Source of the DNA: Propionibacteriaceae bacterium
Lineage (GTDB): Bacteria; Actinomycetota; Actinomycetes; Propionibacteriales; Propionibacteriaceae
DNA: 64,000 bases
Reading direction: 5' to 3'
Assembly (NCBI GenBank): GCA_031267645.1
Contig: JAIRYW010000075.1
Span: 62,001-126,000, forward strand
Each line of letters begins with the position of its first letter. Position 1 is the stretch's first letter. Below, one piece after another: positions 1 through 64,000 of this stretch. Both the position numbers and the translations under genes were made by a program. Under the pieces are notes generated by a model. It saw only the letters and a program-made list of their open reading frames with translations. It made no database searches and was not told the DNA's origin.

Positions 1-44
1 CCATCGTGGCCCATCTGTCGCGCCAGGGGCGGATCCCGGCCTGA
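1..44 (+). CDS. 3' end of an unidentified gene
   Basis: A reading frame open from the window edge encodes about 13 residues, ending in GRIPA, and stops with TGA at 42-44. It lies 48 bases before the next gene on the same strand, so it could be the upstream member of that operon. Too little is present to name a family, and a chance open frame is possible at this length. Confidence 0.3.
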   Translation, partial: IVAHLSRQGRIPA

Positions 45-92
45 TTGGGTGCGCCCGGGCCCGGTCGGCGGCGGTCCAGCGAAAGGAATGAC

Positions 93-1178
93 ATGACCAA
101 GATCTTGGTGTTAGGCGGCAGCGGCGTCTCCGGCCGGGCTGTCCTGCGGGCCCTCGGACGGACGCTGCCCGAGGCCGACCTGTCCTACACCGCCCGTCGG
201 CCCGACCCTCGGATCGAGGCCGCCTACGTCCATTTCGACAGCGCCGACCGGCCCGATCTGAGCCGGCGGACCCTGGCCGGCTTCGACCTGGCCCTGATCT
301 GCGTCGGCCCCTTCGAGCACACCCTGGCCTCGGTCCACCGGCTCTGCCTGGAGGCCGGCTTGGACTGTCTCGACATCAACGACTCGATCGACGCTCGACG
401 CGCCATCGTGGCCCTGGGCCCGGCCGCCGAGCGGGCCGGACGGACCGTCTTGACCGGCTGTGGGCTGTGCCCGGGCCTCAGCAGCTTGCTGCTGTGTGCC
501 GTGGCCGACCGGGACCAGGTGGTCGGCCTGCGCAGCCAGTTGCTGATCGGGGCCAAGCAGGAGCCCGGGGCGGCCTCCCTGCGCTCGATGTTCGCCACCT
601 TGGGCCAACCCCACCGCGTCCTGCGGCAAGGCCAGGAGACCACCCGGCCCAGCCTGGTCGAGCGGTCCGACCCGGCCGCCGCCACCGGGCCGGCGCCGTA
701 TCTGATCGGCTACGAATGCCCCGACCTGGACCGGGCGCCGACCATCTTCCCCGGCTTGAGCGACTACGACTACCGCGTCTGCTTCGCCCAACTGTCGGCC
801 GACCAGGTTGAGGGCCTGGCCCGGGCCAAACTGCTGCGTCGGCCCAGGCTGGGGGCCGGTCTGGCCCGTTTCGCCGCCCGGGTCGGTCGGCGTCGGGTCG
901 AGCGCACCGGGGCGGTGGCCCAAGAGGCCGTCTTGACCATCGAACTGACCGACGCGGACGGCCGGACCCGGACCGTCGGCGCCAGCGGCGGCTCCTCCTA
1001 CGCTCTGACCGCCGTCGTCGCCGCCACCGTCTGCGCCGCCCAGGTCGGCGGTGATTTGGTGCCGGGCCCCGGCGTCTTCGAACTGGTCGACCGGCCCGAG
1101 TCCCATCCGGCCCTGCTGGCCGCCTTAGCCGACCACGGCGTCCGGTGGGAGTTCGGGCCCGACGGCGGCTCGGCTTAA
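93..1178 (+). CDS. Saccharopine dehydrogenase-like NAD(P)-binding oxidoreductase
   Basis: A 361-residue protein opening with a Rossmann motif (VLGGSGVSGRAV, residues 5-16). This is the N-terminal nucleotide-binding fold of the saccharopine dehydrogenase / trans-acting reductase family. The ATG at 93 is chosen over an upstream start at 45 because AAAGGA sits just before it and the fold begins at once. The substrate is unknown. Family members reduce imines or thioesters, or make opines, and some act in siderophore or opine-metallophore pathways. The last 54 bases overlap the convergent methyltransferase gene. The neighbouring iron-box-controlled ECF operon makes a role in metallophore modification plausible, but this is inference. 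No iron box is visible in front of this gene within the window. Confidence 0.75.
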   Translation: MTKILVLGGSGVSGRAVLRALGRTLPEADLSYTARRPDPRIEAAYVHFDSADRPDLSRRTLAGFDLALICVGPFEHTLASVHRLCLEAGLDCLDINDSIDARRAIVALGPAAERAGRTVLTGCGLCPGLSSLLLCAVADRDQVVGLRSQLLIGAKQEPGAASLRSMFATLGQPHRVLRQGQETTRPSLVERSDPAAATGPAPYLIGYECPDLDRAPTIFPGLSDYDYRVCFAQLSADQVEGLARAKLLRRPRLGAGLARFAARVGRRRVERTGAVAQEAVLTIELTDADGRTRTVGASGGSSYALTAVVAATVCAAQVGGDLVPGPGVFELVDRPESHPALLAALADHGVRWEFGPDGGSA

Positions 1179-1949
1179 CACCGCCAGCAAGACCAGGCCG
1201 GCTTGGCGCTCGGCCGTGACCGTGAGGCCGGCTCCGGCCACCAGATCGTCGAACTCGGGGCGGGGGAAGACCCGGTGGCCGAATTTGCCCAGGACCTGGC
1301 TGTCGACGCGGGCGTTGATGGCCGGGTTCTCCCGGAAGGTCTGGCACAGGACCAGCCCGTCCGCGGTCAGGCTGGCCGCCACCTGGGCCAGGACAGCGGC
1401 CGGGTCGTCCATCTGATGCAGGCAGCCGCAGATCCAGATCTCGGCCGCCGGGCCGGGCAGGTGACGGGTCAGCTCCTTGGCGTCGGCCACCGCGAAGTCG
1501 AGTGCGGCGGAGCTGGGTCCGGCCGCCTGGGCCAGGCGGCGGGCTTGTTCGACGGCCGGGGCGGACCGGTCCAGGCCGAGCACTCGGTCGCCCCGGTGGG
1601 CCGGGTCTTGGGCCAGCCGGCGGGCGAACCAGCCGGTGCCGCAACCGAGGTCGACCAAGAGCCGGCCGCCGGCGGGAGAACCGTCCTGGGACGGGACGTC
1701 CTTCGGATGGACGTCAACCGGAGGGAGCTCCGGCGGCCCGTCCTCAGTTCCGCGGCGGTCGGGTCGGTCGGCTTCGGCCGGGCTCGGGCTGGGGGTGGCC
1801 TGGGCCGCCAGCTGGCGCAGGCGGTCGTGGATCGACTGGTAGTCGGTCTTCTCTTGGGCGAAGCCGGACAGGAAGCGGCTGTGGACGTGCCGTTCGTAGA
1901 GGCGCAAGAAGAGACGGGATTGGAAGACGCGGTGCGACAGGGAGGCCAT
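1125..1949 (-). CDS. Class I SAM-dependent methyltransferase
   Basis: A 274-residue cytosolic enzyme with motif I LLVDLGCGTGWFARRLA near residue 95, an acidic motif II (VLGLDRSAPAV), a motif III-like stretch (DFAVADAKEL), and a later QMDDPAAVLAQ segment. This is the normal order for a small-molecule methyltransferase of the UbiE/Methyltransf_11 type. AGAAAGGA precedes the ATG. It starts 54 bases after the fused ECF transporter gene on the same strand, so it is probably the third gene of the iron-controlled operon. Its 3' end overlaps the opposing oxidoreductase gene by 54 bases. The N-terminal 75 residues include a Pro/Ser/Asp-rich stretch between the start helix and the SAM fold. The acceptor substrate is unknown; a siderophore or metallophore is a guess from context. 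Confidence 0.8.
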   Translation of the reverse strand: MASLSHRVFQSRLFLRLYERHVHSRFLSGFAQEKTDYQSIHDRLRQLAAQATPSPSPAEADRPDRRGTEDGPPELPPVDVHPKDVPSQDGSPAGGRLLVDLGCGTGWFARRLAQDPAHRGDRVLGLDRSAPAVEQARRLAQAAGPSSAALDFAVADAKELTRHLPGPAAEIWICGCLHQMDDPAAVLAQVAASLTADGLVLCQTFRENPAINARVDSQVLGKFGHRVFPRPEFDDLVAGAGLTVTAERQAGLVLLAVLSRAAVGPELPPDAVVG

Positions 1950-2003
1950 GGTGGGTCCTTTCTGATGGTCGCTGATCGACGGTCGATGCCTGGCCTGGAT
2001 CCC

Positions 2004-5000
2004 TCAGCCGCCTCCGAAAGGCAGACAGGCCACCCCGGCGGCCAGTCCGGTCAACCCGACGGCGGCGCTGTCGGCCAGCCGCCAGCGGTAGGGACGCTCG
2101 AGGGTGCGGGTGGGGTAGGCCCCGAAAGCCCGCGCCGTCATGGCCCACGCCATCCGTTGCGAGAAGCGGATGGCCTGGGCCAGCAGAGGCAGGCTGACCG
2201 CCCAGGGCCCGCTCAAGGCCAATCCGATCCGACCCAGCGGACCGGCCGGGGCGCGCCGGCGGAGGCTTTGGGCGGTTCGGATCAGGTGGCGCTGCTGGTT
2301 CAGGTAGACGAACAAGGTCAGGCTGGACAGGGCGGCGAAACCCGGACGGTAGGGCAGCTTGAAGTGGGTCACGACGGCCTCGACCCAAGCCCGCGGACCG
2401 CTCAGCTGGCCCGCCACCATGGCGCTGGTGAAGACGACCGCGATCCGCAGGCCGTGGCGGGCGGCCGGGCCGATGGCCTGGGTCCAGTCGGTCGGGGCCC
2501 CGGAGCTGGGGCCGTAGAAGTGGCCGCGCAGGGAGATCAGCCCGAACAAGGCGGCGCAGGCTGTCACCAACAGGAGACGGCCGGGCACCAGGCTGGGCCG
2601 GCTGGACGAGGCCAACAGGGCCAAGGCGCTGAGGCCGAACAGCCCGATCAGGCCCGGCAGGCTGGGAGCCAGCAGGGCCGCCAGCACGAAGGCCAGCAGC
2701 CCGATCAGGCCCACGCCGGGGTCCAAGCCAGCGAAGAAGCTGGGCCGGGTCGGTGGGGCCGGGGAGATGGTGGCGGACCCCGCGGCCGGCTGGGTGGGCC
2801 GGGTCGGTTCGGAGATGGTTCGGGGGGATGGTTGGGTGGGACTGGATGACTCCGGGACGGGTCGGCCGGTCGACTGAGTGGGGTGGGATAGTTCTGAAAT
2901 GGTCTCCGCAGCCGGTCGAGTGGGGTGGACGGCTGGCGGGGCGGTCTCTACGAGTGGCTGGGTGGGGCTGGACGGCTTCGGTGCGGTCCGCTCGGCCGGT
3001 GGTCGGGTCAGGGCGACCAAGTGGGCCGGCGGCGGCCTCAGGCCGGCTCGTCGGAACAGCTCCGGTTGGGCCAGGATGGCCCGGGTCGGACCGCTGGCCA
3101 AGACCCGGCCCTGGGCCAAGACGGTGACCTGGTCGGTCCGCTCGGCCACCAGTTCCAAATCATGGGTGGCCAGCAGGACGCCGGCCCCGTGGGCGGCGTA
3201 CCGCCGCAAGGAGGCGGCCAATTCGGCTCGGCCGGCCCGGTCTTGGCCCGCCGTCGGTTCGTCCAAGACCAGCAGGGGGCGGTTGGCGGCCAGGGCCAAG
3301 GCCAAGCTGAGCTGGCGTTTCTGACCGCCGGACAAGAGGAAGGGGCTGACCGATCGGCTCTCGGTCAGACCGTAGGCGGCCAGCAGGTCGCGCCGTTGGG
3401 TCGGATCGAGCGGCCCAGACTCGGAACCGCCGGCCCAAGCGGATTCGAACTCGGCCGCCAGGGTGGTTTTGGTGAACTGGTTCTCCGGGTTCTGGCAGCA
3501 CAGCCCGACCGAGTCCCGCCGTCGGGCCGGCTGGCCGTCGGCCCGCCAGAACTGGACCCGGCCGGACCGGGGGCGGACCGCCCCGGTCACAGTCGACAAC
3601 AAGGTGGTCTTACCGGCGCCGTTGGCCCCGACCAGGGCGTGGACCGAACCGGCCCGCAGTTCCAGGTCGGCCGCGCTCAGACGGGGTCGGTCGGGCGATC
3701 CGACGCTGACTCGGTCCAGCCACAAGAGCAGAGCTCCGGGGCCCGGCTCGGCGGCGGCTGCGGTCTGGTCGGGGGCGAGGGGATCCGGTCCGAGGCGGTC
3801 GTGCGGACGGTCGGGTTCCAGAGGGGCGTGCGGCCGGTCGGGTTCCAAGGGGTCGGTTTCGTGGAGGTCGTGCGGCCGGTCGGCTTCGAGGGGGGTGTCG
3901 GTCTGGTCGGCTTCGAGGGGGGCGTCGACCTGGTCGGGTTCCAGGGGGTCGGACGCGAGGGGGTCGGTTTCGTGGTGATGGTACGGCTGGGCGGGTCCGA
4001 GGAGGCTCTCGAGCTGGCCCGGTTCGAGCCGGGCGTCCAGCTGCTCGGCGGACAGCGGACGGCCGACGGCGTGGCCGGCCTGGGTCAGCCGGCGGGCCAG
4101 GCGGACGAACAGAGGCAGATCGATCCAGTCGGCCAGGGCGGCGGCCTGGTCGCCGTACAACAGCTCCAGCGGGGATCCGTCGCCGGCCAGGCGGCCCTGG
4201 CGGTCGAGCACGACCAGCCGGTCGGTCGAGCCGAGGACGGCGTCCAAGCGAGTCTCGACGCAGACCACGGCCTGGCCCCGGTCGGCCAGCTGGCGCAAGA
4301 GGGCGTAGACCGAGCGCCGGCCGACCGGGTCGATGTTGGCGGTGGGCTGGTCCAGAACCAAAACCGGGGCGCCGCTGGCCACGCCGCAGGCCAGGGCCAG
4401 CCGCTGGCGCTGTCCGCCCGACAGCGTCCAGGGGTCGCGTCGGGCCAATTCGGCCAGACCGCAGACGGCCAGGGCGTGGGCGGTCCGACTGCGGATCAGT
4501 TCGACCGGCTGGCACAGGTTCTCCAGGGTGTAGGCCACCTCCTGCTCGACCGACCCGGTCAGGACCTGGGCGTCCGGGTCCTGACCCACCAGGGCCACCG
4601 TGCCGACCACCAGAGCCAGCCCGGCGTCCGCCAATTCGACTTGGGCGATGGTGACTGAGCCCTGGTAGACCGCTTCGACGGCATGGGGGATCAGGCCGGC
4701 CATCAGCGCCGCCAGGCTGCTCTTGCCGCAGCCGCTCGGTCCGGTCACGACTGTCAACTGGCCGGGCGCGGGCGTCAGACTGAGCCGCTGCGGAGCCCAG
4801 GTCGAAGAGCCGAGATGACGGACGGAGACGCCCTCCAATCGGAGCGGCGGATCGGTCGGCGCTCCAGCGGTTCGACCATCGGCCGGCGGTCCGGCGGTTC
4901 GACTATCGGGCGGCAGAACGGTCTGGCCATCGAGTGGTTGGGCGGTTTGGCCACCAGGCCGTCCAGCGGTTTTGCCATCGGGTGGTCCAGGGGTCTGGCT

Positions 5001-5114
5001 ATCGGGTGGTCCGGCGGTTCGGCCACCGGGCGGCACAACGCTCTGGCCGTCGGGCGTCCGGGCGGCCTGATCCGGGGGCGGGGCGGTCGAGTCGAGGACG
5101 GCCGATCGCTTCAC
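2004..5114 (-). CDS. Fused ECF transporter: ATPase-ATPase-T permease (A-A'-T)
   Basis: About 1036 residues. It begins with GTG overlapping the S-component stop (GTGA), a sign of translational coupling. The order is: Pro/Gly repeat leader (about 1-85); first CbiO-type ATPase with Walker A GPSGCGKSS (about 123) and signature LSGGQRQR (about 228); acidic repeat linker built on PLEPD/PLEAD units (about 375-465); second ATPase with GANGAGKTT (about 493) and LSGGQKRQ (about 590); Pro/Thr repeat linker (about 700-785); and an EcfT-like membrane domain with several hydrophobic segments to the C terminus. ECF importers normally encode these three parts separately. With the S component upstream this is a complete importer in two polypeptides. 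The iron box upstream and the IrtAB-like pair nearby suggest a metal, siderophore or haem-like ligand, similar in layout to the mycobacterial mptABCDEF locus as I recall it. Confidence 0.88.
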   Translation of the reverse strand: MKRSAVLDSTAPPPDQAARTPDGQSVVPPGGRTAGPPDSQTPGPPDGKTAGRPGGQTAQPLDGQTVLPPDSRTAGPPADGRTAGAPTDPPLRLEGVSVRHLGSSTWAPQRLSLTPAPGQLTVVTGPSGCGKSSLAALMAGLIPHAVEAVYQGSVTIAQVELADAGLALVVGTVALVGQDPDAQVLTGSVEQEVAYTLENLCQPVELIRSRTAHALAVCGLAELARRDPWTLSGGQRQRLALACGVASGAPVLVLDQPTANIDPVGRRSVYALLRQLADRGQAVVCVETRLDAVLGSTDRLVVLDRQGRLAGDGSPLELLYGDQAAALADWIDLPLFVRLARRLTQAGHAVGRPLSAEQLDARLEPGQLESLLGPAQPYHHHETDPLASDPLEPDQVDAPLEADQTDTPLEADRPHDLHETDPLEPDRPHAPLEPDRPHDRLGPDPLAPDQTAAAAEPGPGALLLWLDRVSVGSPDRPRLSAADLELRAGSVHALVGANGAGKTTLLSTVTGAVRPRSGRVQFWRADGQPARRRDSVGLCCQNPENQFTKTTLAAEFESAWAGGSESGPLDPTQRRDLLAAYGLTESRSVSPFLLSGGQKRQLSLALALAANRPLLVLDEPTAGQDRAGRAELAASLRRYAAHGAGVLLATHDLELVAERTDQVTVLAQGRVLASGPTRAILAQPELFRRAGLRPPPAHLVALTRPPAERTAPKPSSPTQPLVETAPPAVHPTRPAAETISELSHPTQSTGRPVPESSSPTQPSPRTISEPTRPTQPAAGSATISPAPPTRPSFFAGLDPGVGLIGLLAFVLAALLAPSLPGLIGLFGLSALALLASSSRPSLVPGRLLLVTACAALFGLISLRGHFYGPSSGAPTDWTQAIGPAARHGLRIAVVFTSAMVAGQLSGPRAWVEAVVTHFKLPYRPGFAALSSLTLFVYLNQQRHLIRTAQSLRRRAPAGPLGRIGLALSGPWAVSLPLLAQAIRFSQRMAWAMTARAFGAYPTRTLERPYRWRLADSAAVGLTGLAAGVACLPFGGG

Positions 5115-5743
5115 GGGGTCTCCGTCGGCCCAGTCCCTTGGCCCAGCCCGGCTCGACGCAAGGCCCGGGCTAAGCGGAGGGCGGGGATCAGACAGATCCA
5201 ACAAGAGGCCACCCCCACCGCCACGGTCAGGGCGACCAGCCCGGCGGGGGCGTGGGCCACCCCCAGGGCCCGGGTCGAGAAGTAGCCCATGAAGGCCCCC
5301 AACAACCCGGCCGCCAAGGCGTACAACCACCAGTCCCAGCGGCGGTAACGGGTCAGCAGGAAGGGGGCTTCGAGCAAGGCCCCTTCGAGCGCCAGGGCGG
5401 CGATGGCGCTGGGGCCGAAGGGAGTGGTCAAGGCGCTGACCACACCGATGGTCAGACAGGCCAGCATGGTCACCCCGGGCCGCTGGAGGAAGATCAGGGG
5501 GAACAGGCAAGGCAGCATCCAGATTCCCAGCGTCGCCGCCACCAGGGCCACATTGGCCAGGCCGGCGGCCAGTTGGAGATAGGTCAGGGGCACCACCAGG
5601 ACCGACCCGGCCACGCCGATGGCGGCGGCCGTCATCAGAGTCGAGGTGGTCAATCCCCGGCCGGTCGCCCGATTCGAGCCTCGGACCGGCTGGTCCGCCT
5701 GCGGGGGCCGCTCGATTCCCGCCTCCGGTCGCTTCGACTCCAT
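5111..5743 (-). CDS. ECF transporter S (substrate-binding) component, MptD-like
   Basis: A 210-residue membrane protein with about six hydrophobic segments after a polar 30-residue N terminus. Examples are TAAAIGVAGSVLVVPLTYLQ and the helices around LIFLQRPGVTMLACLTIGVV. The size and pattern fit ECF S components, which set ligand specificity for a shared or dedicated A-A-T module. AGGAGAG precedes the ATG at good spacing. It is the first gene of the operon, and the IdeR box lies 65 bases upstream. The ligand cannot be read from sequence. Iron control argues for an iron-related ligand rather than a vitamin, although YkoE-type thiamine S components look superficially similar. Confidence 0.8.
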   Translation of the reverse strand: MESKRPEAGIERPPQADQPVRGSNRATGRGLTTSTLMTAAAIGVAGSVLVVPLTYLQLAAGLANVALVAATLGIWMLPCLFPLIFLQRPGVTMLACLTIGVVSALTTPFGPSAIAALALEGALLEAPFLLTRYRRWDWWLYALAAGLLGAFMGYFSTRALGVAHAPAGLVALTVAVGVASCWICLIPALRLARALRRAGLGQGTGPTETP

Positions 5744-5807
5744 CGCCTCTCCTAGACCCGACCGGGTCGCTGGCCGTCAAGGGGCCGGACCCGATTTCCA
5801 TACATCC

Positions 5808-5826
5808 TTAGGTTAGGCTAACCTAA
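5808..5826. promoter_or_regulatory. IdeR/DtxR iron box upstream of the ECF operon
   Basis: TTAGGTTAGGCTAACCTAA is a perfect 9-1-9 palindrome matching the known IdeR/DtxR operator. It lies 65 bases before the S-component ATG, where a repressor would block the leftward promoter. The next rightward gene start is far away, so control of the ECF operon is the simple reading. Confidence 0.9.
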
Positions 5827-6033
5827 CCGTCAGGACCAGGAAACGCCAGCTCGGTCGAGAGAGGGCCGTCGTCGTCCCTGGTCCGACAGGCGGCCTCGGG
5901 GGCGCGTCCGATTGCTCCGGTCACGTGCCCCCGGCCCGCCCCTCTGTCAGGTCCCCCCCGTCCGCTGTCGCGTTGGCTGAGACCGTTCCGAATCAGACCG
6001 CGTCCACCGGCGCGCCGCCGGCCGAGCGGTCAC

Positions 6034-6136
6034 CAGACGGCTTCGAGCGGCTCCGAGACGGCTGCGGGCAGCTCCGAGAGATACAGGTGGCGCCGAGCCG
6101 GTGCGGAGCGGCTCCGAGACGGATGCGAGCGGCTAG
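6034..6136. repeat. 21-bp degenerate tandem repeat array
   Basis: Five head-to-tail units of 21, 21, 19, 21 and 21 bases, each opening with GAGACGG or a variant and mostly ending GGCTCC. The array fills most of the otherwise empty 315-base gap between the IdeR box and the 3' end of the flavoprotein gene. No gene or clear terminator is seen in the rest of that gap. Confidence 0.6.
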
Positions 6137-6141
6137 GGCGG

Positions 6142-7635
6142 CTACGAGACGGCGGGCCCCGCCGGGGCCGGGAAGTCACGCGCCACCAGACCGGCGGTGT
6201 TGTAGGCCGCCACGGCGTCCAGCTCCAAGGTCGAGGCGGCCGACTCGAAGCCATTGACGTAATACAACCCCTGCGCCAACTTGAAAGGCGGCGGTTCGAC
6301 GGCCGGCCGTAGCACCGGGTAGGCGCCGCGCCAGTGGAAGCGGCCGATCTCGGCCACCTGGTCGAAGACGCGCCGAACCTCCTGGTCGTCCAAAGGCTGG
6401 TCGACGGTGAAGAACTTGTAGATGCGGCACTGGTGGAGCGGCGAGAAGCCGGTCACGCCCAGGGAGCAGAAACGGGCTTCGGGGGTGTCGGCCACGAAGA
6501 CCATGCTGGGCAGGCCGGACTCCGGCGGCAGACCGAAATAATCCCGTGACGGCTGGCCGGCCACCAAGGTGACGTGGACCGATTGGTAGTCGCGGGCGGC
6601 GTACGGCGCAGGCCGCCCGTCCACTGTCAGAGCGATGTCCGACAGCTCCAAGGGAGTGGCCAGGACGACGGCGTCGAAGACCTCCTCGGCTCCGCCGGCC
6701 GTGGTCAGCCGAACCGCTCCGGAGCCGGCCTCGACGCGGTCGACCGCCGTGCCCAGGCGCAGGTCGACGCCCAACTTGGCCAAGGCCTTGGCGAACAAGG
6801 TCTGATTGCCCTCGGCCAAGGCGTAGAGGGAGCCGCCGGCCAAACCGGCTCCGGCCAGGCCGACCTCGCCGGCCAGGGCGTTGAGGCCGGACCCTTGGGT
6901 GTACATATTGCGGGTGATGCCGGCCAGGACCTCGGCCACGAAATCGTCCCGCGCCCCCTCTTCGCGCAGGGCCTGGGCCAAAGAGCGCTCCTGATAGTGG
7001 CGCAGACCCAGCCGGTCCAGCAACTGGCCGGTGCTGTCGAAGACCTCGCCGTCCAGCTGGAGGCGGTAGATCCGATGCCAAGCCCGGGCCAGCTTGCGGG
7101 TGGCCAAGGTCACCCGGAGGGCGGATTTGATCCCGTAGGAGCGCAGCACGCCGAGGCCGAGCGAGGCCATGGCGGCCTTGGTGGTCAGGGTCAGGCGTTG
7201 GCCGTTCCAGAAGCCGAAGATCTCGTCGTCGCCGTCCAGCTGGACGCCGCCGCGGCCCGGCTCGAGTCCGGTCAATTCGAGCAGGGCCTTGATCCACAGG
7301 CCGGTCGAATGCAAGACCGTGGCGCCGACTTCGACCGTGGTGCCGGCGAAGTCGATCTGGTGGGCCCGTCCGCCGGCCACTGGCTCCCGCTCGTAGACGG
7401 TGATGGAGGCGGTCGGACCGTAGACCTGGCGCAGGCGGTAGGCGGCCATGGTCCCAGCCGCACCGGAGCCGACCACGGCGCAGCGTGGCGGGGCGCCGAG
7501 GTGCGGGACGGAGTCGGCCGGACCGGCAGGACGGGCCGGGCTGGTCGGACTGGCTGGGCTAGCCGGGCTGGTCGGACTGGTGGGGCTGGTCGGACTGGTG
7601 GGGCTGGCCGAGCTGACGGGGCTGGAAACGGTCAT
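6142..7635 (-). CDS. FAD-dependent oxidoreductase, prenylcysteine oxidase / amine oxidase-like
   Basis: A 497-residue flavoprotein. After a Ser-Pro-Thr repeat leader (about residues 8-40) comes the dinucleotide motif CAVVGSGAAGTMAAYRL (about 50-66) followed by YEREPVAGGRA, typical of the phytoene-desaturase/amine-oxidase superfamily. The segment with SGLNALAGEVGLAGAG followed by a Glu-Gly-Asn turn resembles the prenylcysteine oxidase (lyase) signature around its GAVSLAG and EGGN elements. The ATG at 7635 overlaps the MFS stop (ATGA), so the two are coupled. The upstream part of the same frame lies over the MFS gene and is not coding. The stop is TAG, the only clear TAG terminator among the intact genes here. 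The substrate is unknown; a lipid, prenyl or tetrapyrrole compound is possible. Confidence 0.75.
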   Translation of the reverse strand: MTVSSPVSSASPTSPTSPTSPTSPASPASPTSPARPAGPADSVPHLGAPPRCAVVGSGAAGTMAAYRLRQVYGPTASITVYEREPVAGGRAHQIDFAGTTVEVGATVLHSTGLWIKALLELTGLEPGRGGVQLDGDDEIFGFWNGQRLTLTTKAAMASLGLGVLRSYGIKSALRVTLATRKLARAWHRIYRLQLDGEVFDSTGQLLDRLGLRHYQERSLAQALREEGARDDFVAEVLAGITRNMYTQGSGLNALAGEVGLAGAGLAGGSLYALAEGNQTLFAKALAKLGVDLRLGTAVDRVEAGSGAVRLTTAGGAEEVFDAVVLATPLELSDIALTVDGRPAPYAARDYQSVHVTLVAGQPSRDYFGLPPESGLPSMVFVADTPEARFCSLGVTGFSPLHQCRIYKFFTVDQPLDDQEVRRVFDQVAEIGRFHWRGAYPVLRPAVEPPPFKLAQGLYYVNGFESAASTLELDAVAAYNTAGLVARDFPAPAGPAVS

Positions 7636-9128
7636 GCGGGGCTTCCTTTCGGGAGGTGGGCGACGGTTGGGTCGGCTTGGTCCGAGGCGGGGTCGGGATG
7701 GTCCGGTTGGGCCGGGGGCGTCGATTCCGATTTGGGGGCCTGGAAGAGCAGGGCGGCCGCCACCGCCGCCACCATTCCGCCCACGGCCAGCAGCCAGACC
7801 AGACGGTATCCCTGGGCAGCGACCACGCCGGCGCTGGTGGCGGAGGCCAGCACCGCCTTCATGACGAAGTTGCCGATGGCCCCGCCCAAGGTGCCGAGGG
7901 AGTTGTACAAACCGGTCGCGATGGCGGTCTGGCTGGCCGGGGCGACCTGGGCGGTCAGGGCGGGCAGGCCGCCGGACAGCAGGCCGTAGCCGAAACCGAG
8001 GCCTACGAAAGCGGCCAGGGCCGCCACCGCGCCGCCCTCCAGGGTCCAAACCAGGAAGCCGCCGGCTGGCAACACGGCCCCCAAGATCAGACTGGTCCGC
8101 ACCCCCAGACGGCGGGCCAGACCGGCGAAGCAGACCGCGCCGACGATGCCGAGCAGATTGTTGCTGGCCATGATCAGGGCCACTCCCCAGGCCCCCAGGG
8201 CGAAGCCGTAGCCGACCTGGGCCGGATCGGAGGTGGCGAAGGTCGAGAACGGGGCCAGGGTGCCGAAGACGACGAAACCCTGCAACAGGGAGATCAGGTA
8301 GATCGGGCCCAGCCGGGGCGAGAAGACCAGACGCACGTCGATGGCCGGGGCCTTGGACCGTCGCTCCCAGATGTACCAAGCCGCGCCGGCGGCCAGGGCC
8401 AAGGCCAGCAAGGCGAAGAATCGGAGCAGGCCCTCGGGGTTCTCCAACTGGGTGACGGCGCCGATGGTGATCAACAGCACGACCGACAGTCCCAGCACGC
8501 CAGGCAGATCCAGCGCCGGGGCGGTCGCCGGCGGCGACTCCGGCACGACGAAGAGGACCAGGCCGAGGGACACCAGCAGCAGCACGGTCGGGGCCGCCAC
8601 CGCCCAGGCCAGCCGTTCAGTGCTGGGCAGGTCGGCCACCCAGTCGCCGGCCAAACCGGCCAGCACCATGCCGACGACGGTGCCGGAGGTGACTGAGGCG
8701 ACCAACAGCCCGACCGCCCGCCGTGAAGTCTCTTGGTCGACTCGAGGGTGGATGATGGCGATCTCGAGCGGCAGCCAGATGGCGATCGGGCCCATCAGGA
8801 AACGGCCGGCCAGAACCAAGGCGTAGCTGCCGATCAGGGTCCCGAAGATCAAGACCACGACCCCGGACAGGATCGCCACCACGCCCAGCCGGAGCAGGCG
8901 ACGATGTCCCAGGATGTCTCCCAACTTGGTCAGCAGGGGCACGAACAAGCCGGCCACCAACAAGGGCACGCCGTTGAACAGGGTCAGGTCGGCCGCTCCG
9001 ACCGTCAAGATCCGCCCGAACTGGGGGATGAGGGGCTCGTAGTAGCCCTGGAGGAAGCCGGACGAGACTTCGACCACGACCAAGCAAGCCAAGATGACGT
9101 TGAAGCGGGAGGCGCCGGTTCGGGGCAT
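7632..9128 (-). CDS. MFS transporter, DHA2-like
   Basis: A 498-residue integral membrane protein with 12 to 14 hydrophobic helices. The loop 2-3 motif is LTKLGDILGHRRLLRLG (near residue 65), the usual MFS motif A position, and the length suits a 14-helix drug:proton antiporter. AGAAGAGAG lies before the ATG. It is the first gene of a two-gene unit, with ATGA overlap to the flavoprotein, so it may export that enzyme's product or import its substrate. The C terminus is an Asp/Pro-rich cytosolic tail. The 232 bases upstream hold no gene. Confidence 0.85.
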   Translation of the reverse strand: MPRTGASRFNVILACLVVVEVSSGFLQGYYEPLIPQFGRILTVGAADLTLFNGVPLLVAGLFVPLLTKLGDILGHRRLLRLGVVAILSGVVVLIFGTLIGSYALVLAGRFLMGPIAIWLPLEIAIIHPRVDQETSRRAVGLLVASVTSGTVVGMVLAGLAGDWVADLPSTERLAWAVAAPTVLLLVSLGLVLFVVPESPPATAPALDLPGVLGLSVVLLITIGAVTQLENPEGLLRFFALLALALAAGAAWYIWERRSKAPAIDVRLVFSPRLGPIYLISLLQGFVVFGTLAPFSTFATSDPAQVGYGFALGAWGVALIMASNNLLGIVGAVCFAGLARRLGVRTSLILGAVLPAGGFLVWTLEGGAVAALAAFVGLGFGYGLLSGGLPALTAQVAPASQTAIATGLYNSLGTLGGAIGNFVMKAVLASATSAGVVAAQGYRLVWLLAVGGMVAAVAAALLFQAPKSESTPPAQPDHPDPASDQADPTVAHLPKGSPA

Positions 9129-9360
9129 GACAGGCTCTCTTCTGGGCCGGGGACGGAGACGGAACTGACTCGGCCGAGTCGCCGCGAACGGGCGAAGGGG
9201 GCCGAGTCAGGACGTACAGGCGCAGGCGTGCGGGCCCGGGCAGCGGTTCATGGGGCTTAAGGTACAGCATTCGGCCGGTCGGCCGGTCCACGGCTGGACA
9301 CAGGCGGACACAGTTCGCCGTTCCCACATGAATGCGTCTGAGGACGACACCGGGCGCGGT

Positions 9361-10368
9361 TCATTTGCCTTCCAAGTTCTTCTGAGCGACTCGTAAGTAG
9401 TCGAGATATTCGCGCTCTACCGGTGTCAGTTCTTCGGAATCCTTGGCTCGATACTTGGTGTATTCAAGTTCGGCTTTGGCGAGAGCTTGGTCGTGGCTGA
9501 CAGCGCCAGGACCGTTGAGCACGCCGTCGCCGAAGCGACGGGAGAAGTCGTCCAGCTCGGCCAGCCAGTCCTTCATGCGCATCGGTTCGTGGCGGACAGC
9601 GTGCAGCTCAGCTTGATCGAAGAATAGGGAAACGAGCCGATTGAGCATTTCCAACTCCGACTCGGAAAGGTAGTTCTTAGCGCTTCGGATTTCCGTCTTG
9701 GTCGGGCGAACACCTTCGAAGGTGGTCAGGCCCATGAACGGCTGGTCGGCGGCGGCCCGGGTGCTGATGATCTCGGCCGCGGTGTGTCCGTGGGCTGCGT
9801 AGTGCATCTTGTTCTGCACGATTTTGAAGTAGAGGGCCGACTCGTCGGCATTAGGGTCGTAGTCGAGGCTGGTGGCCTACAGATCCAACAACTGCCGGTA
9901 GAAGACCTTCTCGGAAGAGCGGATGTCGCGTATGCGGGCCAGAAGTTCGCGCCAGTAACCGCCGCCGCCGGTTTGTTTGAGTAGCTGGTCGTTCATGGCG
10001 AAGCCCTTGCGCAGGTACTCCTTGAGGACGCCCGCGGTCCAGATGCGGAAGTGCGTGGCGACTCGGCTACGGATGCGGTAACCAACGGCGATGACGACGT
10101 CTAGGTTGTAATACGTCATGGTCCGAGTGACTTCGCGCGCCCCCTCGGATCGAACTGTTCGGAAATCCCGAACAGTTGACACAGGGCTGAGCTCACCGTC
10201 TTCGAAGACGTGTCTGATGTGCTCGGAGACGTTCGCTTTGGAGGTCTGGAACAGATCGACGATCTGAGCCTGGGTCAACCAGATCGTCTCATCGCTGAAG
10301 CGCGCATCCACCCGGGTGCGACCGTCCTCGGCTGTGTATATGACGATGTCAGACGATGGTTCAGTCAT
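9361..10368 (-). pseudogene. rhuM: rhuM-family gene interrupted by one in-frame TAG
   Basis: One continuous frame of 336 codons encodes a full RhuM/virulence-factor-type protein, broken only by TAG at 9877-9879. The N-terminal part (163 codons) carries the HTH-like WLTQAQIVDLFQTSKANVSEH region and the core YYNLDVVIAVGYRIRSRVATHF. After the TAG the same frame continues ATSLDYDPNADESALYFKIV and a 152-residue C-terminal part beginning MQNKMHYAAHGHTAAEII. Family members read LY or IY at this point, so a Tyr codon (TAC or TAT) has become TAG. The function of RhuM is poorly known; genes of this family often sit in accessory or mobile DNA. Recent inactivation is likely because no other lesion is visible. 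Confidence 0.85.
10153..10177. repeat. 25-bp inverted repeat inside the rhuM coding sequence
   Basis: AACTGTTCGG, a 5-base centre, then CCGAACAGTT: a perfect 10-bp inverted repeat within the codons for the STVRDFRTVR region. The second rhuM remnant carries a different but also perfect 25-bp palindrome at the equivalent place, with the same 7-bp outer arms. Confidence 0.6.
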
Positions 10369-10604
10369 GATTCAAACCTCTCTGCTAATCGCCGACATCG
10401 TCTTCGGTCCCCTATGGAGAAGGCGATGCCGGCGCCGCACGGGCGATGGGGTTGGCTTCGGACGAGCCGGGTCAACCACGGGAGTTCCTTTCCTCGGAGA
10501 ACCGCCGAGGTCTGGCCACGACGGCTCTCGGCCATCGTATCCAGCCCGTCTGACGGTCCGTCCTGGGAAACCGGCGGCGGGGCGGCCCGGCCGATCTGGC
10601 CGTC

Positions 10605-10623
10605 GACTAGAGCTTCCCTAGTC
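10605..10623. promoter_or_regulatory. Possible operator in the rhuM/kinase divergent gap
   Basis: GACTAG, 7 bases, CTAGTC, followed 9 bases later by TTGACA (10633-10638), a good -35 match with no clear -10. This lies in the 428-base gap between rhuM and the FGGY kinase, which otherwise holds no convincing gene. It could serve the kinase operon, but support is weak. Confidence 0.25.
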
Positions 10624-10796
10624 AGTCCCGGTTTGACAGCGAATGGCACAGCTCTTGACCGAGCGGCTCCAGCCAGACAGCATGGCTGCCAATCCCGTTC
10701 TGCCCGGGGCCGCTTCGAGGCGGTGGGCGGACTGGGCTCGGTCCGGCTCGAAGGAGCGCCGGGTCGAGCAAGCCCACTATCCAAAGGAGGATTACG

Positions 10797-12320
10797 ATGG
10801 GGACTGAGAGTCAATCACACGTCCTGGTGTTGGACGAGGGCACCACTTCGACTCGGGCGGTCTTGTTCGACGCCGCCAGCCGGGTGGTCGAGACCGCCGC
10901 TCTGCCGCTCGACATCGACGCCAAGCCGGACGGGCGGACCGAGCAAGACGCCATGGAGCTGTGGCAGAAGTCGCGCCAGGTGCTGGCCGAGGTGGCCCAG
11001 CGGGCCATTCGGGCCGGCCGGCCCATCGCCGCTTTGGGCATGGCCGCCATGCGTACCTCGACCGTGCTGTGGGACCGTGCCACCGGTCAGCCGGTGGCGC
11101 CGCTGGTGAGTTGGCAGGACACCCGCTGCGGCGAGCAGGCCGAAGGCTTGCGTTCGACCTGGGGGGAGAGGGCCGACCGGACGAGCGGTCTGCACATCGG
11201 TCCGGACAACGTGCCCCTGCACCTGAGCTGGCTGCTGCGCCACGATCCCGAACTGCGGCGGCGGGCCGAAGCCGGCCAGCTGTTGGCCGGCACGCCGGAC
11301 AGTTGGTTGGTCTGGCACTTGACCGGCCGCCCGGAGTCCGGTCCGACTCTGACCTCGACCTCTTGCGCCAGCTCCAGCGGCGGCATGGACCGCGATCGCC
11401 AGGATTGGTGGGTCGAGTTCTTCGAAGAGCTCCAGGTGCCGCTGTCCCTGATGCCCCGGATCCTGCCCGACGACGCCGACTTCGGCCTCACCCGGGCCGA
11501 TCTGATCGGGTTGGAGACGCCGATCCGTAGCATCATCGGCGATCAGACGTCGGCCCTGTACGGACAGGGCGGCTTCGAAGCCGGCTCGGTCAAGTGCACC
11601 CACGGCACCGGCAGTTTCATCGACTTCAACATCGGGCCCGATCCGATCGTGCCCGGCCAGGGCTTGGATTGCCGGGTCGGTTGGCTGACCGACCAAGCCA
11701 AGGCTTACGTCTTGGAGGGTGGCTCGTTCGTGACCGGCTCCGGCGTCGATTGGCTGGTGAACGGACTCGGCGTGCTGGAGCAAGCCGCTTTGATCGACCA
11801 GACCTACGCCCAGGCCGACCCGGCCGCGGGCTTGGTCTGCGTGCCGGCTCTGGCCGGGCTGGCCGCCCCTTATTGGGATTCTCAGACCCGCGGTTTGCTG
11901 ATCGGCTTGGAGCGGGGCACGACCAAGGCCGACGTCGTCCGGGCCACCTTGGACGGCATCGCCCACTCCATCAGCGACGTGCTCGAGGCCATGTCCGACT
12001 CGGCCGGCGTGGCGCCCAAGCTGATGCGTTTGGACGGCGGTCTGTCGCGCTCCGACACCCTGCCCCAGTTGCAGGCCGACCTGATGCAGATCCCGGTCGA
12101 ACGGGCCGCCCAATCGGAGTTCATCACCGCCCGCGGGGCGGGGTGGGCGGCCGGTGTGGCGGTCGGCTTGTGGGACAGCCCCCAGGCGGCCGACGCCACC
12201 AAGGAGGCCGGCGTGGTCTTCGAACCTCGCATCAGCCCGGCTCAGCGCGACGCCCGGCGGGAGGTTTGGCGCGACGCCGTCGGACGTACCCTGGGTTGGC
12301 GACGGGCGGAGTCGGCCTGA
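10797..12320 (+). CDS. FGGY-family carbohydrate/polyol kinase, glycerol kinase-like
   Basis: A 507-residue cytosolic kinase with the two-domain FGGY layout. The N-terminal phosphate motif is LDEGTTSTRAVLFD, and GDQTSALYGQ carries the catalytic Asp region. THGTGSFIDFN and LDGGLSRSDTLPQLQADL are the C-terminal ATP-side motifs. A very strong AAAGGAGG (10783-10790) precedes the ATG. It resembles glycerol kinase overall, but the segment corresponding to glycerol kinase NQRETTVVWD reads AAMRTSTVLWD. The Arg that binds glycerol is kept while the neighbouring Glu is Thr. True glycerol kinase activity is therefore doubtful, and another polyol or triose is possible. The glycerol-1-phosphate dehydrogenase-like gene follows after 31 bases, so the two probably form one pathway. 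Confidence 0.85.
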   Translation: MGTESQSHVLVLDEGTTSTRAVLFDAASRVVETAALPLDIDAKPDGRTEQDAMELWQKSRQVLAEVAQRAIRAGRPIAALGMAAMRTSTVLWDRATGQPVAPLVSWQDTRCGEQAEGLRSTWGERADRTSGLHIGPDNVPLHLSWLLRHDPELRRRAEAGQLLAGTPDSWLVWHLTGRPESGPTLTSTSCASSSGGMDRDRQDWWVEFFEELQVPLSLMPRILPDDADFGLTRADLIGLETPIRSIIGDQTSALYGQGGFEAGSVKCTHGTGSFIDFNIGPDPIVPGQGLDCRVGWLTDQAKAYVLEGGSFVTGSGVDWLVNGLGVLEQAALIDQTYAQADPAAGLVCVPALAGLAAPYWDSQTRGLLIGLERGTTKADVVRATLDGIAHSISDVLEAMSDSAGVAPKLMRLDGGLSRSDTLPQLQADLMQIPVERAAQSEFITARGAGWAAGVAVGLWDSPQAADATKEAGVVFEPRISPAQRDARREVWRDAVGRTLGWRRAESA

Positions 12321-12351
12321 ACGGCCTTCTGAACGATGAGAGGAAGACGCC

Positions 12352-13830
12352 ATGACTGACCGACTGGAGGGGTCGCCGTCCGTTCCGACGGAGCGGCTGA
12401 TCGAGTTCGACCCCGGCGACCTGCCTGGTTTCTACCAGGCCGTCAGCCAGGTCTCTGGCCGCGACCGGGCTCTGTCCATGAGCCAGATCCGGCTCGGTCC
12501 GGACGCCTTGGACGACTTGGTCGAGCTGGTCGAAGCCGGCGGCCGGACGCAGTCGGTGGCCGTGGTGATGGACGACGTGGCCATGAGCCGGGGCGGCCTC
12601 GATCTCAAACCCGAGGTCGTGCGCCGCCTGGCTCGGGCCGGGTTGGGTCCGCGGCCGTTGATCTTGTCCGATCCTCACGGCCTGCACACCACGGCCCAGC
12701 AGGTGGCCGAGTTGACGCGACGGCTACGGCCGGGCGATGTCGTGGTGTCGGTCGGATCGGGCACCGTGACCGACATCAGCAAGCACGCCGTCCACACCTT
12801 CGAGCAGTCCAACCCCGGCTTGAGCCTGCGCCACGTGGCTGTGGCGACGGCCAATTCGGTCGGGGCCTACTGTTCGCAGCTGGCCGTCGTCACCATCAAC
12901 GGGGTCAAACGGACTCTGCCCTCCCGGCTGCCGGACTGCCTCATTCTGGACACCCAGATCTTGGCTGACACGCCGCGGCCGTACGCCCTCGGCGGGGTCG
13001 GCGACGGGGCCGTCGGCTGGTGCTCGCTGGGTGACTACCGGTTGGCCAGTTGGTGCGGTCTGGGCCGTTGGGAGCCCTTGTCGCCGCTGGTCTTCCTGCC
13101 CGGGCTGCAGGCCTTCTTGGACCAGGACCCCTCCTTCACCGAGGGTGGACTGGCCACGGCCGAGGCCATGGCGCGCAATCTCAGCGCCGCCGGTTTCGTC
13201 ATGAGTTTCGCCGGCGAGTCGGCTCCGGCCTCGGGTTTGGAGCACGTCACCAGCCACATGTTGGACATGGCGGCCGACCACCACGGCCGGCCCATCGGCA
13301 ACCACGGCGAGCAGTGCGGGCTGGCCACCGCCTTGGTGCTGTTGGTGTACCGCCATCTGCTGACCGAATTCGACCCCAGCCAGATCAGGCCAGCCGACCT
13401 GGCGGTCGATCGGGTGGCGGCCGAGCGGCAGGTGCGCCAGGTCTTCGACCCGATCGATCCCAGCGGCCAGATGTCTCAAGAGTGCTGGAGTGATTTCTCT
13501 GCCAAATGCCAGGCTTGGGAGGACAACCGCGACCAGGTCTGGGCGGTGTTGCAGGATTGGCCGGCCCGGGTCCGCGAACTGTCCGGCTTGGTGGCCGACC
13601 CCGAGCGCTACATCGCCGCCTTGGCCGCCACCGGGCATCCGTTGTCCTTCCGCGACGTTCCGCCCGGCTTGCCGGACGACCAGGTGCGCTGGGCTTTCAG
13701 CCACGCCCGCCTGATGCGGCGCCGACTGTCCGTGGCCGACTTCCTCGGCTTCCTGGGCCAGTGGGACGATCGCTTGGTCGATCGCATCCTGGGCCAGTTC
13801 GAGGAGTTGTGCCAACGTCACTCCACTTGA
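12352..13830 (+). CDS. sn-glycerol-1-phosphate dehydrogenase-like (AraM/EgsA family)
   Basis: A 492-residue member of the iron-containing alcohol dehydrogenase/DHQ synthase superfamily. The nucleotide-binding stretch GDVVVSVGSGTVTDISKHA is near residue 125. The metal ligands are expected in SGLEHVTSHMLDM and HHGRPIGNHGEQCG (about 292-322), the pattern seen in glycerol-1-phosphate dehydrogenases. GAGGAAG precedes the ATG, and it is cotranscribed with the kinase. Archaeal EgsA makes the ether-lipid backbone; bacterial AraM proteins act on the same reaction but their physiology is less clear. The exact substrate is inferred from family only. The protein is longer than the roughly 390 residues usual for AraM, with an N-terminal extension and a longer C terminus. 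Confidence 0.78.
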   Translation: MTDRLEGSPSVPTERLIEFDPGDLPGFYQAVSQVSGRDRALSMSQIRLGPDALDDLVELVEAGGRTQSVAVVMDDVAMSRGGLDLKPEVVRRLARAGLGPRPLILSDPHGLHTTAQQVAELTRRLRPGDVVVSVGSGTVTDISKHAVHTFEQSNPGLSLRHVAVATANSVGAYCSQLAVVTINGVKRTLPSRLPDCLILDTQILADTPRPYALGGVGDGAVGWCSLGDYRLASWCGLGRWEPLSPLVFLPGLQAFLDQDPSFTEGGLATAEAMARNLSAAGFVMSFAGESAPASGLEHVTSHMLDMAADHHGRPIGNHGEQCGLATALVLLVYRHLLTEFDPSQIRPADLAVDRVAAERQVRQVFDPIDPSGQMSQECWSDFSAKCQAWEDNRDQVWAVLQDWPARVRELSGLVADPERYIAALAATGHPLSFRDVPPGLPDDQVRWAFSHARLMRRRLSVADFLGFLGQWDDRLVDRILGQFEELCQRHST

Positions 13831-13966
13831 TGATCGGGGCCCGGCCTCAACACACTCCTAGGGCCGGGCCGCGAGTCGCACCTGTCGAGTGGAGAGCCTC
13901 GGGTCGGCCAGCACGACTCGTGGCCGCCGTCCGGGCGGCCGGCCCGAGGCCCAGTTCGATTTGAAT

Positions 13967-13985
13967 TGAGGTTAGCCTAACCTAA
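13967..13985. promoter_or_regulatory. IdeR/DtxR iron box upstream of the IrtAB-like pair
   Basis: TGAGGTTAGCCTAACCTAA matches the box at 5808-5826 except at the second base and the central base, which is G/C in the consensus. It overlaps a plausible promoter with TAAGAT at 13990-13995. The transporter GTG is about 150 bases downstream. The rest of the 306-base gap shows nothing else clear. Confidence 0.88.
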
Positions 13986-14136
13986 CTAATAAGATGCCGG
14001 TGTTGGACCTCACTGCCTCCGGGCCGGCTTAGCCGGCCGGGGCCGCCAAGTCCCCGGCGTCGACCTCGACCACGGCCCGTGGTCGGCGGCAGGCCACGGC
14101 CCAGCGCGACGCACCAGCGATAGCGAGGCCCAGGCA

Positions 14137-16020
14137 GTGACGACATCCCCCGACGGCCGACCGGCCGACCCGACCAGCGATCCCCCCGACTCCACGGCCA
14201 CTGAGCCCAGCGCCGATCCCCCCGACCGTTCCACCGCTCAGCCGCCGGCCACCGATCTCTTCCGAGTCGTCCGCGGCCGTCTGGCCTTGATCGTCGCCCT
14301 CAGTCTGATCGGAGCCGTCACCAGCGTCGCGCCGCTGATCGGCGTGATCGAACTGGCGCGGGCGCTCTGGCCGGGGCTGTCCGGGCAGCCGGTCGACCGG
14401 GGCCGGGCCTGGGCCGCCGTGGCCCTGGCCGGCGGGGCCCAGGTCTTGTCCTTCGCCAGCGCCGGCTTGTCCGGTTTGGTCAGCCACTTGGCCGACGGGG
14501 ACCTCCAGCTCGACCTGCGCCGACGCATCGTGCGCCATCTGCGGGCCCTGCCGCTGGGCTGGTTCGACGCCCGCTCCTCCGGGGCGGTGCGCAAGGCGAC
14601 TGAGAACGACGTCTCGGCCCTCCACCAACTGGTGGCCCACGCCATCCAGGACTTCATCACCGCCACCGCCGTGCCCTTGTTGTCCTTGGTCTACCTCTTC
14701 GCCACCTCCTGGCGCATGGGCCTGGTCTGCTTGGGGCCGATCGTCGTCACCGTCTTCCTGTACGCCGCCATGATGCGCGGCGGAATGGAGAAATACGCTC
14801 AGTACGACGCTTCCCTGACCCGGCTCAACGCCGCCACCGTGGAATACGTCCACGGCATCGCGGTGGTCAAGACCTTCGGCCAAGCCGGCCGCAGCCACAC
14901 CCGCTACCGCGACGAGACCGACCAATTCGTCCATTTCTACGACGGTTGGATGCGCGAGACATCGGTCGCGGCCTCCTTCCTCCAATTGGCCACCTCGCCG
15001 GTCGTGGTCCTGGTCTACCTCTGCCTGGCCGGGACTGGTCTGTGGGCCCTGGGCCAGGTCCGAGTCATCGACCTGCTGCCGGCCCTGCTGTTGGGCCTGG
15101 GCCTGACGGCCCCGCTGCTCAATCTCGGCTTCACGGCTCAGTTCTTGCGCGACGCCGACAAGGCCCGCCGTTCGCTGCGGCAGTTCTTCGCCCAGCCGGT
15201 CATGCCCCAGCCCAGCCAGCCGGTCAGCCCCGACGGTCACACCGTCCAGCTGGAGCGAGTCGATTTCAGCTACGACGGCGCCCAGTCCGTCTTGCGCGAC
15301 ATCGCCGCCAGCTGCGCTCCGGGCACCGTCACCGCCCTGGTCGGCCCCTCCGGCTCCGGCAAGTCGACGCTGGCCCGGCTGGTGCCCCGGTTTTACGACG
15401 TCCAGGCCGGTTCGGTCAGTCTGGGCGGCGCCGACGTGCGCCAGATCGCGGCCGCCCGGCTCTACGCCGAGGTCGGATTCGTCTTCCAAGACGCCTATCT
15501 GCTGCGCGCCAGCGTCCGTGACAACATTCGTCTGACCTGCCCGGAGGCGACCGCGGACCAGATCGAAGGGGCGGCCCGGGCGGCCCAGATCCACGACCGG
15601 ATCCAGCGTCTGCCCCGGGGCTATGACTCCGTCATCGGCCAAGACGCCCACCTGTCCGGCGGCGAGGCCCAGCGTTTGACCATCGCCCGCGCCCTGTTGA
15701 CCGACGCCCCCATCTTGGTCTTGGACGAGGCCACCGCCTTCGCCGACCCGGACTCGGAGGCCGCCATCCAAACCGCCCTATCGGCCCTGGCGGCAGAACG
15801 TACCTTGCTGGTGATCGCCCACCGCCTGCACACCGTGACCGGGGCCGATCAGATCTTGGTGCTGGACTCCGGCCGGGTGGTCGAGCGCGGCCGCCACGCC
15901 GACCTGGTCCAAGCCGGCGGTCTGTACCAAGACCTCTGGCGGCGCCACCGCCGAATGCGGTCCGACCAGGAGGCTGAGACCGGCCGCCCCGTAGGCGCGA
16001 CGGCGGAGGTGGCCCGATGA
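14137..16020 (+). CDS. ABC half-transporter, IrtA/YbtP-like (iron-siderophore type)
   Basis: A 627-residue half-transporter of exporter fold. A Pro/Asp-rich N terminus (1-40) is followed by six membrane helices (about 45-330), including LPLGWFDARSSGAVRKATENDVS as the intracellular coupling region, then an ATPase domain. Walker A is GPSGSGKST (about 405), the signature LSGGEAQR (about 505), and LVLDEATAFADPDSE is Walker B. The start is GTG with a weak GAGG site. It overlaps the next gene by ATGA. IrtAB and YbtPQ have this fold but import ferric siderophores. The iron box upstream supports an import role, although export of a siderophore cannot be excluded. No siderophore-interacting reductase domain is present at the N terminus, unlike mycobacterial IrtA. 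Confidence 0.85.
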   Translation: MTTSPDGRPADPTSDPPDSTATEPSADPPDRSTAQPPATDLFRVVRGRLALIVALSLIGAVTSVAPLIGVIELARALWPGLSGQPVDRGRAWAAVALAGGAQVLSFASAGLSGLVSHLADGDLQLDLRRRIVRHLRALPLGWFDARSSGAVRKATENDVSALHQLVAHAIQDFITATAVPLLSLVYLFATSWRMGLVCLGPIVVTVFLYAAMMRGGMEKYAQYDASLTRLNAATVEYVHGIAVVKTFGQAGRSHTRYRDETDQFVHFYDGWMRETSVAASFLQLATSPVVVLVYLCLAGTGLWALGQVRVIDLLPALLLGLGLTAPLLNLGFTAQFLRDADKARRSLRQFFAQPVMPQPSQPVSPDGHTVQLERVDFSYDGAQSVLRDIAASCAPGTVTALVGPSGSGKSTLARLVPRFYDVQAGSVSLGGADVRQIAAARLYAEVGFVFQDAYLLRASVRDNIRLTCPEATADQIEGAARAAQIHDRIQRLPRGYDSVIGQDAHLSGGEAQRLTIARALLTDAPILVLDEATAFADPDSEAAIQTALSALAAERTLLVIAHRLHTVTGADQILVLDSGRVVERGRHADLVQAGGLYQDLWRRHRRMRSDQEAETGRPVGATAEVAR

Positions 16021-17885
16021 TACGGCTGCTGATGTCTCTGACCCAGGCCCGGGGTCGTGCCCTGCTGCGCAGCACCCTGGTCTGGGCGATCGTGACCGCC
16101 GTCCTGCAAGGGCTGGCCTTCTTGGCCCTGGTCCCTTGGCTGAGGGCCCTGCTGTCCGGGGCGGGCTCCGCCAGCGGGGTCTGGTCGGCCGTCCTGGCCG
16201 GCCTCGGTCTGGCTTACGGCCTGGCCTTCTGGCGGGGCAACCAGTCCGGCAACGCCGCCGCCATCGAGGTCCTGTCCGACTTGTTGAAGCGCTTGGGCGA
16301 CCGTTTGGTCGAGTTGCCGACCGGTTGGTTCGCGGCCGACCGGGCCGGTGAGACGGCCGACGTGGCCAGCCGGGGGATCGTCTTCGCCTCGGCCGCCCCC
16401 TACGCCATCCTGTGCCGGATCCTGACCGCCTTCATCACTCCGGCCACGGTGCTGCTGGGGACTTGGTTGATCGATTGGCGGGTGGCCGCGGCCATGACCG
16501 CCTCGGTCCCTGTCATCTGGTCGGTCTACCGCTGGCTGGCTCGGCGGCTGGCGGCGGCCGACCAGGAGCATGTGGCGGCCATCGCCGAGGCTTCCAACCG
16601 AGTCATCGAGTTCGCTCGGGTCCAGCCGGCCCTGCGCGCGGCCGGCGACAATTCCATCGCGACCGAATTGGTCGATCAGGCCCTACGCGGCCAGCACGCC
16701 GCCGCCAAACGTATGCATCTGACCGGCGGGGCCGGGCTGGCCCTGTTCGGCGGCGTCGTCCAACTGGCCGTCATCGCCGTCCTGGTGGTCGGCTCCGGCC
16801 TGGCCCTGGCCGGGCGCCTGGACATCGCCACCCTGTTGCCGCTGCTGGTGCTGGCGGTCCGCTTCACCGAGCCGATCTGCCATTCCGGAGCCCTGGGCGG
16901 CGGTTTGAGCGTGGCCACCAACACCTTGAAGCACATCCGAGGGCTGATCGACCATCCCAGCCTGCCCGAGCCGGCGGTCGGCGTCCCCTTCCGCGGGCGC
17001 GGCCCGGCCGGCCAGTCGGCCGAGGGCGCGGTCGGGGATGATTCGGTCGATGAACCGGCCGCCGATCCCGCGCTTCGGCTGGTCGAGCGAGCCCGTCCCG
17101 GCTCCGACTCGGCCACTCAGCCGGAGGACCATACCGTCCGCTTCGACCGGGTGACCTTCGGCTACGGCGGCGCCCCGGTGCTGCGCGACCTCTCCTTCGA
17201 GGCTCCGGTCTCGGCCATGACCGCCATCGTCGGACCGTCCGGCTCCGGCAAGACCACCATCACGCGGCTGATCGCCCGCTTCTACGACCCCGAGTCGGGC
17301 CAGGTCTCGATCGGACGGCGCCCCCTGCCCGAGCTGGGCAGCGATTGGATCGTCCAGGCCGTGGCGCCGGTCTTCCAAGACGTCTACCTCTTCGACGGCT
17401 CCATCTTGGACAACATCTGGTTGGGTCGGCCGGAGGCCAGCCAGGAGGAGGCGCGGCGGGCCGGGCGTCAAGCCCGGGTGGACGAGATCGTGGAACGGCT
17501 GCCGGCCGGTTGGGACAGCCGGGTGGGCGAAGGCGGGACCAACCTCAGCGGCGGCGAGCGCCAGCGCGTCTCGATCGCCCGGGCCTTGCTCAAAGACGCC
17601 CCCATCGTGCTGTTGGACGAGGCCACCGCCGCCCTCGACTCGGCCAACGAACAAGCCATCCAAGAGGCCTTCACCGCTCTGCGGCCGGGTCGCACCTTGA
17701 TCGTGGTGGCGCATCGGCTCAGCACCATCGCCACCGCCGACCGCATCATCATGTTGAACCAGTCCGGCGGCATCGCCGAACAAGGGGCCCATGAGGAGTT
17801 GCTGGCCGCCGGCGGCGACTACGCCCGCTACTGGTCCGAACGGGTCCAGGCCGCCGGCTGGCGGCTGGCCAGCCATCCCCAGTGA
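16017..17885 (+). CDS. ABC half-transporter, IrtB/YbtQ-like
   Basis: A 622-residue partner of the preceding half-transporter, coupled by ATGA. Six hydrophobic helices occupy about residues 15-310. A charged, variable linker (about 325-370) leads to an ATPase domain with Walker A GPSGSGKTT (about 405), signature LSGGERQR (about 509), Walker B IVLLDEATAALDS and the switch His in VVAHRLSTI. The pair would form a heterodimer in the cytoplasmic membrane with both ATP sites apparently intact. An ECF importer and this pair both under IdeR boxes mirrors mycobacterial mpt-type loci as I recall them, suggesting joint use of one iron-related ligand. Confidence 0.85.
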   Translation: MIRLLMSLTQARGRALLRSTLVWAIVTAVLQGLAFLALVPWLRALLSGAGSASGVWSAVLAGLGLAYGLAFWRGNQSGNAAAIEVLSDLLKRLGDRLVELPTGWFAADRAGETADVASRGIVFASAAPYAILCRILTAFITPATVLLGTWLIDWRVAAAMTASVPVIWSVYRWLARRLAAADQEHVAAIAEASNRVIEFARVQPALRAAGDNSIATELVDQALRGQHAAAKRMHLTGGAGLALFGGVVQLAVIAVLVVGSGLALAGRLDIATLLPLLVLAVRFTEPICHSGALGGGLSVATNTLKHIRGLIDHPSLPEPAVGVPFRGRGPAGQSAEGAVGDDSVDEPAADPALRLVERARPGSDSATQPEDHTVRFDRVTFGYGGAPVLRDLSFEAPVSAMTAIVGPSGSGKTTITRLIARFYDPESGQVSIGRRPLPELGSDWIVQAVAPVFQDVYLFDGSILDNIWLGRPEASQEEARRAGRQARVDEIVERLPAGWDSRVGEGGTNLSGGERQRVSIARALLKDAPIVLLDEATAALDSANEQAIQEAFTALRPGRTLIVVAHRLSTIATADRIIMLNQSGGIAEQGAHEELLAAGGDYARYWSERVQAAGWRLASHPQ

Positions 17886-17904
17886 CGCGCCCAAGGCTGG
17901 GCCA

Positions 17905-17932
17905 AGCCCGGCTGGGGCAGCCGAACCGGGCT
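17905..17932. terminator. Hairpin between convergent transporter operons
   Basis: AGCCCGG and CCGGGCT form a perfect 7-bp stem, with GGCT/AGCC able to pair inside the loop. It sits in the 46-base gap between two convergent genes and touches the opposing stop codon. A bidirectional terminator is likely, although no T-run follows, as is usual in high-GC genomes. Confidence 0.5.
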
Positions 17933-20358
17933 CACTCGCTGATCAGCTCGTAGACGGTGGTCCGGCGCACCCGGGTGGCCACCAGCAGAGCCACGGCCAG
18001 ACCGAACAGGGCCAACCCGCCGGCCAGGACCGCCACCCCGACCGGCGGGGCGACCATTTGGACGGAAGGCACGCCGAGGGAGCGGAAAGCCAGATCGATC
18101 AGGCGCGGGAAGGCGAACTGGCCGACCAGGCAGCCCACGGTGGTGGCCACGGCCATGACCGGCCAGTAGGTCGCCGCCACCTGCCAGATCAACTGGCCGG
18201 TGGTGTAGCCCAGGGCCCGTTGCAAGCCCAGTTGGCGGCGCTGGCGTTGCACCGCCGCGCCTAGCACCAGCAACAGCACCAAGGTGATGACGACGGCGGT
18301 GATGACGACCACCACGCCGGCCACCGCCCCCATGATGCCGCCGTAGACGCCGAGCAGGGCCTCGGCTGTGCGGCGGAGGTCGAGGACGTCGATCAAGCCG
18401 GGTCCGACCAGGTCGTCCAAACCGGCCATGAAGCTCTCCACGGCGTCCGCCTCGACCAGATTGACGCCGATCTGGGACCAGGACTGGTCGGGCCAGACGC
18501 GATCCAAGCCGGCCGTGGTCAAAGCGGTCAACAGGCCGCCGTCGTTCATGGTTTGGATCAGCCCGCTGACGATGTACTCGGCCGAGCGGTCGGCCGCCGT
18601 CAAAGTGACCGTGTCGCCGCGGGTCAGGCCCAGTTGGTCGGCCTGACGGGCCGACACGGCGGTCTCGTTGGGGTGGGCCGGCCAGCGGCCCTGGAACAGC
18701 ATGTTCCCTTCGAAGGCGGCGAAGTCGTCGGTCACCACGCCAGTGGTGGAGTCCCCGTTCAGACGTAAGGGCACGTCGTTGGAGTAGCGGAAGGCGGTCC
18801 GCACCGCCGGGTCGGCCCGCAGGCGTTCCAGGGCCGGGCGGGCGGAAGTCGGTTCGACCCGCACGATGACGTCCGGCAGTTCGCCGCCGACCGCCCGGAA
18901 GAAGGGCTCTTGTTTCACGGCCATGTTGTCCCAGGCCGCCACCGCCGCCGTGGCGGCGAAGGCCACCGCCGCGGTGATCAGCCCGATCATGGCCGTCTGG
19001 CCGCCGGCCCGGACGGTGGCTTTGAGCGCCAGCCACCAGGTGACCGGCCCCGACCGCCGGTCCAAGGGGAACCAGTCGCGCCGGTGATGGTGGCCGCTCA
19101 GCCCGGTCCGGAGCGCCGTCAGAGGGGTCAGCCGGCGGATCCGCCAAGCCGTCCAGCCGGCCACCAAGCCGACCGTCGAGACCATCGTGGCCAAGCAGAG
19201 GCCAGCCACCAAGGGGTCGAAGCTGGGCCGCCAAGTCAGGGCCGATTGGGCCGACAGGACACTGGCCAGGGCGGGTCCGGCCAGGTGGGCCAGCCCCACC
19301 CCGAGAACGGCTCCGACGCCGGCCACGGCCACGAACTGGCCCACCACCGCCCTGGCCAATTGGGCGGAGGTGTGGCCGAGGGCTTTGAGGGCGCCCAAGT
19401 CGGTGATCGACTCCTCGATCAGGCCGCGCACCCGGAAGCGGATCACGATCAGCCCGATCAAGGCGATGATGGCGGAAAAAGCGGTCAGGGTGACGGCCAG
19501 GATGTCGGCCATGAAGACCCGGCCTTGGCGGGCGGTCGACCAGTCCATCTGATAGGCCAACCCGGTTCCGGCGGCTTGGGCCGCCATGACGGCCGGGTCG
19601 CCTTTGATGACGGCGCCGGAGTAGTCCAGTCCCCAATTCGGGGCCACTTGACGGTCGTCGATCTGGAGGCTCAGCAGTTGGCCTTCGAGCTGGGGCAAAC
19701 GCCGGGCCAGGGCCTCGTAGGTGGCTTGGTCCACCAAGAAACGGAACCACTGGAAGGTAGGGGAGCTGAAGTAGGCCTCGTCGGTGAAACCGGCCACGGT
19801 CAGTTCGACCAGGCCCGGCTCGGCGGCGCCGGCGTCCGAGGGCCCAGGCTCGATCCGGGCGCTCCAAGAGCGGTCGAAGGGCAGCGTGATGCGGTCGCCG
19901 ATCGCGTAACCGCCGCCGATTTGGAAGAGATATGGCAACCAGACCTGGCCGGGGCCGAGCGGTCGGGCGTCAGCCCTGGGCTCCACCCGGTCCATGGTCC
20001 GAGGGCGGTCGACCTGGGTGATCATCGGCACCATCTGGGTCTCGGCCCCGTTGAAGGCCACCTCCAGGCTGGCGGCCAGGACCGGTTCGGTCTCCCAGGC
20101 CGTCACGCCCGGCCGGTCGGTCAGATAGGCGAAGTGGCTCGGACTGTGCAGGTTGTCCGTCTCCAACACGACCAGATCGGCCACGTTGGCGGCGGCGGCG
20201 GCCCGGTCGTAGGCCCCGGTGTAGCGCAGAGACAAGGTCAGGCCCAGGGCGAGGACGGCGGCGGCCAGGGCGACGAAGCCGATCAACCAGGCCGTCTGGC
20301 CCTTCTTACGGCGCAGGTTGGCGCCGATCAGCAATCCGGTCAGGCGCATCCTCACCAC
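17932..20358 (-). CDS. FtsX-type ABC transporter permease
   Basis: An 808-residue membrane protein with an N-terminal helix after RRKKGQTAWLIGF, a large extracytoplasmic domain (about 50-280), and two FtsX-like helix groups (about 285-430 and 690-800). The last group includes a long VVVITAVVITLVLLLVLGAAV segment. This is the two-FtsX layout of MacB/LolC-like or antimicrobial-peptide-resistance permeases. The GTG start overlaps the ATPase stop; an ATG at 20349 is an alternative. The ATPase, kinase and regulator genes upstream suggest a cell-envelope stress or peptide-antibiotic detoxification module. The substrate cannot be read from sequence. Confidence 0.85.
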   Translation of the reverse strand: MVRMRLTGLLIGANLRRKKGQTAWLIGFVALAAAVLALGLTLSLRYTGAYDRAAAAANVADLVVLETDNLHSPSHFAYLTDRPGVTAWETEPVLAASLEVAFNGAETQMVPMITQVDRPRTMDRVEPRADARPLGPGQVWLPYLFQIGGGYAIGDRITLPFDRSWSARIEPGPSDAGAAEPGLVELTVAGFTDEAYFSSPTFQWFRFLVDQATYEALARRLPQLEGQLLSLQIDDRQVAPNWGLDYSGAVIKGDPAVMAAQAAGTGLAYQMDWSTARQGRVFMADILAVTLTAFSAIIALIGLIVIRFRVRGLIEESITDLGALKALGHTSAQLARAVVGQFVAVAGVGAVLGVGLAHLAGPALASVLSAQSALTWRPSFDPLVAGLCLATMVSTVGLVAGWTAWRIRRLTPLTALRTGLSGHHHRRDWFPLDRRSGPVTWWLALKATVRAGGQTAMIGLITAAVAFAATAAVAAWDNMAVKQEPFFRAVGGELPDVIVRVEPTSARPALERLRADPAVRTAFRYSNDVPLRLNGDSTTGVVTDDFAAFEGNMLFQGRWPAHPNETAVSARQADQLGLTRGDTVTLTAADRSAEYIVSGLIQTMNDGGLLTALTTAGLDRVWPDQSWSQIGVNLVEADAVESFMAGLDDLVGPGLIDVLDLRRTAEALLGVYGGIMGAVAGVVVVITAVVITLVLLLVLGAAVQRQRRQLGLQRALGYTTGQLIWQVAATYWPVMAVATTVGCLVGQFAFPRLIDLAFRSLGVPSVQMVAPPVGVAVLAGGLALFGLAVALLVATRVRRTTVYELISE

Positions 20359-21248
20359 CCCAGTTCGGCCAGGAAGTCGAGCAGCCGTTCGGACCGCTCC
20401 GCCGCCGGCGCCTCGGTCAGGTCGAGGTCGCCGGCGATCTGGCCGTCCCTCAGGTAGACCACCCGGTCGCCCCGGCGGGCCGATTTCAGGTCGTGCGTCA
20501 CCATGACGACGGACTGGCCGTCGTCCCGCAACCGGCTCAGGAGGTCGAGCACGGCGGTGCCCGAGGCCTGGTCCAAGGCCCCGGTCGGTTCGTCCGCGAA
20601 GAGAGCTTGGGGCGAGTTGATCAAAGCTCGCACGATGGCGGCCCGTTGGGCCTCGCCGCCCGAAGTCTGAGCCGGGAACTTACGCCGGACGGCGGCGTCC
20701 AAGCCGACCAGATCGAACAACTGGTTGGCCTTGGCGGCCACCGCCGTCCGGTCTTTGTCGACCAGCAGCCCGGCCGCCATCACATTGTCCATCAGGGACA
20801 GCGTGTCTATCAGGTTGATCTGCTGGAAGACGAAGCCGCAGGCCCGACGGCGGAAGCGGGCCAGTTGGCTTTGCGACAGTCCGACCAGGGAGCGGCCCTG
20901 GAAACGAATGTCCCCCAAGGTCGGGCTGTCCATGCCGGAGAGGGCGTACAACAAGGTCGACTTGCCAGCCCCGGACGATCCCATGATGACCGTCAGTCGA
21001 CCGGCTTGGATCTCCAAGTCGACGTTGCGCAGGACGTGCTGTTGGACGCCCTGATGAGAGAAGGTCTTGGACAACTTGGTGGTGGCGATGAGGGGCGCCG
21101 CAGGGTCGTCCGCTGCGACGGTGGCCGGCTCCGCGGCTTTGGCTGACGGTCCGCTGGGGTCGACCGCTTCGCTGGGGTCGGACGGTCCGAGCGGGGCAGG
21201 TGGCTCGGTCAGGCGGGTCAGCTGGTCCGGAACGGTCGGTTCGGTCAT
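20352..21248 (-). CDS. ABC transporter ATPase, LolD/MacB/BceA type
   Basis: A 298-residue ATPase with Walker A GSSGAGKSTLL, Q-loop FVFQQINLIDTLSLMDNV, signature TSGGEAQRAAI and Walker B ALFADEPTGALD. These are the classic LolD/MacB/BceA family features. The first 50 residues are a Pro/Ala/Asp-rich extension unusual for the family. AAGGAGG stands just before the ATG. It pairs with the downstream FtsX permease by overlapping codons. Its promoter region (21249-21427) contains an 11-bp tandem repeat that could be the target of the adjacent response regulator. Confidence 0.9.
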   Translation of the reverse strand: MTEPTVPDQLTRLTEPPAPLGPSDPSEAVDPSGPSAKAAEPATVAADDPAAPLIATTKLSKTFSHQGVQQHVLRNVDLEIQAGRLTVIMGSSGAGKSTLLYALSGMDSPTLGDIRFQGRSLVGLSQSQLARFRRRACGFVFQQINLIDTLSLMDNVMAAGLLVDKDRTAVAAKANQLFDLVGLDAAVRRKFPAQTSGGEAQRAAIVRALINSPQALFADEPTGALDQASGTAVLDLLSRLRDDGQSVVMVTHDLKSARRGDRVVYLRDGQIAGDLDLTEAPAAERSERLLDFLAELGW

Positions 21249-21318
21249 GAGGAGGCCTCCTTGGGTTCACCCACCACTGTGCCGCTCAATCCTGAAGCCG
21301 TCCCGGCGCGACCCTAGC

Positions 21319-21340
21319 CGGTTCCTTACCGGTTCCTTAC
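21319..21340 (-). promoter_or_regulatory. 11-bp tandem repeat, candidate response-regulator site
   Basis: CGGTTCCTTAC occurs twice with no gap (21319-21329 and 21330-21340). On the coding strand it reads GTAAGGAACCG twice, ending about 70 bases before the ATPase ATG and just upstream of a TAGGGT -10-like element. OmpR/PhoB-type regulators bind 11-bp-spaced direct repeats next to promoters, and such a regulator is encoded nearby. Confidence 0.6.
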
Positions 21341-21427
21341 GCGCCCCGGTCCAGCCCCGGGCCGGCGGACGGGTCGGCCCCAGACCGGCGGGGCGGGGTC
21401 GGGCGAGGTGTTCGGAGCGGGGGGCGC

Positions 21428-22855
21428 TCAGGCCAAGGGCAGGCTGATGGTGACGGCGAAGCCGGTGACGGAGCCGTCGCCGTCGGACCGGTTGGCGCAG
21501 ATCAACTGGCCGCCCATGGCCTCGGTCAAGCGTTGGGCCAGATACAGGCCCAGCCCGGCCCCGGGGCGCCCGGCGGCGGCCCGACCCCGGTGGAAACGCC
21601 GGGTCACCAGGGGCAGCTCGTCCTCGGGCAGGCCCGGGCCGGCGTCGACCAGGTCGATCCACAACTGGTCGGCTGCGATGCGACCGCTGACCAGGAGCGG
21701 GGCGGCGGCGTATTTGTAGGCGTTGGCGACCACATTGCCGACCACCTGGGACAGCCGTAAGGGATCGGCCAAGACCAGGCAATCGGGCAAAGACACGGTT
21801 CCGCTCCAGCCTCTCGGGTCGGCCGCTCGGATGGCTTGGGCGAACTGGTCCGAGCCGATTGGGACCAGGTTCAAGCCGAGAGCGGACAGGTCCTCCAAGC
21901 TGGCGTCGAACAGCTCCGACACCAAGGCGTCGATCTGATCGGCCTTGGCCGAGATCGACTCCAGTCGGAGCAGGGTCTTACGGTCGTCCGGATCGACCGG
22001 GTGCGCCCCGCTGTTCACCCCGGCGCCCGCCCCGATGCTCGCTTCCACTGCGGTCCCAGCGTTCGCCCCGGCGCTCGATTGGTCGCCGGCTGGGCCGGGG
22101 CCGACCGGATCGGCCGTCCTGGCCCCGAGCCGGGCCCGGGCCGCCATCAGTTCGGACAGGGCTTTGATGGAGGCCAAAGGGGTTTTGATGTCGTGGCTGA
22201 GCGACGCGATCAGCTCTTGTTTTGACAGTTCGGCCCGGCGTTCGCGCTGGCGGGCGGCGGCCAGTTCGTGACGCATCAGGTCGAAGGCTTCGGTGAAGGC
22301 GCCGAAGGCGTTGACCCGGTCCATCCGCAGCGGCGCGTCGAGGTCGCCGGCCGCCACCTGCCGGGCGAAGCCTTCCATGGTCCGGAAGGGGCGCAGGACT
22401 CGGCGATCCAACCACACCAACCAGATCGATCCGGTCAGGCCGACGGCGCCGGCCAAGCCCAGGCTGAGCCAGCGCAGACGAGCGGTTCGGACGGAGTCGT
22501 CCCGGGCGGTGGCGAACAAGACCCGGCCGATGACTCGCCCGTCGCGCTCCAGATCGATGACGGTGTCATGGCGGGCCCAAGCCTGGCCCAGATTGTCGGC
22601 CGTCTCAGGAGAGCTGCGCGTCAGCAACTGGCCCTGGGCGTCGACCACGCTGTAGGCCGGCCCGCCGGGCGGGTCGGGCAGATCGTAGTCGGGCTGGCCG
22701 AGGCGGTCCCAGTCCTGGGTCAAACGCATGGCCACGTCGTTCAGCGACGGCCGGTCCAGCGGTGGGTCGGCCGATGGGGCGGTCAGGAGCCAGGTCAGGG
22801 CGACCCAGAGGGCCAGGACGGCGATCAGGCCGACGGCCCAGCGGCGGGTGTTCAT
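21428..22855 (-). CDS. Sensor histidine kinase (HisKA type)
   Basis: A 475-residue membrane kinase with helix 1 at residues 5-24, a short extracytoplasmic sensor of about 100 residues, helix 2 near 130-155, a HAMP-like region, and the phospho-acceptor box LIASLSHDIKTPLASIKAL. The N box is VVGNVVANAYKYA, with later DAGPGLPEDELP and PGAGLGLYLA ATP-lid motifs. A repeat-like Gly/Ala insert rich in AGAGVNSGA units interrupts the helix after the His box, which is odd. The ATG overlaps the regulator stop (ATGA). It likely senses an envelope signal and controls the downstream ABC transporter. Confidence 0.88.
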   Translation of the reverse strand: MNTRRWAVGLIAVLALWVALTWLLTAPSADPPLDRPSLNDVAMRLTQDWDRLGQPDYDLPDPPGGPAYSVVDAQGQLLTRSSPETADNLGQAWARHDTVIDLERDGRVIGRVLFATARDDSVRTARLRWLSLGLAGAVGLTGSIWLVWLDRRVLRPFRTMEGFARQVAAGDLDAPLRMDRVNAFGAFTEAFDLMRHELAAARQRERRAELSKQELIASLSHDIKTPLASIKALSELMAARARLGARTADPVGPGPAGDQSSAGANAGTAVEASIGAGAGVNSGAHPVDPDDRKTLLRLESISAKADQIDALVSELFDASLEDLSALGLNLVPIGSDQFAQAIRAADPRGWSGTVSLPDCLVLADPLRLSQVVGNVVANAYKYAAAPLLVSGRIAADQLWIDLVDAGPGLPEDELPLVTRRFHRGRAAAGRPGAGLGLYLAQRLTEAMGGQLICANRSDGDGSVTGFAVTISLPLA

Positions 22856-23730
22856 GACGGCCGGTCGGTGGCGTCGAAGCGGTATCCCACGCCCCAGACC
22901 GTTTTGATCCAGCGGGGCGGGCCGGCTTCGGTGTCTCCCAGCTTGGAACGCAGGCGGCGGATGTGCACGTTGAGGGCTCCTTCGCTGACGCCGGCGTGCC
23001 CCCACACCTTGGTGAACAATTCACGCTTGGAGACGACTCGGCCGGCGGCGCCGATCAGGCAAGCCAGCAGTCGGTATTCCAAGACCGTCAAATTGACTTC
23101 ACCGGCGGGGCCGAAGACGCGCTCGAGGTCGAGACGCACGGTGAAGGGACCAAAATCGATCTGGTCGCTCAGCGGGGCGGCCGGGATGATCGGGGCGGCG
23201 GATGCGATCGGGGCGGTCGGGGCGGCCGGGGCGGCGAGAGCGGCGGAGGCGGCGAGAGCGGCGGGGGTGGTCGGGGCGGTGGAAGCCGGGCTCGGCTGGC
23301 CTGGGGCCGGCGGGCGGGCGGGGCCCGACCGGGGTGGAGCCGAGCCGGAGGCGCCGCCGTATCGGCGTAGGACGGCCTGGACCTTGGCCAGCAGGACGGA
23401 CAGGGCGTAAGGCTTGCGGATGTAGTCGTCGCCGCCCACGCCGAGGGCCAAGAGGATGTCGTCGTCGCTGTCCCGGGCCGAGACGAACAAGATCGGCACG
23501 TCGGTCCGGCGGCGCAGACGCCGGCACAGGGAGAAACCCGATTCCCCCTCCAGGTTGACGTCCAACAGGATCAACCCGACCGGGTGGCGGGCCAGGAAGG
23601 CCTCGGCCGCGGCGGCGTCCTCGACCCAGGCCGCGCTCAATCCGAACAGGGTGAAGTACTCCACGGTCGACTCCGACAAGGCTCGCTCGTCATCGACGAT
23701 CAAACAATCGAAGCGCTCCTCGTCGTTCAC
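22852..23730 (-). CDS. OmpR/PhoB-family response regulator
   Basis: A 292-residue regulator with a receiver domain (1-118) holding the acidic pair VDDE, the phospho-acceptor Asp in GLILLDVNLEGESG, and the conserved Lys in YIRKPYALS. A winged-helix effector occupies about 190-290, with LTVLEYRLLACLIG, KRELFTKVWGH and VHIRRLRSKLG. Between them is an unusually long Ala/Pro linker of about 70 residues. The start is GTG, and it is the first gene of the four-gene unit. The likely targets are the 11-bp repeats before the ABC genes. Confidence 0.92.
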   Translation of the reverse strand: MNDEERFDCLIVDDERALSESTVEYFTLFGLSAAWVEDAAAAEAFLARHPVGLILLDVNLEGESGFSLCRRLRRRTDVPILFVSARDSDDDILLALGVGGDDYIRKPYALSVLLAKVQAVLRRYGGASGSAPPRSGPARPPAPGQPSPASTAPTTPAALAASAALAAPAAPTAPIASAAPIIPAAPLSDQIDFGPFTVRLDLERVFGPAGEVNLTVLEYRLLACLIGAAGRVVSKRELFTKVWGHAGVSEGALNVHIRRLRSKLGDTEAGPPRWIKTVWGVGYRFDATDRPS

Positions 23731-23903
23731 CTGGCGCGTCCCCCGTCGACTCGGTGCCCGGACCGGGCGGGAGAGCCGATTCGGCCAGTGCTCCCGCCGT
23801 CGGGGCCATCATGCCACGGTCTCGACGGTCGGACCCGTGCGAGACGTCTGGGGCGTCGGTCCGGTCAGCGCTCCGCCCACCCCTCGCAAGGCCTCCTCGT
23901 CTT

Positions 23904-24018
23904 AACTGATCTCGTCCTAACAGGTCTGCGAGTCTCGTCGTAGTGGTCCTGCGAGTCTCGTCGTAGGAGTCCTGCAGATCTCGGCTTAGAGGTCCTGCGA
24001 GTCTCGTCTAATTGATAG
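23904..24018. repeat. 23-bp tandem repeat array before the DUF4143 gene
   Basis: Units starting at 23904 (degenerate), 23927, 23950, 23973 and 23996 share the phrase TGCGAGTCTCGTCGTAG with a fixed 23-base period. The two best units are identical over 17 bases. The array lies in the 299-base gap between the response regulator and the DUF4143 gene, ending just before that gene's ribosome site. It is not a CRISPR: units abut without spacers. Confidence 0.7.
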
Positions 24019-24029
24019 GATGCGTTGGC

Positions 24030-25310
24030 ATGGACACCAAGTCTGAGTTGGGTCATGAGTATCAACCCCGGGTGATCGACGCGCTGCTGTCCGAAGCCTT
24101 GGACACAGCCGGAGCCGTGGTGATCGAAGGAGCCAGGGCTTGCGGCAAGACCATGACCGCGATGAACGCGGCCAAGTCCTATGCTCTCATGGACGACCCG
24201 GCGACTGGGTCCATCGCCGCGGTCGCGCCGCAGTCGGTGCTCGAAGGATCACAGCCTCGTCTGCTCGATGAATGGCAACTGTCGCCGCAACTATGGAATC
24301 TGGTGCGCCGGCTAGTGGACGCCGCCACCACAGCGGGACTGTTCATCTTGACGGGCTCGGCCGTGCCAGCCGACGACTCGACTCGCCACACTGGAGCCGG
24401 CAGGTTTCTTCGGATCCGGGAACGGACGATGACCTGGTGCGAGAAAGAGGGCTCCGCTGGCGAGGCTGGTGTGAGCCTTGGGAAATTGTTCGAGGGGGAG
24501 AGGCCGAGAGCGGACCTGTCCATTGGTTTGGGTTATGAAGCGTTGATCGAGCGGATCCTCCAACCCGGATTCCCCGCTCTCACCGGAATGCCGCCGCACC
24601 GGGCCAAGCGGATGCTGCTGGCGTATATCGACGAAGTGGCCAAGACCGACGTGCCCCGGTTGATTGACATTCGGCACGACCCGGCAGTCATTCGGCAGCT
24701 GATCGCGGCGGTCTCCAGGAACCTCGCTTCCGAAACTAGTTACACCACCCTAGCCAAGGACGTGCGCGCGGTCGCTCCCACCATCACCGCGGAGGCGGTC
24801 TCCACTTACATCGGCCTGCTGGAGAGGCTGTTCGTGGTCGAGAGGCAGAAGGCCTGGACTCCCGAACTGCGTTCCCGGGCCAGATTGCGCACTTCGGCGA
24901 AGCTGCATCTAGCCGATGTCTCCCTGGCCGGGGCCGCGCTGGGAGTCACGCCCGAACACCTGCGAGCCGATCCGAGCACGGCCGGCCTGCTGTTCGAGAG
25001 CGCGGTATTCCACGATCTGGCGGTGCACGCCTCGATCCAGGGCGGCCAAGTACGTCACTTCCGCGACTCCAACGGCCACGAGATCGATGCGATCGTCACT
25101 CTGCCGGACGGCCGCTGGGCTGGCGTGGAGGTGAAGATGGGCGGCGGCCAGGCCGTGTCCGGGGCGAAGTCCCTGACGGCCGCGCTGGCGCAGATCGACA
25201 CATCCTTGGTCGGAGCCCCGGCTTTCAAACTGGTGGTCACCGGGACCGGCCAGACCTACCAACTAGACGACGGCACGATCACCTGTCCGCTGCACAAGCT
25301 CAGGCCCTGA
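24030..25310 (+). CDS. AAA ATPase with DUF4143 C-terminal domain
   Basis: About 426 residues. The N-terminal AAA_14-type ATPase has Walker A VIEGARACGKTMTAM and Walker B RLLDEWQ. The C-terminal DUF4143 half has HEIDAIVTLPDGRWAGVEVK, a nuclease-like E-D-EVK pattern of the PD-(D/E)XK type. The ATG at 24030 follows TAGGATG; an upstream TTG at 24012 is less likely. Proteins of this family are common in accessory DNA and their role is unsettled. Here it starts the accessory region and has no obvious operon partner. Confidence 0.88.
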   Translation: MDTKSELGHEYQPRVIDALLSEALDTAGAVVIEGARACGKTMTAMNAAKSYALMDDPATGSIAAVAPQSVLEGSQPRLLDEWQLSPQLWNLVRRLVDAATTAGLFILTGSAVPADDSTRHTGAGRFLRIRERTMTWCEKEGSAGEAGVSLGKLFEGERPRADLSIGLGYEALIERILQPGFPALTGMPPHRAKRMLLAYIDEVAKTDVPRLIDIRHDPAVIRQLIAAVSRNLASETSYTTLAKDVRAVAPTITAEAVSTYIGLLERLFVVERQKAWTPELRSRARLRTSAKLHLADVSLAGAALGVTPEHLRADPSTAGLLFESAVFHDLAVHASIQGGQVRHFRDSNGHEIDAIVTLPDGRWAGVEVKMGGGQAVSGAKSLTAALAQIDTSLVGAPAFKLVVTGTGQTYQLDDGTITCPLHKLRP

Positions 25311-25346
25311 GCGAACCGCCCGCCACCGGTCAGTCCGCTGGGCCGT

Positions 25347-25366
25347 CCCGTTAGACGCTCGCGCCC
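25347..25366. repeat. Partial copy of the AbiE-flanking repeat
   Basis: CCCGTTAGACGCTCGCGCCC differs by one base from part of the 57-bp repeat at 39203-39259. It lies 36 bases after the DUF4143 stop, at the edge of a decayed gene. The 397-base gap 25311-25707 holds only this fragment and the surface-protein remnant. Confidence 0.45.
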
Positions 25367-25376
25367 GGATGGTTTC

Positions 25377-25650
25377 TCAAAGGGTGTTCCAGCCCAGCCA
25401 GACGACTTCGGGGTTCTGCGTCTGGGGCACGACCCCCACCGTCGTGCCGGGGTCGGCGCCGACGAAGGCGTAGGCCGGGTCGTCGGGAACGGAGAGCTGG
25501 GCCTGGTCGAGGACGTGAGAAGACGGTCTCGTCGGGGTGGCGCCACACGCTCGTCGCGTTCGCGTCGGCCTTGGCGACGTCATCGTGGATGAGGAACGTC
25601 CACTCGCCGTCGACGACGAGCCTGGACAGGCGGGTGCGGTTCCTCGCGAC
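25377..25650 (-). pseudogene. Remnant of a surface-anchored protein (choice-of-anchor M-like domain)
   Basis: Reading leftward, RLVVDGEWTFLIHDDVAKAD and WRHPDETVF in one frame continue after a single-base shift near 25517 as HVLDQAQLSVPDDPAYAF and VPQTQNPEVVWLGWNT. This series (WRxPDET, VPDD, FLGA-like, PQTQ, WLGWNT) is typical of the actinobacterial surface-anchored/choice-of-anchor M proteins linked to anchored ABC transport loci. No start, signal peptide or C terminus remains. It is a frameshifted internal fragment. Confidence 0.6.
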
Positions 25651-25707
25651 GCTGACGCTGCGATGGTGGGGTGGGGATGGATCGATTCCGCCGACCTGGG
25701 CCGGCGG

Positions 25708-26898
25708 TCAGGCGTGGGTCCGCTCGTGCTCGAGCAGCCAGTGTTTGGCTTCCAAGCCGCCCCGGTAGCCGGTCAGGGCGCCGCCGTGACCGATCACGCG
25801 GTGGCAGGGGACGATGATGGGGATCGGGTTACGGTTGTTGGCTTGTCCGACCGCTCGGACGGCCCGGGGCCGGCCGGCGCCGACGGCCACGTCGGTGTAG
25901 CTGGCCGTGGTGGCGTAGGGGATCTCGATCAAGGCCTCCCAAACCGTCCGCTGGAAGGCCGTCCCGTGGAGGGCCAGCGGCAGGTCGAAGCGGCGGCGCC
26001 GCCCGCTGAAGTACTCGTCCAACTGGGCCACGGCCCGTGCCAACAGGTCGTCCGCCTCAGTTCGGCGTTCGGTCGTCGGGTCGCCGGTGTGCCTGGGCTG
26101 TTTGGTGTCCCCATCCGGGTCGTCCGCGTCAGTTCGGCGTTCGGCCATCTGGTCGGGCGCGGCCGGCCGGACGGCGACAGGCTCGGTCGGATGGTCGGCG
26201 ACGGGTTCGGGTGGCCGGGGGCCAGGGGCCGGGTCCGACTCGTCCCAGACCTCTCCGGGCAGCAGCAGACGTACGACGGCGGCGCCGTCGGCCAGGACGG
26301 TCAGCGGTCCGATCGGCGACTCGTAGCGGGCCCGGGCCAGGCCGGCGGCCGTCCGCCCACGGTGAGCTTGGGGCGTATGCCCGGTTTGCTGTTTGAACAT
26401 CCGATAAAACCCTCCTAAGGCGTCGAAGCCGACGGCGCTGGCGACCTCGGCGATGGGCTGGCCGCGGTCCAATAATCGACCGGCCCGGTGGGCCCGGACC
26501 CGATTCAAGTGCTCGACCGGGCTACAGCCCACCCGCTCCTGGAACAATCGGGCCAGGTGGCCGGGCGAGACCCCGGCGGCGGCCGCAACGCCAGCCAGCG
26601 GGTGCGACTCGGCCTGGCGGCTCTCGATCTGCTGCTTGGCCCAGGCCACCAGCTGGGCCGCCGGGTCGACGGCCGGCTGGTCCGGCCGGCAACGGCGGCA
26701 AGGCCGATAGCCGGCCCGCTGAGCGTCGGCCAGGCTGTCGAAATAGATCACATTCTCCCGTCGCGGTCGGCGCGAGCGGCAGGACGGCCGGCAGCACACT
26801 CCGACCGTGGTGACGACGTAGTAGAAGGCCCCGTCGAATTCGGGCCGACAGTCCACCACCGCCTGCCACCGAGTGTCGTCGTCCAGTCGCATGTCCAT
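25708..26898 (-). CDS. ada: Ada: methylphosphotriester DNA methyltransferase / AraC activator / O6-alkylguanine repair
   Basis: A 396-residue three-domain repair regulator. Zinc cysteines C36, C40, C67 and C70 have the spacing of E. coli Ada (38, 42, 69, 72). An AraC-type HTH region follows (about 85-190, with VASAVGFDALGGFYRMFKQQTG). The C-terminal alkyltransferase has GTAFQRTVWEALIEIPYATT and the active-site PCHRVIG. A Pro/Asp-rich insert with a repeated ERRT[DE]ADD phrase (about 225-290) splits the N-terminal part of the alkyltransferase domain, which is unusual. It repairs methylated DNA and, when methylated on the first domain, would activate its regulon. No adjacent alkA is seen. Confidence 0.93.
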   Translation of the reverse strand: MDMRLDDDTRWQAVVDCRPEFDGAFYYVVTTVGVCCRPSCRSRRPRRENVIYFDSLADAQRAGYRPCRRCRPDQPAVDPAAQLVAWAKQQIESRQAESHPLAGVAAAAGVSPGHLARLFQERVGCSPVEHLNRVRAHRAGRLLDRGQPIAEVASAVGFDALGGFYRMFKQQTGHTPQAHRGRTAAGLARARYESPIGPLTVLADGAAVVRLLLPGEVWDESDPAPGPRPPEPVADHPTEPVAVRPAAPDQMAERRTDADDPDGDTKQPRHTGDPTTERRTEADDLLARAVAQLDEYFSGRRRRFDLPLALHGTAFQRTVWEALIEIPYATTASYTDVAVGAGRPRAVRAVGQANNRNPIPIIVPCHRVIGHGGALTGYRGGLEAKHWLLEHERTHA

Positions 26899-27176
26899 CC
26901 GTTCCGGTCCGCTGACAGCGATGCTAGCCCCCGGCCAACCGGCCGTCTTCTCGTCTTCCAGCCAGTAATTCGGCCTGGACGCTCGGCCGGTGTGGGTGGT
27001 TTGACGAATTGGTCAGCGGCTCGTCGACCAATCGGCCTGGGGTCACATCATGGTGTTGGTGGACGGGACTCACAGACCTGGGAACCGCGTTTGGCGCGCC
27101 CGCCGGACGGTCGCGGAAGAACGGTCGCGGGCGGTGTGGGTCCGAACGGGATCCGGCCCAGACGACGGGCTGCCGG

Positions 27177-27686
27177 TCAACTCGCGGCCACGTATTTGCG
27201 CAGAGTCTTGATCGGGACCATCAGATGCAGATCCTCCGCCGGGGACGGCAGGAAATCGCCGGCGCCCAGATAGAACGCCCTGGCCGGCTCATCGCGGCAG
27301 TGGACCAGCACCGCAGCGGCGCCAATGCTCCCAGCCAACATCACGGACCGCAACAGGGCGTCTTTCAGCAGATCACGGCCTAGCCCCTGGTTTTGGAATC
27401 CGCGGTCAACCGCGAGCCTGGCCAACAAGATGCAGGGAATCTGCGCTGGACGGCGGCCAGGGCTCAACTCTTCGGGCGCGGCCGTCCGTGAGACCGCCGC
27501 CATCGCGATCGCGTAATACCCAACAATCCGCTCGTCGTCCACGAAGACGTAGGTGACCGCATTGTCCGTCGCCTGATTCTGCCAGGCGTACCGTTCCAGC
27601 CAGTCGTCCAGCTCAGGGGCACCACTGGAAAACCCCTGCCGGGTGTCCTCGCGCCGCAACCTGCGCGGACCGATGATGGTCATCAC
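27177..27686 (-). CDS. GNAT-family acetyltransferase toxin (TacT-like)
   Basis: A 169-residue acetyltransferase with an acetyl-CoA loop in VDRGFQNQGLGRDLLKDALL and the ARAFYLGAGDFLPSP segment that carries the family's conserved Tyr. It follows a DUF1778 antitoxin gene and overlaps it; the start is GTG at 27686 or the adjacent ATG at 27683. Toxins of this type acetylate the amino group of charged tRNAs and stop translation. All core motifs look intact. The gap to Ada (27-base-pair level) shows only a weak ATTGGTC/GACCAAT inverted repeat near 27010. Confidence 0.85.
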   Translation of the reverse strand: MMTIIGPRRLRREDTRQGFSSGAPELDDWLERYAWQNQATDNAVTYVFVDDERIVGYYAIAMAAVSRTAAPEELSPGRRPAQIPCILLARLAVDRGFQNQGLGRDLLKDALLRSVMLAGSIGAAAVLVHCRDEPARAFYLGAGDFLPSPAEDLHLMVPIKTLRKYVAAS

Positions 27687-27979
27687 TCAGCGGAGGGAAA
27701 GCGAATCGGTCGAGAGAACAGCCGGTCGAACCCGGGCGTTTCCGGAACCGGAGCGTCGAGCAGGCGCTTGAATTCGGTGTGCTGATCCTCCGTCACCACG
27801 AACCAGCGCTGCTCCGCCAGAACCCGCTCGGCCTCCCCTATGGCGCTGTCCAACACGAAGTCGGTCATAGTCCGCTGCTTTGAAACTGCGGCCCGCCGTA
27901 AAAGTGACTCCTGCCGTTCGGTGGCCCGCAGGTTGATCCGCTTCGTCTTCTCGCCGCGTCCTTCCACTGTGGGGGACAT
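27683..27979 (-). CDS. DUF1778-family antitoxin (TacA-like)
   Basis: A 98-residue protein with a ribbon-helix-helix N terminus (KTKRINLRATERQESLLRRA and TDFVLDSAI), then a C-terminal tail with FKRLLDAPVPETPGFDRLF that would wrap the toxin. The ATG at 27979 follows GGAAGGGG. The longer upstream frame belongs to the rhuM remnant. It would neutralise the GNAT toxin and repress the operon. Confidence 0.88.
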   Translation of the reverse strand: MSPTVEGRGEKTKRINLRATERQESLLRRAAVSKQRTMTDFVLDSAIGEAERVLAEQRWFVVTEDQHTEFKRLLDAPVPETPGFDRLFSRPIRFPSAE

Positions 27980-28149
27980 AGCCGCCCCTTCCATATTCGT
28001 ACTCACATGGTACACACATAAGGGCCTCCAGCAGATAGCCGCCCTATCGCCCACCAGCCGGGGCATCGGGGTTCGCCGCGCCCGCCTGGTGATAGAAGTA
28101 GGGGCGGGCCAGTGGGCGGCCGGGGTCGTCCGTCCGGTCTCTGAGTCCT

Positions 28150-28582
28150 CAACGTAGTCCGGCTCAGCGCCAGGATTCTTCAACCGCTCGTCGTCCAGCA
28201 CGAAGCTCTTCTGCAGGTACTCCTTCAACACGGTCGTGGCCCATTGGCGGAACAGCACCGCCTGGTGGGTGGTGACCCGGTAGCCGATGGCCAGGATCAG
28301 GTCCAGGTCGTAGACGACGACCTGCCGCGTGCCCTCTGGGCGAACTGTTGACTCTGAGTCAACAGTTGCCTCACTGACCTATCCGTCGGTCAGGACACGG
28401 CGCACGATATGGCTGACGTTCGACACCGAGGTGGCGTACAGATCGGCCACCGCCGCCTGCGACAGCCGCACCGTGCCCCCACGTGCGCGCAACTGCACCA
28501 CCGCGCCGCCGCCGTCCGGACGCCGGTAGACGACGACCTCGCCACCAGACTCAGCGATCACGTCTACCCCCTTCCCCGGCAT
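28150..28582 (-). pseudogene. Second rhuM-family remnant, in-frame TAG and lost C terminus
   Basis: The frame begins MPGKGVDVIAESGGEVVVYR and has the HTH-like LSQAAVADLYATSVSNVSHI. It meets TAG at 28379-28381, where relatives read Glu (TDGE). The same frame then continues with VVVYDLDLILAIGYRVTTH and QWATTVLKEYLQKSFVLDDE before losing similarity near 28150. It is therefore nonsense-interrupted and truncated, and only about the first 140 residues of a RhuM protein remain. Confidence 0.75.
28343..28367. repeat. 25-bp perfect palindrome inside the rhuM remnant
   Basis: AACTGTTGACTC, one base, then GAGTCAACAGTT. It occupies the same part of the reading frame as the inverted repeat in the other rhuM gene and has the same AACTGTT...AACAGTT arms and the same 25-bp span. 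Confidence 0.6.
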
Positions 28583-28644
28583 GGATAAGCACCGATGACA
28601 CGTCGATCTGGCCGATCACCGCCGCGCTGATCAGACCCAGTCTT

Positions 28645-30540
28645 TCAGTCGAGCAGAACGGTGACTCGGTCGAGGATGAGTTTGGCCCAGAGCAGCCGGG
28701 CGGGGGTGACCTGGTCGAGCAGGGCGCCGGCGGCGGCGCCTGGGGTGGCCAGGCCGAGGTCGTTCAGTTCTTGGGTCCGGCGGGTGAGGGTGTCCAGGTG
28801 GTGGGGGCCGAGGCTGCGCTGGCCGCTGGCGGCCAGGTCGTCCACCAGATCGCTGAGGGTCGCGCTGAGCCGCCGCAGGCGGTCGGGCTCGGGCTCGGTG
28901 CCGGCGGCGCGGCGCTGCCGGTCCAGGCCGAGGAGGCGGCGACGCCAATTGGGCTCGAGTCGGCGCCGGGGCAGCGGCGTGAGGGTGAGGGAGACCAGCC
29001 GCAGGCCCTTTTGGTCGAGCAGGAAGACGGCTTCCGGGCGGGCGCCGACGCTGGTGATGGCGATGAGCTTGCTCTCCTGGACCAGCCAGGTGAGCGACTG
29101 GGCATTGACCTCGTCGGCGGGCAGGGCCAGTCGGTGGGTCCGGCCGGACCGGTCTGTGACCGGCCAGACCAGCTCTTGGGCGATCTCGTCCAATTCGAGG
29201 GCGCCCAGACCAAAACTACGTTTCGGCAGCAGGATGCGCAGCCGGTCAGCCCCGGCGCCGAAGCGGGTGCGGGCTGGTCCGCTGTCCGCGCCGTTCACCT
29301 GATCGGCCAGCTGGTCCAGATCGACGCTGTCCCAGCCACCGGCGGTGATGCTGGTGGCGCTGGCCGCGGCCAGGCTGCCGTCGTCGCGCCGACTGGGGTG
29401 GTGGACGGTGAACATTCCCGAGCACAGCCGGGCGGCCGACGCCTGCCACAGCAAGGGGGCGTCCCAACTCCGGACGAAGCCCGGGTCGGCCCCGGCGGCC
29501 CGGCCGTTGGTGGCCTGTTCGAGTCGCCCGGCCTCCGGGTCCCAGGCGTGCAGCGTGAAAGTACGGGCGCCGGAGGGGGTGTGCTCCCAGCGGGCGGCCA
29601 GCGGGATCAAGCGCTGGGGCAAGGCGACGGCCTCCCCGGCGGCCTCCACGGTCCCGGAGCTGACAGCTTGGGCGCAGGCCCAGGCTTGGGCCAGCACTGA
29701 CAGCACCGCTGCGGTGGTGGTGTCGTCGGCCCGACCGGTCAGGGCGCGCAGAGCGCCGGCGGCGGTGGCGACCAGCCGGGCCAGCAAACGAAGATCGGCC
29801 AGGCGGGCCTGTTGCCCGGACCGGGTCAACCGGTCGATGTCGGCCCGGACGGCCTGCGCCAAGCCCTGGGCCAGGAGTCCCTCCACGACGGCCGCCACCC
29901 CGACGGCGGCGGCCCGCTGGGCCGCGGTCGGGTCGGAGCGGGGCGGTCGGGCGGTCGCCCCGCTGGTGGGACCGTCCGGGGTTCCGGCGGCGGGTTCGGT
30001 GGTCCCAGCGGTGGTTCCGGTGGTCTCGGTGGGGTGTCCGGTGGCGCCGGCGGGTGGTCCGGCCGTCTCGGCGGGGTTTCCGGTGGTCCCGCTGGTGGCC
30101 TCGGTGGGGACTCTGGTGGTTCCGGCGGCGTTGACGGGGATTCCAGTGGTCTCGGTGGGTTGTCCGGTGGCGTCGGCGGGCGCTCCGGTCGTCCCGGCGG
30201 GTGTTCCGGTGGTCCCGCTGGTGGGCTCAGCGACAGTTCCGGCTCCGGCGGGTGGGAGTCCGGCGGCGCTGGCGGCCTGGCCGGCCCACAGGCAGCCGGC
30301 CACGATGTGAACGCAGACGCCGGGGGCGGGGCAAGGGCAGCGAGCGGCCCGGACTCCGCCCGGCCGCAATCGGACCTCCACCCCCTGGCAGGTCAGCACG
30401 ATCTCGTCCGGGCCGGCCCGGACCAGCGCGACGGCGGCGGCCAAGCGGCGTCCCCGCCGCACCAGGCCGGGGTTGGTCAGCTCGGCCAGGGGCTCGTCGT
30501 CCAGACTGGCGAAGGCTCCGGCCCACTCAGGTAGCCTCAC
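28645..30540 (-). CDS. SWIM zinc-finger protein (YehQ-like)
   Basis: A 631-residue protein starting at GTG 30540 inside the VWA stop (GTGA). The SWIM motif CPCPAPGVCVH (CxCx...CxH) lies near residue 68 in a segment beginning WAGAFASLDDEPLAELTNPG. A Thr/Gly/Pro repeat tract (about 95-200, built on TTGTPAG/TTGAPAD-like units) follows, then a long helical C-terminal domain. In E. coli the SWIM protein YehQ ends an equivalent gene set. Its function is unknown; SWIM domains bind DNA or protein. It is the last gene of the five-gene operon. Confidence 0.82.
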   Translation of the reverse strand: MRLPEWAGAFASLDDEPLAELTNPGLVRRGRRLAAAVALVRAGPDEIVLTCQGVEVRLRPGGVRAARCPCPAPGVCVHIVAGCLWAGQAASAAGLPPAGAGTVAEPTSGTTGTPAGTTGAPADATGQPTETTGIPVNAAGTTRVPTEATSGTTGNPAETAGPPAGATGHPTETTGTTAGTTEPAAGTPDGPTSGATARPPRSDPTAAQRAAAVGVAAVVEGLLAQGLAQAVRADIDRLTRSGQQARLADLRLLARLVATAAGALRALTGRADDTTTAAVLSVLAQAWACAQAVSSGTVEAAGEAVALPQRLIPLAARWEHTPSGARTFTLHAWDPEAGRLEQATNGRAAGADPGFVRSWDAPLLWQASAARLCSGMFTVHHPSRRDDGSLAAASATSITAGGWDSVDLDQLADQVNGADSGPARTRFGAGADRLRILLPKRSFGLGALELDEIAQELVWPVTDRSGRTHRLALPADEVNAQSLTWLVQESKLIAITSVGARPEAVFLLDQKGLRLVSLTLTPLPRRRLEPNWRRRLLGLDRQRRAAGTEPEPDRLRRLSATLSDLVDDLAASGQRSLGPHHLDTLTRRTQELNDLGLATPGAAAGALLDQVTPARLLWAKLILDRVTVLLD

Positions 30541-31664
30541 TGGGTCACCTCCGCCAGCCACTCGGCGAAGCGGTCGGGGGTCATGGCGGCGATCTCCATG
30601 CCCGCCGCGGCCAGCCGAGCGGCCATGCCATGGTCGTACCACGGCTCGCCCTCGTCGGCCAGCGAGGCCAGCCCCAGCAGCCGCACCCCCGAGGCGACCA
30701 GACCGCGCGTGGTGGCCAGCAGCGCCGACACCGAGCCGCCCTCCTCGAAGTCGCTGATCAGGGCGATCACCGTCCGCGACGGCTGCCGCACCTGCTGGGC
30801 GGCGTAGGCCAGCGCCTGGGCGATGTCGGTGCCGCCGCCCAGCTGGGCGGTCATCAGCACCTCGACCGGATCGGCCACCAGGTGGCTGACGTCCGCGATC
30901 GAGGTGTCGAACAAGATGAGCCGGACGCTGAGGCCGGGCAGACCGGCCAGGATCGCCGCCGACACCGCGCTGTGCAGCACCGAGCCGGCCATCGAGCCGG
31001 ATTGGTCGACCAAGACGATGATCTGCCATTGCAGGTTGCGCCGCCGCTGACGGGCCATGAAGCGGGCCTCTTCCACCAGCATCCGCCCCGTCTCGGGATC
31101 GACGTGGGACAGGTTCGCGGCGATGGTGCGACGCCAGTCGAAGTTGCGCGAGGAGGCCTGCCGGGAGCGTTGCTGGCGGAGCCGGGAACCGGTCAGACTG
31201 GTGCTGAAGACCGGCCGCAAGCGGGCCAAGATGTCCGCCACCACCTGCGCGATGACACGACGCACGCCGTCCGCCGTGGCGGGGTTCAAGCTGCCTCGGC
31301 AACGCAACAGCGCCTGGGCCAGGGCGGGACTGGCCTCCAGGGCGTCCACCGTCTTGGGGTCGGACAGCAGGTCGTCCAGGCCGTAGCGGGTGATGGCGTC
31401 GCGTTCCATGCGTTCGAGGGTGGAGGTGGGGAACAGTCCCCGGGCCTGGCTCAGCCAGGTCAGGGCGGTCAGGGCCGACGGGTCGAGCGATCCGCCGCCG
31501 CCTTTGGCGTGGCGGTGCCCGCGGGCGACGTACTCGTGGTCGTACAGGTAGCCGAGGGTGGCGTCCAACCCGGCGTCGGTCGCGGCGGCGGGCAGTTGGC
31601 GGTCGGCGTAGCGGCCCAGCACCAGACGCCAACGGCGGGCCAGTTCCCGGTTCGGTTGGGTCAT
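30537..31664 (-). CDS. VWA-domain protein (YehP-like)
   Basis: A 375-residue protein whose C-terminal half is a von Willebrand A domain with a complete metal site: VDQSGSMAGS, GGGTDIAQAL and ISDFEEGG. No signal peptide or membrane helix is visible, so it is cytosolic. VWA proteins of this type partner with MoxR ATPases. It overlaps the DUF5682 gene (ATGA) and the SWIM gene (GTGA), indicating tight co-expression. Size and order match E. coli YehP. Confidence 0.88.
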   Translation of the reverse strand: MTQPNRELARRWRLVLGRYADRQLPAAATDAGLDATLGYLYDHEYVARGHRHAKGGGGSLDPSALTALTWLSQARGLFPTSTLERMERDAITRYGLDDLLSDPKTVDALEASPALAQALLRCRGSLNPATADGVRRVIAQVVADILARLRPVFSTSLTGSRLRQQRSRQASSRNFDWRRTIAANLSHVDPETGRMLVEEARFMARQRRRNLQWQIIVLVDQSGSMAGSVLHSAVSAAILAGLPGLSVRLILFDTSIADVSHLVADPVEVLMTAQLGGGTDIAQALAYAAQQVRQPSRTVIALISDFEEGGSVSALLATTRGLVASGVRLLGLASLADEGEPWYDHGMAARLAAAGMEIAAMTPDRFAEWLAEVTQ

Positions 31665-34207
31665 CGGACGCCTCCCAGGCCGTCCCGGCTCAGGCTGGTC
31701 AGCAGGTCGAGTTCCACGGTCCTGGCTCGGGCCAGGTCGGCTGGGCTGAGGTCCAGCACGACGTCCAAGTCTCCCGCCCGCAGCCCGGTGGCCGCGGCCA
31801 CCAATTCAGCCAGCCGGGCGGTCTCGGTCGGCCGCAGCCAGGTGAAGGCCTGCCGTAAGTCGGGCAGCACCCTGAGCAGGGAGGCCTCGTCCAGGTCGGC
31901 CAGGCGGGCGTTGACCGCGGCCAGGAGGTCGGGGGCGTGGACGATCAGATCGGGCGCGGCCTGCATCAACCCCAGCAGGAAGGCGCTCACCCGGTCGGGG
32001 TCGGCGCCGGGGTGCAGATGGGCGACCACCTCGGCCTGCAGGTCCCCCGCCCCCAACTCGTCGTCGCTGTAGCCGATGCCGACCAGGCAGCCGTGCAGCT
32101 GGGCCGGCGCGGCGCGCTGTTGGCGCAGACGGCGCAGTTCGCGGCGCGGGGCCTCACAGTCGAGCTGTCCGGCCAGGTCGGGTTCGGCCATCCGCCGCAG
32201 CAGGGCGCGCAGCCCGAGCAGGGCCTGGCAGGCCTCGGCGGCCTGGTCGGCCGGCAGGTCCGCCAGCGGACCGAGCTGGTAGGCGACGGCGGCCAGGCCA
32301 TGGTTGAGCAGACCGTGCACGGCCGGGGCGTGGCCGCCGAGGGCCAGCCGCCCGGTCTCGCTGACCAGTCCGGTCAGGGTGTGCAGGCTCGCCACCACCG
32401 AGGCCAGCCGGGGGTCGGCGTCGTAGCAGAGGCGGAGGGCGGACAGGGCGGCGGGAAGTTCGGCCTCCGCCCCCATCAGCACCAGTTCCGCGACCAGCTG
32501 GGCCGCCGCGGCGGCCGGCGGGTCGGCCGCCTGGAGACGTTGCCGGATGCGCCCCGCCCGCACTTCGGCCAGGCTGCCCCCCTCGGCGCTGGCCTCGACC
32601 AGCGCCATCTCGACCAGCGGCGTCCAGGCGTACTCCCAGCGCTCGAAGAGCTGCCCCAGCCCGGTCCCCGCCACCAGGTCGGCGCCGGCGATCTGACGGG
32701 CGAAGCCCGCCTCGATGAACCGCATGGTGGCCAGGAACTCCCGCCGCCTGACCTGAGCCGGTTTACGGGCGGTGTCGAGGCTGACCTGGCGGGTGGCGCC
32801 GTCGTCGACCACGAAACGGAGCCGTTCGGCCTGCGCCCGGGCTTCGGCCACCAGCGGCGGGGAAGCCAGTCCCTCGGGCAGGTCGCCCAGGGCGGAGCCC
32901 CCGAAGACGGCGGCGATGGCGGCGCCCAGCGGTCCCGACAGGCCGTTGTCGTCGCTGACGAAACAGGACAGCATGGCGTCGGTGACGTCGGTCAGCCCGG
33001 GCCGGGCCCGGCCCCGGAAAGCCGCCAGTCGCAGCGCCTGCTCGGCCGCCTCGGCCACGGCGGCGGTGCTGAGCGGTTCGCCGTCGGCCCGCAGTCTGGC
33101 TGCCACCTCGAGCAGCAACTGGACGGTGAACTGGCGCCCGCCGTCGTCCGTCGGCTGGTCGTCCGCCCGTCGTCCGGAGGCGGCGCGCCGCCGGGGCGAT
33201 GACGGGCCGTCTGGGTCGGTGGCGACGGACGACTGGCCGCCCGCTGTCGTCCGCTGGTCGGCGGCGGCCTCCCAAGCCCGTTGCCAGAAACCCGGCGCGG
33301 GCATGCCGGCGCCGTAGCCGCGCAGCCCGTCCAGCCGGGCGTGGCTGTAACGGATCAACCAGGCCGGGCGGGCCAGGTCCAGTGGACCGGGGTCACGGTC
33401 GGTCACCCAGCGGCCCTCGACCGTCCCCTCCAACGCCTCCAGCAGGGCGAGGGTGTGGAAGGCGCCGGTGACGACGACGATCGGGCCGGTCGGCTGGCTG
33501 CGATGACGGTCGATAAGGGCCGCCATCACCGCCTCGCGGGCATGGCTGCCGTCGGCCTCCAGCATCTCCCGGGTGGCCTCCATCCGGGCCAGCGCCGCCC
33601 AGGCCAGCACGTCGTCGAAATAGCCCCGCCACTCAGCTGTCCGGCCGGCCTCCCGCAGTTCGAACAGGTGCTCCCAGACCTCGTCCAGGTCACGGCAGCC
33701 GAGCCGTCGGGCCAGGGCGGCGATGGCCTGACTACGGGCCAGATGGAACTCCGCTTGCAGAGTGCGGACGCCGGCCCCCGGGTCGTCCTGGGCCGGCTGG
33801 TCGGCCCACGACTGGTCGATGAAGTCCACCGTGGCCCCGTGGGCCGCCGCCCAGCGCAGCGCCACCCACTCCGGGGAGAAGTCGGCCAGCGGATAGCAGG
33901 CCGTCCGACCCTGGTGGATCGACAGCACCGCCACCGGCGGCCGGGTCCGGGCGTCGGCCAAGGCGGGCAGCAGGGCGGTGTACTCCCGCGGCCCCTCGAT
34001 CAGCACCACCGCCGGACCGACTTCGTCCAACAGGGCGAGCAGGGCCGTCGCGCAGCCCGGCGAGTGATGTCGGATGGGCGCGAAGCAGACCCCGGCCTCC
34101 CGCCAGCGGCGCAGCGCTTCCAGCCCCCGCGTCAGCCGGGGCGGGGCCAGGTCGGCGCCGTCGGGCGGACCGGTCGAGTGGCCTGGCCCGGACCGGCCCG
34201 GAGTCAT
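31661..34207 (-). CDS. DUF5682 family protein (YehM-like)
   Basis: An 848-residue soluble protein. The N-terminal region has CFAPIRHHSPGCATALLALLD, VVLIEGPREYTALLPAL and VAVLSIHQGR, typical of DUF5682. The rest is Leu/Ala-rich helical sequence without recognised catalytic motifs. The ATG at 34207 overlaps the MoxR stop (ATGA); a longer frame start at 34246 lies inside the MoxR gene and is rejected. Its role is unknown. Position and size match E. coli YehM, which lies between the MoxR and VWA genes. Confidence 0.82.
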   Translation of the reverse strand: MTPGRSGPGHSTGPPDGADLAPPRLTRGLEALRRWREAGVCFAPIRHHSPGCATALLALLDEVGPAVVLIEGPREYTALLPALADARTRPPVAVLSIHQGRTACYPLADFSPEWVALRWAAAHGATVDFIDQSWADQPAQDDPGAGVRTLQAEFHLARSQAIAALARRLGCRDLDEVWEHLFELREAGRTAEWRGYFDDVLAWAALARMEATREMLEADGSHAREAVMAALIDRHRSQPTGPIVVVTGAFHTLALLEALEGTVEGRWVTDRDPGPLDLARPAWLIRYSHARLDGLRGYGAGMPAPGFWQRAWEAAADQRTTAGGQSSVATDPDGPSSPRRRAASGRRADDQPTDDGGRQFTVQLLLEVAARLRADGEPLSTAAVAEAAEQALRLAAFRGRARPGLTDVTDAMLSCFVSDDNGLSGPLGAAIAAVFGGSALGDLPEGLASPPLVAEARAQAERLRFVVDDGATRQVSLDTARKPAQVRRREFLATMRFIEAGFARQIAGADLVAGTGLGQLFERWEYAWTPLVEMALVEASAEGGSLAEVRAGRIRQRLQAADPPAAAAAQLVAELVLMGAEAELPAALSALRLCYDADPRLASVVASLHTLTGLVSETGRLALGGHAPAVHGLLNHGLAAVAYQLGPLADLPADQAAEACQALLGLRALLRRMAEPDLAGQLDCEAPRRELRRLRQQRAAPAQLHGCLVGIGYSDDELGAGDLQAEVVAHLHPGADPDRVSAFLLGLMQAAPDLIVHAPDLLAAVNARLADLDEASLLRVLPDLRQAFTWLRPTETARLAELVAAATGLRAGDLDVVLDLSPADLARARTVELDLLTSLSRDGLGGVR

Positions 34208-35286
34208 CGCCACAGTTCGCCGGCGGCGTCGAAGAAGTCGCGCCACTCGCGGCTGTTCCGGGCCCGTTCCCGGACCACGTTGTCGATGTAGTGACGCATC
34301 AGACGGGCGTCCTCCTCCGAGCCTTTCAGCGCGATGCCGACCAGCTGTCGGGCCACGTCGCCTGAACGCACCACCCCGTCGCCCAGGTAGCGGGCCGCCA
34401 GCGACGCCGCGATCGCCACGTCCACCGCCTCGGCGGTCGACATCACCGCCTGGGGGCGTTTCACCGGCGTGCCGGCGGCGGTGGCGCCCGACCGCAGGTC
34501 GGTGAAGGCCGTCACCAGCACGTCCATCACGGCGTCAGGCAGCGGCGGACGCTGGTCGCCCAACTCGGACTCCAGCGCCGTGCCGATCAACTCGGCCTCG
34601 AAGGCCCGGTCGCGGATCGGACGGACGGTCTCGAAGTTGAACCGTCGCTTCAAGGCCGCCGACATCTCATGCACCCCCCGGTCTCGCAGGTTGGCGGTGG
34701 CGATCACGTTGAACCCGGGACGGGCCGTCACCTGGCTCTCGAGTTCGGGCACCATCAGCAATTTCTCGCTCAAGATCGACACCAAGGTGTCTTGGATCTC
34801 CGGCGGGCAGCGGGTGATCTCCTCGAACCGCACCAACCGTCCGGTCTCCATGGCCCGGTGCACCGGCGAGGGCACCAGGGCCCGTCGGGTGGGCCCTTCG
34901 GCGATCAGCAGGGCGTAATTCCACGAGTAACGGATGTGATCCTCGGTGGTGCCGGCCGAGCCCTGCACGGTCAAGCTCGACGTCCCCGAGATGGCCGCCG
35001 CCAACAACTCCGACAGCATCGACTTGGCCGTCCCCGGTTCTCCGACCAACATCAGCCCCTGTCGACCCAGCAAGGACACGATGGCTCGATCCACCAGCGG
35101 ATCGTCCCCGTAGAACTTACGGCTGACCTGGAGCTTGGGGTCGCCCAAGATGAAACTCCGGACCGACCGGGGCGACAACTTCCAGCCCGGCGGCGTGACC
35201 GTGCCGGCCGCCGCTTCCGCCTCGGCCAGCCGGGCCAACTCCCCGGCGAAGCGATGCTCAGCCGGCGGTCTCAACTCATCGTTCAT
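34204..35286 (-). CDS. MoxR-family AAA+ ATPase (YehL-like)
   Basis: A 360-residue AAA+ protein with Walker A LVGEPGTAKSMLSE, a Walker B region LVRFEEITRCPPEIQDTLVS (Glu in place of the usual Asp), sensor 1 FNVIATANLRDRGVHE, and Arg residues in LKRRFNFE. MoxR ATPases act as chaperone-like remodelers with VWA partners, and the VWA gene is two places downstream. The ATG lies 230 bases after the DUF4132 stop. That gap holds only two imperfect copies of a CCGCGGAG...CAGCCTCTC phrase and may contain a second promoter. Confidence 0.9.
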   Translation of the reverse strand: MNDELRPPAEHRFAGELARLAEAEAAAGTVTPPGWKLSPRSVRSFILGDPKLQVSRKFYGDDPLVDRAIVSLLGRQGLMLVGEPGTAKSMLSELLAAAISGTSSLTVQGSAGTTEDHIRYSWNYALLIAEGPTRRALVPSPVHRAMETGRLVRFEEITRCPPEIQDTLVSILSEKLLMVPELESQVTARPGFNVIATANLRDRGVHEMSAALKRRFNFETVRPIRDRAFEAELIGTALESELGDQRPPLPDAVMDVLVTAFTDLRSGATAAGTPVKRPQAVMSTAEAVDVAIAASLAARYLGDGVVRSGDVARQLVGIALKGSEEDARLMRHYIDNVVRERARNSREWRDFFDAAGELWR

Positions 35287-35516
35287 GGCCTCAATTCTGG
35301 CAGCCGGCCGGACCCAGGCGCCCCGTCTTCGGAACAGAGGGCCAGTCGGTTCGGCCAGGGCGTCTGGTCCGGCGCGGCGACCGGCTCCCGTTGCCGCCGC
35401 GGAGCCCTCGAACAGCCTCTCCGGGTTCGCTGGGCGAAGTGATCGAGACGATGGGCGCGCCCGCGGCCGCCGCGGAGGTCTCGGACAGCCTCTCGGGGCG
35501 GCCGGGAGGGGTCGAT

Positions 35517-38500
35517 TCAGACCCCGGTCTTCTGGGCGTAGTCGGGGTCGTAGGGGCCGAGGGCGGCCAGGGCGGCGTAGTCGGCGTAGGTTTCGGCCAG
35601 CAGCACGCCGGGCACGTCGGCCAGCGGCAGGGGCCGGTTCCGGCGGGTGAAGTAGAGGGCCTCGGTGGCACAGGAGATGTTCTCCTCGGGCAGGTAGCTG
35701 CCGGTGAAGCTGAGGACGGCCGTCAGGTCGGCGGCGGCGAACGGTTTGACGTATTCGCTGAACCAGCCGCCGTCCTCGGCCCCGCTGCGGCTGTAACCGC
35801 GTTTGGCGGCCAGGCCCCGGAAGCTGAACGTGTCGGTCAGGTGGCCGCGCAGGTCGCTCGCCTCAGTCGCTCCGGCGGCGAGGACCGGGAGGGCAGCCCT
35901 GAACTGCTCAAACAACGGTTCAACCTGGTAGTCGGTCAGGTGGCCGCGCCAGGCGGCGGTGTCGGCGGCGGTCAACAGCACGGCGTGGGCCAGGCCGACC
36001 CGGGAATCGGGCGCCAATGCGATGGGCTCGTCGTCGACGCCGATGAGTTCGCCGTCCTCGGTGGGGCGGAAGGCGCGCTGGCCACGGCCGGGGTTCTCCA
36101 GCCACACCAGCCGGGTGATCAACTGGGACACCAGCGGGTGGTTAGCCAAGAATTCTTGCCAGTCGGTGGCGGCCCAGCTGCGCTGCAGGCACATCGCCTC
36201 GTACAAGCGGGCGGTCTGCAGGGCCAAGACGGCTTTGAGCTCCTTGCGTGAGGCGGTCAACTGTTTCTTGGCTTCGGCCACCAGTTCCTCGTCGTCGCCG
36301 CCGCGCGGGTCGGGCAGCGCCTTGATCGGCTTCCCGTCGGCGGCGGTCAGCACGACGGTGGCCTTGGGTCCGACTCGGCCCAGGAACTCCCGGGGGCCGA
36401 AGTCGAGGTGCAGCAGCCGGTCCTCGCTGAACCCGGCGCTGGGGATCGTCCGGTCGGCCAACTCGTCCGGGGTCCAGCCGCGGGCGTCGGCGATCCGGCC
36501 GACGTAGTCGAGGGCCTTGGCTTGGATGGTGGCCTGCTTGAAGCGCCGCGAGATCGACAACAGCAACTGTATGGCGGCCGGCTGGCCGTTGGCGTACAGG
36601 GCGCTGACCAGGTAGTCGACTTGGGCCCGCCGTCGGCCGTGGTCACGGATGTAGCCCTGGGTCGCGTTCGCCAACTCGATGCCGGGCAGGCGGGTCGTCA
36701 AAGCCAGCATGCCCTTGTCAGGCGTCGCGGAGCCCAGATAGATGGCCTGATGCTCTTTGTACGCCTCGGCCGTGAGCTCTTCGACCGTGCGGGCGGCGCG
36801 TTCCTCGTAGAAACGGATGGACTCCGGGGTGTGGCGGTGTTCGAGCGCCCACTTCAGACCGTCCTGGTTCTGCTGCCAGTGCCTCGGGCCGGCGCTGGCC
36901 GCCGCAGCCCGGCTCTCCGCCTCGGCCGGGTGCCGAGTGTCCTGGGCGATCCAGGAGCGCAGCGCGTGCCGACCGATCTCAGCGGCGTCGGCGGGGACGA
37001 GCCGGGACAGGTAGCGGTCGATCAACCCGGAGCCGTCCGGCTCCTTCAGTTTCACGGCCAGCACGAACCACCAGGCCAGGACACGTGGATCCACCGGGGC
37101 GCCGTCGGCCCAGCGGGCGGCGGGGATGGTCTGGCTGGAGAACCAAGCCAGCGACGCCGGCCGAGCGGCCTTCAACCCCTTGACCGCTTCGGCCAGCAGC
37201 GCTTCCGGGGCGAGGTCGCCGCTGATGTCGCCGCCCAAGACCTCCAAGGCGGTCAGCAGCGCCGCCCGGGCCAGCTCCCGCTTCTCCTTGGTCAAAGCCG
37301 TCCGCAAGGCCGGGATCGCCGCCGGGTCGCCTTGCCGGGCCAGCCAGTCGGCCGCCGCCGCCCGGATCTCGCCCTTGGAGTTGCCCAGCCCCTGTGCGGC
37401 CAGAGCCGGGGCCGCCGGGTGCCCCCGCAGGGCCGCCTGGGCCAGCGGCCGGTTGGTCCGCGAATCGCCCAACGCCACCGCCGCCACCTTGGGCAAGACC
37501 GACTGGGGCAGGTGGGGGAAATGGGCCAACACGCTCAAGGCCTTCGTCACCTGTTCGTTCGAACCGGCCAGCCAGCCCTCCAACACGTCCACATGGTCGA
37601 CGAACCAGGGCCAGGCCGCCTGGGGGGAGACTGGATTGTCCAGGCACTGCGCCAGATCGGTGGTGATCCCGGCCCGGGCCAAGGCGTCGGCGATCACCCG
37701 TAGATCGGTGTCGGCGTCCGCCCGGGTCCGCACCGTGCCGATGTACCAGTCGCCCTGCTCGAGGTTGCGCAAGCGCAGAGCGTGGATCAGGTTGAGCGAA
37801 GGAGCGGTGTTGACGAGCCACATCGAGCTGAAGTGCTTCAACAACTTGGCGTGGGTGGTCTGGCCGGCGGCGGCGCGGACGATTTCTTCCAGGTCGGCCC
37901 GGGTCACCGAGCGCGCGTTCGCGAGGTTCTTCTTGGTCCAGGTCGCTTCCTTGCCCTCGAGGCGGGCGATCTGAGCCTGCAAGCCGCGGGTCAGTTCGGC
38001 TATCACCGCCTCACCGTCCAGCTGGTCGCTCAGCGGCTCGAAGGGCGGGGTGACGATACGCTCCGCCGGAACGTCGGCGCTGGCCGCGACCGCTCCGCGC
38101 CGCGCCGTCGCCTGCTCGACCAGCGCGCCGAGCCTCGCCCCGGCCGCGACCGCGTCGGCCAGCAACGCCGCCCCGGCCTGGTCGCGTCCCAACCACTCCA
38201 CCAATTCGCCCGCCCGGGCTACCGGAGCCTTCAGCAGCACATCCGGCAACACCTCGGCCCGGGTCTGGTCCGACAGCTTCGCCAGCGCCCGCAGGGCCAC
38301 CGTCCGCACTCCTTTGGCGCTGTCCACGCCAAAGACGGCCACCAGGCCAGCCAGGGTCCTGAGCACCGCGGGCGTCTGCTCGGCCCGTTCCATCAGGAAG
38401 GCGCGGGCGTCCGCGTTCAAACGGCCCGCCCGCTCCGGTGTGAGCCGGGATCCCTCGGCCGCCAACAAGTCGTCCATCCCCGGCAGCTTGTGCGGTTCCA

Positions 38501-39113
38501 GGCGCACACCCCAGATGCTGTCGGCCCGCTGGCACAAGGCCAACAGGCCCACGGTCTGAGGCTCCGGCCCACCGTCCTCGGCCGCCAAGGCCACCGCGAA
38601 CTCGGCCCGCCAGGCCGGCAGCCGCTTGGCCACCGTCTCGTCGCTCCAACGGTTGTCTTCGTTGAAGGTGCCAACGACATCGTTGAGCAGCCCGGTCAGC
38701 CACCGCGGCACGCCTGGGACCGTGCGGTTCACGTCCACCGCCAGGGCCGCCAACAGTTTCCCGAAGCGGACGAACTGGGCCGGCGTGGCCGACGACCCGT
38801 AGAACCGGCCGCGGGCGCTGCGCACCGTCTCGGGCTTGACCCCGGCCGACGTCAACGCCGCCTTCGCCTGGTCGGACAGGTTGTGCCAGCTGTACCACGA
38901 CTTCAACCGCCCCGGCTCGATCAGCAGGGCGTCGACGTCCGGGTCCTTGGCCTGCTCCAGGGCGTACAGAATCTCCGCGCCCGCCCCCGACTGCACGAAC
39001 TCGAGCGCCTGCTCGTACCACCCGCCCGGCCCCGCCTGCAACGGCGCCAAAGCCTCCCGCAACTCCTTGCTGGGGGCCGATCTCATCAGCAGGTTCTTGA
39101 TACGACTCATCAT
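35517..39113 (-). CDS. DUF4132 family protein (YehI/MolR-like)
   Basis: A 1198-residue soluble protein starting MMSRIKNLLM with AGGAG just before the first ATG. The long upstream frame to 39299 overlaps repeat DNA and is rejected. The middle is HEAT-like helical repeat sequence. The C-terminal 250 residues contain RAFRPTEDGELIGVDDEPIA and WFSEYVKPFAAADLTAVL, as expected for DUF4132. E. coli YehI is about the same size and likewise precedes yehL, yehM, yehP and yehQ. It is the first gene of the operon. Biochemical function is unknown. Confidence 0.85.
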   Translation of the reverse strand: MMSRIKNLLMRSAPSKELREALAPLQAGPGGWYEQALEFVQSGAGAEILYALEQAKDPDVDALLIEPGRLKSWYSWHNLSDQAKAALTSAGVKPETVRSARGRFYGSSATPAQFVRFGKLLAALAVDVNRTVPGVPRWLTGLLNDVVGTFNEDNRWSDETVAKRLPAWRAEFAVALAAEDGGPEPQTVGLLALCQRADSIWGVRLEPHKLPGMDDLLAAEGSRLTPERAGRLNADARAFLMERAEQTPAVLRTLAGLVAVFGVDSAKGVRTVALRALAKLSDQTRAEVLPDVLLKAPVARAGELVEWLGRDQAGAALLADAVAAGARLGALVEQATARRGAVAASADVPAERIVTPPFEPLSDQLDGEAVIAELTRGLQAQIARLEGKEATWTKKNLANARSVTRADLEEIVRAAAGQTTHAKLLKHFSSMWLVNTAPSLNLIHALRLRNLEQGDWYIGTVRTRADADTDLRVIADALARAGITTDLAQCLDNPVSPQAAWPWFVDHVDVLEGWLAGSNEQVTKALSVLAHFPHLPQSVLPKVAAVALGDSRTNRPLAQAALRGHPAAPALAAQGLGNSKGEIRAAAADWLARQGDPAAIPALRTALTKEKRELARAALLTALEVLGGDISGDLAPEALLAEAVKGLKAARPASLAWFSSQTIPAARWADGAPVDPRVLAWWFVLAVKLKEPDGSGLIDRYLSRLVPADAAEIGRHALRSWIAQDTRHPAEAESRAAAASAGPRHWQQNQDGLKWALEHRHTPESIRFYEERAARTVEELTAEAYKEHQAIYLGSATPDKGMLALTTRLPGIELANATQGYIRDHGRRRAQVDYLVSALYANGQPAAIQLLLSISRRFKQATIQAKALDYVGRIADARGWTPDELADRTIPSAGFSEDRLLHLDFGPREFLGRVGPKATVVLTAADGKPIKALPDPRGGDDEELVAEAKKQLTASRKELKAVLALQTARLYEAMCLQRSWAATDWQEFLANHPLVSQLITRLVWLENPGRGQRAFRPTEDGELIGVDDEPIALAPDSRVGLAHAVLLTAADTAAWRGHLTDYQVEPLFEQFRAALPVLAAGATEASDLRGHLTDTFSFRGLAAKRGYSRSGAEDGGWFSEYVKPFAAADLTAVLSFTGSYLPEENISCATEALYFTRRNRPLPLADVPGVLLAETYADYAALAALGPYDPDYAQKTGV

Positions 39114-39202
39114 CGAGCTCCTGTCTGGCCGGCCCGTCCCGTCGCGTCCGCCAGCCCGTCGTCCGGATCGAGGTATTCCGGGGAAGTTTACGCGCTTCGG
39201 CA

Positions 39203-39259
39203 GCTGCCCCGTTTGACGCTCGCGCCCTCGCGGGTTCGAGTCCCGTGGGGGTCGCGGTG
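39203..39259. repeat. 57-bp direct repeat, left copy
   Basis: It matches 41826-41882 with two mismatches, and with that copy encloses 2.6 kb containing the IS481 relic and AbiE. It includes GCGGGTTCGAGTCCCGT, which looks like a tRNA T-arm, but no rest of a tRNA is present. It is a candidate attachment or duplication boundary. Confidence 0.75.
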
Positions 39260-39262
39260 TGA

Positions 39263-39333
39263 TGTCTCGGGTGATAGTTGACGGTATGTCTCGGGACATA
39301 GCTGACGGCGGTGTCTCGGGTGATGGTTGACGG
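39263..39333. repeat. Three copies of a 22-bp IS-end-like repeat
   Basis: Units at 39263, 39287 and 39312 begin TGTCTCGGG and end TTGACGG or CTGACGG. The middle unit contains GTCTCGGGACATAGCTGAC, similar to remembered IS481-family terminal sequences. They directly adjoin the transposase relic. Confidence 0.55.
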
Positions 39334-39859
39334 TCAGGTCTGGGGGTGGTTCGGGGCGCCGTTCTTCTGTTGGACGCCGAGCGAGGCCGACAGGTGTTCG
39401 AAGCGGGTGCGGCCGCCTTTCCCGCCGGCCGACCGGGTGGCGTGGACCATTCCGTCGCCTGGTCGGCCTCGAACCTGGTCCAAGACGACCTGGGACGTTC
39501 GCAGGGCTGGGGGCGACCAAGCCGGCTCCGACCAGGGTCCGGTGGACGGTGGACGCCGCCGGGACCGGCCGACTTTCTCGTTCGAGGTGGGCCCTGATGG
39601 TGGCCGGGCCGGCGTCCGGGCCTCGGGCGGACGATCTTCGACGCGGGGCCACGATCCGGTTCACGGCATCGGAGCCGATCCGCCCGGGCGAGGTCTCAGG
39701 TCTCTTGGACCGGGGCTCGAACGCGGCGGCGCCCTAGGTCTGGTAACGGTCGACGAGTCTGGACACCCATTGCCGTGACAAGCCATAAGACCTGGCGACC
39801 TCCGACACGGAACGGCCTTCGACGACGACGGCGGTGATGACGACACGTGCTCTGGACAT
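39334..39859 (-). mobile_element. IS481-family transposase relic
   Basis: Leftward translation from ATG 39859 gives VEGRSVSEVARSYGLSRQWV, an IS481 HTH, then an in-frame TAG where relatives have Glu. It resumes GAAAFEPRSKRPETSPGRIG, followed by DAGPATIRAHLERES and VHRTLVGAGLVAP. After a frameshift come RSSWTRFEADQATEW and, in a third frame, GVQQKNGAPNHPQT. The DDE core between the last two is largely missing. It is a dead, internally deleted copy. Confidence 0.75.
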
Positions 39860-39877
39860 ACACCGACCCTGTCAAAA

Positions 39878-40048
39878 GAGATCACCGGGGCGTTCCTGGA
39901 CGAGGTGATCGCCGACTATCTGGCGGGCGAGGGCATGAACAGCTTGGCCAGGCGGCGCCATGCTGGGTCGCGCTGTGTCCGGGACGCTCCGACTGACGCC
40001 GGCGTCGAGATCCGTCAGCAGCAGGGTGGTCACAAGAAGTCTGCCTAG
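39878..40048 (+). pseudogene. Possible fragment of a recombinase or transposase HTH protein
   Basis: An open frame without a start reads ITGAFLDEVIADYLAGEGMN, then garbled sequence, then TDAGVEIR and GGHKKSA before a stop. The ends resemble a helix-turn-helix tail with RRWLTDAGVEIR-like sequence and a damaged middle. The family is uncertain. Confidence 0.3.
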
Positions 40049-40058
40049 AGTGATCACA

Positions 40059-40092
40059 CGCAGAACGATACCAGATGTGGTATCGTTCTGCG
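40059..40092. promoter_or_regulatory. AbiE operator: perfect 15-bp inverted repeat
   Basis: CGCAGAACGATACCA, four bases, then TGGTATCGTTCTGCG, ending one base before the AbiEi GTG. AbiEi antitoxins are known to bind inverted repeats at their own promoter. The closeness to the start suggests a leaderless or very short-leader transcript, or an operator lying over the initiation region. Confidence 0.75.
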
Positions 40093-40093
40093 C

Positions 40094-40651
40094 GTGACAG
40101 TACGGGACGAGTTGTGGAATGTGGCGGTCGACCAGTACGGCTATGCCACGACCGCCGACGCCAAGCGCCTCGGCATCAACCGGGTTGAGCTGGCGAAGTT
40201 GGCGGCGCGCGGCGGCCTGGTGAACGTCTCGCACGGGGTGTATCGGTTCTCGCAGTGGCCAACTTCGGCCAACGACCATCTGATGGAAGCCGTCTTGTGG
40301 ACCCGTGACACGACCGCTGTCTTGTCGCACGACACGGCGCTGAACGTGCTGGATCTGTGCGACATCAACCCGACCCGGCTCCACGTCAACGTCTCCCGCC
40401 GCTACCCGATCCGCCGCATCGACACGCCGCACAACATGGTCGTCCACTACGACCGGTTGGACGACGCTCAGCGCGGCTGGTGGGAACAGATACCGACCGT
40501 GACCCCGACGACCGCCATCGAGCAGGGCGTCCGCACAGCCGTGCGCCCCGATCTGCTGCGGCAAGCCATCGACACCGCGCTCAAGCGCGCCATGATCGAC
40601 ACGGCCACCGCCGACCGGCTGGCCCGAGAACTGAATGAGGCTCACCGATGA
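40094..40651 (+). CDS. abiEi: AbiEi-family antitoxin/transcriptional repressor
   Basis: A 185-residue protein with the N-terminal winged-helix region (YGYATTADAKRLGINRVELAKLAARG), then GVYRFSQWP and the C-terminal AbiEi domain containing TRDTTAVLSHDTALNVLDL and VTPTTAIEQG. The start is GTG with no normal ribosome site; the inverted repeat sits directly upstream. It would repress the operon and counter the nucleotidyltransferase toxin. The stop overlaps the toxin start by ATGA. Confidence 0.9.
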   Translation: MTVRDELWNVAVDQYGYATTADAKRLGINRVELAKLAARGGLVNVSHGVYRFSQWPTSANDHLMEAVLWTRDTTAVLSHDTALNVLDLCDINPTRLHVNVSRRYPIRRIDTPHNMVVHYDRLDDAQRGWWEQIPTVTPTTAIEQGVRTAVRPDLLRQAIDTALKRAMIDTATADRLARELNEAHR

Positions 40652-41565
40652 GCCTGTCCGAACTGCCCGCCAAGAACCGCCCCGACCCGTCGGCGCGCGC
40701 TTTGGACCAGTGGGTCCGCGACGCCGTCAGGCTGACTGGCGAGCAAGAACGCCGGGTCGGCTGGATGCTGGCGTCCACCGTCGTCATCGCCGCGCTGCAG
40801 CGGGCGCTGGGCGACGACGGGCATCCGTTGTGGCTGGCCAAGGGCGGCGTGTACATCCAGTTACAGCTCGGCCAGGGAAGCCGCGCCACCCAGGACATCG
40901 ACACGCTTTTCAGGGGCACTGCCGCCCAGTTCGAGACCGCTCTGGCCGATGTGCTGTCCCAGCCGTGGGGGCCATTCACCTTGCAGGCGTTCGACCTGGA
41001 GGAGATCGCCGGGGCGCGGCGGCTAGTCAAGCCGCGCCGGTTCGAGGTCCGCCTGATCGTCAAAGGCACTGTCTGGCGGCGGGTCAGGGTCGAAGCGTCC
41101 TTCCCCGAAGGGCGGATCGCCGATCACGGACAGCCAGTGCCGACGCCTCCGGTCAGGTTCTTCGGCGTCGAGGCCCCCGATCACCTGGCCGGCATCGCCA
41201 TGGACTACCAAGTCGCGCAGAAGTTCCACGCCGCTTCCGACCCTGACACCGACGGTTACACCAATGACCGCGTCCGCGACATCATCGACCTCGCCCTGCT
41301 CCGCGACCACTTCTACCCCGGTGATCCGCCATCCAGCCTGCGCCAAGCCTGCCTGGATCTGTTCGACGCCAGAGCCGCCGAAGCCGAACAACTCGGCTAT
41401 CAACCTCGCCACTGGCCGCCCACCATGACCCAGAACCAGATCTGGCACGACACCTACCCCGGACTGGCCGAATCCATCGGCCTGGCGCTGACATTGGACG
41501 ACGCCGTCGCTGACGTCCACGACTGGATCGGGCTCATCGATCACACCGGAACCGGGCAACCGTGA
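40648..41565 (+). CDS. abiEii: AbiEii-family nucleotidyltransferase toxin
   Basis: A 305-residue toxin with the nucleotidyltransferase core LAKGGVYIQLQLGQGSRATQDIDTLF (the G-S...D-x-D pattern), a Lys-Gly pair before it, and a later QKFHAASDPDTDGYTNDRVRD segment typical of AbiEii. AbiE toxins transfer nucleotides and abort phage infection by stopping growth. It is coupled to the antitoxin by ATGA, and both look intact. Confidence 0.9.
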   Translation: MSLSELPAKNRPDPSARALDQWVRDAVRLTGEQERRVGWMLASTVVIAALQRALGDDGHPLWLAKGGVYIQLQLGQGSRATQDIDTLFRGTAAQFETALADVLSQPWGPFTLQAFDLEEIAGARRLVKPRRFEVRLIVKGTVWRRVRVEASFPEGRIADHGQPVPTPPVRFFGVEAPDHLAGIAMDYQVAQKFHAASDPDTDGYTNDRVRDIIDLALLRDHFYPGDPPSSLRQACLDLFDARAAEAEQLGYQPRHWPPTMTQNQIWHDTYPGLAESIGLALTLDDAVADVHDWIGLIDHTGTGQP

Positions 41566-41698
41566 CCGAAGAGCCCGACACCGCTGGTGCGCGTGGCGCC
41601 TTGGATCGCCTAACACCTCAAACGACGTCCGAGCCGCACGGACAGGCGTCTCCTCGAGAATCCTCAAACCCATGTCTGACAAGGTGAAACAAGCTCAA

Positions 41699-41716
41699 GG
41701 CGCACCAATGTGCGCC
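41699..41716. terminator. Hairpin downstream of AbiE
   Basis: GGCGCAC CAAT GTGCGCC is a perfect 7-bp stem and 4-base loop, 134 bases after the AbiEii stop. It may end the AbiE transcript. No T-run follows. The rest of 41566-41825 contains GC-rich hairpins but no gene. Confidence 0.4.
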
Positions 41717-41725
41717 AAAGTCACA

Positions 41726-41745
41726 GTGGAGCATAGGGGACTCGA
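41726..41745. repeat. Duplicate of the tRNA-Ala 3' end (att-like)
   Basis: GTGGAGCATAGGGGACTCGA is identical to 41904-41923, the 3' end of the tRNA-Ala gene plus one flanking base. A second copy of a tRNA 3' end beside the gene is the usual mark of integrase-mediated insertion. Confidence 0.6.
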
Positions 41746-41825
41746 CGCGTCCGGCTGCGCCGGCCGCTGTCCTGGTCCGGCCTTCGGCCGTCCGGCGGAC
41801 CGCTCGCTGCGGGTCAGCCCGTCGG

Positions 41826-41882
41826 GCTGCCCCGTTTGACGCTCACGCCCTCGCGGGTTCGAGTCCCGTGGGGGTGGCGGTG
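41826..41882. repeat. 57-bp direct repeat, right copy
   Basis: It matches the copy at 39203-39259 with two mismatches. It ends 22 bases from the tRNA-Ala 3' end. Confidence 0.75.
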
Positions 41883-41904
41883 GATCGTAGAACGCTCAAG
41901 ATCG

Positions 41905-41977
41905 TGGAGCATAGGGGACTCGAACCCCTGGCCTCCACCTTGCAAAGGTGGCACTCTACCAACTGAGTTAATGCCCC
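41905..41977 (-). tRNA. tRNA-Ala (TGC anticodon)
   Basis: The 73-base gene folds into a full cloverleaf: acceptor GGGGCAT with ATGCTCC (one G-T pair), D arm ACTC/GAGT, anticodon stem CCACC/GGTGG with loop TTTGCAA giving anticodon TGC, and T arm AGGGG TTCGAGT CCCCT. The discriminator is A, and CCA is not encoded. Its 3' end is duplicated nearby, suggesting use as an integration site. Confidence 0.95.
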
Positions 41978-42042
41978 AGCGGCTGGCTGGGCCAGTCCGA
42001 CACACGAGCGGCGCGGGGCCGGGTGGCCCCGGTCGCGTCAGC

Positions 42043-42168
42043 TCACTCGGACGGGATGCGATCGGTGATCTCGGCCCACAGCTGGGCCTTGTCGCGCTGG
42101 TCGCGCACCACCTTGAGGGCCAATCCGATGCCGGCCAGAGCCAACAGGACGAGGATGAGCTTCTTCAT
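42043..42168 (-). CDS. DLW-39 family small protein
   Basis: A 41-residue protein starting MKKLILVLLALAGIGLALKV, one hydrophobic helix, followed by VRDQRDKAQLWAEITDRIPS. This fits the small actinobacterial DLW-39 family, which has a similar membrane anchor and a D-L-W-like motif (here QLW) and often lies near tRNA-Ala or gyrase genes. AAGGAA lies upstream of the ATG. Function is unknown. Confidence 0.75.
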   Translation of the reverse strand: MKKLILVLLALAGIGLALKVVRDQRDKAQLWAEITDRIPSE

Positions 42169-42370
42169 GGTTCACAGTTCCTTCCCGATCAATGTCGCCG
42201 AGGGCCGACGAATTGGGGACCAATGATAAGACTAGCCCTCCAGGTCCCGCCGCCGAAGCCCCCGTCCGAGGGCCGCGGCGGACCGGGGCGAGGCTCAGGT
42301 AAGAGGAGAGACTTTGACGAACGGCCTGAGTTTTAGGTCCAGCTGCGGCCAGTTGCCATAGGCTAGACCA

Positions 42371-43654
42371 GTGACTTCGCCTCTTCCTGACCCGGTCGGC
42401 CGTGTCAAGCGCGGCGACTGGTTGTTCGACCTGTCGCTGGCCATCATCGGCGCCACCGCCGTGCTGGCCCCCTACTTGGGTGTGGTCGCCTTGTACGCCG
42501 ACCTCGACACCGTCCAGCTGGTGGTGGCCTGTCTAGTCGGCCTGGCCCTCTTCGCCGGTTTGGTCTGGCGGCGGAGCCACCCGCTCTTCTTCCTGGTCTG
42601 GACGCTGCTCCTGGTGGCCGTCCACACCATCGTCGTGCCGCTGCCCTTCTCCGGCCTGGTGACCGTGCCGGTCGCCATCCACGCCGTCACCCGCTTCACC
42701 GTCGGACGGGTCAAGTGGCCCGCTCTGGCCCTCGGGGTGGTCGCCGCCGTGGCCTGCCCCCTGCGCTGGTATTTCATCCACACCCGCACCGACGAGCTGC
42801 TGGTGGTCGCCATTTTGGGCATCGTCAGCTTCCTCGGCGTCGTCCTGGCGGCCTACGCGGTCGGCCGGCGTGGCTCCGATCTGGCGCTCCAACGGCAACA
42901 GTCGGAGGAAGCGGCCTTGGAGCGGCAGCGCTGCGACCTCGAGGTCGAGGCCTCGGACCAGCGGGCGGCCGATCTGGAGTCGCGGGCCGCTTTGGCCGAT
43001 GATCTGCACGACGGCCTGGCCCACGCCATCTCCCTCATCCTGGTCCAAGCCGAGGAGGCCAAGGCCCTGGTCACGACCCACCCGGCCCAAGCCGTCCGGT
43101 CGTTGGACGCCATCAGCGGCACCGGCCGGGAGACCCTGGCCGAGTTGCGCCGCGTGGTCCGGGTCATGCGCAGCGAGGACGTGGACGAGGCCAGCTCCCT
43201 GTCGCCCACGCCGACGCTGGACGACATCTCCCAACTGGTCGATGACGCCGCCGCCGAGCTGACGGTCTCGGGCGACGCCGTCGAAGTCGACGACTCCTTG
43301 GGTCTGACGATCTACCGCATCGTCCAAGAGGCCCTGACCAACGTCATGACCCACGCCGGTCCGGACGCCAACCCGCAGGTCTGCCTGGACTGGGGGGCGG
43401 ACGACGTCGAGATCTCGGTCACCAACGACCCGACCGACTTCGAAGGCCCCCAGAACAGCAACGGTCAGGGCCTCGACACCATGGCCGCCCGCGTGGCCGC
43501 CGTGGACGGCATGATGGAGACCGGTCCGACCGACGAAGGCGGTTTCCGGGTCTGGGCTTGTCTGCCTTACGCCTGGGGCGATCCGATCGACCCGGCCGAC
43601 CCCGACCAGGACGAGCCGTCGACCGACTCTGAGACCGACCCCGAATCGGACTGA
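42371..43654 (+). CDS. NarL-type sensor histidine kinase (HisKA_3)
   Basis: A 427-residue membrane kinase. Five or so hydrophobic segments fill residues 20-165. A coiled, charged stretch (175-210) leads to the HisKA_3 box RAALADDLHDGLAHAISLILVQ with the phospho-acceptor His, and a degenerate HATPase with IYRIVQEALTNVMTHAG and GQGLDTMAARV. The tail is Asp/Glu-rich. The start is GTG. No response regulator is adjacent, unlike most kinases of this class; the sigma-like gene converges on it instead. Confidence 0.85.
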   Translation: MTSPLPDPVGRVKRGDWLFDLSLAIIGATAVLAPYLGVVALYADLDTVQLVVACLVGLALFAGLVWRRSHPLFFLVWTLLLVAVHTIVVPLPFSGLVTVPVAIHAVTRFTVGRVKWPALALGVVAAVACPLRWYFIHTRTDELLVVAILGIVSFLGVVLAAYAVGRRGSDLALQRQQSEEAALERQRCDLEVEASDQRAADLESRAALADDLHDGLAHAISLILVQAEEAKALVTTHPAQAVRSLDAISGTGRETLAELRRVVRVMRSEDVDEASSLSPTPTLDDISQLVDDAAAELTVSGDAVEVDDSLGLTIYRIVQEALTNVMTHAGPDANPQVCLDWGADDVEISVTNDPTDFEGPQNSNGQGLDTMAARVAAVDGMMETGPTDEGGFRVWACLPYAWGDPIDPADPDQDEPSTDSETDPESD

Positions 43655-43670
43655 GGCCGAGAGGCCCGGG

Positions 43671-44393
43671 TCAGGCGACGCACAGCTCGACCAAGGCGGC
43701 TCGGTGGCGGCGCAGCCGCCGGACGGCGTCGCTGCAGCGCCAACGCACCGCTGCCGGGCTGGTGGCGTGACGGGCCGCCGCCTTGGCGCTGGTCAGGCCG
43801 TCGGCGTAGACGGTGGCGACGATCCGAGCGGTCGGCTCGGACACCAGCTCCAGGCTGAGGGCGGCTTCTAGAACGGCGCCGGCGGTCAAGCGGTCGGGGG
43901 CCGGCGGGGCGTTCAAACAGGCCAGCTCCCGCCGCTCCGCCAACACATCCTTGCGCGTGTCCAAGACCAGGTTGGCGGCGATCTTGGCCGGCCGACGGTC
44001 GAGCGGATAGCGCGCCAGGCGGATCCACAGCGCCGCCACCAGATCGTCCGGCTGGAGCCTAGAGTCGCTCCGGCTCAGCCGCACCAGCTTGCCCAGGAAG
44101 GCCTGCACGACCACACGGCCGGCCCGGTCGTGGCCGGCTTGGCAGGCTTCGATCAGGTGGCCCAGGACGGCGTCCGGGCGATCCGGCACGGCGGCCAGGA
44201 CCTGGCCCAAACTGGCCCCCCAGGGACAGCTCCAGTCCGGGGCCTGTTCGGACAGCCAGCTCCACTCCCGGTTGAGCCGGGCCACGATGCCGCCGGGGGC
44301 GGCGGTCGCAGGGCTGGCGGCTGGACTGGCGGCGGCGGGCCCAGCCGGGGACGGGCGCTGGCCGGCGGGCTCGGTGGTGACGGGGCGGGGCAT
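43671..44393 (-). CDS. Sigma-factor-like HTH regulator
   Basis: A 240-residue protein. After an Ala/Pro-rich N terminus comes a helical region (WGASLGQVLAAVPDRPDAVL, AGRVVVQAFLGKLVRL, DDLVAALWIRLARYPLDRRP) resembling sigma region 2. The C-terminal helices LTSAKAAARHATSPAAVRWR look like a sigma region 4 HTH. Such proteins are common in actinobacteria and usually lack a defined role. GAGGAGG precedes the ATG at 44393; the longer frame to 44645 is rejected on this ground. The 279-base gap upstream has several GTGTTGTCCG-like repeats near 44428-44480. Confidence 0.7.
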   Translation of the reverse strand: MPRPVTTEPAGQRPSPAGPAAASPAASPATAAPGGIVARLNREWSWLSEQAPDWSCPWGASLGQVLAAVPDRPDAVLGHLIEACQAGHDRAGRVVVQAFLGKLVRLSRSDSRLQPDDLVAALWIRLARYPLDRRPAKIAANLVLDTRKDVLAERRELACLNAPPAPDRLTAGAVLEAALSLELVSEPTARIVATVYADGLTSAKAAARHATSPAAVRWRCSDAVRRLRRHRAALVELCVA

Positions 44394-44672
44394 GGGGACC
44401 TCCTCGGTGCGTTGGGCCCAGCCTGCTCGGACGGTGTTGTCCGCCGTGTTGTCCGAGATCGGGACGGTGTTGTCGGTGTCCGGGCGGGCCGGAGCGGCCG
44501 CTGAACGGTCCAGTCGAGGGTTGGGGGCGGTCGGGTCGAGGGCGGCGGCCGATCGCGACGGCCGGTCAGCGCCGATCCGACCGGCGACGGTCGCGGGCGA
44601 CTGGTGTCGGTGGGTAGGGTGAGGCCGGTGGGTAGGTCTAACCAAGACGGGAAAGACGAGAGACTAGGTGGC

Positions 44673-45998
44673 GTGTCCACCTGGGACGGGTTGCGCCAGG
44701 TTTGGCGTCAGCCCGACTTCCGTCGTCTCTTGCTGGTCAAATTGTTCGCTCAGACGGCTGACGGCACCGTCCAGGTCGGCGTCGCGACGTACACCCTCTT
44801 CTCCCCCGAACGCCAGCCCAACGCCTGGGCCATCGCCGGCGTCCTAGCCGTCACGATGATGCCCTTCTCGATCCTGGGCCCCTTCGTCTCAGTCGTGATC
44901 GACCGCTGGGACCGACGTCGCACCATCTTGATGGCCGACTGCGCGCGGCTGGTCCTGTGTCTGCTCTTGGCTGGCTTGGTCCTGATCCCGTCCAGTTCCA
45001 GCTGGGAGCTGGCCGGCATCATGGTGACGGCGCTGCTGGTGATGAGTTTGGAACGTTTTCAGATCGCCACTCTGCTGGCGGCCCTGCCCCACACCGTCAG
45101 AGCCGAGCAATATCTGGCCGCCAACACCGTCCTGCCCATCATCGGCCCCTTCGGCATGATGGTGGGCGCCGGATTGGCCGCCGGCATCCGCCTGACCCTC
45201 GGCCGGGTCTGGTCCGTCACCATGGCCGACGCCCTCATCTTCGCCGTCGCCGCCGTCGGTTTCCTGGCCGCCGTCCTCATCACCGTGCGCTTCCGGCCCC
45301 GTGGACTGGGCCCGACCACCCCCATCGTCCACACCTTGGCCGAGACTTGGCGGGCAATGGGCGAAGGCTTGAGCCATCTTCGCAGTCGTCGCCCGGCCGC
45401 CCTCGGCGTCCTGGCGGTGGCGATCCAGCGCACTCTGTTCGGAATCGTCATGGTGGCCGTCATCCTGCTCTTCCGGCAGTATTTCCACTCCGTCGACCAG
45501 GTCGACGCCGCCATCGCCGACCTGTCGATCTGGGCCGTCGCCACGGGGGCTGGCTTCGTTCTGGCCTCGGTCGTCAACCCCTTCCTGGCCAAGCGCATCG
45601 GCTTGCGCCGGGTGGTGGTCACGGTCTTGGTCTTGAGCGGGCTCAACCAGTTGGCCCCGGGGACCATCTTCGCCCGCCCGACTTTGATCGTCGCCTCCTT
45701 CCTGCTCGGCCTGTGGGCGCAGTGTTTGAAGATGAACGGCGACACCTTGGTCCAAGCCCACGTCGATGACAGGTTCAAAGGCCGGGTCTTGGTGATCTAC
45801 GACCTCGCCTACAACACGCCCCTGGTCTTGGCGGCCGTCATCGCCGCCCTGCTGCTGCCGGCCGACGGCTACTCCCACGTCGCCTTCGGCCTGTGCGCCC
45901 TGGGCTACTTCGGCTTGGCCGCCCTCTTCGCCTGGCGCAGCCAGGGCATCGGCGTCGACCTTTTCCGGCGCGGCACGGAATCCGTCACCGACCAGTGA
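44673..45998 (+). CDS. MFS transporter
   Basis: A membrane protein of about 441 residues with 12 hydrophobic helices. VSVVIDRWDRRRTILMADCARL is the loop 2-3 motif A region. The start is uncertain: GTG 44673 begins just before the first conserved segment (VSTWDGLRQVWRQPDFRRLL), while GTG at 44628 or 44604 would add 15-23 residues. The family includes drug and metabolite exporters, and no substrate can be assigned. It stands alone between the sigma-like gene and a tandem repeat array. Confidence 0.82.
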   Translation: MSTWDGLRQVWRQPDFRRLLLVKLFAQTADGTVQVGVATYTLFSPERQPNAWAIAGVLAVTMMPFSILGPFVSVVIDRWDRRRTILMADCARLVLCLLLAGLVLIPSSSSWELAGIMVTALLVMSLERFQIATLLAALPHTVRAEQYLAANTVLPIIGPFGMMVGAGLAAGIRLTLGRVWSVTMADALIFAVAAVGFLAAVLITVRFRPRGLGPTTPIVHTLAETWRAMGEGLSHLRSRRPAALGVLAVAIQRTLFGIVMVAVILLFRQYFHSVDQVDAAIADLSIWAVATGAGFVLASVVNPFLAKRIGLRRVVVTVLVLSGLNQLAPGTIFARPTLIVASFLLGLWAQCLKMNGDTLVQAHVDDRFKGRVLVIYDLAYNTPLVLAAVIAALLLPADGYSHVAFGLCALGYFGLAALFAWRSQGIGVDLFRRGTESVTDQ

Positions 45999-46001
45999 GC
46001 T

Positions 46002-46162
46002 GAGACGTCCACTCGTCTAGAGCGGAGCCGCCCGCCCGTCTGGATCTGAGACGTCCGCCTGTCTGGGTCTATGACGTCCATTCGTCTGGAGCGGAGACGC
46101 CGGCCCGGTCTGGAACGAATACTCCTGTCCGTCTGGAGCCGGATCCGCCGCGGTCGCGGAGC
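46002..46162. repeat. 23-bp tandem repeat array between convergent genes
   Basis: Seven units begin at 46002, 46025, 46048, 46071, 46094, 46117 and about 46140, each opening GAGACGTCC or a variant and carrying CGTCTGGA-like sequence in the second half. The array starts four bases after the MFS stop. The period equals that of the array at 23904-24018. Confidence 0.75.
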
Positions 46163-46231
46163 GATGCGGGCCGCAGTCGCGCCCAAGCGACTGGGCCAAC
46201 GGCTCGATCGGGGGGCGATGCGGGGCCGCGC

Positions 46232-49200
46232 TCAAGCGATTGGGTCCACGGTTCGATCGCGGGGCGTGCCCTCGATGGCGCGTTGGATCAAATCGATGGT
46301 CTCGGGGAAGAGGTCGACGCCGAGCTGGCGGGCCTGGCGCGTGATCCAGCCGACCAGACGCTCGACCTCGCGACGGTTGCCGGCCCGGTGCTCGGTGCGC
46401 AGACGGGCGGCCAGTAGGAGTTCGTCGCCTTGGGCGGCGGTCAGGGCTCGGGCGGTGGCCCACCGGGCGGCGTCCAAGTCGTCGGCCGCCAAAGCCCGGT
46501 CGGCCAGGGCCAGGCCGATGTCGCGGATGACGGAGACCATGTCGGTGCGCAGCTCTTCGGCCCAATGCCACTGGCCGGGGGCGGCGTCGGCCAAGGGCGC
46601 GCCCCGGACCAGTTCCAGCGCCGCTCGTAAACGAGGGGTCGGGGCCCGGTCGACGCCGCCGGCGATCAGGAGGCGAAGCCGGTGCCAGTCCGAAGTCACC
46701 GTCGGGTCGAGGCCGAGCCGCCCGGAGTAGGCGTCGGGCAGATAAGGCTGGCCCTCGGGCGAACTCCCCAGCCAGGCTCGCAGGCGGGACAGATTGGAGC
46801 GGCGGGTGCCCTCGGCCACCAACAAGCCCTGGGTCATGGCTTGGGCGGTCGCCCCGGGGTGTTCCAACAGCCAACCGCAGTATTCCAGACACGACCGCTC
46901 GGCTCGGCTGGGCCGGACCCCGGCGGCGCCCCGCAGCTCGATCGGCCCCAACAGGAGCAGGCTGGGGGAGCTGAAATCGGTCACCGAACTGGCCAGAGGG
47001 CCGTCCGGCCAGTCCGGGTCGGTGGGGCGGTCGAGCGAGGCTGGGTCGGTGGGGCGATTCCCGAGTTGGGCCGGGTCGGTGGGGCAGTCATCGGGCGGCT
47101 CCGGGGAGGTGAGGTGATCCCCGACTTGGGTCGGTCCGATCAGGGGATCCCCCAGCTGGGTCGGGCCGGTATGGCGAGCCTCGAGTTGAGCCGGGTCGGT
47201 GGGGCGAGCCTCGAGTTGGATTGTGCCGGTGGGGCGGTCCCGGTCTGGGTCCGGGTCGGCCGCCGTGCCGTCCGCCGCGGTCTGGTCCGGGGAGAGTTCC
47301 GCCTGTCCGCTCCGGTCGGAGTCGGACCACCAGGCCGGGGTGGTGTCGGTTCGGGCCGTCGTCGCCATCAGCTCGTCCAAGCCTTCGACCTGGTTCAGGT
47401 TGGGCGGACGCAGCCGCAGACCGGCTGGATCGAGCGCGGCCTGGCCGGAGGGTTCGAGGGACAGGACCAGCCGGCCGGTCAACTCTGGCTCCAGCGGCGG
47501 GTCTTGGCCGATCACGACGGTCACCCCCAGGCTGGGGCCGGAGGTGAGCTGGGACAGCTCGGCCAGTTGGGCCGCCTCCAAGGGCTGGCTGAAACAGCAC
47601 ACCACCGGGTGCCAGGCCTCGGCCCGGTCCGGGTCGAGGCGGCACTCGGCCAGTTGGGCCGCGCCGGCGTGACGGCGCCGTTCCGCCACCAGGCGCACCA
47701 GCCGGGCCAGCGCCAGGGTCGGGTCGGTCAAGACCTCGACCGCTTCGAAGTCGGCGAACCAGGGCTCGGACTGGTCCGTCACCAAGACGACTTCGACGTC
47801 GTCGCTCCAACGTTGACAGGCCAGGTCCAAGGCCAGGGCCCGGATGACGCCGGCCCGTTGGGACGGATCGACCCCCCGGACCGTGATCGAACCGGGCTGT
47901 TCCAAATCGACCAGCACCAGGCGACCACGCTGGTCGCGGCCCAGGCCGACCAAGGCGCCGGGCTGGAGGTCGCCCGAGGGGTGGTCGCCCCAAGCGTCGA
48001 TGGCCTCGCCCCAACGGTCGGTCACTTCGACGCCGCGCTCGCTGATGAAGATGAGGCGGCCCTGGCCCGGGCCGCCTTGGGTGAGCGAGCCCAAGATGGC
48101 GCCGTCCGAGGGCAGGTCGTCGCCGGCCGCGACCTGGCCCAGGGCGGTCTCCAGTCGCGTCGCCGGCGGCCCCGGCTGGGGCAGGCGGCGCCCGACCGGC
48201 CGGGCCCGTAATTGGTCTTCCCGGCGGCGTCGCAACACCAAGGTGACGCCGCCGGCCAAGAAGACGCCCAAGCTGGTGGCGGTGCCAGAGACCAGGTCGT
48301 GCAAGGTGGACTCGTCGGCGTCGTCGGTGGGCTGCGCCGGAGAGGTTTGAGGGCTGGGCGAGGGGAGGGCCGACCCGGCCGCGGCCGGTGGGGTGGTCTC
48401 GAGCGGTGGTGTGGTGTCGGCCCGGGGGGTGGTCGCCGGCGGCGGGGCGTCGTGGTCCGCCGGGAGCGTGCTGTCGGGCGAGGTCGGGTCGTCCGTCGTC
48501 GGTGTGGGGTCGGTCGGAGAGGTGTCGTGGGGCGAGGTCGGGTCGTCCGGCACTGGCGCGCCGTCGGTCTGAGAATGGTCGTTCGTCGGGGGCGGGCCGC
48601 CGGGAGGGGGCGTGGCGTCCGTCGAGGACGAGCTGGCGGAGGCGGGGCCGGGGGGCGCGGTGGTGTCGCCGGGCGCCGGAGCGGGCTCTGGCGCGAGGTC
48701 GGGTTCCGCCGGGCCGGGCTCCGAGTCGGTGGGGCGCTCCGGTTGGGTCTGGCCGGGCTCCGCCGGCTGAGGGCCGCCGCCGGGTTCGGCGGCGGTCGCC
48801 CCGGCCGTCTCGTCCGCGGCTGGATCGGCCGCCGCCGGGAGGTTGGAAGCGGGCTCGGGCAAGCGCAGACGCCAACCGACCTGGAGCTGGTCCGGGTGGC
48901 TGACGCGGTTGAGATTGGCCTGCCACAGCTCCGGCCAGCGTTGGCCCTGGCCCAGGTGTCGGGCCGCGATCGACCACAGGCTGTCGCCCGCCGCCACGAC
49001 GTGTTCCAGAACTGGTTCCGCGGCGGTGGAGTCGAGCGGGATGACGATCTCCCAGCCCACTTCGATGTGGTCGCCGGAACGGATCAAGTCGGCGTTGGCG
49101 GCCACCAAACGCGGCCAAGCGGCCCCGGAGCCCAGATGCCGCTGGGCCAGCGACCACAAGCTGTCCCCGGGCTGGACCAGGTGGCGGACGACGGTCGAGC

Positions 49201-50035
49201 CAGGCCCGACGCCGAAGGCCCGACCGACCGGGACCGCCTCCGGCCCGACCGAGGTCTGCGCCGAAGCGCCGCTGGACCCGGCGCTGGCTGGCGCGGTCGC
49301 CGCCGGCCCGACCGACGCCGGGGCGGTCTGCTTCGGGGTGGTCGCTGTCGGGGCACTCGGCGGCGGAGGGGTCGCCGTCGGCGCGGGTGCCGCCGGGGCG
49401 GTCGGGGTCGGCTCGGCCGCTGTCGTTCCGGCCGGCACGGCTGGTGTCGTTCCGGCCGGTGCAGCGGGTGTCGTTCCAGTCGGTTCGGCTGGTGTCATTC
49501 CGTTCGGGGTCGGATCGGGGGAGGTCGGATCGGGGGCGGCCGGGCCGGGGGAGCGAGTGGTTGCGAGGTCGGCGGTCGAGCCGGGACCGGCTGGGCGGGC
49601 GGGGGACGGAGCCGGCTGGCCCGACCCGGCGCTGGACGGCTCGGGCTCGACCGTGTCGGCCAGGGCCGGAGTCAAGCCGAAGCCCAACACCAGCAGGCTG
49701 AGGAAGGCCGTCACCAGGGGCCGCAGCACTAGACGCGGCCAACGCAGAATTCTGATCTGTGCCCCGGAGCCGCCTCGGCCGTCGGGGCGCCGGGCCGCCC
49801 GGGCCTCGGCCGCCTCCAACCCGACGCAGACCACGGCGACGGCCCAGAGCAGCCAGCCCAGCACCGTCACCAGGCCCAGGACGGCTTGGCCGTCGTCGCG
49901 CTGCCAGGCCAGGCTGAGGTCTTCGAACAAGGCGATCAACCCCCGCAGATCACCTGTCGTCAGCAAGAGGGCGGGGATGCCCCCGATCAACCCGGCCAAG
50001 AGAAGGCCGGCGGTCAGACCTCGTACGACTCTCAT
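46232..50035 (-). CDS. LysM and BTAD domain membrane protein
   Basis: A protein of about 1267 residues. Three hydrophobic segments in the first 150 residues end in [20 protein letters not shown] Pro/Thr/Ala repeat tract comes before two LysM repeats, [16 protein letters not shown] (about 280-335) and [16 protein letters not shown] (about 342-395). A second Pro/Thr/Asp tract, a helix ([15 protein letters not shown]) and a cytosolic region end in a BTAD-like domain (about 1015-1250, with [12 protein letters not shown]). The layout would join a peptidoglycan-binding outside to a regulatory inside. ATG 50035 is preferred over GTG 50077 because GAGGAGG lies between them. Before the BTAD domain are repeats such as [16 protein letters not shown]. 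Confidence 0.82.
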
Positions 50036-50115
50036 TCCGTCTGACGCCTCCTCGCTCGGAACAGCACTGATCGGCACTTTCTTAACCTTGGGCCAAAATC
50101 TGGGCCGTTGGGCGG

Positions 50116-50124
50116 TTATCCACA
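50116..50124. other. Single consensus DnaA box
   Basis: TTATCCACA is an exact DnaA-box consensus in the 403-base divergent gap between the LysM-BTAD gene and trxB. Only one box is visible, so it is not an origin by itself. trxB-trxA and DLW-39/tRNA-Ala often sit near the chromosomal origin in actinobacteria, which makes the site noteworthy. No gene is seen in the gap. Confidence 0.4.
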
Positions 50125-50438
50125 GGAATTTCTGGGGGATCCCGGACGCCTTGGAAGTTGTTCGTCCTCAGCCTACGGCGTCCACTTCTGAGAGCCGTCT
50201 CCCGTCCGCTGCGCGAAACGATCCAGTCGGCGCCGCGCGGCCGGCTCCACGCTGGACGCGGCCGGCCGGCCCGATCCTGGGCCCGGGTCCGGCGGCCGAT
50301 GGCGGCCCCGAGCGTGGCGGCCCGGGGCCGTCACTGGCGCGGCGTAGAGTGTGGCGCCTGGGATTCGTTCAGCCCCAGGTCCGGGAATGCGGCGGGGCTG
50401 GCTGGCGTTGCCACTCCAGCGGGCAGAAGGAGGCGACT

Positions 50439-51374
50439 GTGAGCGTTGCGACGAGAGATCTCGTCATCATAGGTTCCGGGCCGGCAGGCCTGACGGCCGC
50501 CATCTACGCCGGCCGGGCCGGTCTGACCCCCCTGGTCTTGGAGGGCTCTCTGACCGCCGGCGGCGCCCTCATGACCACGACCGAGGTGGAGAATTTCCCC
50601 GGCTTCCCGGACGGCGTGGCCGGCCCGGAGTTGATGGCCGCCATCCGGCGCCAGGCCGAGCGTTTCGGAGCCGAGTTGGTGGCCGACGACGCCGTCGCGG
50701 TCGATCTGACCGGTCCGGTCAAAACCGTCACCGACTCCGACGGCACGATCCACCGGGCCCGGGCCGTCATCCTCGCCACCGGTTCCGAGTACCGTAAACT
50801 CGGATTGGCCGACGAGGCCCGTCTGAGCGGCCGCGGGGTGTCCTGGTGCGCCACCTGCGACGGCTTCTTCTTCCGCGACAAGGACGTGGCCGTGGTGGGC
50901 GGCGGCGACTCGGCTTTGGAAGAGGCCACCTTCTTGACCCGCTTCGCCCGCTCGGTCACCCTGGTGCACCGGCGCGACCAGTTGCGCGGCTCCCAAGCCA
51001 TGGTCCAACGGGCCTTGGCCGACCCCAAGATCGTCTTCGCCTGGAACTCGGTCGTCAGCGCCATCCGGGGCGATCGCCGGGTGACCGGCCTGGAACTGAC
51101 CGACAGCCTGAGCGGCCAGCGCCGCGAGCTGGCTCTGGACGGCGTCTTCGTCGCCATCGGCTCGACCCCGCGCAGCGAACTGTTGGTCGGACAGGTCGAA
51201 CTAGACGCCGACGGTTACGTCCGGGTCCACCAGCCCGGGACCGCCACCGACCGGCCCGGCGTCTTCGCCTGCGGCGACCTGGTCGACCGGTCGTACCGGC
51301 AGGCCATCACGGCGGCCGGCTCCGGCTGTCGGGCCGCCCTCGACGTCGAGGTCTACCTGGCCCTCAATCCCTGA
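50439..51374 (+). CDS. trxB: Thioredoxin reductase
   Basis: A 311-residue flavoenzyme. The FAD motif [20 protein letters not shown] lies at the start, the redox-active CATC in [11 protein letters not shown] near residue 137, the NADPH motif [14 protein letters not shown] follows, and the FAD-closing [21 protein letters not shown] is near the end. The start is GTG with AAGGAGG seven bases upstream. It reduces thioredoxin, whose gene follows after 53 bases. Confidence 0.95.
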
Positions 51375-51427
51375 ACTTCCCCGGTCGCCCGCGGCGACCA
51401 TAAGTCCATCCGCTCGAAGGAGTTCGT

Positions 51428-51751
51428 ATGTCAGCTGTGACAGAGGTCACCGACGCCACTTTCGACAGCCAGGTCCTGCAGTCGCCCCTGCCCGTCCTGG
51501 TCGATTATTGGGCCGACTGGTGTCAGCCCTGCAAGGGCTTGGCCACCATCCTCGAGCGGCTGGCTCCGGAGTACGAAGGCCAGGTCAAATTCGTCAAGAT
51601 GGACACCAACCAGCACACCGCCACGCCGGCCGCCCAAGACGTCCGCGCCCTGCCCACGGTGCAGCTCTTCGCCGCCGGCCAGTTGGTCGGCCAACTGGCC
51701 GGCGACGTCAGCAAACTTAAGTTACGGCATCTGTTGGAACAGGCCAGCTGA
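51428..51751 (+). CDS. trxA: Thioredoxin
   Basis: A 107-residue thioredoxin with active site WADWCQPCKGLAT (CQPC instead of the common CGPC), later VRALPTVQLFAAGQLVG with the cis-Pro, and normal length. AAGGAG precedes the ATG. The Gly-to-Gln change between the active cysteines could shift redox potential or partner choice. It is downstream of and likely cotranscribed with trxB. Confidence 0.93.
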   Translation: MSAVTEVTDATFDSQVLQSPLPVLVDYWADWCQPCKGLATILERLAPEYEGQVKFVKMDTNQHTATPAAQDVRALPTVQLFAAGQLVGQLAGDVSKLKLRHLLEQAS

Positions 51752-51763
51752 GGCGGCCTGAAC

Positions 51764-52162
51764 ATGATCCGGGGTTTCAGAGATTTCATCGCCCGTGGCA
51801 ACGTGGTCGACCTGGCGGTCGGCGTGGTGGTGGGGGCGGCCTTCACCACCATCGTGACGGCTTTGGTGGACGGTCTGATCAGTCCGCTGATCGCCGTCCC
51901 CTTCGGCCAGCCCGACTTCGACGACGTGCTGGTTTTCACTCTGCACGGCAGCAAGTTCCAGATCGGCCTGCTCATCACCGCCGTGGTCAAATTCGTTCTG
52001 ACGGCGGGCGCGATCTACTCCTGCATCGTCTACCCGCTCAACCGTCTGGCTCAGCGCCGGGCCCAGTCCGCGCCCGCCGCGCCGGCCCAGCCCAGCCAGG
52101 TCGAGTTGTTGACTGAGATACGCGACCTGCTCCGGGCCCGTTCAGACGGCCCCCGCCTCTGA
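51764..52162 (+). CDS. mscL: Large-conductance mechanosensitive channel MscL
   Basis: A 132-residue channel with the conserved N terminus FRDFIARGNVVDLAVGVVVGAAFTTIVTALVDGLISPLI (first helix and pore), a second helix GLLITAVVKFVLTAGAIYSCIVYPL, and a cytosolic amphipathic C-terminal helix VELLTEIRDLL. It releases solutes on osmotic downshock. It starts 12 bases after trxA, so it may be cotranscribed. The 102-base gap to the convergent GH5 stop holds GGCCGTTCCG-type repeats. Confidence 0.95.
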   Translation: MIRGFRDFIARGNVVDLAVGVVVGAAFTTIVTALVDGLISPLIAVPFGQPDFDDVLVFTLHGSKFQIGLLITAVVKFVLTAGAIYSCIVYPLNRLAQRRAQSAPAAPAQPSQVELLTEIRDLLRARSDGPRL

Positions 52163-52264
52163 CCCAGGCCGTTCCGTACCCAGGCCGTTACGTCGTTTCG
52201 GGGCTAGCCGTCGCCCGGCCGTTCCGCCGCCAGGGCCCGGCCGTTCCGCCGCCGCGGCCCGGTC

Positions 52265-53884
52265 TCAGTCGTCGGCCCACTCCAACACCAGGGCGTCGGC
52301 TAGGACCCGGCCGGACAGCGCCCGTAGGGTGAGGGCGTGACGGCCGGCTGAGACGGGGAAGACCAAGGCCTCGACGGGGTCCGGGTCGAGAGCGGTCTGG
52401 CCGACCGGCTGGTCGTCCAGGTCGATGGCGGCTTGGGCGGCGGCGCGGTCCAGAGCGGCGGCCTTCAAGACGCAACGGGCCAGGCCGTCGCGGGGGGCCT
52501 CGAACTCATACCTGGTCCACTCGCCCGGCCGCAGGATGATGGCCAACTCCTCCTCGGGCCGCCGGGCCAGGCCGTGGTTGTGGTGGAAGTCGGCCTCTTC
52601 GACGCCTGGGCCGGGCAGGCCGGTGCGCTGGTAGACGATGGCCACGTCGTCGCTGACTCGGAAGCCGGGGAAGTGGGCCGCCTCACGTTCGACGCGATAC
52701 GACAGCCCGGCTCCCTTGTGGCCGAAGTGCTCCGCCTCCAGACGGACCGGCAGTCGGCGCAAGATGGCGTTGACCACGGCCGGGCGGTACTCGCAATTGG
52801 CGAAGGCGACATTCTCGGCCAACTCGGCCAGGGCGCGCTGGGCCAGCCGGCGGTCGGGTCGCGGCCCGCCGTAGGCGTGGTCGACGATGTCCTGCCAACC
52901 GAAGGGCTCCGGCACCCGCATGGGGGCGTTGTGCTTGGCCAGACGCTTCCAAGTCCAGAAGTTCCAGCCGATGTCGTGGTCCTCGTACAGCTGGAAAGAC
53001 CCTTGATACCACGCCAGGTTGTTCTCTCCGCCCTCGCCCATCCAGATCGGCACGTCCAATTCGGCCCGCTTGTCCAGGTATTCCAGAATGTGCTCACGGT
53101 CGGGGGCGTTCCAGTATTTATGGAATTGGAGCATGACATTGTCGTCCCAGAGCCGGTCGAAGATGCTCCAATTACGCGCCCAGTTGGAGCCCTCCAGCAC
53201 GATCAGCCGGTCCGGGTCGACCGCCCGGATGGCCTCGATCAGCCGGCGGTACAAGGCCACCAGCTGCTTCGGGTAGCGGTACTGGAAGCCGCGCGGCAAA
53301 GGCTCGTTGAGCAGGTCGTAGCCGCCCACGGCCGGCTCGTCGCGGTAACGGCGGGCCAGTTCGACCCACAACGCCACGGTGGCGTCCTGGTGGGCCGGAT
53401 CGGTGAACAGCTCGGGGTAGCGATGGGGCGAGTCGTCGATATTGGTGCCGGTCTGCCCGCCGGGGGCGCCGTGGAGGTCGAGGAAGACATACAGGCCGTG
53501 CTGGCGGCAGTCGGCCAGCGGCCGGTCGACCACCGCGAAGGCTTCCTCGTGCCAGACCCCGGGCCGCTCCATGAAGCAACGCCAATTCAGGGGGAGGCGG
53601 ATCGAGTTGAAGCCTTCCTGGGCCATCAGGGCGACGTCGTCGGCGGTGATGTAGTCGCGCCGGTAAGCGGTCCAGAAGCGCGTCGCGGCCGGCTCCCCGA
53701 TCAGGCTGGCGATGAAGTCCTCGATCTGACGCGGGCTGGGCACGGCGTCCCCGAAACGCCACATGTAGCCCTCCGGCAACCACCAGTTGCCGACGGCCAC
53801 GCCGCGCAGCAGGACCGGTCGGCCGGCGCCGTCGACTAGGCGTTGGCCGTCTCGACGCAGACAGCTGACTCGACGATCGGACAT
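52265..53884 (-). CDS. Glycoside hydrolase family 5-like enzyme with C-terminal beta-rich domain
   Basis: A 539-residue cytosolic enzyme. VLLRGVAVGNWWLPEGYMWR opens the barrel. The acid/base Glu is in GGYDLLNEPLPRG (about 191) and the nucleophile in VPIWMGEGGENN (about 285); HKYWNAPD and NFWTWKR line the cleft. The last 150 residues (RLEAEHFGHKGAGLSYRV and YEFEAPRDGLARCVL) look like a CBM6/35-type fold. There is no signal peptide, so it acts on imported oligosaccharides. GAGGAG precedes ATG 53884. It is the last gene of the sugar operon. Confidence 0.85.
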   Translation of the reverse strand: MSDRRVSCLRRDGQRLVDGAGRPVLLRGVAVGNWWLPEGYMWRFGDAVPSPRQIEDFIASLIGEPAATRFWTAYRRDYITADDVALMAQEGFNSIRLPLNWRCFMERPGVWHEEAFAVVDRPLADCRQHGLYVFLDLHGAPGGQTGTNIDDSPHRYPELFTDPAHQDATVALWVELARRYRDEPAVGGYDLLNEPLPRGFQYRYPKQLVALYRRLIEAIRAVDPDRLIVLEGSNWARNWSIFDRLWDDNVMLQFHKYWNAPDREHILEYLDKRAELDVPIWMGEGGENNLAWYQGSFQLYEDHDIGWNFWTWKRLAKHNAPMRVPEPFGWQDIVDHAYGGPRPDRRLAQRALAELAENVAFANCEYRPAVVNAILRRLPVRLEAEHFGHKGAGLSYRVEREAAHFPGFRVSDDVAIVYQRTGLPGPGVEEADFHHNHGLARRPEEELAIILRPGEWTRYEFEAPRDGLARCVLKAAALDRAAAQAAIDLDDQPVGQTALDPDPVEALVFPVSAGRHALTLRALSGRVLADALVLEWADD

Positions 53885-53892
53885 TGGACTCC

Positions 53893-54723
53893 TCACTTGA
53901 GACCGGAGAGGGTGAATCCCCGGACGATATGGCGTTGGGCGAAGATGAAGACGATCAGGACCGGCAGCACCATGACGGCGGCGCCGGCCATCTTAAGGCC
54001 GTACTCGGAGCTGTACTGGCCGTCCAGCAGGGCCAGGCCGACCGACAGGGTGTATTTGTTCTGTTGGGTGGCCAGGATGAGGGGCCAGATGAAGCTGTTC
54101 CAGCCGGCGATGAAGCAGAGGATGGCTTGCACGCCCAGGATCGGCCCTGATAGCGGCCAGACGATGTTGAAGAAGATACGCAGCTCGCCCGCCCCGTCGA
54201 TCCGGGCCGCCTCCAGCAGGGGGTCGGGGATGGTCTCCATGAACTGACGGAACAAGAAGATGGAGAAGGCGGTGACGAATTGCGGCATGACGATGCCGAT
54301 GTAGGTGTTGACCAGGCCGAGCTCGTTCAAGACCAGGAAGGTCGGGATCATGGTGACCTGGTCCGGGATCATCATGGTGGCCATGACGAGGGCGAACAGG
54401 GCGCCCCGGCCGCGGAAATGCAGTTTGGCGAAGCCGTAACCGGCCATGGCCCGCAGCAGCAGCCCCACCATGGCCAGCAGCACTACGACGCAGGTGTTGC
54501 CTAGGTAGATCCCGAAGTCGAGCTCGCGGAAGAGCCGGACGTAGTTGTTCCAAGTGAATTCGACCGGCAGCAGGGTGGGCGGTCGTGACAACACCTCATT
54601 CGGTGGTTTGAAGGAGCCTGACAGCATCCACAGGAAGGGCACGGCGTAGACCAAGGCGACCAGGCCGATCAGGCCGGTCACGAGCAGTCGGACGATACGG
54701 CGGCGTCGGCGGCGCTCAGACAT
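53893..54723 (-). CDS. Carbohydrate ABC permease, MalG-type
   Basis: A 276-residue membrane protein with six helices and the ATPase-contact EAA loop (EAARIDGAGELRIFFNIVWPL). AALAAFVY-like leads are replaced here by LVTGLIGLVALVYAVPFLWML at the N terminus. It overlaps the MalF-type gene by eight bases. No ATPase gene is present; CUT1 importers often share an MsmK/MsiK-type ATPase encoded elsewhere. Confidence 0.92.
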   Translation of the reverse strand: MSERRRRRRIVRLLVTGLIGLVALVYAVPFLWMLSGSFKPPNEVLSRPPTLLPVEFTWNNYVRLFRELDFGIYLGNTCVVVLLAMVGLLLRAMAGYGFAKLHFRGRGALFALVMATMMIPDQVTMIPTFLVLNELGLVNTYIGIVMPQFVTAFSIFLFRQFMETIPDPLLEAARIDGAGELRIFFNIVWPLSGPILGVQAILCFIAGWNSFIWPLILATQQNKYTLSVGLALLDGQYSSEYGLKMAGAAVMVLPVLIVFIFAQRHIVRGFTLSGLK

Positions 54724-55747
54724 TGGAGTCCTGTCGACGCAGTTTGAACTGGATGGCCGTCACCGTCACCACGACCAGGAAGAGCAGGAAGCTAGCGGCC
54801 GAGCCGTAGCCGAAGCGGTTGCGCTCGAAGCCGTTGCGGTAGATGAACAGGGCCATCGACATGGTGCTGTCCAGCGGTCCGCCGTGGGTCAGCACCAGCG
54901 GGGTCTCGAACAGTTGGATCCACGAGATCGAGGTGGTGACGGCGACGAAGAAGGTGGCGAAACGCAGTTGGGGCAAGGTGATGGAGAAGAAGCGCCGCCA
55001 AGCGTTGGCCCCGTCGACTTGGGCGGCTTCGTAGAACTCGCGCGGGATGCCCTGCAAAGCGGCCACGAAGATCAACATGTTGTAGCCGCAGCCCTGCCAG
55101 ACCGCCACGATGATGACCGAGACCTTGGCCATGACGGGCTGGTCCAGCCAGGGGACCGGGGCCACGCCGCCCCAGGACAGGATCAGGTTGATCAAGCCGG
55201 AGTCGGTGTTGTACAAGAAACCCCAGATGAAGGCCACGGCCACGATATTGGTGATGGCGGGCAGGAAGAAGAAGGCCCGGTAGACCCGGAACAGCCGGCT
55301 ACTGCCGTAGTTGACCATCAGGGCGGCCGCCAGGGAGCAGACCACGATCAAAGGCACGCCGTCCAGCACGAAGATGACGGTGTTGCCGGCGGCGGCCCGG
55401 AAGCGGGGGTCGCCCAGCAGGCGGTCGTAATTGTCCAGGCCGATGAACTCGATCAGGCTCCAATCGCGCAGGCCGCGCAGGTCGAGGTCGGTGAAGCTGG
55501 CCACCAAGGCCACCACGATGGGCAGGACGGAGAAGACCACCAGGATGACCATGGTCGGTCCGACGAAGAGGCTGGCCTGGCCCAGACGGCGCAGACTGGC
55601 CGCTCGGCCCCCGCCGCGGGGGCGGACTCGGGCGGCTGGCCGGCCCGCGCCCCGCTCCGCGGCGCTGGACCGCTCTTCGGCCGGGGCTAGACCGGGGCCG
55701 GTCCGGGGCGGACGGTCGTGCCGCCCGCCCCGGTCGTTCGCTGCCAC
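54716..55747 (-). CDS. Carbohydrate ABC permease, MalF-type
   Basis: A 343-residue permease. A basic, Arg/Gly-rich cytosolic leader of about 55 residues precedes six helices, and the EAA loop reads EAAQVDGANAWRRFFSITLPQL. The start is GTG, 28 bases after the binding-protein stop. It pairs with the MalG-type permease to form the channel of a CUT1 importer. Confidence 0.9.
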   Translation of the reverse strand: MAANDRGGRHDRPPRTGPGLAPAEERSSAAERGAGRPAARVRPRGGGRAASLRRLGQASLFVGPTMVILVVFSVLPIVVALVASFTDLDLRGLRDWSLIEFIGLDNYDRLLGDPRFRAAAGNTVIFVLDGVPLIVVCSLAAALMVNYGSSRLFRVYRAFFFLPAITNIVAVAFIWGFLYNTDSGLINLILSWGGVAPVPWLDQPVMAKVSVIIVAVWQGCGYNMLIFVAALQGIPREFYEAAQVDGANAWRRFFSITLPQLRFATFFVAVTTSISWIQLFETPLVLTHGGPLDSTMSMALFIYRNGFERNRFGYGSAASFLLFLVVVTVTAIQFKLRRQDSNV

Positions 55748-55775
55748 AATCGGATTCGTTCTTCAGCGTCGGGCG

Positions 55776-57014
55776 TCAGATGGCCGCGACTTGGGCCGTG
55801 AGTTCGGCCAGGGCCTGGTCGACTGTCATCCCGCCCAAGTTGATCTGTTCGCTGGCGCGGGTGATCTCTTGGGCCACGGCGCCCCAGTCGGCTGTGATCG
55901 GCACCGGCTTGGCGCTGTTCATCTGCTGGTGGTACACCGCCACGTTGGCGTCGCCGATCAGCAGCTCCAGGGCCCCTTGGGCGGCCGGCAGATCGAAGGT
56001 GGTGGAGTTCCAAGCCAACTGGACGTCGCGCCGGTCCAGGTAGGCGATGAAGGCCAGAGCGGCGTCGACGTGGTCGGAGAAGGCGAAGACGCCCAGGTTG
56101 GAGCCGGCCATCAGCGAGGTCGAGGACTGCTGGGCCGGGATCGGCGCGACGCTCCATTGCCCTTTCAGCTCGGGGGCCTGGTCGGCCAGGCTACGAGTCA
56201 TGTACGGACCGGAGATGAACATCGGAATGGAGCCGTCTTTGAATCCGGCGATCAGGTCGGCGTCGGCCAGGGCCCGGGCCGGCGTCAGGCCGTCGGCGAA
56301 GAAGGAGTGCTCGAACTCGACCGCCTGACGGTATTGCTGACTGGTGAATGACAGTTCGCCGTCGGCTTCGATGTCGCCGCCCGCGCTCCAGGTCAGGATC
56401 AAGGGAGTGTTGACGTCGTTGACGTTGAAGCCCATGCCGTACTTCCCTTCGCCGCGCTGGCTGAGGGCCAGGGCGGCGGCCTGCCATTGCGTCCAGTCGG
56501 CCGGCGGTTGGCTCAGGCCGACCTCTTCCAGCAGATCGGAGCGATAGAACAGCACCCTGGTGTCGGCGATCCAGGGCACCGTCATGGTCCGGCCGTCGTA
56601 GGACATGGTGCTGGCCGAGGCCGGGAAGAAGTTATCGGCCTGGAGTTCGGGGTAGTCGGCCACCCGGTCGGTCAGGTCGAGCAGGCCGCCGGCGTCCGCC
56701 CACTCCGCCACTCGGTCGAGGCCGACCTGGAGGACGTCGGGGCCTTGGCCGGAGACGATGGCGGTCGACATCTTGGTCCGCACGTCGCCCCAGGGGATGG
56801 CTTGGACCAGGACCGTGACGCCGGTCTCGGCGCTGAAGCCGGCCGCCACCGCCTCCATGGCTGGGCCTTTGTTGCCCATCACCCAGACTTCGATCGGTCC
56901 GGTCAAGGACGTGCCGCTCGGGGTCGAGTCGCCGCTGGCGCCGTCGGCACAGCCACTCACGGCCAGCGCCAAGGCGGCCCCGAGGGCGACTACGACTGCG
57001 GTTCTGCGCTTCAT
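55776..57014 (-). CDS. Extracellular sugar-binding lipoprotein
   Basis: A 412-residue solute-binding protein. The signal is MKRRTAVVVALGAALALAVSGC, with the lipobox cysteine at residue 22. The mature part has PIEVWVMGNKGPAMEAVAAGF, TVLVQAIPWGDVRTKM and SAGGDIEADGELSFTSQQY, typical of the MalE-like (SBP_bac_1) class. It captures an oligosaccharide for the two permeases, and the GH5 enzyme suggests a beta-glucan, cello- or manno-oligosaccharide. The gene begins the operon and faces the divergent regulator across 222 bases. Confidence 0.93.
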   Translation of the reverse strand: MKRRTAVVVALGAALALAVSGCADGASGDSTPSGTSLTGPIEVWVMGNKGPAMEAVAAGFSAETGVTVLVQAIPWGDVRTKMSTAIVSGQGPDVLQVGLDRVAEWADAGGLLDLTDRVADYPELQADNFFPASASTMSYDGRTMTVPWIADTRVLFYRSDLLEEVGLSQPPADWTQWQAAALALSQRGEGKYGMGFNVNDVNTPLILTWSAGGDIEADGELSFTSQQYRQAVEFEHSFFADGLTPARALADADLIAGFKDGSIPMFISGPYMTRSLADQAPELKGQWSVAPIPAQQSSTSLMAGSNLGVFAFSDHVDAALAFIAYLDRRDVQLAWNSTTFDLPAAQGALELLIGDANVAVYHQQMNSAKPVPITADWGAVAQEITRASEQINLGGMTVDQALAELTAQVAAI

Positions 57015-57107
57015 GCAATGCTCCTTAAATTCGTTGGCTCGGCCGACGGCCGGTCGCTGTCCGGTCGCCCGGCTCGACCGGTGGTCCGACCGCTTCTCGC
57101 CGACACC

Positions 57108-57131
57108 TGATCAATCAACCTTGATCGATCA
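57108..57131. promoter_or_regulatory. Candidate operator pair for the sugar operon
   Basis: TGATCAATCA (57108-57117) and the perfect palindrome TGATCGATCA (57122-57131) stand 14 bases apart, about 95-115 bases before the binding-protein ATG. They share the TGATC core with the direct repeats near the regulator's own start. Confidence 0.5.
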
Positions 57132-57183
57132 CATTAGAAGTAAAACAGTCAAAATCGGTGGAATCAAGAGCGTTATAGTACTG

Positions 57184-57202
57184 TTATGATCGCTTATGAT
57201 CG
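57184..57202. promoter_or_regulatory. 10-bp direct repeats near the regulator start
   Basis: TTATGATCG occurs at 57184-57192 and 57194-57202. The repeats lie just after a TATAGT -10-like element (57174-57179) and 34 bases before the regulator ATG. DeoR-type regulators often use direct repeats, so autoregulation is likely. Confidence 0.55.
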
Positions 57203-57236
57203 TTTCTGGTAATCTGCCGCCAGAGGAGGTTCCGCC

Positions 57237-58352
57237 ATGACCAGTCCCAACGAAGAGACCGCCCGCGGTCCCTTGCCCGCCACCCGGCGGTCCCACGTCC
57301 TGTCCGCCCTGGATCGCGAAGGGGCCGTCCGGGTGACCGATCTGATGGCCGATCTGGGCGTCAGCGCCGTCACCGTGCGCCGGGACCTGGAGCTGTTGGA
57401 GCGCGAGGGCTCGTTGCGGCGGGTCCATGGCGGCGCCGTGGCGACGGAGGACGGCGCCGAGCCGGATGATCCGGTCGCCACCGCCCCCATCGGCGTGTTG
57501 GTGCCGTCGGTCTATTACTACTGGCCCACCGTGGTGCGGGCCATGGAGGCCGAGGCCCGCCGCCGCGGGCACCGCTTGGTGTTACGAGGCTCCTCTTACG
57601 ACGCCACCGACGAGTTGGTCACCTTGCGCCGCATGGTCGAGCGGGAGGGCATGGCCGGCCTCATCATCGCTCCCCGCACCGACAGTCCTCATTTCCGCGA
57701 GCTAGTCCACTGGCTGGCCCGCTCCGAGGTCCCCCACGTCCTGGTCGAACGCGAGGCCAGTCTGGCCCCCCAGGGCGACGTGCTGGAGTCGGTGGTCACG
57801 AACCGGGCCCTGGGGACGTTGATGGCGGTGCGGCATCTGATCGGTCTGGGCCATCGTCGGCTGGGGCTGGTGCTGTCCGAACGCTCGCCCCGCTCGGCCT
57901 CGGACTCGGACGACTGGCAGACCGCCTGCGCCGAGCTGGGGGCCGCCCCCGAGCACTGTTGGACGCGCTCGATCCCGGACAGCCGCAGCCCCGACTGCCC
58001 GGCCGCCGTGGCCGACTTGCTACGGGCCATGCGCCAGGCCGGCACGACCGCCCTGCTGGTGCACTCCGACCCGGAGGCCCTGGCCATCGTCCAGCAGGCC
58101 CAAGCCCAGGGGCTGGCGGTGCCGCGCGACTTCAGCGTGATCGCTTACGACGACGAGGTGGCCGGCTTGGCCAGCCCGGCCCTGACCGCCGTCCGGCCGC
58201 CCCGCCAAGTCGTCGGCGAGGCGGCCGTCGATCTGCTGTCACGTCGGCTGGACGATCCCGGCCGGCCGGTCCACCGGCTCAGTCTCAGCCCCCAACTGGT
58301 GCTGCGCGAGTCGACCGATCGGCCCCCGGCTCAGCCGGACCCGGTCGACTGA
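57237..58352 (+). CDS. Transcriptional regulator: DeoR-type HTH with LacI-type sensor domain
   Basis: A 371-residue chimeric regulator. Residues 15-70 are a DeoR winged helix (RVTDLMADLGVSAVTVRRDLELLEREGSLRRVHGGAV). From about 80 on it is a periplasmic-binding-type sensor (IGVLVPSVYYYWPTVVRAME, VRHLIGLGHRRLGLVLS, VIAYDDEVAGLASPALTAVRPP). LacI proteins normally have a different, N-terminal LacI HTH. A strong AGAGGAGG precedes the ATG. It probably controls the divergent sugar operon in response to the imported sugar. Confidence 0.9.
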   Translation: MTSPNEETARGPLPATRRSHVLSALDREGAVRVTDLMADLGVSAVTVRRDLELLEREGSLRRVHGGAVATEDGAEPDDPVATAPIGVLVPSVYYYWPTVVRAMEAEARRRGHRLVLRGSSYDATDELVTLRRMVEREGMAGLIIAPRTDSPHFRELVHWLARSEVPHVLVEREASLAPQGDVLESVVTNRALGTLMAVRHLIGLGHRRLGLVLSERSPRSASDSDDWQTACAELGAAPEHCWTRSIPDSRSPDCPAAVADLLRAMRQAGTTALLVHSDPEALAIVQQAQAQGLAVPRDFSVIAYDDEVAGLASPALTAVRPPRQVVGEAAVDLLSRRLDDPGRPVHRLSLSPQLVLRESTDRPPAQPDPVD

Positions 58353-58443
58353 TCCGGTCGGAGGAGGAGAAGAGGGGCGGTCGCGCCCGGACCGTGACCG
58401 GGGCGCCGCCGCTCCACCGGGCCGGTCCGGCGTCAGCCGGACC

Positions 58444-59121
58444 TCAGCCGGCCCAGCCCAGATCGGACGGGCCTCGTCCGATCAAACTGGACCAAGCCTG
58501 GTCGGCCAGTCGGCGGGCGGCCTTCTCTTCGGCGTGCAGGGCGATCACCTGGCAACCGGCGGCGCGGCCGGCTTGGACTCCGATGACGGAGTCTTCCAGC
58601 ACCAGGCAGCCAGCCGGATCGACTTCCAGGCTCCGAGCCAGACGCAGATAAGGGTCGGGGTCGGGCTTGGGTTTGAGGCCCGGTTCGTCCCCGGCCACGA
58701 TGGCGGCGAAGGGGTTGAAGCCGAGATCGTCCAGAACCAGGTCGACGTAGTCCCGATAGGACAGGGTGGCCAAGCCCATCAGACAGCCGGTCCGGCGCAG
58801 TTGGCTCAGCCACCGGCGCGCCCCCCGCCGCCAGGGCACTTGGGCGGACAGGCGCTCCATCACGCCGCTGTTGATCAAACGGGCCAACTCGGCTCGGTCG
58901 GGGCTCTGGTCGGCGCTGGCCTCGGCCACGGCGTCGACCAGGTCGTCCATCGGGCGAGCCACCAAACGGCGTTTGGTCGATTCGTCCAATCCGTCGCCGC
59001 CGCCGGTTCGGGCCAATCCGTCCGCCACTTCGATGTAGATCGGCTCGCTGTCGATCAGGGTGCCGTCCAGGTCCCATAAAACGGCCTCGGGGCGGGGTCG
59101 GATTCGGCTCACGGGTTCCAC
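58444..59121 (-). CDS. HAD-superfamily phosphatase/phosphoglucomutase-like
   Basis: A 225-residue HAD hydrolase with motif I AVLWDLDGTLIDSEP, a Thr in motif II (LMGLATLSYRDY), a Lys in LKPKPDPDPYL, and acidic motif IV VLEDSVIGVQAGRAAGC. These are typical of beta-phosphoglucomutase-like phosphatases with a cap domain (about 25-95). The start is GTG. It lies beside the sugar operon but converges on the regulator, and its substrate is unknown. The 302 bases between it and the next gene contain nothing clear. Confidence 0.88.
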   Translation of the reverse strand: MEPVSRIRPRPEAVLWDLDGTLIDSEPIYIEVADGLARTGGGDGLDESTKRRLVARPMDDLVDAVAEASADQSPDRAELARLINSGVMERLSAQVPWRRGARRWLSQLRRTGCLMGLATLSYRDYVDLVLDDLGFNPFAAIVAGDEPGLKPKPDPDPYLRLARSLEVDPAGCLVLEDSVIGVQAGRAAGCQVIALHAEEKAARRLADQAWSSLIGRGPSDLGWAG

Positions 59122-59423
59122 CGTAGTACGTCGCCCACCCGCCGCGGCGGCCGTCCCGTCCGGCCCGGCCCGCAGAGAATGACGTGGCGCTCATCCCCTT
59201 TCTCCCAGGTCGTCCCGGGCTTGGTCGGCTGAGACTTCGGCGTCAGCCTGCGCGCAGTCGCTCCATGACCGTCCGGCTCAGGTCGGCCCCGCCAGGACTC
59301 GATCCCAGCCCCTGGCCGAATCCGAGACCGGACAGGACTACGCTGATGTCGATCGCAATGATCGTTCGACGCGGTCCGGGTCGGACGATTCCCACCGCCG
59401 ACCGACCCCGAACGAGCCAAAAG

Positions 59424-61001
59424 ATGAGTCCATCGCCCGAGTCGCCGGCCGCACCCGCCGGCGCCGAGATCTGCCCGCCTGAGTCGGGCGAGCCGGCCCA
59501 GGGCCGGCTGCGTTTGGGCGCGATCTTGAGTGTGGCGGCCTTGGTCTTGGTCGCTTTCGTCGGTTCGACTTGGGCCGCCTTCGTCGACATCGAGGCGGGT
59601 AGCTTCGACGTCGACGTGCAGGCGCCTCGGCTGTGGCCGGCGCCATCTCGTCTGGGCGCCACCGCCATGGGCATCGACGATCAGGGTCGAGCCGTCATCT
59701 GGGGCGAGCGCAGCGAGGGCATCTCGGGCACTGGCGTGACCAAAGTGGACGAGAACGCATCGGCCTCGGTGGTGGCCCTGCCGGAGGGTCGGGCCATCGT
59801 GATTCTGACCGGTGGCAGCCAGGACGGTTACTACGCCAGCTCCGAAACTTTCGTGGTGGCTTTGGACGATCGGGGCCAGGTTTGGACTTGGGGCTTCGGT
59901 TCCGACAACTTCTTCGGCGGGCGGACCCCGGACACGACTTACCCGGTCTCCAAGCCAGGACCGGTCGCCATCCCGGAGCGAGTGGTCGACATCCAGGCCA
60001 CTAGTGAGACCACCTACGCCCTGACCGTTTCCGGGGCCGTCTACAGTTGGGGCGACGACTACCACGACGCCACCGGCCAGGGTGCGAAAGCCGGCGAGGC
60101 GGCCGTGGCCAGGCGCATTTTGACCGGCATCCATTCCATCGGCGCCACGCACTGGTCGGCTTGGGCGGTGGCGGCGCCGGGCTGGACCTCCATCACCTAT
60201 GACAACAAAGAATCGGCCACGGTCGGTTCCCAATCCGCCCCCAACGCCAAGGGCGGCCTGCTCTTCTGGGGCTTCCAATCGACCGGTTCCGGCGGCGGAG
60301 CGTCCGGCGACGGCCGCAGCACCGGCAATTACGCCGTCCCCACCCTGGTGGCTGACTCCAGTCCGCTGAGCTTGGCCCTGGTGGCTGGCGCGGCCGCCGG
60401 CGATGACAACGTCAGCTTGGGCGTCAGAGCGGGCTCGGCCCAAGACCAAGGCACTTTCCAACAGATGACCGGCTCCTACTGGGGCTGCCAGTTCCGTCTG
60501 CGCGACGGCTCTCTCTTCCTCTGGGGCTATTCCACGGAATACAACTCCGGCACTGACGTCACCATGGCCGGAACCATATCCTCGTACGTTCCCCAGCGCG
60601 TCACCCTGTCGGCCCCCGTGGTCCAGGTCGCCCACACCGAAGACATCATCTTGTTGCTCGACTCCACCGGCACGGCCTGGCTCTACGGCAACCGCGTGCG
60701 TTCCCGCAACTACCCCGACGCCACCGGCGCCCCGGTGCCGGCCACCGGGGCCGACGTCAGGTTGCCGATGCGGATCGACGGCGGCGCGTCCTACCCCGGC
60801 TGGGCAGCCGGCAGCATCGCCGACATCGCCTGCTTCGGCTACTCCACCGCCTTGCTGCACAAAGACGGCTCGGTCTGGTTGGTGGGCGGCGGCGTCCAGG
60901 GCGCGGGCGGTAATGGCCGGCACATCGTGCGCAATTATCTGGACACCCGCAACACCGTCCCCAGCACCCCGGCCCAACCCCTGACGCGACTCAATTTTTA
61001 A
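59424..61001 (+). CDS. Secreted RCC1-repeat protein with SipW-type signal, paralogue 1
   Basis: A 525-residue protein. After a 35-residue cytosolic leader comes ILSVAALVLVAFVGSTWAAF followed by VDIEAGSFDVDV. This resembles the SipW-cognate signal (hydrophobic helix, G-[ST]-x-A-x-F-x-D-x-E). The outside part has RCC1-like repeats with V-x-x-W-G turns (GRAVIWGERS, GQVWTWGFGS, GAVYSWGDD, GSLFLWGYS, GTAWLYGNR), predicting a beta-propeller. ATG 59424 is chosen because it aligns with the paralogue's start; a weak AAAAG lies before it. The function could be adhesion or binding. Confidence 0.72.
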   Translation: MSPSPESPAAPAGAEICPPESGEPAQGRLRLGAILSVAALVLVAFVGSTWAAFVDIEAGSFDVDVQAPRLWPAPSRLGATAMGIDDQGRAVIWGERSEGISGTGVTKVDENASASVVALPEGRAIVILTGGSQDGYYASSETFVVALDDRGQVWTWGFGSDNFFGGRTPDTTYPVSKPGPVAIPERVVDIQATSETTYALTVSGAVYSWGDDYHDATGQGAKAGEAAVARRILTGIHSIGATHWSAWAVAAPGWTSITYDNKESATVGSQSAPNAKGGLLFWGFQSTGSGGGASGDGRSTGNYAVPTLVADSSPLSLALVAGAAAGDDNVSLGVRAGSAQDQGTFQQMTGSYWGCQFRLRDGSLFLWGYSTEYNSGTDVTMAGTISSYVPQRVTLSAPVVQVAHTEDIILLLDSTGTAWLYGNRVRSRNYPDATGAPVPATGADVRLPMRIDGGASYPGWAAGSIADIACFGYSTALLHKDGSVWLVGGGVQGAGGNGRHIVRNYLDTRNTVPSTPAQPLTRLNF

Positions 61002-61168
61002 GGTGGCCCGCCCCCGGTTCGGCCGCGTTCGGGGAGCGGCCGCTCGAATTCCAATCGTGCTTCGACCGCCGGGTGACTAAAATGAGGACGGTCCGGCAGC
61101 CGTCCGGCGCTGGTGAAGCGGCGCCAAGGGTGACTTCCGCCACCGTCCAATCCAGATAGAGACGTCCG

Positions 61169-62752
61169 ATGAGCCAAGCTTCCGGCCCGCCGCCGGCCGA
61201 CCGTCCTGAGCCCGGTCAGGCCGCCGCGCTCACCTCGGTGCCCCGGCGCCTGCGCTGGGGGGCGGTCTTGAGCGTGGCGGCCTTGGTCTTGGTCGCCTTC
61301 GTCGGTTCGACCTGGGCCGCCTTCGTCGACATCGAGTCGGGCGATTTCGAGGTCGGGGTGACGATTCCGCCGCGGCCGAAACTGACCCCCCAGGGCTCTT
61401 CCTTGGCCGGCACGGCCTTGGCTATCGACGACCAGGGCCGGGCCGTCATCTGGGGTCAGCGCGGCTATAACATTTCGGGCACCGGCGTGGAAACCGTCAC
61501 GGCCACCACGCCAGCCTCGGTGGTGGCTTTGCCGGCGGGTCGGACCATTGAGATTCTGACCGGCGGCAGCAATGAGGGCACCTACGCAGGGAATTCCACC
61601 TTCGTGGTGGCCTTGGACAACCAGGGCCAGATCTGGACCTGGGGCTTCTCGGCAAGTGAATACTTCTTGGGCGGGCGCCAACCCACGACTGAGTACCCCC
61701 TGAGCAAGCCGGGCCCGGTCAATCTGCCCGACCGGGTGGTCGACGTCAAAACCACCACCCAATCGACGATCGTGTTGACGGCGGGCGGCGACGTCTACAC
61801 CTGGGGCAAGAACGTGTACGCCATGACCGGTCAAGGGTCCAGCATCAACTCCGCCACCCCGCGCCGCATCTTGACCGGCGTCCACTCCATCGGCGCCGGT
61901 TATTGGGCCGGCTGGGCCGTGGCCGCCCCCGGTTGGACCAAGGTGACCTATGCTTCGGAAGCGGATGCGGTCGGCAGCCAGTCGGCCAAACAAACCAGTG
62001 GCGGACTGCTCTTCTGGGGTCGGCAGGACACCACCTTCGGTGGTGGTTCAGCCGGCGACGGACGAGTCGGGGGGAATTATCACTCGCCTGGCCTGGTGGC
62101 CTCCAGCAGCCCGCTGGCCGTGGCTTTGGCGGCCGGCACGGCCGCCGGCGACGACAACGTCACCTTGGGTGTGCGGGCCGGCTCCAAACGAGACGGCGGC
62201 ACCTTCCAGCAGATGACGGGGTCTTTTGCCGGCAATCAGTTCCGTCTGCGCGACGGTTCGACCTACCTCTGGGGCAACAGCCCGCGATTCGCCACCGGTA
62301 GCAATGTCTCGATGACGACCGGCCTTAGCGACTACATTCCCCAGTTGGTCAAAGTGGGCCGCCCGATCGTTCAGATCTCCACCTCCGTCGACATCATCTT
62401 CTTGCGCGACGACAGTGGCACGGTCTGGATGTACGGCAGTCGCGCCAATTCGGGGCAGTACCCTAACGCCAGCGGGGTTCCGCAGGATCGCGCCGCAGGC
62501 GACATCAGGGTTCCGACTCGCATCGACGGCGGCACGGCTTACCCTGGCTGGGCCGCCCAAGGCGTGATTGACATCGTCGGATCCGGTATCAACACCTTCC
62601 TGCGGCGCAGTGACGGCAGTTTTTGGATCGTCTGCGGGGCTTCGGTTTCCGCTCCTACCAAAAACGGCGCAGCTGTGGTGCGTAACTACCTGGACAGCCG
62701 TAACAGCATCTCAGTTGACTACGTTCGGCCTTTGACCCAGCTCAACCTCTGA
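61169..62752 (+). CDS. Secreted RCC1-repeat protein with SipW-type signal, paralogue 2
   Basis: A 527-residue tandem paralogue of the preceding gene, with the same plan: short leader, LSVAALVLVAFVGSTWAAFV then DIESGDFEVGV, then RCC1-like units (GRAVIWGQRG, GQIWTWGFSA, GDVYTWGKN, GSTYLWGNS, GTVWMYGSRA). About 70 bases around the signal (59528-59597 and 61271-61340) are nearly identical between the two genes, while the propeller regions have diverged more. The gap between the genes is 167 bases. No SipW-type peptidase gene is in the window. Confidence 0.75.
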   Translation: MSQASGPPPADRPEPGQAAALTSVPRRLRWGAVLSVAALVLVAFVGSTWAAFVDIESGDFEVGVTIPPRPKLTPQGSSLAGTALAIDDQGRAVIWGQRGYNISGTGVETVTATTPASVVALPAGRTIEILTGGSNEGTYAGNSTFVVALDNQGQIWTWGFSASEYFLGGRQPTTEYPLSKPGPVNLPDRVVDVKTTTQSTIVLTAGGDVYTWGKNVYAMTGQGSSINSATPRRILTGVHSIGAGYWAGWAVAAPGWTKVTYASEADAVGSQSAKQTSGGLLFWGRQDTTFGGGSAGDGRVGGNYHSPGLVASSSPLAVALAAGTAAGDDNVTLGVRAGSKRDGGTFQQMTGSFAGNQFRLRDGSTYLWGNSPRFATGSNVSMTTGLSDYIPQLVKVGRPIVQISTSVDIIFLRDDSGTVWMYGSRANSGQYPNASGVPQDRAAGDIRVPTRIDGGTAYPGWAAQGVIDIVGSGINTFLRRSDGSFWIVCGASVSAPTKNGAAVVRNYLDSRNSISVDYVRPLTQLNL

Positions 62753-62910
62753 GGCCCACCGGCCCGGCCTTTGGATCGGCAACAATCTTGTAACACGAGG
62801 GCGCTAGACCTTGGGCTAGCCTCGACGCCGCAGAGGAGCCGCCCTGAGCCGCAGGGGAGCAGCTTCTGAGTCGATGGGGCCGTCCAGCTCACCTGCCGAA
62901 AGGTCCATCC

Positions 62911-64000
62911 ATGGACACCTTCAATGACATCGTGCTCAAGATCGACGACTTCGTCTGGGGCCCCTGGCTCCTCATACCCTTGCTGGCTGGGACCGGTCTG
63001 CTGCTGACCATCCGCTTGCGCGGGATCCAGTTCACCAAACTGTGGCCGGCTTTGCGTCTGGGCTTGATCCAGCGCAAGGATTCCGGGGCTGAAGGCGACA
63101 TCTCGCACTACCAAGCCCTCACCACCGCCTTGGCCGCCACCGTCGGCGTGGGCAACATCGCCGGGGTCGCCACCGCCATCGGTGTGGGCGGGCCGGGCGC
63201 GCTGTTTTGGATGTGGGTGACCGGTCTGCTCGGCATGGCGTCGAAATACGCCGAGGCTTTCTTGGGCTCGCGCTTCCGCCAGCGCGACGCCAAGGGCGAG
63301 CAGTTCGGTGGCCCCCAGGTCTATCTGGAGCGGGCCATCAAAGGCCCCCTGGGCAAGGTGTTGGCTTTGTCTTTCGCCGTCTTCGGCGCCCTGGCCGCTT
63401 TCGGCATCGGCAATATGACTCAGGTCAACACGGTCGCCTCCCAGATGAAGGACACCTTCGGGGTGGCTCCGCTGGTCACCGGCTTGGTGGTGGTCGGTTT
63501 CGTCGGCTTGGTCCTGTTGGGCGGCATCAAGCGGATCGGCCAGGTCACGGCCGGCTTCGTGCCGGTCATGATCCTGTTCTACATCGCCGGTGGCACGATC
63601 GTCTTGGTCATGAACGCCAGCCAATTGCCAGCCGCCTTCGGTTTGGTCTTCAGCGACGCCTTCACCGGCACCGCCGCCAGCGGCGGCTTCATCGGCTCGA
63701 CCGTGGCTCTGGCCATCCAGAAGGGCATGGCGCGGGGCATCTTCTCGAACGAGTCGGGCATGGGCTCTTCGGCCATCGTGGCGGCCGCCGCCAAGACCAG
63801 CCACCCGGTCCGGCAGGGCTTGGTGTCGATGACGCAGACCTTCATCGACACCATCATCGTGGTCTCCTTCACCGGTCTGGTCATCATCGCCTCCGGCGCT
63901 TGGCAGCAGGCCGATCAGTACGCTGGCGCGGCTCTGACCGGTCTCGGCTTCAGCCAAGGGGCGCTGGGGCAGGCCGGCATTTACATCGTGGCCATCTCGG
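62911..64000 (+). CDS. Sodium:alanine/glycine symporter (AGCS family), 5' part
   Basis: An incomplete gene running off the window, 363 residues visible. It starts MDTFNDIVLKIDDFVWGPWL with GAAAGG before the ATG. It has the AGCS signature ALAATVGVGNIAGVATAIGVGGPGALFW and several helices, with ESGMGSSAIVAAAAKT near the end. It would import small neutral amino acids with sodium across the cytoplasmic membrane. The preceding 158 bases contain a GCTAG/CTAGC inverted repeat near 62803. Confidence 0.92.
   Translation, partial: MDTFNDIVLKIDDFVWGPWLLIPLLAGTGLLLTIRLRGIQFTKLWPALRLGLIQRKDSGAEGDISHYQALTTALAATVGVGNIAGVATAIGVGGPGALFWMWVTGLLGMASKYAEAFLGSRFRQRDAKGEQFGGPQVYLERAIKGPLGKVLALSFAVFGALAAFGIGNMTQVNTVASQMKDTFGVAPLVTGLVVVGFVGLVLLGGIKRIGQVTAGFVPVMILFYIAGGTIVLVMNASQLPAAFGLVFSDAFTGTAASGGFIGSTVALAIQKGMARGIFSNESGMGSSAIVAAAAKTSHPVRQGLVSMTQTFIDTIIVVSFTGLVIIASGAWQQADQYAGAALTGLGFSQGALGQAGIYIVAIS

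Follow-up and report, generated by a model that had tools for sequence, protein, structure and literature searches.

A probable IdeR-controlled thiazoline-siderophore cluster with an ECF importer in a Propionibacteriaceae bacterium

Textbooks present ECF transporters as importers of vitamins and Ni/Co. The locus analyzed here raises the question of what such a transporter would carry when it stands behind an IdeR box and shares its surroundings with an IrtAB-like pair. It lies in a stretch of 64,000 nt from a Propionibacteriaceae bacterium (GCA_031267645.1, JAIRYW010000075.1 positions 62,001-126,000), hereafter the window. Its main features are as follows:

93-1178, + strand: saccharopine-dehydrogenase-fold reductase, last gene of an NRPS operon, 48 bases past the NRPS stop
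1125-1949, - strand: class I SAM methyltransferase, 54 bases after the ECF gene
2004-5114, - strand: ECF ATPase-ATPase-EcfT-like fusion, whose GTG start at 5114 overlaps the S stop by 4 bases
5111-5743, - strand: ECF S component (PF09819, YkoE-like fold)
5808-5826, no strand assigned: IdeR box of the ECF operon, sequence TTAGGTTAGGCTAACCTAA, 64 bases before the S start
13967-13985, no strand assigned: IdeR box of the IrtAB-like operon
14137-16020, + strand: IrtA-like fused permease-ATPase without SIP domain
16017-17885, + strand: IrtB-like fused permease-ATPase

Iron boxes and transporter genes

The original prediction had placed two IdeR boxes ahead of an ECF importer operon and an IrtA/IrtB-like pair. 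Both 19-bp boxes are present, with 1-2 mismatches depending on strand in a pattern match over the window, while 100 dinucleotide shuffles yielded 0 matches. Across the whole 2.85-Mb genome, just four sites have three or fewer mismatches to the pattern, and its reversed form has 0 matches. Besides the two boxes in the window, these sites lie at C50:53675, 8.3 kb left of the window, and at C66:10460, elsewhere in the genome. The four boxes carry 0-2 mismatches and precede the PPTase/FAAL-NRPS-reductase genes, the ECF genes, the IrtAB genes and, at C66:10460, a separate gene for a siderophore-interacting protein (SIP). The genome encodes one DtxR/IdeR-type protein, whose 19 PDB matches are all DtxR/IdeR chains (E 4e-63 to 1e-46) and which keeps the TTEM and EACxWEH residues that we take to be iron ligands. 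Taken together, the four boxes, the single regulator and the NRPS operon with a box of its own support the predicted control of the cluster by iron through IdeR.

The ECF operon largely agrees with the proposal. Its S component passes PF09819 (56.8 bits, cut-off 25.2), with no NCBIfam match, and its AlphaFold model (pLDDT 84.7) points to an ECF S fold, the first Foldseek match being YkoE (E 4e-5, TM 0.74/0.78). In family scans of the fusion, run on 2004-5066, two ATPase stretches were found by ECF models, below the ECF equivalog cut-offs and above the cbiO subfamily cut-off; the EcfT-like part is assigned by conservation only, as the Pfam EcfT model did not fire. The IrtA/IrtB-like pair is also present, and the best PDB match of its first member is the mycobactin importer IrtA (E 1e-125), but the SIP domain found in mycobacterial IrtA is missing from this protein, the match starting at IrtA residue 251. 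For the IrtB-like protein, the best two-component matches, YbtQ/IrtB (291 bits), were outscored by eukaryotic ABCB proteins (350 bits, two copies counted). The genes that separate the two boxed transporter operons, for an FAD enzyme, an MFS protein, a split RhuM and two glycerol-type enzymes, show no sign of belonging.

A methyltransferase gene following the ECF genes, with a saccharopine-dehydrogenase-like gene converging on it, was correctly read as well. The methyltransferase is probably part of the ECF operon, and a relative (38%) occurs in a related, broken cluster of another genome (G063). The reductase has no Pfam or NCBIfam match, and its model has a saccharopine/carboxyspermidine dehydrogenase fold; for saccharopine-dehydrogenase-like proteins in such clusters, PMC10127202 describes the role as unknown. 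Reductase matches in 13 other genomes of the phylum (E 1e-14 to 1e-16) were rejected as cluster members: in eight stretches (L111-L118) from 7 of the 13, probes found no ECF, IrtAB or NRPS, and gave a generic AMP-ligase match in three stretches and a kinase match in three.

Biosynthetic genes left of the window

The operon that ends with the reductase begins outside the window:

from C50:53673, - strand, outside the window: phosphopantetheinyl transferase gene
C50:53675-53693: IdeR box between this gene and the fatty-acyl-AMP-ligase-like gene
C50:53807-55450, + strand, outside the window: fatty-acyl-AMP-ligase-like gene upstream of the NRPS
1-44, + strand: end of the NRPS gene (last codons and stop); whole gene G000:C50:55460-62044, 2194 aa

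The NRPS has the domain order carrier-Cy-A(Cys)-PCP-Cy-PCP-TE, and holds heterocyclization domains, a Cys-type A domain and a thioesterase with intact GxSxG. The A-domain residues D-L-Y-N-M-S-L-V, with positions mapped by eye on motifs, equal CtaC-Cys in Table 1 of PMC3672683. In the Cy1 motif DxxxxDxxS, N replaces the first D; a defect was considered and rejected, since L060 shows the same change, as do two motifs of a siderophore NRPS from Vibrio lentus. A plasmid search with the NRPS returned 420 records at E 1e-60, 0 of which covered 80% of the query. Neither an unannotated Pseudoalteromonas plasmid stretch nor a Tsukamurella salicylate cluster was informative.

The ligase matches FAAL/McyG-type structures at 214-150 bits (best nine) versus 74-66 bits for DHB or salicyl ligases, and is closer to FAAL models than to others, yet falls below the cut-offs of all of them; it therefore looks like a FAAL-type enzyme in the place of a salicyl/aryl-AMP ligase. 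The genome has two chorismate-binding enzymes, with no salicylate synthase among them: one is a TrpE by score, and the other reaches 255.9 bits for isochorismate synthase (cut-off 224.75) and 99 bits for salicylate synthase (cut-off 325). We noticed no thiazolinyl reductase of the Gfo/Idh type in the locus. An aryl starter keeps some plausibility, because an isochorismate synthase is present and Streptococcus equi is described as using salicylate that it does not make itself (PMC3672683).

By description, and not by direct sequence comparison, this gene set resembles the equibactin cluster eqbA-N of S. equi ICESe2 (PMC3672683), the best-known example of the kind, from a bacterium of horses. 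From that account, both have DtxR-family control, a PPTase, an AMP ligase, a Cys-type Cy/A NRPS in which one A domain serves several carriers, a saccharopine-dehydrogenase-like protein (EqbM), an ABC importer (eqbHIJ, which we read as ECF-like) and a YbtPQ/IrtAB-like pair (eqbKL). In the equibactin cluster the ligase is a salicyl-AMP ligase, the NRPS consists of two proteins and has the methyltransferase domain built in, the thiazoline reductase EqbF is encoded separately, and the thioesterase lacks its serine. Our cluster has a ligase of the FAAL type, a single NRPS whose thioesterase keeps GxSxG, a methyltransferase that stands alone, a fused A-A-T gene and boxes on separate operons. The genes seen in the window are probably the right-hand part of a thiazoline-siderophore cluster that belongs to the equibactin kind and is controlled by IdeR; the predicted replacement of the salicylate-type starter enzyme by a FAAL-type one would be new.

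Other known systems match less of this arrangement. The coelibactin, sorangibactin and mupirochelin clusters, as presented in PMC10127202 and PMC10080011, share a thiazoline NRPS, a saccharopine-dehydrogenase-like enzyme and a methyltransferase, and differ in their aryl (salicyl/DHB-type) starter, Gfo/Idh-type reductase and P450. A locus of this group on a plasmid of Streptomyces sp. NBC_01320 (L132) includes an IrtA-like ABC protein (43%), and its annotation lists no ECF. The original prediction had drawn a parallel to the mycobacterial mpt genes, which is borne out in gene content: the mpt/sid island of Mycobacterium avium subsp. paratuberculosis has IrtAB-like mptABC, cobalt-type mptDEF (read as ECF-like) and, by description only, adjoining NRPS, MFS and methyltransferase genes (PMC4298942). 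It fails in regulation, as mptABC is reported there to be under zinc/FurB and not IdeR control. The sifABCDE genes of Bifidobacterium breve were rejected as a relative, as they encode FtsX-type permeases and not an ECF importer (PMC5449479).

What the ECF importer would carry

The ECF and IrtAB genes recur together in other genomes, in line with a search that the original prediction had proposed. Among 16 S-component loci fetched in the window's family, S, ATPases/T, IrtA and IrtB are collinear in 10, and several of the ECF+IrtAB loci carry IdeR-like boxes; judged from these genomes, the family-wide ECF+IrtAB operon appears to be new. A plasmid search with the S component gave no match. In the open-access literature searched, we found nothing on ECF with IdeR, actinobacterial IrtAB+ECF, ECF with a nonribosomal metallophore, or Cutibacterium DtxR siderophores.

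The closest link between the importer and the biosynthetic genes comes from the MAG 'Bifidobacteriaceae bacterium isolate Pcl387_bin36' (G808), which has orthologues of the FAAL (58%) and the NRPS (53%). On another of its contigs (L126), the end of the NRPS is directly followed by the reductase (54% identical), the S component (60%) and the start of the ECF gene, all on one strand. Because the orthologous NRPS end and reductase run straight into the S component, the product of the cluster itself is the most likely ligand of the ECF; this narrows a ligand formerly left unsettled to a siderophore-type compound. There is no IdeR-like box on L126 itself, and the ECF need not be the sole importer in this genome, because Fec-type siderophore importer genes stand behind two of its three IdeR-like boxes. 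We consider it likely that the locus is a complete IdeR-repressed siderophore system that makes its own thiazoline product and uses the ECF as main importer.

Alternatively, the same cluster could use the IrtAB-like pair to export the new siderophore, leaving import to the ECF alone, a reading that deserves serious consideration although we favor it less. In S. equi, the small-colony (iron toxicity) phenotype still arose when eqbKL was deleted, cross-feeding pointed to a smaller amount of product in the medium, and the authors propose efflux (PMC3672683). Here, the missing SIP domain and the lack of any exporter candidate seen in the window part, except MFS gene 7632-9128, point the same way, while the match to importer IrtA speaks against it. 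So does the pairing of IrtAB with ECF elsewhere in the family: probes of 20-kb stretches around the other ECF+IrtAB operons found no NRPS, save a generic AMP-binding match in L097, and hence nothing that would need export; the same result also counts against the siderophore reading favored here. The two-stage path first suggested is not supported, as no finding calls for two membranes in series, and in S. equi most siderophore-dependent iron required eqbHIJ while the effect outlasted eqbKL deletion (PMC3672683).

A metallophore for zinc, copper or another metal, whether controlled by IdeR or with its control misread, seems improbable. It would fit the zinc-controlled mpt/sid island, a title in the references of PMC10127202 that names coelibactin a zincophore, and LC-MS suggesting zinc binding by mupirochelin (PMC10080011). 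Against it stand the four IdeR boxes, one of them ahead of a SIP gene, and the absence of a Zur-type palindrome with up to three mismatches from the window and from L007, a weak test with a simplified pattern.

Import of a vitamin (a thiamine precursor) or of Ni/Co, with coincidental neighbors, is very improbable, even though the S component has YkoE as its sole solved relative in sequence (E 0.011) and as its top match in fold, and the Pfam name of its family is ABC_cobalt. A vitamin is an unlikely ligand because of the contrast in riboswitches: TPP riboswitches precede 4/4 vitamin-type S paralogues and 0/14 of the window's type, which here has an IdeR box instead. In the S tree, the three rows with TPP riboswitches group apart from the others (100/100), their loci are without IrtAB, and the S component follows NRPS-reductase in L126. 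Least credible of all is haem, the ligand of the iron-regulated ECF importer LhaSTA of Staphylococcus lugdunensis, which is Fur-controlled and not described as part of an NRPS cluster (PMC7299338), as the S gene adjoins NRPS genes both here and in L126 and no haem gene was noticed among the named genes.

Proposed pathway and implications

Genes, boxes, domain order, the Cys code, the operon neighborhood and the orthologous NRPS-reductase-S run are read directly from sequence, whereas the response to iron, the structure of the product, the metal, the direction of transport and each enzymatic step are inferred. In the siderophore system that we favor, scarce iron would open the divergent promoter at the first box, with the phosphopantetheinyl transferase gene on one side and FAAL-NRPS-reductase on the other. 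The transferase would prime the NRPS, and the ligase would load the first carrier domain of the NRPS with an acyl, not a salicyl, starter. With one Cys-type A domain serving two carrier domains, the two heterocyclization domains would form two thiazoline rings. The reductase (93-1178) would convert one C=N to its reduced form, the methyltransferase may add a methyl group, and the TE would free a small acyl-thiazoline-thiazolidine acid. Having no phenol, the predicted compound would bind iron poorly unless a donor group came with the acyl starter. The second box would open the ECF operon, whose S component would bind the metal-loaded product in the membrane and whose A-A-T module would carry it in. 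The third would open the IrtAB-like pair as a second transporter of the same compound, either a parallel importer or an exporter, and the fourth the SIP flavoprotein that would free the iron.

A broader and more speculative idea, which we hold to be rather doubtful, is that YkoE-fold S components, fused A-A-T ECF genes and IrtAB form a widespread, unrecognized class of actinobacterial siderophore importers. Here its partner would be a lipid-tailed bis-thiazoline siderophore, which would remain in the membrane and pass to the S component from within the bilayer, the ECF doing what IrtAB does for mycobactin.

That an ECF-like importer is needed for siderophore iron was already known from equibactin genetics, eqbHIJ being required for most siderophore-dependent iron import in S. 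equi (PMC3672683). As far as we have seen, the case for a siderophore as ECF ligand otherwise rests on that one set of mutants; the present locus would add an independent genomic case from another phylum, and the Bifidobacteriaceae MAG a second genome with an S component behind siderophore genes on one strand. Within this family, S components of the metallophore type may be told apart from those of the vitamin type by a simple genomic test, an IdeR box with IrtAB versus a TPP riboswitch. A confirmed FAAL-type starter would make the compound a new type of thiazoline siderophore.

IdeR boxes and the genes left of the window

The two IdeR boxes of the original prediction are present and non-random (no match in 100 shuffles), and when the genome (2.85 Mb in 76 contigs, 98.6% complete) was scanned with up to three mismatches, the pattern occurred in only four places: the first, C50:53675, lies left of the window (itself C50:62001-126000), the second and third at window positions 5808 and 13967, and the fourth at C66:10460. 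The reversed pattern gave no match genome-wide at the same tolerance. The single DtxR-family protein returned by a PF02742 search has DtxR/IdeR chains as its PDB matches and retains the TTEM and EACxWEH segments, which contain the iron-site residues. In the 20 kb read to the left of the window, the first box sits between divergent genes for a phosphopantetheinyl transferase (PPTase) and an AMP ligase. The genes beside the first and fourth boxes are as follows:

PPTase (PF01648): minus strand; first ATG one base from the first box (C50:53675)
AMP ligase, 547 aa: start 113 bases from the first box, on the side opposite the PPTase
NRPS, 2194 aa: starts nine bases after the ligase and ends at window 44, 48 bases before the reductase start (window 93)
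Siderophore-interacting protein (SIP), 267 aa: 66 bases downstream of the fourth box (C66:10460); FAD_binding_9 and SIP domains

A separate SIP gene behind the fourth box fits an IrtA-like protein without a SIP domain of its own. As a side observation, the PPTase reading frame (stretch L007, 174-1673, minus strand) stays open to 499 aa, antisense across a GntR gene; this over-long frame perhaps marks an insertion border.

By Pfam, the NRPS holds one AMP-binding, two condensation-type and two carrier domains and a weak thioesterase (34.7 bits, cut-off 26.3), and a PNSL motif points to a third, N-terminal carrier domain. For the first of the two condensation-type parts, almost every PDB match is of the heterocyclization type (EpoB, BmdB, HMWP2/Irp2, PchE, and others; nine in all), and the second part likewise matches BmdB, Irp2, and EpoB. 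The corresponding motifs read NMIIADAAS (Cy1), DLLLADGAS (Cy2), and GWSVG (thioesterase). The A-domain specificity residues, located by eye on motifs around SFDLSIYD, TIWNSTP, LLMLSG, and SLGGATEGSVW, are D-L-Y-N-M-S-L-V, the same code as that given for the Cys domain of CtaC in Table 1 of PMC3672683. The genome encodes two chorismate-binding enzymes, one scoring as TrpE and the other lying above the isochorismate synthase cut-off and far under that for salicylate synthase. The nearest structures to the AMP ligase are 6ulx (214 bits; an "adenylation domain protein," presumably StsA-type), McyG (197), and a fatty-acyl-AMP ligase (FAAL; 185); salicyl or DHB ligases are distant (66 to 74 bits), and the top NCBIfam models are fatty-acid ligases, all under their cut-offs.

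The reductase and its relatives

In a fold search with the reductase model (pLDDT 87.7), the 25 leading matches (E 9e-19 to 7e-14) are carboxyspermidine, lysine, and saccharopine dehydrogenases plus two uncharacterised relatives. Since these dehydrogenases oxidise or reduce C-N bonds, the modelled fold would suit reduction of a thiazoline C=N. Outside actinobacteria, the fullest relative encountered is a 635-aa "hypothetical protein" (29% over residues 3-347) encoded on a Vibrio lentus plasmid. The cluster around it has annotations for salicylate synthase, NRPSs, and a TonB receptor, and its neighbour with a saccharopine dehydrogenase annotation gave no match to the reductase at E 1e-4. This stretch (L129, Vibrio lentus plasmid p1, 210001-251461) belongs to a conjugative plasmid, and its salicylate NRPS siderophore cluster includes both the annotated saccharopine dehydrogenase and the second, reductase-related protein, along with two Cy-type motifs that have N for the first D. 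SrbE, from sorangibactin biosynthesis, likewise has a saccharopine dehydrogenase-like annotation, and the product was lost when srbE/F/G were deleted (PMC10127202).

Close relatives of the reductase (E <=1e-20) occur in 2 of 197 family genomes including its own (26 at E 0.001), the same two among 391 genomes of the order (6 at 1e-9), and its own genome alone among 396 in the phylum sample (14 at 1e-14). The second family genome, from another genus, has a related locus (L045, G063:C1:1-20000) with PPTase (44%), NRPS (46%), part of the reductase, ABC genes, and methyltransferase (38%). This locus is decayed, with a stop codon inside the reading frame, one change of frame, and parts of Cy2/TE absent; no FAAL match was found there.

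Scanning contigs of other genomes yielded 11 loci, only one of them close (53%; remainder, 24-34%). It is contig L060 of the MAG "Bifidobacteriaceae bacterium isolate Pcl387_bin36" (G808), where FAAL (58%) and NRPS (53%) stand in the same order. A 3.4-kb contig of this MAG (L126), reached by reductase search, carries an NRPS end (47-55%) and the reductase (54%), continuing on the same strand into the S component (60% over 204 aa) and the start of the ECF ATPase (43%). A third contig ends beside an IdeR-like box (three mismatches) preceding a PPTase gene (42%). Genes for a Fec-type permease/ATPase set and for a FepB-like protein, functions taken from the sequences, follow the MAG's other two such boxes (again at three mismatches). 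Among the 18 genomes of its family, G808 alone holds a reductase relative at E <=1e-20. The IrtA query gave four ABC matches in G808; on the two contigs fetched, no link to the cluster was seen. Separately, in three loci of family f25 in the same phylum (L112, L113, and L115), a reductase-like gene (30-35% identity) is preceded at about 1 kb by an AMP-ligase-like gene on the same strand, a pairing that possibly represents another acyl-AMP pathway using such a reductase.

The ECF and IrtAB transport genes

The S component model (pLDDT 84.7) matches YkoE best (E 4e-5, TM 0.74/0.78), then, weakly, RibU. At E <=1e-6, relatives occur in 21 of 197 family genomes, counting its own. The sample holds 18 further genomes of the genus, several of them incomplete, and none gave a match. 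S, ATPases/T, IrtA-like, and IrtB-like genes are collinear on one strand in 10 of the 16 loci fetched (from the other 20 genomes); in L103 the contig stops within the IrtA-like gene, and the pair is missing from L104 and L107-L110. Boxes were found in 8 of 15 loci (L109 left out) within 350 bp upstream of S, with 0, 2, 3, 4, 4, 5, 5, and 6 mismatches, compared with matches at <=6 mismatches in 48 of 3,000 random 350-bp stretches from the same loci, true boxes included. The IrtAB-linked loci L095, L100, L102, and L103 showed no box at <=6 mismatches upstream of S (best, 8), and their operons may be under another regulator.

With Rfam, all four loci L107-L110 show a TPP riboswitch at 0.7-0.8 kb upstream of S, and none of 14 others does (L095-L106, the window stretch L008, and L126; the stretches for L103 and L126 are short). 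In L102 a cobalamin riboswitch lies 3 kb from S, and L104 has neither IrtAB nor riboswitch, its box having five mismatches. Of the 12 loci L095-L106, 9 encode ATPase-ATPase-T in a single reading frame, as the window does; L105 and L106 have a separate T, and in L103 one ATPase and T are seen. The three TPP rows group together (100/100) in a tree of 17 S components, where the window clusters with L126 (81/89), a placement subject to a long-branch warning.

Other genes were observed nearby:

6142-7638 (-): FAD enzyme of the prenylcysteine-lyase family (PF07156, E 4e-52)
7632-9128 (-): MFS transporter overlapping the FAD-enzyme gene, the pair directly upstream of the ECF box
9361-9819 and 9877-10368 (-): RhuM-family gene in two frames (profile parts 122-250 and 1-101), between the siderophore transport operons
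10797-13830 (+): two genes immediately ahead of the IrtAB box, one glycerol-kinase-like and one glycerol-1-phosphate-dehydrogenase-like, both under NCBIfam cut-offs; G1P enzymes are unusual in bacteria
30537-39299 (-): four-gene run of VWA_CoxE, DUF5682, AAA_5 (MoxR-like), and DUF4132, reminiscent of MoxR/VWA conflict-type systems
40094-41565 (+): AbiEi/AbiEii-type toxin-antitoxin pair

Relation to equibactin

Neither an IdeR-controlled ECF+IrtAB operon nor a FAAL-started thiazoline siderophore was met in the open-access literature searched. According to PMC3672683, eqbHIJ are required for most iron accumulation, and eqbKL are dispensable for it and possibly serve efflux; this equibactin genetics supports import of a siderophore by the ECF transporter. 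A Staphylococcus survey (PMC12709192) describes in S. lugdunensis an NRPS resembling that of equibactin, accompanied by an ECF importer, and gives its product as unknown. The proposed mechanism is strongest in its common control and gene order, and weakest in the choice of starter acid and in the part that IrtAB plays. The cluster linked to the window would work like the equibactin system and is probably its relative; it lacks one feature of that system, the aryl starter ligase.
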